The notes below the pieces were generated by a model, which made no database searches, was not told where the DNA came from, and saw only the letters and a list, made by a program, of their open reading frames with translations. Below, in pieces: positions 1 to 33,861 of a DNA stretch of 33,861 bases. Numbering within the stretch: position 1 is the stretch's first letter; each line of letters starts with the position of its first letter. Position numbers and translations under genes: made by a program. Origin of the DNA: Rhodocyclaceae bacterium (GTDB taxonomy: Bacteria; Pseudomonadota; Gammaproteobacteria; Burkholderiales; Rhodocyclaceae); NCBI GenBank assembly GCA_013426785.1, contig JACDZI010000032.1, forward strand, positions 1 through 33,861, written 5' to 3'.

Positions 1-176
1 CCTTAGATGAAAGCAACGAGGACACTCTTTATCAGCAAGTGCTGACCAGTGAAACAACACTGATTAGCACCGGCCATCGCTCCTCCATCCTGAAATATCA
101 CCCGCAGGTGCTGGAACTCACCGGGAATGGCAGTTGGCAGTTGTATGCGGCGGGCGACTACCGCTTCAAGCGCTGA
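1..176 (+). CDS. ABC transporter, C-terminal end (YddA/SbmA-like, partial)
   Basis: These are the last 58 codons of a gene entering from the left; the frame starts at base 3 and stops at TGA 174-176. The first codons read LDESNEDTLYQQ, the residues that follow the Walker B/D-loop of an ABC ATPase. About 22 residues later comes ISTGHRSS, which carries the H-loop histidine. This spacing and the GHRS wording resemble the COG4178 exporters (YddA and SbmA/BacA-like), where the permease and ATPase are one chain. Walker A, the signature motif and the permease half lie outside the window, so substrate and full domain order cannot be seen. ABC ATPase is secure; the subfamily is inferred from the short tail. 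Confidence 0.75.
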   Translation, partial: LDESNEDTLYQQVLTSETTLISTGHRSSILKYHPQVLELTGNGSWQLYAAGDYRFKR

Positions 177-228
177 CCCCACCAGACGCCTGGATCAGCC
201 ATCAGTCTGAGAACCGCTTCCTTAATAA

Positions 229-272
229 ATAGTAGCCCGCCCGCGCCAAGGAAGTCACGCGGACGGGACTAT
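229..272. terminator. Hairpin between convergent genes, probable bidirectional terminator
   Basis: A 10-bp stem with one mismatch (236-245 with 258-267) encloses a 12-nt loop. It is extended by ATAGT (229-233) pairing with ACTAT (268-272) across a 2-nt bulge. It lies between the rightward ABC gene and the leftward csbD-like gene, where a shared terminator is expected. No long T run follows on either side; the leftward direction has only an A/T-rich stretch. Confidence 0.5.
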
Positions 273-282
273 GCGGCTGATC

Positions 283-459
283 CTAAATGGATTTCTTGAT
301 GTCTGCTTTCAAGTCACCATACGCGGCTTGGACTTTGCCGCTGTTGCCTTGAGTCTTCCCCTTCAGTTCAAGATCCTTGTTGCCGACGACCTTGCCGGCG
401 ACTTCCTTCACTTTGCCTTTTGCCTCTTCAATACGGCCTTTGGTTTGGTCCTTGTTCAT
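283..459 (-). CDS. CsbD family stress-response protein
   Basis: This 58-residue, highly charged protein begins MNKDQTKGRIEEAKGKVKE and continues with AGKVVGNKDLELKGK, the typical CsbD-family layout of a short Lys/Glu/Gly-rich helical bundle. CsbD proteins are small soluble proteins induced by general stress; their molecular role is not settled. I placed the start at 459 because AGGAG (466-470, read leftward) sits at a good distance and the family begins with MNKD or MNWD. An in-frame extension to 552 has no family resemblance. The gene diverges from the BON-domain gene at 737, so the 277 bp between them should hold promoters for both. Confidence 0.9.
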   Translation of the reverse strand: MNKDQTKGRIEEAKGKVKEVAGKVVGNKDLELKGKTQGNSGKVQAAYGDLKADIKKSI

Positions 460-687
460 GGTGATCTCCTGTAACTGACTGTCGACGATGATCGTGAGCA
501 CCGCTGTTGGCATCCAGCGCTCACTGTCGATCAGGGTAGCCATTGAATCCAACGGTTTCTGTACGGTAGCGTGCAGAAATTGTCGCCTCAGTGAGTCGTG
601 TAATAAATGGGCGCTTTGTCTGGCAGCGCACAGAAACTACTTGCATGGTCATTTAGCCTCGATCATGAGTACTGCACTGTGGCATCC

Positions 688-703
688 GCAGCCCTCTGGC
701 TGC
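688..703 (+). promoter_or_regulatory. Small hairpin in the leader of the BON-domain gene
   Basis: GCAGCC (688-693) and GGCTGC (698-703) form a perfect 6-bp stem with a 4-nt CTCT loop, about 20 nt ahead of the ribosome binding site GAAAGGA (724-730). It may be an mRNA-stability or regulatory element, but a 6-bp stem can arise by chance. Confidence 0.25.
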
Positions 704-736
704 ATGACCTCTGAACTTATCCCGAAAGGAATCATC

Positions 737-1438
737 ATGAATAAACGTAACATCAATGTTATCGCGGTTGCGATTGCCATCGCATTCGGCACTGGTGCGA
801 TGGCAGCACAAGCCCTAACAACGGATGAATACAAAGTTGGCAAGGACAAGATAGCGGCCGAATACAAATTATCCCAGGCAGCATGTGGCTCATTGACTGG
901 CAACGCCAAGGATGTCTGCGTGGTCGAAGCCACGGGCAAGGAAAAGGTCGCCAAGGCTGAACTCGAAGCCAGCTACAAGCCCGACGAAAAAGCCAATCAT
1001 GCGGTGAAAATCGCCAAGGCAGAAGCGGATTACGCTGTGGCCAAGGAAAAGTGTGATGACAAGGCTGGCAAGGACAAGAAACTCTGCGTTAATGAAGCAC
1101 AGGCCGCCGAGGCCCAAGCCAAGGCTAATGCAAAGACGTCGATGGCCCCCACAATGGCAACCAAGGCTGCTGAAGAGAAGACTGCCGCCCCTGCAACCAA
1201 GCAGGAATCCACCGGCGAATATGTCGACGACGCCGTTATCACGACCAAGGTGAAGGCGGCGGTATTGGCCGAGTCTTCGCTAAAGTCTGCCGAAATCAAC
1301 GTCGAAACCTACAAAAGCACGGTGCAACTGACCGGCTTTGTGAGTTCCCGCGCCGATATTGATAAGGCCGTAACTGTTGCCAAGGCCGTCAAAGGTGTGA
1401 TAGCCGTCAAGAATGACATGATTGTCAAAGGCCAATAG
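737..1438 (+). CDS. Exported BON-domain protein with two CX10C modules
   Basis: The protein is 233 residues. Residues 1-24 form a signal peptide (Lys/Arg, a hydrophobic core, then AMA-AQ), so it is probably periplasmic. Residues 35-130 are Lys/Ala/Glu-rich and helical, with two related segments, each with a cysteine pair at identical spacing: C50/C61 and C106/C117. A Pro/Ala/Thr-rich linker (about 135-155) leads to one BON domain (160-233: TGEYVDDAVITTKVKAAV, then VQLTGFVSS, ending AVKNDMIVK). BON domains, as in OsmY, are thought to bind membranes or envelope components under stress. The start at 737 follows GAAAGGA and begins the signal peptide; longer in-frame versions from 488 do not. The BON part is close to that of the lipoprotein at 21588. 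The cysteine-pair region I do not recognise from a named family. Confidence 0.85.
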   Translation: MNKRNINVIAVAIAIAFGTGAMAAQALTTDEYKVGKDKIAAEYKLSQAACGSLTGNAKDVCVVEATGKEKVAKAELEASYKPDEKANHAVKIAKAEADYAVAKEKCDDKAGKDKKLCVNEAQAAEAQAKANAKTSMAPTMATKAAEEKTAAPATKQESTGEYVDDAVITTKVKAAVLAESSLKSAEINVETYKSTVQLTGFVSSRADIDKAVTVAKAVKGVIAVKNDMIVKGQ

Positions 1439-1456
1439 TAAGCCAGCACACCGCCA

Positions 1457-1606
1457 AAAGTTCCCCGGACTGTTGCTCCGGGCGACTTGTATGTGGTGTT
1501 GTTGATCGCCATGCCAGCGGCCGACTAAGCGTCTGACAGTGCTCTCTACCGCGCCATGGTCGAACAGTTCAACGCCTTCAATCCGCGCGCCAAACTGGGA
1601 GTGTAA
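1457..1606 (+). pseudogene. cbpA: Decayed C-terminal fragment of a CbpA/DnaJ-type co-chaperone
   Basis: Read in the frame ending at TAA 1604-1606, this stretch gives a recognisable CbpA tail: APGDLYVVLLIAMPAAD, an in-frame TAA at 1526-1528, then ALYRAMVEQFNAFNPRAKLGV. Intact CbpA proteins end with a PGDLYVVL strand, a PPAD turn, a LYR helix and an F-(N/D)-PR tail, in this order. The J-domain and the rest of the substrate-binding region are missing: the BON gene ends at 1438, only 18 bp upstream. The internal stop and missing 5' part make it a remnant. Its last bases carry the GGGAG (1597-1601) that serves the following cbpM gene, as expected for a former cbpA-cbpM operon. Confidence 0.75.
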
Positions 1607-1608
1607 GT

Positions 1609-1929
1609 ATGGAAAGCGAGAAAGTACCACCGCAACTGAGCGCAACCATCCTGGAAGAGCAGTCTGAGTTGACCCTGATCGAGCTGAGCCAAGCCTGCGC
1701 GGTTCAGGTCGAGTGTATTGTCGAACTGGTTGATGAGGGTGTACTGGCACCGGTCGGGCGCGAACCGGATCGCTGGCGCTTTGGCGGCATGCACATCCGC
1801 CGCGCCACGGTAGCTCTGCGCTTGCAACGCGATCTTGGTGTCAATCTCGCCGGAGCTGCACTGGCGCTGGAGTTGCTTGATGAGGTCGAGTGGCTGCGGA
1901 CGCAGCTCAAGGCCATGGGCCGCAACTGA
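1609..1929 (+). CDS. cbpM: Chaperone modulator CbpM
   Basis: This 106-residue protein fits CbpM in length and layout. A MerR-like N-terminal segment (about 21-45, LTLIELSQACAVQVECIVELVDEGVLAP) is followed by the W-RF motif (56-58) and the arginine-rich helix MHIRRATVALRLQRDLGVN (about 61-79). It ends with a Leu-rich helix (ALALELLDEVEWLRTQL). In E. coli CbpM binds the J-domain of CbpA and inhibits it. The start at 1609 lies 7 nt after GGGAG and 2 nt after the stop of the cbpA remnant. Because that partner is destroyed here, this gene is an orphan, acts on a CbpA or DnaJ encoded elsewhere, or is itself on the way to loss. The reading frame is intact. Confidence 0.85.
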   Translation: MESEKVPPQLSATILEEQSELTLIELSQACAVQVECIVELVDEGVLAPVGREPDRWRFGGMHIRRATVALRLQRDLGVNLAGAALALELLDEVEWLRTQLKAMGRN

Positions 1930-1961
1930 CCACTAGGCCCGGACTGCCGCTACTCGCCAAT

Positions 1962-1985
1962 GCCGTCCCGCCAGCGCCGACATTT
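1962..1985 (+). repeat. Dispersed 24-bp repeat, copy 1
   Basis: Consensus core GCCGTCCCGCCAGCGCCGA followed by CTTTT. This copy matches the core fully and ends CATTT, giving 23 of 24. It lies in the cbpM-DUF1840 gap, 3 nt before the GAGGAG ribosome binding site of the next gene. Confidence 0.8.
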
Positions 1986-2002
1986 ATAGAGGAGTGTGAA
2001 TC

Positions 2003-2335
2003 ATGCTAATCACCTTTCGATCACAGGTAGCGGGCGACGTCATGATGTTCGACCATGTGGCCCGGCAGATGCTGAGAATCATCGGCAAGGAACCAGCCGA
2101 CAAGGGCATCATCACTGTAGCCCAACTGCCCGCCGCAATTGCGGCGCTGAAAGAAGCCATCACCGCCGACAAATCTGCGCGGACCGAACGCGCCGCTTCC
2201 GAAAAGTTGAAAGCCGAAACAGCACCGAACGATGGACAGGATTTGTTCGTGAGTGCTTCCCAGCGCGCCCAGCCGCTGCTCGAACTGTTCGAATGGTCGC
2301 GGAAAGGCGATAAGCCGGTGTTGTGGGAAGTGTGA
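2003..2335 (+). CDS. DUF1840 domain-containing protein
   Basis: The protein has 110 residues and matches the DUF1840 family along its length. The N-terminus is MLITFRSQVAGDVMMFDHVA (a strand and a helix), the middle is GKEPADKGIITVAQLPAAIAALKEAI, a variable charged linker follows (about 57-78), and the tail is QRAQPLLELFEWSRKGDKPVLWEV. Family members usually end in a similar PV-W-V motif. The function is unknown, and the family is largely betaproteobacterial, which is one clue to the host. The start at 2003 is supported by GAGGAG (1989-1994) at 8 nt. The xfp gene follows after 46 bp on the same strand, so the two may be co-transcribed. Confidence 0.88.
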   Translation: MLITFRSQVAGDVMMFDHVARQMLRIIGKEPADKGIITVAQLPAAIAALKEAITADKSARTERAASEKLKAETAPNDGQDLFVSASQRAQPLLELFEWSRKGDKPVLWEV

Positions 2336-2381
2336 TCGACATTCAGATTGAGGCAGCGACGAACATAACCGGAAAGTCATC

Positions 2382-4742
2382 ATGACCATTGACACCGATG
2401 AACTGAAGCACATCGACGCCTACTGGCGCGCCGCCAACTACCTCTCGGTAGGGCAGATTTATTTGTTCGACAATCCCCTGCTGAAGGAGCCCCTGCAACG
2501 GGTTCACATCAAGCCACGCCTGCTGGGTCACTGGGGCACCACGCCGGGACTGAACTTTATCTACGTGCACATGAACCGGGTGATCCGGCAGAAGGATCTG
2601 AGCATGATCTTCATCGCCGGCCCCGGTCACGGCGGCCCGGCGGTTGTGGCGAACACCTGGCTCGAAGGCAGCTACAGCGAACTGTATTCAGACATATCGC
2701 CGGACGAAGAGGGCATGCGCCGGTTATTCCGGCAGTTCTCCTTTCCCGGTGGGATTCCCAGTCATGCGGCTCCGGAAACGCCAGGTTCGATTCACGAAGG
2801 TGGCGAACTGGGCTATGCCTTGTTCCATGCCTACGGCGCGGTGTTTGACAACCCGGCGTTGATCGCCTGCTGCGTCGTTGGCGATGGCGAAGCGGAAACC
2901 GGGCCGCTGGCCACTTCGTGGCACTCCAACAAGTTCCTCAATCCTCGCACGGACGGTGCGGTGCTGCCGATCCTGCACCTGAATGGGTACAAGATCGCCA
3001 GCCCGACCATCTTCGCCCGCATCGACCGCACCGAACTGGAAAGCCTTCTGACGGGTTATGGCTACAAGCCCTACTTCGTCGAGGGCGACGAGCCCGAAGC
3101 CATGCATCGGCTCATGGCCGCCACGGTCGATACGGTGATTGCCGAAATTCGCGAAATCCAGTTCAGGGCACGGAATGAAAATGACGCGGGCCGCCCGCGC
3201 TGGCCCATGATCGTGCTGCGCTCACCGAAGGGCTGGACCGGGCCGAAGACAGTGGATGGCAAGAAAATCGAGGGCTACTGGCGTTCGCACCAGGTACCGT
3301 TCAGCGAAATGGAAAAGCCCGAGCATGTGCGGCTGCTGGAGCACTGGATGCAGTCCTACCGGCCGCAGGAACTGTTCGATGCCGACGGCCGGCTGATGCC
3401 CGAGCTGGCGACAATGGCGCCTATCGGCGCACGTCGCATGGGCGCCAATCCCCACGCCAACGGCGGTGGTTTGCTCCGCGACCTGCGCCTGCCGGATTTC
3501 CGTGACTATGCGGTGGCCGTAGCCACGCCCGGCGAAACGCTGGCCGAGTCGACGCGGGTGATGGGCATTTTCCTGCGCGACGTGATGCAGAAGAACCCGG
3601 ACAACTTCCGTGTCTTCGGCCCGGACGAAACCAACTCCAATCGCCTCGGTGCCTTGTTCGACGTCACCGACCGTAGCTGGATGGCTGAGCGGTTCGACTA
3701 CGACGACCATCTCGCCGCCGATGGCCGGGTGGTGGAATTTCTTTCCGAGCACGCCTGCCAGGGCTGGCTCGAAGGCTATCTGCTGACTGGCCGACACGGG
3801 CTCTTTTCGTGCTATGAGGCGTTCATCCACATCGTCGATTCGATGTTCAACCAGCACGCCAAGTGGCTGAAGGTCTGCAACGAAATTCCCTGGCGCTGCC
3901 CCATTGCCTCGCTCAATATCCTGCTCACCTCGCACGTCTGGCGGCAGGACAACAACGGCTTCTCGCACCAGGACCCGGGCTTCATCGATCACGTGGTGAA
4001 CAAGAAGGCCGACATCATCCGCGTCTATCTGCCGCCGGATGCCAACACGCTGCTAGTGGTCACCGACCAGTGCCTGCGGAGCCGCAATCTCATCAATGTC
4101 ATCGTTGCCGGCAAGCAGCCCGAGCATCAGTGGCTGGACATGGACGCCGCCATCAACCACGCCGGTGCCGGCATCGGCATGTGGGAATGGGCGTGCAACG
4201 ACCAGCCAGGTGAACCGGACATCGTGCTGGTAGCGGCGGGCGACGTGCCCACACTGGAAATGCTGGCGACCATCGCCATCCTGCGCGAGTTGGTACCCAA
4301 CCTGAAGATGCGCTTCATCAATGTCGTTGACCTGATGACCCTGCAACCGCAGGAGGAACACCCGCATGGCCTGTCGAGCAAGGAGTTCGATTCGTTGTTC
4401 GGCACCAACAAGCCGATCATCTTTGCCTACCACGGCTACCCGTGGCTGATCCATCGCCTGACCTACCGGCGCACCAGCCACCCCAACCTGCACGTGCGCG
4501 GTTACAAGGAGGAAGGCACGACGACCACGCCGTTCGACATGGTGGTACTCAACACCCTCGATCGCTTCCATCTGGTGATGGACGTGGCGAACCGGGTGCC
4601 GGAACTCCAGGCCCAAGCCGCACACATCAAGCAGCGCATGCGCGACAAGCTGACCGCGCACACCCGGTACATTCACGAGCACGGCGAAGACATGCCGGAA
4701 ATACGCGACTGGAAGTGGCCGGCGCAAGGAGCTAACCCATGA
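2382..4742 (+). CDS. xfp: Xylulose-5-phosphate/fructose-6-phosphate phosphoketolase
   Basis: The 786-residue length is normal for phosphoketolase. The enzyme uses thiamine diphosphate to split xylulose 5-phosphate or fructose 6-phosphate with phosphate, giving acetyl phosphate plus glyceraldehyde 3-phosphate or erythrose 4-phosphate. Visible motifs are GPGHGGPA (80-87), [10 protein letters not shown] (138-147) and the thiamine-diphosphate segment [17 protein letters not shown] (168-184). [12 protein letters not shown] (199-210), [11 protein letters not shown] and the [17 protein letters not shown] segment are also present. The N-terminal, central and C-terminal domains are all there without gaps, so it should be active. 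The start follows GGAAAG (2371-2376). The stop overlaps the tal start (ATGA 4739-4742), implying coupled translation. Whether the enzyme prefers the C5 or C6 sugar cannot be read here. Confidence 0.97.
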
Positions 4743-5857
4743 ACGACAGCAAGAACATGAAGAACGATAGCCCCTTGCTCGCGCTCAAGGCACTTGGTCA
4801 GCATGTCTGGCTCGACAATCTCTCACGCGCACTGCTGCAGGAAGGCAGCTTGCAGCGTCTGATCACCGAGGACGGGATCGACGGTGTGACCTCCAATCCT
4901 GCCATCTTTCAGAAAGCCATCGCCGGAAGCCCTTGTTACCACGATGAACTGGTGCGCTTGCGTAACTCGCCCCTCGCCGCCGAAGCACGCTACGAATCCC
5001 TGGTGATTCCCGACATTCAGGCGGCCTGCGATATTCTGCTGCCGGCTTACCTATCCACTCAGGGTGATACCGGTTACGTCAGTCTCGAAGTCTCGCCCGC
5101 CCTGGCACACGACGTAGCGGGCACGGTGGCGGCGGCACAGCGCCTGCGGCGTGCCGTCGGGCGCGAGAATCTGCTCATCAAGGTGCCGGGCACGCCCGCC
5201 GGGGTGCAGGCCTTCGAGCAGTTGACCGCTGCAGGCGTCCGCGTCAACGTCACGCTGATTTTCTCCCTAACGCAGTACGAAGCAGTAGCGCAGGCCTATC
5301 TGCGCGGTGCGCAGCGCTGGCTGGATGACGGCGGAAACACCGCGCAATGTCGCTCGGTGGCCAGCGTTTTCCTGAGTCGTGTCGATACCCGGGTAGACAA
5401 GCGCCTCGATGTCATCGGTGCAAAACCGGCCCTGGTGCTCAGGGGCAGAACCGGTGTGGCCCTCGCCAAGCGCTGCTATTCAAGATACCTGGAGATTTTC
5501 CACGGCCCGGCCTTCGCAACACTCGCAGAAGCCGGCGTGCGGTCGCAGACGCCCCTGTGGGCCAGCACCGGCAACAAGAATCCGGCTTACAGCGATCTGC
5601 TTTACGTCGAGCCGCTGATCGGTCCGGAAACCATCAGCACCCTGCCGGATGCAGCCCTTGCCGCTTTTCGCGATCACGGCTGCGCGGCCACCACGCTGAC
5701 GACCGGCATGCGTGAGGCACACAGCCACAATGTAGCGCTCAGGGCATTGGATATCGACCTTGGCGAAGTCGGCGACTCCTTGCAAACCGATGGCGTCCGC
5801 CTGTTCGGCGAGGCGTATGAACAGCTACTGATTGGCATCGCCCAATTACCGTACTGA
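4739..5857 (+). CDS. tal: Transaldolase
   Basis: The 372-residue length fits the longer (TalB2/mycobacterial-type) transaldolases. The enzyme moves a dihydroxyacetone unit from fructose 6-phosphate to erythrose 4-phosphate, giving sedoheptulose 7-phosphate and glyceraldehyde 3-phosphate. Motifs include [13 protein letters not shown] (49-61), [10 protein letters not shown] (111-120) with the strand acid, and [11 protein letters not shown] (145-155), in which K148 is the expected Schiff-base lysine. NVTLIFS (170-176) and the late [13 protein letters not shown] segment are also present. AAGGAG (4726-4731) lies inside the xfp end, 7 nt before the ATG, and the genes overlap by 4 nt. Erythrose 4-phosphate made by Xfp from fructose 6-phosphate is the acceptor for this enzyme, so the pair makes metabolic sense. 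Confidence 0.95.
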
Positions 5858-5909
5858 CGCCACCGTCCGTGCCTTCCTGCGGGAAAAGCCAATCGGCCCA
5901 ACGGTGGCG
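5858..5909. terminator. Long inverted repeat between convergent tal and coiled-coil genes
   Basis: CGCCACCGT (5858-5866), starting right after the tal stop, is a perfect inverted match to ACGGTGGCG (5901-5909). The 34-nt interior can form a further small TTCC/GGAA hairpin. No T run follows, so it may stabilise 3' ends rather than terminate by itself. Confidence 0.4.
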
Positions 5910-5924
5910 CGAGTCTTAAACTTG

Positions 5925-6212
5925 CTAATGTAACTTGGCCTGGGCATCAGCCAGGCCGGTTTTTAGGTCTTCCCAAATTTTGTCACTGGTTTCCTTGACC
6001 TGCGCCCACGCGTCGCCGCTGGCCTTCGCGAGTACCTTCATATTTTCAGAAGCGGCGCGTTGGCGCTTACGCAATTCAACAAGCTCACTTGAATACTTGA
6101 CCTTGAGGTCAGCCTCGGCGTTTTGAACTTTGGCTTCCAATAAATTGATTTGCGCGCTCCACTCCTTCAGTTGCGCTGCTCTTTTCTGTTTGCAGGCTTC
6201 TTGCAGTTCCAT
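5925..6212 (-). CDS. Small coiled-coil protein (sll1863-like stress protein)
   Basis: The protein has 95 residues and is almost entirely helical and charged. It begins MELQEACKQKRAAQLKEWSA, continues INLLEAKVQNAEADLKVKY, and ends ASGDAWAQVKETSDKIWEDLKTGLADAQAKLH. The spacing of hydrophobic residues fits a long coiled coil with no signal peptide or membrane segment. The pattern (K-W/I-LEAKA-AEAD near the front, SGEAW-LK-G near the end) resembles small proteins annotated as sll1863-family stress response; no biochemical role is known to me. AAGGAGT (6218-6224, read leftward) supports the start. It lies 41 bp after the BON lipoprotein gene on the same strand, so the two are probably co-transcribed. 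Its 3' end overlaps the terminator used by tal. Confidence 0.75.
   Translation of the reverse strand: MELQEACKQKRAAQLKEWSAQINLLEAKVQNAEADLKVKYSSELVELRKRQRAASENMKVLAKASGDAWAQVKETSDKIWEDLKTGLADAQAKLH
5937..5964 (+). terminator. Rho-independent terminator for xfp-tal inside the convergent gene
   Basis: GGCCTGG (5937-5943) pairs perfectly with CCAGGCC (5951-5957) around a 7-nt loop. TTTTT follows at 5960-5964. This is a classic intrinsic terminator for rightward transcription, about 80 nt after the tal stop. It falls inside the last codons of the leftward coiled-coil gene, where it encodes the LADAQAK region. Confidence 0.75.
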
Positions 6213-6253
6213 GATTGACTCCTTGTCGTTGTGGGAAATGCCAATGACTTGAT

Positions 6254-6667
6254 CTACTTTGTCATCAGCCGATTATCAACAGACGCTACTCCGGCCACGG
6301 CGCTCGCGAGAGCTTTTGCCCTGTCACTATTCGCCTGCGAATCGACCGATCCGCTCAGTGTCACCACGCCTTTGATGGTATCAACACTGATTTGCAGTGT
6401 CTTGAGGCCAGGTTCGGAAAATATCGCCGCTTTGACCTTGGTCGTGATCTCGGCATCATCAATGGCTACGCCGGTCTTCTCACTTTGCGTACTGATTTTC
6501 TCGCCGACTTTATCCACAGTTTCACTAATTCTCTTGCCGGCCGCATCAGCCGTATTGTCAATCGACTTGCCGGCACTTTCAGCCGGCCCGGGCTTATCAC
6601 AAGCAGCAAGTCCAACGGCAATCAGAATAGAAATGGCGATCAGTTTATTGTTCTTTAACGTTTTCAT
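6254..6667 (-). CDS. BON-domain lipoprotein
   Basis: The protein has 137 residues. The N-terminus MKTLKNNKLIAISILIAVGLAAC is a lipoprotein signal peptide with C23 as the lipidation site. Residues 28-65 form a spacer with the repeated pattern AGKSIDNTADAAGKRISETVDKVGEKI, predicted helical. One BON domain spans 66-137 (GVAIDDAEITTKVKAAIF, VVTLSGSVDS, GVASVDNRL). BON lipoproteins sit in the envelope and are commonly stress-induced. The start at 6667 is preferred over upstream in-frame codons because the signal peptide begins there and GGAAA lies just ahead. It follows the DUF3309 gene by 59 bp and precedes the coiled-coil gene by 41 bp. It is the most divergent of the three BON proteins here. 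Confidence 0.88.
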   Translation of the reverse strand: MKTLKNNKLIAISILIAVGLAACDKPGPAESAGKSIDNTADAAGKRISETVDKVGEKISTQSEKTGVAIDDAEITTKVKAAIFSEPGLKTLQISVDTIKGVVTLSGSVDSQANSDRAKALASAVAGVASVDNRLMTK

Positions 6668-6726
6668 TCTTATTTCCTTTTCAAGTGGATTCGTAGCGGT
6701 AAAAGATTGGCTCGTCATAGGACGAA

Positions 6727-6885
6727 CTAGATCCGGCCCAACAGCAGCAAAATGATCAGGATCGTCAGCAACAGCCCAACCCCACCGCTGGGACCGTAAC
6801 CCCATCCACGACTGTGAGGCCATGCCGGTATTGCACCAAGCAGCATCAGAACCAGAATAACCAACAGAATTATTCCCAATGACAT
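6727..6885 (-). CDS. DUF3309 family small membrane protein
   Basis: This 52-residue gene runs leftward from ATG (6883-6885) to TAG. The protein starts MSLGIILLVILVLMLLGAIP, has a short loop AWPHSRGWGYGPSGG, and ends in a second hydrophobic stretch VGLLLTILIILLLLGRI. Two membrane segments joined by a W-H-S-WGYGPSGG loop are the signature of the DUF3309 family of tiny inner-membrane proteins. The function is unknown, and they often neighbour other stress genes in proteobacteria. A purine-rich GAGAG lies just before the start. The gene probably heads the leftward unit with the BON lipoprotein and coiled-coil genes, and diverges from the DUF883 gene. Confidence 0.85.
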   Translation of the reverse strand: MSLGIILLVILVLMLLGAIPAWPHSRGWGYGPSGGVGLLLTILIILLLLGRI

Positions 6886-7138
6886 GGCGTCTCTCTTTCA
6901 TAAGTTATGGGCACGGTATCCGGAAATGCTCTCGCGGATTGCCGCGGGTGCAATGTCATTTCCTGACTGTAATCCTACTCAGGCAGGGAAATTCATCTGT
7001 ACGCCAGCACACATGGAAGCCAACAGTTCGTTGGCGCACAGATTGGCTGGACCGACATGGATCAGGATGCGCAGTGAGCAGCAGCGGTCGAACAAGGCTG
7101 TGATTGCCCCGCTCATTCACACACACCAGGGAGACATG
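6886..7138. promoter_or_regulatory. Divergent intergenic region of 253 bp
   Basis: The region separates the leftward DUF3309 unit from the rightward DUF883 unit, so it should hold both promoters. An open frame crosses it rightward in phase with the DUF883 gene but shows no family character. I see no convincing -35/-10 pair or operator. Confidence 0.3.
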
Positions 7139-7480
7139 ATGAATACTGAACTTGTCACAAATCCTCAGAATGCAGAAAGCAACGCGAAGGCGCTTAGCAA
7201 GGATTATCAAAACGTCGTCAGCGATGCAGATGACCTGTTGAAGGATATCTCCAGCGCCACCGTCGATACACTTGCTTTGGCGCGCTCAAAGATCGAAGAA
7301 AAACTGGGCAGTGCGAGATCCAGCGTCGAAGCTGCACGCATCTCAATCACAGGAAAGGCTCGGGACGCCACAGACAGCATCCATGGATACGTTGCGGAGA
7401 ATCCATGGAAAGTTGTTGGTATTGCCACTGCGGTAGCCGTTGCCGGAGTCATCATCGGGGCTATCCTGAACCGCCGCTGA
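7139..7480 (+). CDS. DUF883 (ElaB/YqjD-like) membrane-anchored protein
   Basis: The protein has 113 residues. A charged helical N-terminal part (about 15-75: ALSKDYQNVVSDADDLLKDI, then ARSKIEEKLGSARSSVEAAR) leads to HGYVAENPWKVVGIATAVAV, then AGVIIGAILNRR. The last part is a single C-terminal membrane segment (about 92-109) ending in Arg-Arg. This is the DUF883 layout of E. coli ElaB and YqjD, tail-anchored inner-membrane proteins that can bind ribosomes in stationary phase. Two ATGs are adjacent (7136 and 7139); AGGGAG (7128-7133) is better spaced for 7139. The gene for the phospholipase-D-type protein begins only 21 bp after the stop, so this may be the first gene of the downstream operon. 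Confidence 0.88.
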   Translation: MNTELVTNPQNAESNAKALSKDYQNVVSDADDLLKDISSATVDTLALARSKIEEKLGSARSSVEAARISITGKARDATDSIHGYVAENPWKVVGIATAVAVAGVIIGAILNRR

Positions 7481-7501
7481 TTGACGTGCTGGCCGTGAAT
7501 C

Positions 7502-8890
7502 ATGGCATATCACACGACCAGTCTTGCCGTTGCGACAGTGGTTTTCCTGATCGCTACGGTGAGTTGTGCAACTTTGCCGGACGCGGATGCGCTCATTGAA
7601 CGTCATAGCAAACAAGCTGCCAGATTCAAAAATGCACGCGGCACAATCTCTGCACGGAATAGCGCCGCCATCGTCGCGGAACTTAAACGCAAATCTGGCG
7701 ACATCGATATTCTTGACAAGCAGATTGCGTTGGAGCAGGCGATTGTCGGCAGCCCGCTCATCCTTGGCAACAAGGTCACCCTGCTGCAGGACGGTGCAGC
7801 GACCTACCCTGCCATGCTTGCTGCAATCAGCAACGCGCGGGACCACATCAACTTGGAGTCCTACATTATTGATGATGATGAAATTGGCCAACAGTTTGCT
7901 GGTCTGCTGCTGGCGAAGCAAAAAGTGGGCGTCCAGGTCAATGTGATCTACGACAGCATTGGCGGAATCAATACGCCGCGGGCATTCTTCGAGCATCTGA
8001 GCGCGGCCGGCATCGAGGTACTCGAATTTAATCCGGTCAACCCGTTCGCGGGAAACACGCCGTGGCTACCCAACAACCGTGATCACCGGAAACTGCTGGT
8101 AGTGGATGGGCGGACCGCATTCATTGGTGGCATTAATATCAGCAGCGTCTATTCATCTGGATCGGTCATCCACCGTGTCGGAAATGAAACCAGGAGCCCC
8201 ATTGCTTGGCGCGATACCGATCTCCAGATCGAAGGGCCGGTAGTGGTGGAATTCCAGAAACTTTTCCTGGCAACTTGGGAAAAACAGCGTGGCAAACCGC
8301 TTGCAGGGAAGAACTTCTTTCCTACCCTGAGGCCAGAAGGGAAAGATATTGTGCGCGCCATCGGCAGCACACCGGACGACCCCTACAGCCAGATCTACCT
8401 CACGCTGATCTCCGCCATAGGCAATGCCGAAAAGCATATTCACCTGACGCATGCCTACTTCGTCCCCGATCCCCAGTTGCTCCAATCCCTGATCGAAGCG
8501 GTCGGGCGTGGAGTTGACGTGAAACTTATTCTGCCCGGCCACTCCGATTCGAACATCACGTTTCACGCCGGTCGTGCGCACTACACCGCCCTGCTGAATG
8601 CAGGGATCAAGATTTACGAGCGCCAAGGGCCGCTGTTGCATTCCAAAACCGCCATCATCGACGGCGTGTGGTCTTGCCTGGGTTCGAGCAATTTTGATTG
8701 GCGCAGTTTTCTCGATAACGACGAGGTCAATGCGGTAGTGCTGGGGCGCGACTTCGCCCGGCAAATGCAGGCCATGTTCGACAAGGACATGCAGGGTTCG
8801 GCAGCCATTGATCTCGCCACCTGGCAGCGCAGATCCCCTTGGCTGCATGTCCAGGAGTGGGCGGCCAGTCTGGTGCAGCGATGGTTTTAA
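7502..8890 (+). CDS. Phospholipase D/cardiolipin-synthase family protein
   Basis: The protein has 462 residues. The first 22 (MAYHTTSLAVATVVFLIATVSC) form an export signal, possibly a lipoprotein signal although the -3 residue is Thr. Two HKD motifs mark the catalytic halves: H195-x-K197-x4-D202 in DHRKLLVVDGRTAFIGGIN, and H380-x-K382-x4-D387 in LHSKTAIIDGVWSCLGSSNFD. Each is followed by the expected GG/GS-N motif. Bacterial members of this size include cardiolipin synthases, which join two phosphatidylglycerols or phosphatidylglycerol and phosphatidylethanolamine, and phospholipases. An exported N-terminus and no multi-pass membrane domain are closer to ClsB/ClsC-like or PLD-like members; the exact reaction is unresolved. 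The ribosome site is weak. The next gene starts inside its last codons. Confidence 0.88.
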   Translation: MAYHTTSLAVATVVFLIATVSCATLPDADALIERHSKQAARFKNARGTISARNSAAIVAELKRKSGDIDILDKQIALEQAIVGSPLILGNKVTLLQDGAATYPAMLAAISNARDHINLESYIIDDDEIGQQFAGLLLAKQKVGVQVNVIYDSIGGINTPRAFFEHLSAAGIEVLEFNPVNPFAGNTPWLPNNRDHRKLLVVDGRTAFIGGINISSVYSSGSVIHRVGNETRSPIAWRDTDLQIEGPVVVEFQKLFLATWEKQRGKPLAGKNFFPTLRPEGKDIVRAIGSTPDDPYSQIYLTLISAIGNAEKHIHLTHAYFVPDPQLLQSLIEAVGRGVDVKLILPGHSDSNITFHAGRAHYTALLNAGIKIYERQGPLLHSKTAIIDGVWSCLGSSNFDWRSFLDNDEVNAVVLGRDFARQMQAMFDKDMQGSAAIDLATWQRRSPWLHVQEWAASLVQRWF

Positions 8891-10320
8891 CCCCAACCCT
8901 CGCATGCAGACTATGTCTGATCCTGGCCTTGGGCGGGTGCGGCTCGATTACTCGGCAGGACGCCCCGCTTACCCCGATCTACGTACCGGATGCGTGGTCG
9001 GCAGCACCGGTCGCCACGCCGGGCGTTGCGACCTCGCTGGCGCCGTGGTGGCGGCACTTCGATGACCCGTTGCTCGGCAGCCTGATCGAGCAGTCCCTGA
9101 TCGCCAATACCAGCGTCAAGAGTGCACAGGCCGCGCTACGGCAGTCCCGTGCCCTGCGTGATGTCGCGGCAGCCGGGTTGCTGCCGGCGCTTGGCGGTTC
9201 CTTGTCGGCACAGCAGAGCCGCACGGACGGCAATCGCAATGATGACAGCTTCAAAGCCGGTCTTGACGCGAGTTGGGAGCCTGACATCTTCGGCCGCAAT
9301 CGAAGCGCGCTGGCGGCAACCGAGGCCACGGCCCGTGCCAGTGTCGCCAGCCTTGGTGACGTGCAGGTATCGGTCGCCGCCGAGGTGGCACTCGACTACA
9401 TTGCTCTGCGTAGTGCCGAGGCGCGGTTGGCGATTGCCGAAGCCAACCTGGCCAGTCAGTTCGAGACACTGCGGATAACCCAGTGGCGTCTGCAGGCGGG
9501 CCTGGTGACATCCCTCGAAGCCGAGCAGGCACGCGCCTCTGCCGAACAGACCAGCGCCCTGTTGCCGGCCTTGCAGACGAGCATTCAACAAACCCGGCAT
9601 GCCCTCGCGGTATTGACGGGCCAGCCGCCGGCAGCCCTGGCGAGGGTGCTGGCCACCGCCAGTCCAATACCGCAAGCGGCGGATGATTTGGCGCTCAGCA
9701 TTCCCGCCGCAACCCTCCGCCAGCGGCCCGACGTGCGGGCTGCGGAGTATCAGGTGATGGCAGCGGCAGCCCGCGTGGCGCAGGCCGAAGCGGCGCGCCT
9801 GCCGAGTTTCGAACTGGGCGGGTCGATTGGCTTGAATGCGCTGACGTTCGCCGGCCTAAGCAACGGTGCGACGGTCGTCAGCGCACTATTGGCCAGCGTG
9901 TCGTTGCCGCTGTTCGATGGTGGCGCCTTGCGCGCCCAGGTGCGTGCCCAGCAAGCGGCACTGGATCAGGCGCAGGCAGCGTACCAAGCCACAGTGCTGA
10001 CGGCCCTGAAAGACGTCGAGAATGCACTGGTTGCTCTGCGGGGCGACCGCGAACGCCTGCTGCGCCTGCAACAGGCCGCCGAGGCAGCTGCCAACGCTTC
10101 GCTGATGGCGCGTCAGCGCTACGGCAGCGGCTTGATCGATTTCCAGGTCGTGCTTGAAACCCAGCGTACCCAGTTCAACACGCAGGACGGCGTTGCCAGC
10201 GCCAGCGCCGACCTCGGTGCCGACCATGTCCGCCTGTACAAGGCACTCGGCGGCGGCTGGCAGTCGGATCCGGACCCAACTGCCAACATCAACGAGGACA
10301 TCCCCCGCGCGCCCAGATGA
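8881..10320 (+). CDS. TolC/OprM-type outer-membrane factor lipoprotein
   Basis: The protein has 479 residues. The signal peptide ends in a lipobox (LILALGGC, C20). It is the outer-membrane channel of a tripartite efflux system: two repeated TolC/OEP halves with long helices. The first half includes WWRHFDDPLLGSLIEQSL, then SWEPDIFGRNR and QWRLQAGLVTSLEAEQARAS; the second includes LRQRPDVRAAEYQVMAAAAR, SLPLFDGG and QRYGSGLIDFQVVLETQRTQ. RQRPDVRAAE is typical of the NodT/OprM group. I chose ATG 8881 because the signal peptide starts there. It overlaps the stop of the PLD gene by 10 nt and has no clear Shine-Dalgarno of its own, so translation is probably coupled. It overlaps the adaptor gene by 4 nt. 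Confidence 0.93.
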   Translation: MVLTPTLACRLCLILALGGCGSITRQDAPLTPIYVPDAWSAAPVATPGVATSLAPWWRHFDDPLLGSLIEQSLIANTSVKSAQAALRQSRALRDVAAAGLLPALGGSLSAQQSRTDGNRNDDSFKAGLDASWEPDIFGRNRSALAATEATARASVASLGDVQVSVAAEVALDYIALRSAEARLAIAEANLASQFETLRITQWRLQAGLVTSLEAEQARASAEQTSALLPALQTSIQQTRHALAVLTGQPPAALARVLATASPIPQAADDLALSIPAATLRQRPDVRAAEYQVMAAAARVAQAEAARLPSFELGGSIGLNALTFAGLSNGATVVSALLASVSLPLFDGGALRAQVRAQQAALDQAQAAYQATVLTALKDVENALVALRGDRERLLRLQQAAEAAANASLMARQRYGSGLIDFQVVLETQRTQFNTQDGVASASADLGADHVRLYKALGGGWQSDPDPTANINEDIPRAPR

Positions 10321-11633
10321 CGAACACTCCGATCACTCCACCTGAAACGGGTGGCGAAACTGATCTCGCCACGCTGCTTGCCGAACCTGCACCGCGCTCT
10401 TGGTATCGCCGCCCCGTGCTGTGGGGCGGCGTGGTGCTGCTGGTACTGATAGCGGCAGGCCTGTGGTACTGGCAGGCGAGTCGGGCCGCCAGTGCCGCGC
10501 CGAGTTACATCACGCAGGTCGTGGCGCGCGGCGACCTGACACTGTCCGTTACTGCCAACGGCACGATCCAGCCCACCCGCTCGATCAACATCGGCAGCGA
10601 GCTGTCAGGAACGGTGCTCCAGGTTAACGTCGACGTCAATGACCGGATCAGGAAGGGACAGGTTCTGGTGGTTCTGGACACGGCCAAGTTGCGTGACCAG
10701 ATCCTGCGCTCGACCGCCGCACTGGCAGCCGCGCGGGCGAAGGTCGCCCAGACCGTCGCCACGGTGAAGGAAGCCCGGGCTACCCTGGCACGCTTCGAAG
10801 AAGTGGCGCGCCTGTCGGGCGGCAAGGTGCCGTCCAAGACCGAGCTCGACAGCAGCCGGGCGACACTCGAACGGGCCACGGCCGACGAGACCAGTGCGCG
10901 TGCCGGTGTCAACGAAGCACAGGCGACGCTATCCACCGACCAGATCAATCTGTCCAAGGCCTCGATCGTGGCACCGACCGACGGCATCGTCCTGACGCGG
11001 ACCGTGGAACCGGGGAATGCGGTCGCCGCTTCACTACAGGCGGTCACGCTATTTACCGTCGCCGAAGACCTGACTCGGCTGCGCCTGTGGGTGTACGTTG
11101 ACGAGGCTGACGTGGGCGCGATCAAGCTGGGACAGGAGGCCACTTTCACCGTCAGCGCCTATCCCGCGCGCCAGTTCCCAGCTAGCGTTACACGCGTTGG
11201 CTTCGGTTCAACAATTAGCGACAACGTCGTCACCTACCTGACTTACCTTGACGTGGACAACGCCGACCTGAGCCTGCGACCGGGCATGACGGCCACCGCC
11301 ACCATCACGGCGACGCAGCTCAAGGATGTGCTGCTGGTGCCCAACACCGCGCTGCGCTTCTCGCCTGCTTCTGCAGCGGGAGACGCAGCGGCCAGGAAGG
11401 GCGGCGGGATCAGCCTGCTGCCGCGCATGCCGAACAGTGCCACCCGCAAGTCGGCAGCGGCCGGCGCCAGTACGGCAGCGGCGCGTCAGGTGTGGGTGCT
11501 GCGCGCTGGCCTGGCAGTGTCCCTAGCCGTGACGCCCGGGATCAGCGACGACCGCATGACCGAGATCACCGGCGGCGACCTGCAAGCCGGGATGGCGGTC
11601 ATCACCGATCAAAAGACGTCGGTCGGGAAATGA
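10317..11633 (+). CDS. macA: MacA-type periplasmic adaptor subunit
   Basis: The protein has 438 residues. Residues 1-35 are cytoplasmic, a single membrane anchor spans about 36-54, and the rest is periplasmic. A lipoyl-like half-domain (about 85-121, INIGSELSGTVLQVNVDVND) is followed by a coiled-coil hairpin (about 122-215). The second lipoyl half is at 216-240 (IVAPTDGIVLTRTVEPGNAV), and beta-barrel and membrane-proximal domains follow (RLWVYVDEADVGAIK, then LRPGMTATATI). Such adaptors link an ABC permease to a TolC-type channel. The Ala/Arg-rich insert around residues 355-385 is longer than I recall for E. coli MacA. The gene overlaps both neighbours by 4 nt. The substrate (macrolide, peptide, siderophore or lipid) cannot be told from sequence. 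Confidence 0.9.
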   Translation: MTNTPITPPETGGETDLATLLAEPAPRSWYRRPVLWGGVVLLVLIAAGLWYWQASRAASAAPSYITQVVARGDLTLSVTANGTIQPTRSINIGSELSGTVLQVNVDVNDRIRKGQVLVVLDTAKLRDQILRSTAALAAARAKVAQTVATVKEARATLARFEEVARLSGGKVPSKTELDSSRATLERATADETSARAGVNEAQATLSTDQINLSKASIVAPTDGIVLTRTVEPGNAVAASLQAVTLFTVAEDLTRLRLWVYVDEADVGAIKLGQEATFTVSAYPARQFPASVTRVGFGSTISDNVVTYLTYLDVDNADLSLRPGMTATATITATQLKDVLLVPNTALRFSPASAAGDAAARKGGGISLLPRMPNSATRKSAAAGASTAAARQVWVLRAGLAVSLAVTPGISDDRMTEITGGDLQAGMAVITDQKTSVGK

Positions 11634-12375
11634 GCGAGCTGCTGATCCAGCTCAGGGGTGTGACCAAGGTGTATGGAAGCGGTCAGGCCGAGTTGCTAGC
11701 GCTGAAGGGCATCGACCTCGATATCGAACCGGGCGAATTCGTCGCGATCATGGGCCCGAGCGGCTCGGGCAAGTCGACGGCGATGAATATCCTCGGCTGC
11801 CTGGACATGCCCAGCGCCGGGCAATATCTGTTCAAGGGCGCGCATGTCGAAGCCTTGTCGCGTGACCAGCGTGCTCGCTTGCGCCGCCGCTTTCTTGGCT
11901 TTGTGTTTCAGGGCTTCAACCTACTGGCACGGACCTCGGCACAGGAAAACGTCGAACTGCCGCTGCTCTATCGGGGTGACAGTGCCGGCGTGCGGCGTGC
12001 GGCGGCCGCCAAGGCCTTGCAGGCGGTCGGTCTCGGCGGCTGGGAAGACCACACGCCGGCGGAACTTTCCGGCGGCCAGCAGCAGCGGGTGGCCATCGCC
12101 CGCGCCATCGTCACCGCACCGGCCGTGGTGCTGGCCGACGAGCCGACCGGCAATCTGGACACCCAGCGCAGCCACGAAATCATGGCCTTGCTGATGGGCC
12201 TGAACCAGGATCAGGGCATCACAGTGCTGATGGTCACCCACGAGCCCGTCATGGCCGCCTACGCGCGGCGCAGGGTGCATTTCCTCGATGGCAGCATCGC
12301 CGAAGATGTCGCGAACACGCACCCGACCACGGCGGCACTGGTCGTACCAGCGCCGGAGCCGGCAGGGGCCATCTG

Positions 12376-12376
<1 letters not shown>
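11630..12376 (+). CDS. MacB-type ABC transporter, ATP-binding subunit
   Basis: The protein is a complete 248-residue ABC ATPase. Walker A is GPSGSGKS (42-49), the Q-loop is FVFQGFNLL with Q94, the signature is LSGGQ (146-150), Walker B is VVLADE (166-171), the D-loop is GNLD, and the switch histidine is H204 in VTHEP. The wording [18 protein letters not shown] and DEPTGNLDT places it in the MacB/LolD group, which powers mechanotransmission rather than classical transport. In E. coli MacB the ATPase and permease are one chain; here they are two genes overlapping by one base. The start at 11630 lies within the adaptor stop (ATGA) and fits the family N-terminus. Confidence 0.95.
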
Positions 12377-13593
<1,217 letters not shown>

Positions 13594-13613
13594 GGCACGG
13601 TTCTGGTAATCGG

Positions 13614-13637
13614 GCCGTCCTGCCAGCGCCGACTTTT
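13614..13637 (+). repeat. Dispersed 24-bp repeat, copy 2
   Basis: This copy is in the same orientation as copy 1, has one C-to-T change in the core, and ends CTTTT: 23 of 24 to the consensus. It lies 20 bp after the permease stop and 80 bp before the zinc-ribbon gene. Confidence 0.8.
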
Positions 13638-13717
13638 GCGCTCTGTGCGAGAGCGTACAGATTGAGCCGCGCGCTTGTCGTATGTTGGCTTTCATTCAAG
13701 CGACAGGAGCGCATTCC

Positions 13718-14260
13718 ATGAGCACAATCGATACCACAGCAACACCCGCATCCGAATCAGTGAAAAACGAAGAACAGGGACGCCACGAGGCGCTCTATGA
13801 TCGTTATGCCGAACGAACGCGTGAGCTTTTCGAGGCCAGCCAGGAAAAGGGCAAGGAAGCGATGGACAAGGCTATCGAGATGGCCCGGGAGCAATTCACC
13901 GCCGCTGGTGAATTTTCCGCTGAACAGGGTGAAGCGTTCAGGAAATACATGCAACGCGATCTGGCGCAAACGGAGGCCGACATGCGCACTGTGGGCCAGG
14001 AAGCCGCCGAGCGTTTTCAACCGGCGCGGCTGGGTGCAGGTGCCTTTTCTTCAATGGCGCGACTACTCCAGGCCACAGGCTCGGCGCTGCAGACCCTCTC
14101 GCACAAGGCCGAGGTTGCCCTGCACTACAACACGGGCGAGATAACGTCTGCAGGGACGCTGACCTGCACGAAGTGCGGTCAGACGGTGCGACTCAAACAC
14201 AGTTCGCATATCCCGCCCTGCCCGAGGTGTCATGGCACCGAATTTCGCAAGGGATACTGA
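13718..14260 (+). CDS. DUF1451 zinc-ribbon protein (YbeL-like)
   Basis: The protein has 180 residues. The first two thirds are charged and helical (about 20-130, including RTRELFEASQEKGKEAMDKA and EQGEAFRKYMQRDLAQTEAD). The C-terminus is a zinc ribbon with C150-x2-C153 and C168-x2-C171. The segment HYNTGEITSAGTLTCTKCGQ, then PPCPRCHGTEFRKGY, matches the end of E. coli YbeL, a DUF1451 protein of unknown function. No signal peptide or membrane segment is seen, so it is probably cytoplasmic. The start at 13718 has AGGAG (13705-13709) 8 nt upstream; an in-frame ATG at 13682 has no such site. The gene is convergent with the kinase remnant, whose stop lies 2 nt away. Confidence 0.87.
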   Translation: MSTIDTTATPASESVKNEEQGRHEALYDRYAERTRELFEASQEKGKEAMDKAIEMAREQFTAAGEFSAEQGEAFRKYMQRDLAQTEADMRTVGQEAAERFQPARLGAGAFSSMARLLQATGSALQTLSHKAEVALHYNTGEITSAGTLTCTKCGQTVRLKHSSHIPPCPRCHGTEFRKGY

Positions 14261-14262
14261 CG

Positions 14263-14640
14263 CTAATGTAGGCCGCGTCGCAACTCGGCCACAGGCGCGA
14301 CTTCATGCATGGCCAGTTGCGGCGCACCCGCCAGGGCGAGATTGATCCGGAACGCGCTGCCCGCACCGACGGTGCTCTCCACGCCGATGATGCCACCCAT
14401 CAGTTCGACCAGTCGTTTGGTCACCACCAGGCCAATGCCCGTGCCTTCTTCCAGACTGGTTTCCTTGCCGAGACGATTGAACGGCTGGAAAAGCTGCGCC
14501 AGTTGTTCCACAGTCAGTCCCGCACCGCTATCCCGGACACTGATGCGCAATGCATCCGGCGCAAGCGGCGTGCACTCCACGGTGACCGTGCCGGCCGGCC
14601 GGTTGTACTTGATGGCATTGCTGAGAAGATTTTCTTTCGT
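14263..14640 (-). pseudogene. Truncated histidine kinase, ATPase domain only
   Basis: About 125 codons, read leftward, encode a nearly whole HATPase_c domain. The N-box is LLSNAIKYN, the G1 box DSGAGL, the F-box LFQPFNRLG, and the G2 box GTGIGLVVTKRLVELMGG, then a normal C-terminal strand (AGSAFRINLALAG). Similarity begins abruptly at ENLLSNAIKYN, near 14637. The upstream codons (to 14757) read as unrelated sequence and lack the dimerisation helix and phospho-accepting histidine. The cut falls exactly in the N-box helix, so a deletion or recombination end is likely. A short ATPase-only protein from ATG 14757 cannot be excluded, but no ribosome site supports it. No response regulator is nearby. 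Confidence 0.7.
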
Positions 14641-14730
14641 CTGTTGGATGACGAACAGACGCCGAAACCGGTGCAATTCAGAGTGCCCCTTTGTACTGGA
14701 TCGGCAAGGCCACCCCTCGACACGACAAAC

Positions 14731-15105
14731 ATGCGAACGCGACCGTATTGGCTCCATGATCTACAGCCACTCAAGCCGGATATCTGGCTTGTTCTGCTTG
14801 GTATTGCCGGTTGCGTCCCGATGTTGCTCTGGATGCTGACATCGACCGCCATGTCGGCAGACGTGTCTTTCAATGCGGATTTTGGGCACACACCGACAGA
14901 AAGTACCGTCAGCGTCCTGAGCAATTGCCCTGAGTGTGGCGTTGTGTCTTCAAGGCGGGAAATAGCAGGTGCCAATCCCGGCATCGAAGTCACCGTCCGC
15001 ATGAAGGATGGATCGGAGCGCCAGTTCGCGGATGCAAGTTCCTCAATCTGGCGGGTTGGGGAGCGCATGATCATCATCGAAAGCACAAATCAGGCGGACG
15101 ATTGA
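14731..15105 (+). CDS. Small membrane-anchored CxxC protein, function unknown
   Basis: The protein has 124 residues. One membrane helix (about 18-41, DIWLVLLGIAGCVPMLLWML) is followed by a periplasmic-looking domain with NCPECGVVSSRREI (C66, C69), then VTVRMKDGSERQF and WRVGERMIII. The CPECG-V-S-RE motif and the VTVRM-DGS and WRVG-R strands recall the tail of glycine-zipper (SlyB/17-kDa antigen-like) lipoproteins, but the glycine zipper and lipobox are absent. I do not assign a family. The start is uncertain: ATG 14731 has no Shine-Dalgarno, and the open frame runs further upstream opposite the kinase remnant. The 179 bp between this gene and pgaA show no recognisable gene. Confidence 0.5.
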   Translation: MRTRPYWLHDLQPLKPDIWLVLLGIAGCVPMLLWMLTSTAMSADVSFNADFGHTPTESTVSVLSNCPECGVVSSRREIAGANPGIEVTVRMKDGSERQFADASSSIWRVGERMIIIESTNQADD

Positions 15106-15284
15106 TCTCAAGCCAGCCGGTGCAGCCCGTACATCGTCCCCGCCAGCATGATGGGCGAGTGTCCTGGCTTCCGGGTTTATGCCGGAAAGATGGATGAAGA
15201 GCGCCAATGCCTTCGTACTCCAGCGCACGGAACTGCTGTGGGCGAAGATGACAATCCACCGATTGAACCGAATGGCGTTTGGCT

Positions 15285-17435
15285 ATGTCACGTTTTCTTA
15301 CCGTAGGGCTGCTAGTCTTTACCCTGACTGTGGGCGTGGCCTATCCCGCACAGCGGAAACCCGAGGCCGTCGTTGCCGTCGCTGCGGTGGAACCTCAAAT
15401 CGGTTTGATCCGCACGCTGATCGCTGTCGGCAAATTTGATCAGGCTGCGCTACTGATCAAGCCCTTGCGCCTGAAGTATCCAACCCATATCGAAGTGCTC
15501 GAAGCTGCTGCTGAGCTTGCCGCAGCCCGGCAAGACCATTTTGACGAGTTGGCCGCATATCAAATCATCGATGCACAACAACCCGGCTATCGCCTTGCCG
15601 TACGTGGCAAAGTGCTGGCCTTGGCGCGCCTGGGCATGCCGCAACTGGCGCTCGAACTGGCGGACCGCTACCCCGATGTGCTCACCATCGCAGAACATGA
15701 GGCGATCGCCGCTGACCGCACCGCGCGGCTGATTCGCTGGGGTGTGATTACTGCCGATAGCGGGCGCGGGCCAACGCGCTTCGCCGGAATCGACCGTGCG
15801 CTGGTCGATAGCGAGGCCGCGGCCGCGCTCGCCTTGAATCCGATTGCCGAACTGAGCGGGACCGAGCGCCAGCTTGCGCTCGACCGCATCATCGCCTTGC
15901 ACGCGCGCTATCGCATGCGTGACGCGGTGATCCTGTACGAGGCGATGGCGGCGCGGCCTGCTGCGCTGCCGGCCTATGTTCAGTCGGCCGCAGCGGGGGC
16001 TTATCTTTATCTTGAGCAGCCGGAGCGCGCGCGCGACCTGTATCGCGCAGCACTGGCCGACGTTCCCGACAACCTGGAATCGCGCCTGGGACTGTTCTAT
16101 GCGCTGGCCGAGGGCGAGGAACATGCAGCGGCGCTGACCCAGATCGAGAACACGGTCGCGGTTATACCGTCGCAGATAGATGCCTGGAGTCCAAAAACAA
16201 TCCACGAGAATCCTGCCTACGCCCGCGTGCTCGCCGCGCGCGCCATCGCGCCACTGCTGGCGAATCGGCCAGGCGAAGGTTGGCAGCGCCTGCAAGCCTT
16301 ATCCGCCAGGGCACCGGGCAACATGGATATTCGCACCGATTACGCGAGCGCCATGCGCGCCCGTGGCTGGCCACGCACCGCGGAGGAAGAGTTGCGCTGG
16401 ATACTTGCGCTCGTTCCAGGCCATAGCGGGGCGCTGGGCGAGCGCGCCGGCGCTCTGCTCGAAATGCGGGACTTCAAGCGTGCCGAAGCAGCGCTGGCTG
16501 CGGCACAAGCCGAGGAAGCCGAAAATGGACGCGTGGTGCGCGCCGGGCGGCTGGTAGAGGTCAACAATCTGCGCGAACTGATTGTCGATGGCACCTATGG
16601 CCGGTCGTCCGGCGGGCCCGGCGGGACGCGCGATCATGCACTCGATACATGGCTCTACTCAAGCCCCATCGCCTACAACTATCGTGTCTTCGGCCACGTG
16701 CACAACGCCGCAGCCAGCTTTGCCGCCGCTACCGCGAAGCGTAACCGGGCTGGCGTCGGCCTTGAATATCGCTCACCGCTGATAACCGCCAGCGGCGAGC
16801 TTTCGCATGATGCGACCGATGGGAATACAGGGTTGGCGGCGGCACTGGCCTACACACCGGATGACTATTGGACATTCGGCGGCACGCTTGCCACGGAGTC
16901 AAACGATGCGCCATTGCAGGCGAGCCTGGCCGGCATCAGCGCACGTCGCTTTGCCGGTGAAATTGGCTGGCGCGCCAGCGAGTCACGCAGTGCTGCCGTG
17001 TCCTATGCACTGATGGATTTCAGCGACGGCAATCGCCGCGATATTGCCCAGGGCCATTGGACCGAGCGGGTGATCGCCGGTCCAGTCTACAAGCTTGAAG
17101 TGACCGGCAGCGTTTACGCCTCGCAAAATTCACGCACCAACGCAGCGTATTTCAATCCGGAACGCGACGCTTCGGCAACGCTGGAGTTCAGCAACGAATG
17201 GCTGCAATGGCGACGGTACACCCAGGCATTTCGTCACCGGGTGATCGTCGAGGTCGGCAGCTACTGGCAGCAAGACTTCGGCAGCGGCGCGGTGGTCGGC
17301 GGTCGCTACGAACAGGAATGGGAGGCCGATGATCGCCTGACACTGCGCTACGGCCTCGGCCGCACCCGCCAGCCCTACGATGGCGTGCAGGAAGTGCGCA
17401 ACCATGGATTTTTTTACCTGAACTGGAGATTCTGA
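15285..17435 (+). CDS. pgaA: Poly-beta-1,6-N-acetylglucosamine export porin PgaA
   Basis: The protein has 716 residues, somewhat shorter than E. coli PgaA (about 800). A signal peptide (MSRFLTVGLLVFTLTVGVAYPA) is followed by a helical TPR region (about 35-420), with repeats such as QAALLIKPLRLKYPTHIEVL, then ARDLYRAALADVPDNLESRL. A beta-barrel follows (about 440-716) and ends in YLNWRF, with the terminal Phe expected of outer-membrane barrels. PgaA guides deacetylated polymer through the periplasm and across the outer membrane. ATG 15285 fits the signal peptide; a TTG two codons upstream is in frame, and neither has a strong ribosome site. The stop is one base from the pgaB start. Operon position confirms the identity. 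Confidence 0.92.
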   Translation: MSRFLTVGLLVFTLTVGVAYPAQRKPEAVVAVAAVEPQIGLIRTLIAVGKFDQAALLIKPLRLKYPTHIEVLEAAAELAAARQDHFDELAAYQIIDAQQPGYRLAVRGKVLALARLGMPQLALELADRYPDVLTIAEHEAIAADRTARLIRWGVITADSGRGPTRFAGIDRALVDSEAAAALALNPIAELSGTERQLALDRIIALHARYRMRDAVILYEAMAARPAALPAYVQSAAAGAYLYLEQPERARDLYRAALADVPDNLESRLGLFYALAEGEEHAAALTQIENTVAVIPSQIDAWSPKTIHENPAYARVLAARAIAPLLANRPGEGWQRLQALSARAPGNMDIRTDYASAMRARGWPRTAEEELRWILALVPGHSGALGERAGALLEMRDFKRAEAALAAAQAEEAENGRVVRAGRLVEVNNLRELIVDGTYGRSSGGPGGTRDHALDTWLYSSPIAYNYRVFGHVHNAAASFAAATAKRNRAGVGLEYRSPLITASGELSHDATDGNTGLAAALAYTPDDYWTFGGTLATESNDAPLQASLAGISARRFAGEIGWRASESRSAAVSYALMDFSDGNRRDIAQGHWTERVIAGPVYKLEVTGSVYASQNSRTNAAYFNPERDASATLEFSNEWLQWRRYTQAFRHRVIVEVGSYWQQDFGSGAVVGGRYEQEWEADDRLTLRYGLGRTRQPYDGVQEVRNHGFFYLNWRF

Positions 17436-17436
17436 G

Positions 17437-19215
17437 ATGCACCCGAGCGTGAGAAAAAATCGGCGCTGGCGGGACGGCGTTTCCAGGATGGTTCGTTCCG
17501 TCGTGACCATGCTGGCGCTGGCGGGTTTGGCCCTGATAACCGCGTCGCCGGCCCCGGCCGGTGATCCTGATCCGGTGCCGCTCGCCCCGGCCGTGCCGGC
17601 TGCGGGTAGCTTTACCATCATTGCCTATCACGCCATCCGGCACGATGTGCGCGATTATCCCGATTCCTTCGCTGTCGACGCATCGGCGTTGATCCGACAG
17701 TTTGCCTGGCTGCATGGCAATGGTTTTGCGCCGGTGAGTGTCGATGCCATCATCGCTGCGCGGCAGGGCGGCAAGCCCTTGCCGACCAAGGCGGTGCTAT
17801 TGAGTTTCGACGATGGATTCCTGTCGTTCTACACCCGCGTCTATCCCTTGTTGCGGGAGTTCCGCTTTCCCGCAGTGCTCAGTGTGGTGGGCGGTTGGAT
17901 CGACCGGCCGCGACGCGGGCAGCGCCAGTCGGGTGACCCCAACGCGGCCGCCGACATCAAGTTCGTCAGTTGGGGGCAATTGCGCGAAATGGTCGGCTCG
18001 GGCCTGGTCGAAATTGCTTCGCATAGCTATGACATCCACCACGGAGTACTGGGCAACCCGCAGGGCAATCGGCAGCCGGCAGCGACGACGCGTATCCTTG
18101 ATCCGGCCACGGGAAGCTACGAGGGTGATGCCGCCTGGCGCAGCAGGGTAGCCATCGACCTTGCCAAAAACTCGGACGTGATCGAACGCCAGACCGGGCA
18201 GCGTCCGCGCGTCATCGCCTGGCCTTATGGGCGCTACAACGATGAGTTGGTGGATATGGCGCGCGCGCTGGGCATGCCGATTGCGCTGACGCTCGAAGAC
18301 GGCACGAATACCCCGGACGTAGCGCTGGCGGCACTGCGGCGCACCCTGGTCGAACATAACCCGGTACTGATCGAGTTTGCCAGTGTCGAGCGCGGCCCGC
18401 TTTATCCGCAACCGGTGCGCGTCCTGGAGATCAGTCTTGATCAGATCCATAGCCCTGACGCGGCCCGGCAGGAACGCAATCTGTCGGCTTTACTAAATCG
18501 TGTCGACCTGCTTGAACCGACACTTATCTTTCTTCAGGCCATTACGGCTGAAGGCGGTTCCGCTACCTATTTCCCCAACCGGCATCTGCCGTTGCGTGCC
18601 GACCTGTTCAATCGTGTCGCCTGGCAACTGGTGTCGCGAACCGGTGTCAGTGTGTTTGCCGTCATGCCGCTTGCCGTTTCGGGCCTGTCCGCGAATCAGG
18701 TGGTGGAACTCTATGCGGATCTTGCCCGCCACGCCACATTCGACGGACTGGTGTTTGATGATACCGGTACCAGCGAAAAGCCCGGAATGCCCGATTTCAC
18801 CCTCAAGCTGGCAACACACGCACGTGCCTTTCGTGCGCCACTGAAGACGGTCCGCATCCTGAGCATGACATTGCCGGAGGTTGCGCAAGACTTTTCAGCC
18901 TTTGTCGCTGACTACGACTACATTGCCCTGCGCCTGCTGCCCGCCAACAATACCGTCGTCGTTCCCGATCATTGGTGGACTGCGCTGCGCGCACAAACAG
19001 GTCCACTGGCCGATGAACTGGACCCCCGGCGCAAGGTGATCTTCCTCCTAGACGGCAAGGCGCCAGCCCGGCAAATGCGCGCGCTGCAACTGGGTGGCGC
19101 TGTCAACTTCGGCTACCGGCCGGCCGATCTGCTGCACGACGATCCACCGTTGGCACAGTTTGCTCCGGCCATGTCACTGCGGGTCGATCCAGTGCCGCGC
19201 GGCAACCCAAAATGA
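17437..19215 (+). CDS. pgaB: Poly-beta-1,6-N-acetylglucosamine N-deacetylase PgaB
   Basis: The protein has 592 residues against about 670 in E. coli. The N-terminal NodB-type deacetylase domain (about 57-330) shows SFDDG (123-127), the metal-binding HSYDIHH (196-202) and WPYGRYN (262-268). The C-terminal half (about 335-590) is the glycoside-hydrolase-like domain with DGLVFDDTG at the usual acid cluster; shorter loops account for the reduced length. PgaB partly deacetylates the polymer in the periplasm before PgaA exports it. GGAG (17425-17428) lies 8 nt before ATG 17437. The signal core (SVVTMLALAGLALITASPAPA) starts about 20 residues in, behind an unusually long basic N-terminus that carries repeat copy 3; a second in-frame ATG at 17488 could be the original start. 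It overlaps pgaC by 4 nt. Confidence 0.94.
   Translation: MHPSVRKNRRWRDGVSRMVRSVVTMLALAGLALITASPAPAGDPDPVPLAPAVPAAGSFTIIAYHAIRHDVRDYPDSFAVDASALIRQFAWLHGNGFAPVSVDAIIAARQGGKPLPTKAVLLSFDDGFLSFYTRVYPLLREFRFPAVLSVVGGWIDRPRRGQRQSGDPNAAADIKFVSWGQLREMVGSGLVEIASHSYDIHHGVLGNPQGNRQPAATTRILDPATGSYEGDAAWRSRVAIDLAKNSDVIERQTGQRPRVIAWPYGRYNDELVDMARALGMPIALTLEDGTNTPDVALAALRRTLVEHNPVLIEFASVERGPLYPQPVRVLEISLDQIHSPDAARQERNLSALLNRVDLLEPTLIFLQAITAEGGSATYFPNRHLPLRADLFNRVAWQLVSRTGVSVFAVMPLAVSGLSANQVVELYADLARHATFDGLVFDDTGTSEKPGMPDFTLKLATHARAFRAPLKTVRILSMTLPEVAQDFSAFVADYDYIALRLLPANNTVVVPDHWWTALRAQTGPLADELDPRRKVIFLLDGKAPARQMRALQLGGAVNFGYRPADLLHDDPPLAQFAPAMSLRVDPVPRGNPK
17455..17478 (-). repeat. Dispersed 24-bp repeat, copy 3 (inside pgaB start)
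   Basis: Reverse orientation. The 19-base core is perfect and one base in the C-TTTT tail differs (23 of 24). It encodes KNRRWRDG in the N-terminal extension of PgaB, ahead of the hydrophobic signal core. Confidence 0.8.
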
Positions 19216-20510
19216 TGATCCCGCTCATCCCGGACCCGGGCTTGTCGCCGGTTGAGTTCTTTTCCACCTACTCCTTCTACTACCCGATGTTCATGGCGTA
19301 TTTGTGGATGATCGGCGCGGTGTTTTACTACGTTCGCTACGAACGGCCACCTAGGAGTCACCGCGACCTGCCGGGCAATCAAGCGGAAACACCCCCGCCG
19401 CTGAGCGAGTATCCGCTCGTGACGATGGTCGTCCCCTGTCACAACGAGGGGCGCGATATCGCCGCGACGGTCAGGTATTTGCTGGCGTCGACCTACCCGA
19501 ACTTCGACATCCTCCTGGTCGATGATGGCAGCGCCGACGAAACACAACATATTCTCGATGCGCTTGCCACGCAGCACACCAAGGTGCGCGTGATCCACTT
19601 CACCCGCAACCAGGGCAAGGCTGTCGCGCTCAACACGGCGGCGCTGATGACGCCGGCGCAGTACCTGTGCTGCATCGATGCCGATGCGCTGCTGGACCCT
19701 CATGCGCTGTCCTGGCTGATGGTGCATTTCCTGAATCCGCGTGTCGGTGCCGTTACTGGAAATCCGCGCGTGCGCAACCGTTCGACGCTGCTCGGCCGAC
19801 TGCAGGTGGGCGAGTTTTCCTCGATTGTCGGACTCATCAAGCGTGCGCAGCGCACCTACGGCCGTATTTTCACGGTCTCCGGCGTCGTGGCGTGCTTTCG
19901 CAAAGCGGCCTTGCACGATGTCGCTTACTGGAGCCCCGACATGCTGACCGAAGATATCGACGTCACCTGGAAGTTGGAACTGCGGCACTGGGACGTGCGC
20001 TTCGAGCCCAAGGCGCAATGCTGGATCCTCGTGCCGGAGACGCTGCGTGGCCTGATGACGCAGCGCCTGCGCTGGTCCATGGGCGGCATCCAGGTGATGC
20101 TGAAAAACTGGCGCATCGAGCATGTGTGGGCAGCGCGCCGCATGTGGCCCGTGCTGCTGGAGTTTTTCATGAGCGTGGTCTGGGCTTACGGCATATTCTT
20201 TATCGCCGTGCTCTGGCTACTTGGCAAAGTCATCGACCTGCCGCCCTATTACCAGGTAACCACGTTCCTGTCGGGCTGGAACGGCGTCATCGTGGGCACG
20301 ACCTGCCTACTGCAGATCGGAACGAGTCTCGCCCTTGACGCACGTTACGACAAGTATTCGTTCAAGGCCTTTTACTGGATGATCTGGTATCCGCTGGCGT
20401 ATTGGATCCTTAACATGCTGACGACGATCATCGCAGTGCCGCGTACCTTGCTGCGCAAGGGCAACCAGCGGGCACGCTGGACCAGTCCGGATCGCGGTTT
20501 GCTGCCATGA
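19212..20510 (+). CDS. pgaC: Poly-beta-1,6-N-acetylglucosamine synthase PgaC
   Basis: The protein is a 432-residue processive family 2 glycosyltransferase. A membrane helix (about 22-40) precedes the cytosolic catalytic domain. The catalytic domain has VVPCHNEG (73-80), LVDDGSAD (102-109), the DAD metal site (156-158), TEDID (247-251, base aspartate) and QRLRW (284-288). Further membrane helices follow (about 310-400). It polymerises UDP-N-acetylglucosamine at the inner membrane and in E. coli needs PgaD and cyclic di-GMP; no cyclic di-GMP enzyme is in this window. The ATG overlaps the pgaB stop (ATGA), with a second ATG one codon later. All catalytic motifs are intact. Confidence 0.96.
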   Translation: MMIPLIPDPGLSPVEFFSTYSFYYPMFMAYLWMIGAVFYYVRYERPPRSHRDLPGNQAETPPPLSEYPLVTMVVPCHNEGRDIAATVRYLLASTYPNFDILLVDDGSADETQHILDALATQHTKVRVIHFTRNQGKAVALNTAALMTPAQYLCCIDADALLDPHALSWLMVHFLNPRVGAVTGNPRVRNRSTLLGRLQVGEFSSIVGLIKRAQRTYGRIFTVSGVVACFRKAALHDVAYWSPDMLTEDIDVTWKLELRHWDVRFEPKAQCWILVPETLRGLMTQRLRWSMGGIQVMLKNWRIEHVWAARRMWPVLLEFFMSVVWAYGIFFIAVLWLLGKVIDLPPYYQVTTFLSGWNGVIVGTTCLLQIGTSLALDARYDKYSFKAFYWMIWYPLAYWILNMLTTIIAVPRTLLRKGNQRARWTSPDRGLLP

Positions 20511-20974
20511 GCATGAAATATCCCCTGGTCGAGCGTCCTGAACTTCAGTCAGGGCGTCAGCGAACGTTGTATGGCGCGTTGACGCTGATATTCTGGGTAC
20601 TCTGGATCTACCTGTGGCTACCGCTGCTTGCGCTACTGGCGTGGGCACTCGGGGTAGAGCAGGCCTACAAATACATGATTGTGCTCGGCGGCTATAACGA
20701 TTTCTTGCGGGTGCTGGGCATGTATGGTCTGGTCATACTCTTGCTGGGGTGCGGGCTGATTGTCTGGGCGATCTACAACATTGTCCGTTTTGGCGGCGGG
20801 GAGAGTCGCCTTACCCCGCTAGCGGTGACTGATGCGCAGATCGGACGTCATTTCGGCCAAGAACACGCCGCTATAGCGCACTGGCAACTCGCCCGATGTC
20901 TCCATGTGTCGCACGACGATAACGGCCGTATTGCCTGCGTCGAGATACCAGCCGCCTATGCTCATCGATCCTGA
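20507..20974 (+). CDS. pgaD: PNAG biosynthesis accessory protein PgaD
   Basis: The protein has 155 residues. Two membrane helices (about 21-48 and 68-93) are joined by a short loop and followed by a cytoplasmic tail of about 60 residues. This matches PgaD, which pairs with PgaC and is stabilised by cyclic di-GMP. Sequence conservation in PgaD is low, so position supports the call: it is the last gene of pgaABCD and overlaps pgaC by 4 nt (ATGA). The tail segment LAVTDAQIGRHFGQEHAAIA resembles the family cytoplasmic region. In the 173 bp after the stop are a small GTGCG/CGCAC hairpin (21004-21017) and repeat copy 4. Confidence 0.88.
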   Translation: MSMKYPLVERPELQSGRQRTLYGALTLIFWVLWIYLWLPLLALLAWALGVEQAYKYMIVLGGYNDFLRVLGMYGLVILLLGCGLIVWAIYNIVRFGGGESRLTPLAVTDAQIGRHFGQEHAAIAHWQLARCLHVSHDDNGRIACVEIPAAYAHRS

Positions 20975-21064
20975 ACCGTTGTCGTCTCTTCGCGCGCGGC
21001 TATGTGCGCAAGCGCACGGTCAGTCCGGTAACAACAGGGCATTCTGAAAACAGGCCATGGATCA

Positions 21065-21088
21065 AAAAGTCGGCGCTGGCGGAACGGC
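21065..21088 (-). repeat. Dispersed 24-bp repeat, copy 4
   Basis: Reverse orientation, with one base different from the consensus (23 of 24) and a complete T tail on the repeat strand. It is intergenic, between pgaD and the small membrane peptide gene. Confidence 0.8.
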
Positions 21089-21147
21089 AACACGGCTCGG
21101 TTCAGCCGGCCGATTGCGTGGCCAAACGAAAAATAAGGATACATACC

Positions 21148-21297
21148 ATGCTTTATACGATTGCGCTTGTTTTACTCATCCTTTGGCTTCTTGGCCTGGT
21201 CACTTCCTACACCATCGGTGGTTTCATCCACATTCTTCTGGTGGTCGCCATCGTGGTCGTCCTGCTCCGGGTCATCAACGGGCAACGGCCCATTTGA
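21148..21297 (+). CDS. Small membrane protein, lmo0937 family
   Basis: The protein has 49 residues and is almost wholly hydrophobic: MLYTIALVLLILWLLGLVTS, then YTIGGFIHILLVVAIVVVLL, ending RVINGQRPI. Two membrane segments flank a YTIGGFIH turn, the hallmark of the lmo0937 family of tiny membrane proteins. The function is unknown, and they are common in proteobacteria next to BON and CsbD genes. AAGGA (21135-21139) lies 8 nt before the ATG. It stands alone between pgaD and the third BON gene with wide gaps on both sides, so it probably has its own promoter. Confidence 0.85.
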   Translation: MLYTIALVLLILWLLGLVTSYTIGGFIHILLVVAIVVVLLRVINGQRPI

Positions 21298-21587
21298 CTG
21301 CCGCCTACTTCGCGCCGTGGCTGGTGCGCGAAAACCCTGAACAAGCGGAGCAATAAAAGATCTAACGGGCAGCGCGGTCAATTGGAGCAGGCGTCCGCGT
21401 CTGGTGCGCTGTGTGCGCCACCGTACCGTCAGGGCCGACGATTCTGTCTAAGCTGATGCCAAGGTTTCAGTGCGGCATGCGCGTTGTGTACGGTCCTAGG
21501 CTGTCTTCTGTCCAGAATACAGCGCGGACAGTTCGGCGCCAAACCGGCTCGAGAAGTCCTGTTTCACTCATCTTTGGAGATTCAATC
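21298..21587. other. Intergenic region of 290 bp
   Basis: It separates the small membrane protein gene from the BON lipoprotein gene. An open frame from about 21411 runs in phase into the BON gene, but its product has no signal peptide or family character. No terminator, operator or RNA gene is convincing. The promoter of the BON gene is presumably in the right half. Confidence 0.3.
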
Positions 21588-21902
21588 ATGACACAACTGA
21601 AAAAGATTCTTTCTGCATTATTCCTGGCCGTTACGTTGGCGTCCGTCGTTGGTTGTGCTGCTACGTCGAAACAGGAGGGCACCGGCGAGTACATCGACGA
21701 CAGTGCCATCACCACAAAGGTGAAGGCTGCGGTTTTCAATGAACCTACTCTGAAATCAACTGAAATCAATGTCGAGACCTTCAAGGGCGTGGTGCAGTTG
21801 AGTGGTTTCGTCAGTTCGCAAGCTGCACAAAACAAGGCGGTTGAACTGGCGCGCAGCGTCGGTGGTGTGAAGTCCGTCAAGAACGATATGCGTCTCAAGT
21901 AA
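21588..21902 (+). CDS. BON-domain lipoprotein
   Basis: The protein has 104 residues. A lipoprotein signal peptide (MTQLKKILSALFLAVTLASVVGC, C23) and a short linker lead straight into one BON domain (about 31-104: GTGEYIDDSAITTKVKAAVF, VVQLSGFVSS, SVKNDMRLK). It is essentially the BON part of the protein at 737 on a lipid anchor; by my hand alignment about two thirds of the residues are identical. The start is supported by GGAGA (21576-21580). Envelope location and a stress role are inferred from the family. The gene precedes the cyclic glucan synthase by 109 bp with a strong hairpin between them. Confidence 0.9.
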   Translation: MTQLKKILSALFLAVTLASVVGCAATSKQEGTGEYIDDSAITTKVKAAVFNEPTLKSTEINVETFKGVVQLSGFVSSQAAQNKAVELARSVGGVKSVKNDMRLK

Positions 21903-21908
21903 GCGATG

Positions 21909-21961
21909 ACTGCCCGCAGGCTGCTGACCGACATGATGGCTGGCAGTAGCCTGCGGGAGCG
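21909..21961 (+). terminator. Strong hairpin after the BON gene
   Basis: CCCGCAGGCT (21913-21922) pairs perfectly with AGCCTGCGGG (21948-21957). The stem can extend four more pairs inward, one of them G-U. It begins about 10 nt after the BON stop. No T run follows, so it may be a partial terminator or 3' stabiliser ahead of the glucan synthase gene. Confidence 0.5.
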
Positions 21962-22011
21962 GATGGCTGTGAGGCGTCTGTGAGTTGGTGGCTGAATTGC
22001 CGGGGGAATAG

Positions 22012-25000
22012 ATGAAACTCGGCGATTATCTCGGCGGATCCATGCGTCGGATGCAGGCGCGTTTGAGCCGTGGCAACTGGTCTGGAAGCTCGCCCGACGA
22101 GGAGCCTCCGTTGCGCGCGGAGCTATTCAGTGCCGACCAGATGGAACAGCATGGCAAGGTGCTCGCTGCTTCGCACCGACTGGCTACGGGGCGCGCACCG
22201 GACCAGCTTCTGGCGCGACTGGCAGCGAACGAAACCACCTTGGTCGAGGTGTTTCAGCTGCTGACGGCGGCGGTGACGGAGAAGCGCCGGATCTCGCCAG
22301 CCGGCGACTGGCTGCTCGATAACTTCTATCTCATCGAAGAGCAGATACGTACCGCCAAGCGCCACTTGCCCAAAGGCTACAGCCGCGAACTCCCGCGTTT
22401 GGCCTCCGGGCCCTCGGCCGGGCGACCGCGCGTCTATGACATTGCGCTGGAGACGGTGGCGCATGGCGATGGTCGCGTCGATACGGCAAGCCTCAGTCGC
22501 TTTGTGGCAGCCTACCAGACCATCACGGATCTCAAGCTGGGAGAGCTATGGGCGATCCCGATCATGCTACGGCTGGCCGTGATCGAGAATCTGCGGCGGG
22601 TTGGCGTCCAGATCGCCGCCGGCTGGGTTGAGCGCAATCTGGCGGATTCCTGGGCGGACCAAATGATGGAGACCGCCGAACGCGATCCCAAGAGCCTGAT
22701 TCTGGTGATTTCCGACATGGCGCGTTCGGATCCGCCGATGGTCGGTGCCTTCGTCGCGGAGCTCGCGCGTCGCCTGCAGGGTCGCGGCCCCGCTCTGGCC
22801 TTGCCATTGACCTGGATCGAGCAACGACTGTCTGAATCAGGCCTGACGATCGCGCAGTTGGTGCAGGGCGAGAACCAGCAGCAGGCTGCCGATCAGGTTT
22901 CCGTCAGCAACTGTATTGGCAGCCTCAGGGTGCTGGGGGCGGTGGACTGGCGCGAATTTGTCGAAACTCTGAGCTCTGTTGAGCATGCCTTGCTTGAAGA
23001 TCCGGACGGCGTCTATGGCCGGATGGATTTTGCCAGCCGTGACCGTTATCGTCATGTCACGGAGCGGATTGCGAAGCTGGGCTGTCTGACAGAACTTGAG
23101 GTGGCGCGCAGGGGGGTCGAGCTGGCCTGTGCGGCAGAGGATGGCACTCGCGCCAGGCATGTTGGCTACTATCTGATCGACAAGGGCTTGCCCGCACTTG
23201 AACGGGCAGCGGGAGTGCGCCTTTCCGCTCTCTTTGCCTGGCGCAGACAAGCCGGCCAGTTCCCCTTGTTGATCTACTTAAGCGCTATCACGTTGATGAC
23301 TGCGATGGCCACCGGCAGTCTGCTGGTACAGGCACTGGTTGCAGGCGTGAATGATTGGGTCTTGCTGGCAGTTGGCTTCGCCGCACTGCTGGGCACCAGC
23401 CAGTTAGCCGTGGCGCTGGCGAATTGGCTGGCGACCTTGCTAGTGGCCGCACAGACGCTGCCCAGAATGGACTTCTCGAAGGGCATCCCCGTGCCAGCGC
23501 GCACGCTGGTGGTGGTACCGACCATGCTGACGAGCACGGCGGGCATCGAAGATCTGGCCGAAGCTTTGGAAGTGCGGTTTCTGGCGAATCGGGATGAATG
23601 CCTGCACTTCGGCCTGCTGACAGACTTTCGTGACGCCTGCCAGGAATCGCTTCCCGAGGATGAAGCCTTGCTGCAACTTGCCCGAATGCGGATTGACGAG
23701 CTGAACGAGAAATACCGTGGAAGCCGGCTTGGGGTAGCGGATGACATTTTCTTTCTCTTCCATCGTCCGCGTCGCTGGAACCCTCAGGAGCGTATCTGGA
23801 TGGGCTACGAGCGCAAGCGGGGCAAGCTGGCCGATTTGAACGCGCTGCTGCGTGACGTGCCCAACGGCAGCGCCAGGGACGGATTTTCGCTGATTGTGGG
23901 GCACACTGCCGTGTTGTCCGGCGTGAAGTACGTGATCACCCTGGATACGGATACACAACTGCCGCGCGACGCGGCGCGGCAATTTGTCAGTGCCATGGCG
24001 CACCCGCTGAATCGGGCAGACTATGATGCCGGGAAGCAGCTGGTTGCGACCGGTTACGGTATTTTGCAGCCGCGCGTGGCCATCAGCCTGCCGGGCACCA
24101 ACCGCTCGGGCTATGCCCGCTTGTACGGCGGGGAACCGGGCATCGACCCTTATACGCGCGCCGTCTCGGATGTGTATCAGGATGTATTTGGCGAAGGCTC
24201 ATTCATTGGCAAGGGCATCTACGACATCGATGCCTTTGAGCACGCGGTCGGCGGCCGCTTCCCAGAAAATGCCATCCTCAGCCACGATCTGCTGGAAGGC
24301 TGCTACGCGCGGGCCGGGTTGTTGAGCGATGTGCAGTTATACGAGGACATCCCCGCCAGCTACAGCGCCGATGTCAGCCGCCGTCACCGCTGGATGCGCG
24401 GCGACTGGCAACTCGCTGACTGGCTGCGGCGAAGCGTGCCGGGTGCGGGTGCGCAGTGTCAACAGAATCCGCTGTCGTTTCTGTCGCAATGGAAGCTGAT
24501 CGACAACCTGCGACGCAGCCTCGTTCCGGCGGCGCTGATGCTATTGCTGCTGCTGGGGTGGACGATGTTCTCCTCGGCAGGCTTGTGGGTCGTGTCGGTG
24601 ATCGGCATCCTGCTGTTGCCCGCACTGTGCGGTGCAATGCTCGACCTGTTGCGCAAGCCGGAGGAATTGTTGTGGCGGCAGCATCTTGCCGCTATTGCTC
24701 ATGCGCTGGACCGGCACTTGAGGCAGGTGGCGTTCGAATTCGCCTGTCTGCCGTACGAGGCCTATTTCAGTCTGGATGCCGTTGCCCGTACTGTCTGGCG
24801 AATGCGCGTCACGCACCAGCGTCTGCTGGAATGGAACCCGTCCAGCGAATCGAATCGGGATGACACAGGCACGCTCGCCGCCGAAGTCCGGCGGATGTGG
24901 ATTGGCCCCGTTCTCGCCATTGCCGTGAGTGGCCATCTGCTGACATCAACACCGGCGGTACTGGCGGTGGCGTGGCCGCTTCTGTTGCTGTGGTTAATCT

Positions 25001-28000
25001 CGCCGGTGATTGCGTGGTGGGTCAGTCGTCCGCTCGCTCACCGCACGGCCACCCTGACGGTCGAACAGACCTTATTCCTGCGCGCGCTGGCACGACGGAC
25101 CTGGGCGTTCTTCGACAATTTCGTTGGTGCGGACGATCATTGGTTGCCACCGGACAACTATCAGGAATATCGCGTTGCCGCGATCGCCCACCGCACCTCG
25201 CCGACCAACATGGGGATGGCGCTGCTGGCGAATCTGGCCGCCTATGACTTTGGTTACCTCGTGTCCGGCCAACTTGTCGAACGTACGGCGCACACGCTCG
25301 CCACGATGGATGGGCTGGAGCGACATCGCGGGCATTTCTATAACTGGTACGACACTCAATCGCTGCAACCCCTGCCGCCGCGCTACATCTCGACCGTGGA
25401 CAGCGGCAATCTCGCCGGCCATTTATTGACCTTGCGCGCCGGTTTGCTGGCACTGGCCGACGACAGGATTGTCCCGGCACGCTTGTTCGATGGTTTGAGC
25501 GACACGTTCAATCTGCTTGAGGCCAATCTGGGCGACGTGACCAATGGCGCCGCAGGCACACTGGTTGCGCTACGGAGCGAACTGGCTGCAGCCAGCGCTA
25601 CCCCGCCCGCCACCCTCGCGGCACTGCGCTTGACTCTGGCCCGGCTGGCTACCCTGGCCTCAGAATTCGTCACCGCGATTATGGTCAGACAGGATGACGA
25701 GGACAAAGATGCGACGCCCGGCAGCGAAGCGCATACGTGTGTCCAGGCGCTGGTCAAGCAAGTGCGCGCGGCATTGGACGAACTGGACTTCATCGCCCCC
25801 CCGGAAAGGTTTGCCGACTATGGCAAGCTCGCCGCCCTTCCGACCTTGCGTGAAATGCTGAAGGCGGGAAGCATTGCTGCTCGAGAACGCATGGCGGAGA
25901 TCGAGCGCCTGGCGCAACTTTGTCTTGAACTGGCACGCATGGAGTTCGACTTCCTGTTCGACAAGACGCGCCATCTGCTGGTCATCGGCTACAACGTGGA
26001 CGAACGGCGGGCCGACACGAGCTACTACGACCTGCTGGCCTCCGAAGCGCGCTTGAGCAATTTTGTCGCCATCGCGCAGGGGCAGTTGCCGCAGGAAAGC
26101 TGGTTCTCTCTAGGCCGTTTGCTCACCAGTACCAGCGGCGAACCAGTATTGCTGTCGTGGAGCGGTTCGATGTTCGAGTACCTGATGCCGCTCCTGGTGA
26201 TGCCCTGCTACGACAACACGCTGCTCGACCAAACCTGCAAGGCAGCAGTGGCGCGGCAGATCGAGTATGGCCGCCAGCGTGGCGTGCCCTGGGGCATCTC
26301 GGAATCCGGTTACAACACGGTCGACCAGCATCTCAATTACCAATACCGTGCCTTCGGCGTGCCAGGGCTGGGGTTGAAGCGCGGATTGGCCGATGATCTG
26401 GTCATCGCACCGTATGCCTCTGTGCTGGCATTGATGGTCGCGCCCGAGGTGGCCTGCCTGAATTTGCAATGCCTGGCTTCCGAGGGTTATATCGGTCGCT
26501 TCGGTTTCTTCGAGGCCATTGACTACACACCCGCCCGGCAGCGCCGTGGGCAAACGGCTACGGTGGTACGCTCCTTCATGGCACACCATCAGGGCATGAG
26601 CCTGCTGGCCCTGGCCTACCAGATTCTGGAACGACCCATGCAGCGGCGCTTCGAGTCGGATCGCCTGTTCCAGGCGGTCATGCTCCTGCTACAGGAACGG
26701 ATTCCCAAGGCCACGTCCTTGTTCTCGCACACGGCGCAGCTGGCCGACATGCGCGCGGCCATCGACGTTACTGAAGCACCGATCCAGCGCTTCAACAGCC
26801 CCGACACACCGCAACCCGAAGTGCAGTTGTTGTCGAACGGCCGCTATCACGTCATGCTTACCAACGCGGGCGGCGGCTACAGCCGCTGGAAGGATCTCGC
26901 CGTCACGCGCTGGCGCGAGGACGGCACCTGCGACAACCGGGGCAGCTATTGTTACGTCCGTGAAGTGGGCAGCTTGGAGCCATGGTCGGTCACCCATCAG
27001 CCGACGCTCAAACCAGCGGACAGCTACGAGGCGATATTCTCGGAGGGGCGCGCCGAGTTTCGCCGTCGCGATGGTCAGTTCGAGACCTATACCGAAATCG
27101 TCGTCTCGCCGGAAGACGATATCGAATTGCGCCGCGTCCGTATCACCAATCGCTCGCGCCAGCGGCGGCAGATCGAAGTAACCAGTTATGCCGAAGTCGT
27201 GATCGCACCGCCTGCTGCCGATGCGCTGCATCCGGCTTTCAGCAATCTGTTCGTGCAGACCGAGATCCTGGCGGAACGAAATGCGATCTTGTGTACGCGG
27301 CGACCACGCTCGCTGGACGAGCAATCGCCCTGGATGCTCCATCTGATGGTGGTGCATGACGCAGCGAGCGGCGAAGTGTCCTGCGAAACGGATCGCCTGC
27401 GCTTCATCGGTCGGGGAAGAAATGCCGTTGCACCTCTGGCGCTACACTATCAAGACACACTGGCCGGCATGTTTTCCACACCACGCCGTCCCGCCAGCAC
27501 CGACTTTTCGGGGGTATCACTTTCAAACAATGCTGGCTCGGTACTGGATCCCATCGTCGCCATCCGTACTTCGATCATGCTCGATCCGGAACAATCGGTC
27601 ACCGTCGATATCGTGTCGGGCATTGCCGAGACGCGCGATCTGGCCGTGAGCTTGGTCAATAAATACCGGGACCGCCATCTGGCGGATCGCGTTTTCGATC
27701 TGACGTGGACCCACAGCCAGGTGATGTTGCGCCAGATCAATGCCACCGAGGCCGATGCGCAACTTTATGCACGGCTCGCCAGCGCCGTCATCCACGCCAC
27801 CGCCACCCTGCGCGCGGACCCTGCCGTGCTCATCAAGAACCGTCGCGGGCAGTCGGGACTGTGGGGGTATGCGATTTCCGGCGACCTGCCGATCGTGCTG
27901 CTGCAGATCGGTGATGCGGCCAATATCGACCTGGTGCGCCAACTTGTGCAGGCCCATGCCTACTGGCGCCTGAAGGGGTTGGCGGTAGACCTGGTGATCT

Positions 28001-30744
28001 GGAACGAGGATCACGCCGGTTACCGGCAACAATTGCAGGAACAGATCATGGGGCTGATTGCCTCGGGCATCGAGGCCAGCGTGATCGACCGGCCAGGCGG
28101 TATCTTCGTGCGGCCCGCCGAGCAGATCTCTGGTGAGGACCGCATCCTGCTCCAGTCGGTCGCCCGTGTGCTCATCACCGACACGCGGGGAACTCTGACG
28201 GAGCAGTTCGATCACGGCCTGCCGCTGGAACCGCGCATGCCGGTGTTCAAGCCGATCCGGGTCTATCGACCGGATGCGCCGGCGGCCATTGCCCCGCCGC
28301 GCAACGATCTGATCCTGTGTAACGGACTGGGCGGCTTCACCCGGGACGGTCGCGAATACGTCATGACCATCAACCCCGGCCAGACAACACCGGCGCCCTG
28401 GGTCAATGTCGTGGCCAATCCGTACTTCGGTACGATCGTCTCGGAGAGCGGCGGGTCCTACACCTGGAGCGAGAACGCGCACGAGTTCCGCCTCACCCCC
28501 TGGCACAACGATCCGGTCAGCGATGCCAGCGGCGAGGCGCTCTATCTGCGCGACGAAGAGACAGGCCACGTCTGGTCTCCGACGCCGTTGCCCGCTCGCG
28601 CCGCGACGCCCTACCTCATCCGCCATGGTTTCGGCTATAGCGTTTTCGAGACGCGGGTGGGCGGCATCCACTCGGAACTCTGGATTTACGTGGCGACGGA
28701 TGCCCCCGTCAAGTTTTCGGTGCTGATACTGCGCAACGAATCCCGCCGGCCGCGACGGCTTTCCGCCACGGGCTACGTCGAATGGGTACTGGGCGATCTG
28801 CGGGAAAAATCGGCCATGCATGTGAGTACCGAAATTGCCCCGCAATGCGGCGCACTCTACGCGCGCAATCCCTACAACCCGGAATTCGGCGAGCGGGTGG
28901 CGTTCTTCGACGTGGATGCCCCGGCACGCAACCTCAGCGGCGACCGCACGGAATTCATCGGCCGTAACGGCACACTTGAATACCCTGCCGCCCTTAAGCG
29001 CACGCGCCTGTCCGGGAAGGTCGGCGCCGGCCTTGATCCTTGCGGCGCGCTTCAGGTCAGCATCGATCTGGCCGAAGGTCAGGAACGGGAGATCGTCTTC
29101 CGCCTCGGCGTCGGCCGCAATGCCGCCGAAGCCGACACGCTGGTACATCGTTTCCGTGGTTCGCCTGCGGCACGCGAAGCGCTCGAAGCGGTGTGGCAGC
29201 AATGGAACCACACCCTCGGCGCGATACAGATCGAATCTCCCGATCCGGCGCTCAACGTGTTGGCCAACGGCTGGCTGGTGTATCAAACCCTGGCCTGCCG
29301 CATCTGGGCGCGTAGTGGTTACTACCAGTCCGGTGGCGCCTTTGGCTTCCGCGACCAGTTGCAGGATGTCATGGCACTGATCCACACCCGGCCGGGATTG
29401 GTGCGCGAACACCTTCTGCTGTGCGCCAGCCGCCAGTTCGTCGAAGGCGATGTTCAGCACTGGTGGCATCCGCCGTCGGGCCGGGGGGTGCGTACGCGTT
29501 GCTCGGATGACTTTCTCTGGCTGCCGCTGGCGGTCTGCCGCTATGTGACAAGCAGCGGCGATACGGGCGTGCTGGACGAGCCTGTGCACTTTCTTGAGGG
29601 CCGCGCGGTCAATCCGGAAGACGACTCCTACTACGACCTGCCCGGCCGTTCCGTCGATACCTCCAGCCTCTACGAGCACTGCGTGCGCGCCATTCGGCAC
29701 GGCCTGCGCTTTGGCGCACGCGGTCTGCCACTGATCGGTTCCGGCGACTGGAACGATGGCATGAACCGGGTGGGTATCCTCGGCAAGGGCGAGAGCGTCT
29801 GGCTGGGTTTTTTCCTCTGCGAAGTGCTCGGGGAATTCTCGGCGCTGGCGGGACGGCATGGTGACGCATCATTCGCCGCGCTGTGTACCGATGAGGAGGC
29901 CCGACTGCGCCGGAACATCGAGGAGCACGGCTGGGATGGCGAGTGGTACCGCCGCGCCTATTTCGACGACGGCACGCCGCTCGGTTCAGCAGATAACGTG
30001 GAATGTCGCATCGATTCGATCTCGCAGAGTTGGTCCGTGCTCTCTGGTGCGGGCGATGCCGTGCGGGCGCGCCAAGCCATGCAGGCGGTGGACGCGCAAC
30101 TTGTGCGTCGCGACGATGGCCTTGTCCAGCTACTCGATCCGCCCTTCGATAAGGCGAACCTCGACCCTGGCTACATCCGCGGCTACGTACCGGGAGTGCG
30201 CGAGAACGGCGGCCAATACACCCATGGCGCAATTTGGGCGGCAATGGCGTTTGCCAAGTTGGGCGAGTGTAAACGCGCTTGGGAACTGCTGAACATGATC
30301 AACCCGGTTAACCACGCCTTGTCGGCAGATGCAATCGCTACCTACAAGGCAGAACCCTATGCCGTCGCGGCCGACGTCTATGGTGCTAGGCCACACATCG
30401 GGCGCGGCGGCTGGAGTTGGTATACCGGCTCCGCCGGCTGGATGTACCGGCTGGTCGTGGAATCCTTGCTGGGCCTGCGCCTGGAGGGGAATACACTGCA
30501 TCTTGAACCCTGCCTACCCACCGATTGGCCGGGTTTCACGATCCACTACCGCTATCGCGAAAGCGTCTATCACATTGTTGTTTCCCGCGCACCCGAAGGA
30601 AAAATATTGGAGGGTGGCATGATGAGTGTGGCAGTCGATGGTGTCAATCAAGCCGATAGAACCATTCCCCTTGTTGGTGAACAACGCGAACATTGGGTTG
30701 AGGTGAAGGTGCAACCCGGCAAGGGCCGACTTAGCTTTCAATAG
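22012..30744 (+). CDS. ndvB: Cyclic beta-1,2-glucan synthase (GT84-GH94)
   Basis: The 2,910-residue length matches NdvB/Cgs enzymes (about 2,830-2,870). The domain order is as in the family. Membrane helices lie near 417-475, 838-880 and 961-1005. The GT84 domain between them has [10 protein letters not shown] (D645, D647) and [11 protein letters not shown] near 790. A glucoamylase-like domain (about 1380-1500, [12 protein letters not shown], then [19 protein letters not shown]) is followed by two GH94-type sandwich regions (from about 1610 and 2097). The GH94 barrel has [10 protein letters not shown] (2576-2585) and its catalytic aspartate. The enzyme starts, elongates, cyclises and trims beta-1,2-glucan at the inner membrane, giving periplasmic cyclic glucans for osmotic adaptation and host contact. 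GGGGGA (22002-22007) supports the start. Residues near 1810-1845 look longer than I recall in homologues and contain repeat copy 5. Confidence 0.96.
27485..27508 (+). repeat. Dispersed 24-bp repeat, copy 5 (inside ndvB)
   Basis: Forward orientation, one G-to-A change in the core and a complete C-TTTT tail: 23 of 24. It encodes RRPASTDF in an apparently extended segment of the glucan synthase. Confidence 0.75.
29834..29857 (-). repeat. Dispersed 24-bp repeat, copy 6 (inside ndvB, core only)
   Basis: Reverse orientation. The 19-base core is perfect but the C-TTTT tail matches poorly, giving 21 of 24. It encodes SALAGRHG in the GH94 part, where the protein seems to align without an insertion, so this copy could be fortuitous. 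Confidence 0.55.
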
Positions 30745-30806
30745 GGCACCTCGAATAACTGGCGATTTGACTAAGGAAACACGGGATATTTCGCTCATGA
30801 ACCGGG

Positions 30807-32636
30807 TTACTGTGCTTCAGCAGGCATCGACCTCTGGACTGCTGTGGAAAGCCGACGCGCATCGGCATAGGGCAGAGCCAGATACCGTGCCCCCATCTCG
30901 GTGGCCAGACGTTGCGCCAATGGCTGCGGGCTCGGTGAAGTATCAACGAGGAGTGCTTTGACGCTGGTGATACGGAACAGCCGGGCAGCGGACATGGCGT
31001 CCTCGATGGCACGCTCCCGTCCAGGAGCACCATCGCGCGCGATATTGCCCCGGCCATCGGTAAGCAACACGACTGTTGGTGTTCCTCCGCGTCTGCGAAT
31101 TGAATCGGCCATTGCTGTTGCTGCATCAATGGCGCTGGCGAGCGGTGTACCCCCCCCTCCAGGCAGAGCGGCCAGGCTGCGCTTGGCACGGACCAACGAA
31201 CGGGTCGGAGGCAAAAGAATCTCGGCACTGTGCCCTCGAAAAGCGAGTACGGCAACCCGATCCCGCCTGACATAGGACTCAGCCAGAAGCAATTCGACAG
31301 CTCCCTTTGCTTCCGCCAGACGGTGGAGTGCCGAGGAACCTGAAGCATCGACAACGAAAATCGTCGTTGTCTCGGTGCGCTGTTTATAACGCGATACATG
31401 GAAGTCATCCAGACGCACTTCAATGCGGGTCGTGGTGGTCCCTGATGCAGGGGTGGCATTAAAGTCACGGCCACGCAAGCGTTGCCATGGAGCCGCAGCG
31501 CGCAAGGTTTCCACGACATTCAGGCGTGCCCCATTTCTGGGTTGTCCGCGACGTACGCCAGAAGGCCGCCCGCGCAATCCCGAATAACGGAGTTCACCCG
31601 CACGTCCAATCGAACGTGACCGTGAGGACTTGTCCCGACCCGCAGCAAGTCGAGCAAGCAACCCGGCAGGAATGGCGGCTTGGGTAGCCGCCAAAACAAG
31701 ATCCTCCAACGTAGGTTCATCCTGGGGAGGTGTCTCCTTTTCTGGATCATCCGGGTCGTCAGGATCTTCAGGGTTGGGAGGCTCTTCGGGAGGCGGATCG
31801 TTGGAGTCATCTGAATTTTCTTCCTCAATCTCCTCTTCAGGGGCCTCGCTCATCGGGATACTCAATGCGCGCGGTGCCAATACCAACCGGCCAGCCAGCA
31901 CGGCATCATCCAGCGATACCTCCGAGCGCCCGTCCAGTGCGGCAGCAGCACGAGCGACCCGCAAGGCGAGGAGCGGGGCCCGAATCGACAAGATACCGAG
32001 GGCCAAAGCGGTTTCGCACAGTGCGCGCAGAATTTCGTCACTGGCCTGAATATTCTTGAGTTGCTTGCGTGCTGCAGCGATCACAGTGGAATCGTTCCAC
32101 TGTGATATCGCTTCACGTGCCCGTATGTCGGTCAGGTCAAGGTGGAAGGCCAATCGATCAAGAAGCGCCTCCGGGGGGCGTTCTTCATCGGCCAGGCCCT
32201 CGTCGAAGGCAACCACGCCAACCTGAATGTCCGTCCGCAACGTCAGGCCATCACGCTCCAGTATCACGACCTCGGTGTCGAGTACGCTGGTAATGTGCGC
32301 GGCGGTAGTTGAAGAAATTCGCTCAGCCATCGCCAGTATCACGATGCCGCCATTGGCTTCAGCCAGAAGCCCGCGATCGGCAATGGGCCGGCGAGCCTGC
32401 AAAGTGGCCGCCAGATCAAGCCCGCCAAGCAATCTTGCATCACTGATCTGCAACGGAACACGGCGAATGGGCAGCGCATCGGCAAGCAGTTCGCGGAGGA
32501 GTACCAGCCATCGATCACGTACCGGACCCGCCGCACTGCGAATCGTTGCCCCGCAAAGAGGGTCAACCGCCAATATGGATGCGGCTAGTACGGCATCTTC
32601 CCACGCCGGTGAGGGCGCCACTACCGATGGGTTCAC
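30807..32636 (-). CDS. bchD: Magnesium chelatase subunit D
   Basis: The protein has 609 residues. Its N-terminal AAA+-like domain (about 10-260) lacks a Walker A motif, as is normal for subunit D. It keeps AAGPVRDRW (35-43), LLGGLDLAATLQARRPIADR (69-88) and VILAMAERI, wording I know from purple-bacterial BchD. An acidic Pro/Glu/Asp linker (about 264-309) leads to a von Willebrand A domain with the metal site DASGS (430-434), GGTPLAS (495-501) and TDGRGN (526-531). With subunits I and H it inserts magnesium into protoporphyrin IX, the first step committed to bacteriochlorophyll. Translation starts at GTG 32636, which overlaps the bchI stop (GTGA). A BchD-like role with a cobalt chelatase is possible but less likely. 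Confidence 0.88.
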   Translation of the reverse strand: MNPSVVAPSPAWEDAVLAASILAVDPLCGATIRSAAGPVRDRWLVLLRELLADALPIRRVPLQISDARLLGGLDLAATLQARRPIADRGLLAEANGGIVILAMAERISSTTAAHITSVLDTEVVILERDGLTLRTDIQVGVVAFDEGLADEERPPEALLDRLAFHLDLTDIRAREAISQWNDSTVIAAARKQLKNIQASDEILRALCETALALGILSIRAPLLALRVARAAAALDGRSEVSLDDAVLAGRLVLAPRALSIPMSEAPEEEIEEENSDDSNDPPPEEPPNPEDPDDPDDPEKETPPQDEPTLEDLVLAATQAAIPAGLLARLAAGRDKSSRSRSIGRAGELRYSGLRGRPSGVRRGQPRNGARLNVVETLRAAAPWQRLRGRDFNATPASGTTTTRIEVRLDDFHVSRYKQRTETTTIFVVDASGSSALHRLAEAKGAVELLLAESYVRRDRVAVLAFRGHSAEILLPPTRSLVRAKRSLAALPGGGGTPLASAIDAATAMADSIRRRGGTPTVVLLTDGRGNIARDGAPGRERAIEDAMSAARLFRITSVKALLVDTSPSPQPLAQRLATEMGARYLALPYADARRLSTAVQRSMPAEAQ

Positions 32637-33655
32637 GAGCCGAATGTTTCCGTTATCGCACGTTCAACGCGCAAGTCGGAGCCCGATTCATCCAGCGGGT
32701 CTCGCCGCAAGCGATGCCTCAATGCCGGAAGCGCGACGCGCCGTAAATGCTGGACGTCAACCGATTCATCACTCTCGTAGGCGGCAAGTGCCCGGGCGGC
32801 GCGGATAAGAGTCAGTTCTGCACGCAGTCCATCGGTACCAAGGCGCATGCACAATTGCGCGGCCTTTTCGAGCGTCGCGTCAGGAACGATCGTCGCTTTG
32901 AGTCGTTTTCGGGCCGCCACGATACGCCGCCGTAACTTGGCTTCTTCTTTTTCCCATTGATGGGTGAATTCGATCGGATTGCGTTCAAACTCGTCGCGAC
33001 GGCGAACTACCTGCATACGGGTCACTAGGTCGCCAGGTGTCTTGACATCCACCGACAGACCAAAACGATCGAGCAACTGTGGCCGTAATTCACCCTCCTC
33101 GGGGTTGCCACTGCCAACCAGGACAAAACGTGCCGGATGACGAACACTGAGACCCTCCCGTTCGACGACATTCTCTCCGGAAGCTGCGACGTCGATCAGC
33201 AGGTCGACGAGATGGTCTTCGAGAAGATTTACCTCGTCGATATACAGAAAGCCCCGGTGGGCACGCGCTAGCAACCCTGGCTCGAAAGCCTTTTCTCCAC
33301 GGGACAGAGCTCGTTCCAGATCAAGCGCACCGACTACCCGGTCCTCCGTCGCGCCGAGTGGCATATCGACGACCGGGACTGCTGTAAGGTGTCCCTTCAG
33401 TGGAGCATGAGTCCGGCGTTCCTTGCACTCTACGCACAGGATTTCCTCGGCGGGATCGCAGCCATAGCGGCAACCCACGACCACATGCATCTTGGGGAGC
33501 AATGCTGCCAACGCGCGAACCGCCGTCGATTTGCCGGTTCCGCGATCCCCAAAAACGAGTACGCCACCGATAGAGGAGTCCACTGCCGCAATCAACAGAG
33601 CGAGTTTCATCTCGTCCTGCCCGACAATGGCTGAAAAAGGGAAGGGATGGGCCAT
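32633..33655 (-). CDS. bchI: Magnesium chelatase ATPase subunit I
   Basis: The protein is a 340-residue AAA+ ATPase. It begins PFPFSAIVGQDEMKLALL and has Walker A GDRGTGKST (36-44), Walker B FLYIDEVN (136-143) and EKAFEPGLLARAHRG. VGSGNPEEGELRPQLLDRFG follows, and LRHRLRRDPLDESGS lies near the end; all are typical of BchI/ChlI. BchI forms a hexamer that, with BchD, drives magnesium insertion by BchH. Residues 60-80 carry four cysteines (C62, C66, C74, C77), which I do not recall in the best-known purple-bacterial BchI. Start 33655 is preferred over an upstream in-frame start because TAGGAT (33660-33665, read leftward) precedes it and homologues begin here. The usual partner genes (bchO, bchH) are not in the window. 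Confidence 0.92.
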   Translation of the reverse strand: MAHPFPFSAIVGQDEMKLALLIAAVDSSIGGVLVFGDRGTGKSTAVRALAALLPKMHVVVGCRYGCDPAEEILCVECKERRTHAPLKGHLTAVPVVDMPLGATEDRVVGALDLERALSRGEKAFEPGLLARAHRGFLYIDEVNLLEDHLVDLLIDVAASGENVVEREGLSVRHPARFVLVGSGNPEEGELRPQLLDRFGLSVDVKTPGDLVTRMQVVRRRDEFERNPIEFTHQWEKEEAKLRRRIVAARKRLKATIVPDATLEKAAQLCMRLGTDGLRAELTLIRAARALAAYESDESVDVQHLRRVALPALRHRLRRDPLDESGSDLRVERAITETFGS

Positions 33656-33671
33656 GGCTATCCTAATACGG

Positions 33672-33692
33672 AAAAACGGCGCATTGTGCGCC
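33672..33692 (-). terminator. Terminator-like hairpin in the bchI leader
   Basis: On the leftward strand GGCGCA and TGCGCC form a perfect 6-bp stem around CAA, followed by G and then TTTTT. It ends 16 nt before the bchI start codon, just ahead of its ribosome site. It may be an attenuator or the terminator of a gene further right. Confidence 0.5.
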
Positions 33693-33827
33693 ATTGGTTT
33701 TGGGGCATAGCAAATAGGTCACTGACTACTTATGTACTTATTTGCCTTCAAACCTGTGGATTGTACCGGCAATGCAGAAGCGAGGCGTAGCGCACTACAG
33801 ATCGCACAGGGTCATCGCATACGCAGA

Positions 33828-33845
33828 TGTCGTAGACCCCAGACA
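33828..33845. promoter_or_regulatory. TGT-N12-ACA site upstream of bchI (PpsR/CrtJ-type match)
   Basis: TGT (33828-33830) and ACA (33843-33845) are separated by exactly 12 bases, the consensus spacing of the PpsR/CrtJ repressor of photosynthesis genes. It lies about 175 bp upstream of bchI. The motif fixes only six bases and occurs by chance every few kilobases, so support is modest. Confidence 0.3.
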
Positions 33846-33861
33846 AAAGTCGTTCACGGTC

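What the first reader, a model, noticed from the sequence alone, without database searches (positions are those of the whole stretch)
1962..29857. Unexplained 24-bp dispersed repeat, six copies in 28 kb
A block with core GCCGTCCCGCCAGCGCCGA followed by CTTTT occurs at 1962-1985, 13614-13637 and 27485-27508 on the plus strand. It occurs at 17455-17478, 21065-21088 and 29834-29857 on the minus strand. Five copies match at 23 of 24 positions and the sixth at 21 of 24. Flanks share nothing, so the block has sharp ends. Three copies are intergenic and three are in genes, where they encode different peptides ([24 protein letters not shown]), so conservation is at DNA level. It is not palindromic. 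It could be a protein-binding or chromosome-organisation motif, an uptake or recombination sequence, or the trace of a very small mobile element.
Basis: seen in the sequence. Interest (0 to 1): 0.78.

Follow-up and report, generated by a model that had tools for sequence, protein, structure and literature searches.

The report
Probable DNA-uptake tag repeats, Rhodocyclaceae
A 24-letter DNA word repeated about 700 times in this bacterial genome, with genus-specific spellings in related genera, looks like a self-recognition tag for taking up DNA, a device that a recent paper reports from only two other families of bacteria.

Summary
The repeat is real and much larger than the window. The genome (3.24 Mb) holds 706 copies of the 24-mer at up to 3 mismatches; the reversed control holds 0. 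The motif is Y-GCCGTCCCGCCAGCGCCGACTTTT, sharp-ended, on both strands, in and between genes. Related genera carry dialects that keep GCCGT-N12-GACTTTT at that one spacing and change the middle. Exact GCCGT-N12-GACTTTT occurs 13 or more times in 48 of 297 family genomes, 10 or fewer in the rest, and at most 8 times in 386 genomes of 50 other families. In 34 ortholog pairs (26 sites) where the partner lacks the motif, 15 have equal length and none is 24-25 bases shorter, so it is not an inserted unit. Strands mix locally. Best explanation: a DNA uptake sequence that marks kin DNA for natural transformation. This is inference: uptake was not tested, ComEC and ComP-like pilins do not track the motif, and no receptor is identified. 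One sampled relative (G002) favours gaps between convergent genes, which is not explained. A 2025 paper names only Neisseriaceae and Pasteurellaceae as having such tags (passages).

The parts
1962..1985 (+). motif copy, 1 mismatch of 24; intergenic, 17 bases before the ATG (2003) of a DUF1840 gene
13614..13637 (+). motif copy, 1 mismatch; intergenic between a MacB/FtsX permease gene (ends 13593) and a DUF1451 gene (starts 13682)
17455..17478 (-). motif copy, 1 mismatch; between pgaA-like (ends 17435) and the likely start (17488) of pgaB-like
21065..21088 (-). motif copy, 1 mismatch; intergenic downstream of pgaD-like (ends 20974)
27485..27508 (+). motif copy, 1 mismatch; inside the 2910-aa GH94 gene (22012-30744), encodes RRPASTDF
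29834..29857 (-). motif copy, 3 mismatches; inside the same GH94 gene, encodes SALAGRHG
21420..21443 (+). degenerate seventh site ACCGTACCGTCAGGGCCGACGATT, 6 mismatches, at the start of a BON-domain ORF; the ortholog in G012 (L071:1773) reads ACCGTACCGTCAGCGCCGACTTTC, 4 mismatches

Best explanation
The repeat is the uptake (self-recognition) sequence of a natural-transformation system in a betaproteobacterial family that is most likely Rhodocyclaceae. A receptor on the competence pilus or cell surface would bind one copy on a DNA fragment through two boxes, GCCGT and GACTTTT, with genus-specific bases between them. Fragments with a good copy would be taken up and recombined more often. That bias would spread and maintain copies at permissive places over the whole genome, on either strand, in or between genes, and would let each lineage drift to its own dialect. 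Shown: copy number, 24-base bipartite structure, dialects at fixed spacing, replacement rather than unit insertion, local mixing of strands, enrichment outside genes, spacing more even than random. Inferred: the link to DNA uptake, the receptor, and the drive.
For: Abundance with a near-zero control. Full motif and sharp ends in 91 copies. 10-mer counts without a prior pattern put the motif or a dialect first in the samples of G000, G002, G026, G028, G079, G086, G114 and G187 and among the first five in G110 and G141; it is not among the top words in G064, G087, G105, G168 and G277 (low copy or small samples) nor in G005, G023, G033 and G194. GCCGT and GACTTT stand 12 apart: 83 at 12 and 0 at 8-11 and 13-16 in the own-genome sample; elsewhere other spacings occur 0 or 1 times. 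Exact GCCGT-N12-GACTTTT is >=13 in 48 of 297 family genomes and <=10 in the other 249; reversed controls <=5. In 386 genomes of 50 other families the maximum is 8. Of 89 ortholog pairs from 61 sites, 55 partners also carry the motif (<=5 mismatches nearby); of the 34 without it (26 sites, 62-79% identity) none is 24-25 bases shorter and 15 are equal in length. Sites sit where protein homologs vary in length: 50 split pairs from 35 sites against 7 and 6 at controls 150 bases away, in line with neisserial DUS lying in more permissive parts of the core genome (PMC2397512, passages). 43 of 104 sites are non-coding against 14.6% non-coding DNA; gap CV 0.763 against 0.933 simulated, p 0.009. Both strands occur in 17 of 20 own-genome stretches and 14 of 17 of G002. 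In codirectional gaps the strand is 13 same, 13 opposite. ComEC is in 48 of 48 genomes examined, DprA in 31 of 33. Dialects that follow clades are reported for DUS (PMC3630211, passages).
Against: No uptake or transformation data. ComEC is present in motif-poor genomes too. DprA was not found in G019 and G114, which have the motif. The ComP_DUS family (PF16732) is found in most genomes with or without the motif (over cut-off in 53 of 61 and 34 of 39) and was not found in motif-bearing G086, G316, G239 and G302. G005 and G194 lack the motif but keep ComEC, DprA and a ComP-like pilin. Gap sites are not neutral everywhere: in G002 convergent gaps are favoured (9 sites on 7.7 kb against 1 on 11.8 kb divergent and 11 on 31.8 kb codirectional, p 0.0008); in G000 no such bias (p 0.59); over six genomes 20, 10 and 44, p 0.056. 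In small samples of G086 and G105, 0 of 2 stretches mix strands. Twenty-four bases is longer than known uptake motifs. Density (about 1 per 4.6 kb) is lower than that of DUS (thousands per genome). Copies are not arranged as close pairs (2 of 84 gaps under 200 bases). The ribosomal-protein cluster L058 has no copy, so lower density at low GC is not evidence of absence from mobile DNA.
Confidence: 0.68

Rival explanations
1. Binding sites of a chromosome-organising or nucleoid protein spread over the genome, with protein and site diverging together between genera.
For: A bipartite 24-base motif with fixed spacing suggests a protein reading two turns of the helix; even spacing; 55 of 89 ortholog pairs keep the motif.
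Against: No local strand polarity. It needs direct selection on about 700 interchangeable 24-base sites, including inside genes. G005 and G194 lack the motif although sister species have it, which is unexpected for a needed organiser.
Confidence: 0.15
2. A recombination signal (Chi-like hotspot or exchange-promoting site) acting inside the cell rather than at uptake.
For: High copy number and dialects would fit.
Against: Known Chi sites are short and polarised along replication (recalled); here strands mix and the motif is 24 bases long.
Confidence: 0.07
3. A very small mobile or selfish element that inserts a 24-25 base unit.
For: Sharp ends; the consensus is open in all six reading frames; many copies.
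Against: None of 34 motif-free ortholog pairs has a 24-25 base deficit and 15 have equal length; one has a 34-base deficit. Dialects with one fixed spacing do not look like copies of one element.
Confidence: 0.04
4. A regulatory element such as an operator, promoter part or terminator.
For: 41% of sites are non-coding; a T run ends the motif; in G002 convergent gaps are favoured and divergent gaps avoided (9, 1 and 11 sites on 7.7, 11.8 and 31.8 kb, p 0.0008).
Against: In G000 no significant preference among gap classes (p 0.59) and strand 13 to 13 in codirectional gaps; 61 of 104 sites are in genes; the single strand hardly folds (-0.5 kcal/mol). Avoidance of promoter gaps also fits mere tolerance.
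Confidence: 0.04
5. Old conserved or compositional sequence without function.
For: The family is G+C-rich.
Against: The reversed pattern of the same composition is at 1 and 0 in the own genome; the partner matches the consensus at 24 of 24 in 14 of 47 gap-free protein-level pairs.
Confidence: 0.01

Closest known systems
Neisseriaceae DNA uptake sequence (DUS)
   Same: Highly repeated motif with dialects that follow clades (PMC3630211, passages), more frequent in permissive core regions and not explained by point mutation alone (PMC2397512, passages)
   Different: DUS is continuous and up to about 13 bases and often arranged as inverted repeats that serve as terminators (PMC12616744, passages); this motif is 24 bases, bipartite, not in close pairs, about one per 4.6 kb. 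Uptake function not tested.
Pasteurellaceae uptake signal sequence (USS)
   Same: Discontinuous motif with a core and A/T-rich parts, two dialects, many copies (PMC12616744, passages)
   Different: USS has a 9-base core with two less conserved A/T-rich regions; here nearly all 24 positions are strongly conserved in the own genome, and the dialect-variable part lies between two fixed boxes.
REP/MITE-type dispersed repeats (recalled)
   Same: Many dispersed copies
   Different: Those insert as units and usually form hairpins; here no unit-insertion signature and hardly any fold.

Membership tests
DNA uptake sequence (DUS/USS kind) | Motif increases binding, uptake or transformation of DNA | not testable with these tools
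   Needs a cultured strain and transformation assays.
DNA uptake sequence (DUS/USS kind) | Strong genome-wide over-representation of one motif | tested here: met
   706 at <=3 mismatches, control 0.
DNA uptake sequence (DUS/USS kind) | No strand polarity | tested here: met
   17 of 20 own-genome and 14 of 17 G002 stretches with >=2 sites carry both strands; totals 343/363. Replichores were not mapped.
DNA uptake sequence (DUS/USS kind) | Dialects between clades with a shared core | tested here: met
   at least three forms of the middle with GCCGT and GACTTTT at one spacing. No tree was built.
DNA uptake sequence (DUS/USS kind) | Not inserted as a unit; replaces existing sequence in homologs | tested here: met
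   34 motif-free ortholog pairs from 26 sites, none 24-25 bases shorter.
DNA uptake sequence (DUS/USS kind) | Competence machinery present | tested here: inconclusive
   ComEC in 48 of 48 with or without motif; DprA in 31 of 33, not found in motif-bearing G019 and G114.
DNA uptake sequence (DUS/USS kind) | A specific receptor (ComP-like or other minor pilin) that tracks the motif | tested here: inconclusive
   PF16732 pilin in most genomes regardless of motif and not found in motif-bearing G086.
DNA uptake sequence (DUS/USS kind) | Depleted in recently acquired DNA | not tested
   The one site-free 20-kb stretch of the sample proved to be ribosomal-protein genes.
Neisseriaceae DUS proper | Continuous motif of up to about 13 bases with CTG core | tested here: not met
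   24-base bipartite motif; CTG in the g11 and g47 forms only. DUS definition passages.
Insertion-type repeat (MITE, REP) | Filled and empty sites differing by one unit | tested here: not met
Oriented chromosome motif (KOPS, Chi) | Strand bias along the replichore | tested here: not met
   Strands mix within 20 kb; whole replichores not mapped.

The most novel reading that the evidence does not exclude
A third bacterial family, most likely Rhodocyclaceae (environmental betaproteobacteria), has its own DNA uptake sequence: a 24-base two-box motif read over two helical turns, with at least three genus-level dialects that partition gene exchange, arising independently of or far diverged from neisserial DUS.
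Probability: 0.6. Interest if true: 0.87.

Novelty: new variant of a known kind. Interest (0 to 1): 0.8.

Why it matters
A 2025 paper names Neisseriaceae and Pasteurellaceae as the only families known to recognise their own DNA by such motifs (passages). A further, environmental family with copy numbers from none to about 700, apparent losses within genera (G005, G194) and dialects would allow direct tests of how such tags arise, spread and are lost, and of which receptor reads them. It would also mark a set of environmental bacteria as likely naturally transformable.

Tried and rejected
Low-GC islands lacking the motif as evidence for uptake: dropped, because the site-free stretch L058 is the ribosomal-protein cluster.

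Loss of the ComP-like pilin in G194: proposed, where my pattern missed the gene, and withdrawn, which found it at C5:27112-27324.

Strand polarity: suspected from the listing, where only plus-strand places of G002 were shown; rejected by sampling.

First protein-level gap test: 768 pairs, many at about 30% identity and probably chance in G+C-rich DNA; not used. Searches use stricter cut-offs. In one search pairs above 95% identity were dropped before counting, and partners were counted as motif-bearing by the main dialect only.

Ortholog search with 4.5 kb of the window in the genus: it scored only 15 of up to 636 candidates per genome, mostly motif hits, so it cannot show whether the region is absent from relatives.

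A further motif in g19 (ACGGTCATGACTTTTCCA; 114 in G036 and 38 in G120, their own reversed controls 1 and 3) shares GACTTTT but not GCCGT and partly sits in close inverted pairs; not claimed as a dialect.

Paper searches: searches returned 0 papers; two searches listed 9 papers and 10 of 391, none with a title or abstract start on uptake sequences in this family. The library lacks most subscription papers and all preprints.

Full report
Observation. The own genome, G000, holds 657 places of the 19-mer at up to two mismatches, against one for the pattern read backwards, and 706 of the 24-mer at up to three, against none. A sample of 431 kb of G000 (window plus 20 stretches) gave 91 copies (19-mer at <=2 mismatches) for a logo: Y-GCCGTCCCGCCAGCGCCGACTTTT, 21 of 24 positions at 84-91 of 91, the weakest the seventh and eighth bases (78 and 69), and almost no signal outside apart from a C/T at -1. 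Of the window's six copies, four are probably intergenic and two are in a 2910-aa GH94 gene.

Who has it. NCBI places Sulfuritalea in Sterolibacteriaceae and Propionivibrio in Rhodocyclaceae. That family f1 is GTDB's Rhodocyclaceae is my inference. In one search the 19-mer is abundant (294 or more) in 18 of 19 genomes of the genus (not G005), in G019 and in G026, and at 0-6 in the other 16 genera of the family sampled and in 24 other families of the order, one genome each.

Dialects. 10-mer counts without a prior pattern, in samples of 18 to 431 kb, put the motif or a dialect first in eight of the genomes and among the first five in two more; in the others it was not among the top words (named in the For line). 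Consensus forms: g1 GCCGTCCCGCCAGCGCCGACTTTT; g9 with CCAGCACC; g62, g70 and g88 close to g1; g2 GCCGTGTCgCCgGCGCC (7 copies only); g69 with CCAGCGTC; g11 with nGngACTGACTTTT; g47 similar to g11 (5 copies only). GCCGT and GACTTT stand 12 apart; counts at spacings 8-11 and 13-16 are 0 or 1 in the samples that were printed. Searching exact GCCGT-N12-GACTTTT in 297 family genomes gave 13 or more in 48 genomes of nine genera (g1 10 of 12, g2 11 of 12, g9 1 of 1, g11 10 of 11, g47 1 of 2, g62 1 of 1, g69 1 of 1, g70 4 of 4, g88 9 of 9), ten or fewer in the other 249, reversed controls five or fewer (tallies by hand from its table). G016, with 6, still has 181 copies of the 24-mer at <=3 mismatches. 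In the order, 386 genomes of 50 other families gave at most 8, in G384, which shows both main dialects; reversed controls there reach 15 in one genome (G500). G005 (g1) and G194 (g11) have none and G277 (g2) has 10, although sister species have many: apparent losses or reductions. G005 is 87% complete by the table.

How copies arise. Aligning each site with orthologous DNA among the fetched loci gave 89 pairs from 61 sites; 55 partners also had the motif within 5 mismatches. Of the 34 without it (26 sites, 62-79% identity), length over the motif +-9 bases was equal in 15 (12 sites), and no pair differed by 24 or 25; other differences ran from a 34-base deficit to a 167-base excess in the partner, and five of the six 9-base deficits come from one site. 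Partial matches occur, for example GCCGTCCCGAAGCCGCCGGCTTTG opposite a perfect copy (L046 against L181). An ORF in the window shows a degenerate site at 21420 whose ortholog in G012 is closer to consensus, 6 against 4 mismatches. At protein level, homologs were found for 65 of 363 sites; 50 pairs split at the site against 7 and 6 at positions 150 bases away. So the motif replaces local sequence in places that tolerate change. This is in line with reports on neisserial DUS: homologous regions lacking any similar motif, recombination as a route, permissive core regions (PMC2397512, passages).

Context. Of 104 sites at <=4 mismatches in the sample, 43 are non-coding against 14.6% non-coding DNA by a simple gene caller of my own; gaps between sites are more even than random (CV 0.763 against 0.933, p 0.009). 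In G000, sites in gaps show no significant preference among convergent, divergent and codirectional pairs (8, 7 and 26 on 8.9, 13.3 and 38.0 kb, p 0.59), strand 13 to 13 in codirectional gaps. In G002 convergent gaps are favoured (9, 1 and 11 on 7.7, 11.8 and 31.8 kb, p 0.0008), strand 7 same and 4 opposite. Over six genomes the counts are 20, 10 and 44, p 0.056. Avoidance of promoter gaps, or a secondary terminator role as described for DUS pairs, could explain G002; I cannot tell which. Strands mix within 20 kb in 17 of 20 stretches of G000 and 14 of 17 of G002. The consensus is open in all six frames and hardly folds. These facts argue against an oriented segregation motif and a hairpin repeat, and make a general promoter or operator role unlikely.

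Machinery. ComEC is present in all 48 genomes examined, with or without the motif; DprA in 31 of 33, not found in motif-bearing G019 and G114. A ComP_DUS-family minor pilin lies just upstream of a GspH/FimT-family gene in G000, but this family is present in most relatives regardless of motif and was not found in motif-bearing G086. The genes permit transformation but do not single out a receptor.

Comparison. [quoted passage not shown] Eight DUS dialects are described, distributed in line with the core-genome tree (PMC3630211, passages). The repeat described here resembles those in over-representation, lack of polarity, dialects and replacement of local sequence, but is longer and bipartite, less dense, not paired, and lies in another family. 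I found no paper holding the sequence or the words Rhodocyclaceae and DNA uptake sequence together; searches gave none and the listings nothing relevant. Preprints and most subscription papers are outside the library.

Verdict. Real, strongly non-random, not an inserted unit; most likely an uptake sequence (0.68), the main rival being binding sites of a chromosome protein (0.15). The functional link is an inference and needs a transformation assay.

Noticed in passing
G036 and G120 (g19), whole genomes: A different dispersed repeat ACGGTCATGACTTTTCCA, 114 and 38 copies at <=3 mismatches against their own reversed controls of 1 and 3, in G120 partly in inverted pairs about 30 bases apart; shares GACTTTT with the motif.
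   Followed up: partly
G002 sample, L031-L049: Another repeat around AATGGACAATCTGG, 11 copies of that 14-mer in 380 kb against an expectation near zero.
   Followed up: no
G002 sample, L031-L049: Motif sites in gaps favour convergent gene pairs (9, 1 and 11 on 7.7, 11.8 and 31.8 kb), unlike G000.
   Followed up: partly
G384 (another family, f38): Eight bipartite matches with both main dialects in one genome: transfer, contamination or an independent carrier.
   Followed up: no
G097 (g80), contigs C104, C66, C557: Sixteen 24-mer copies, 10 of the 13 listed on three contigs, which suggests transferred or contaminating DNA.
   Followed up: no
window 21135-21297: Stretch before the BON-domain ORF with 78-83% DNA identity in G007, G009 (twice), G011, G012 and G015.
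   Followed up: no
L058 (G000:C76:1-20000): The ribosomal-protein cluster is free of the motif and at 52.9% G+C the lowest of the sampled own-genome stretches.
   Followed up: partly
L212-L234: 23 viral contigs hold an exact copy of the 24-mer; L212 has six copies at <=4 mismatches in the 8.6 kb held. Whether these are phage or host DNA was not checked.
   Followed up: no
window 15279-20974: A pgaABCD-like polysaccharide cluster, followed at 22012-30744 by a 2910-aa GH94 gene.
   Followed up: no
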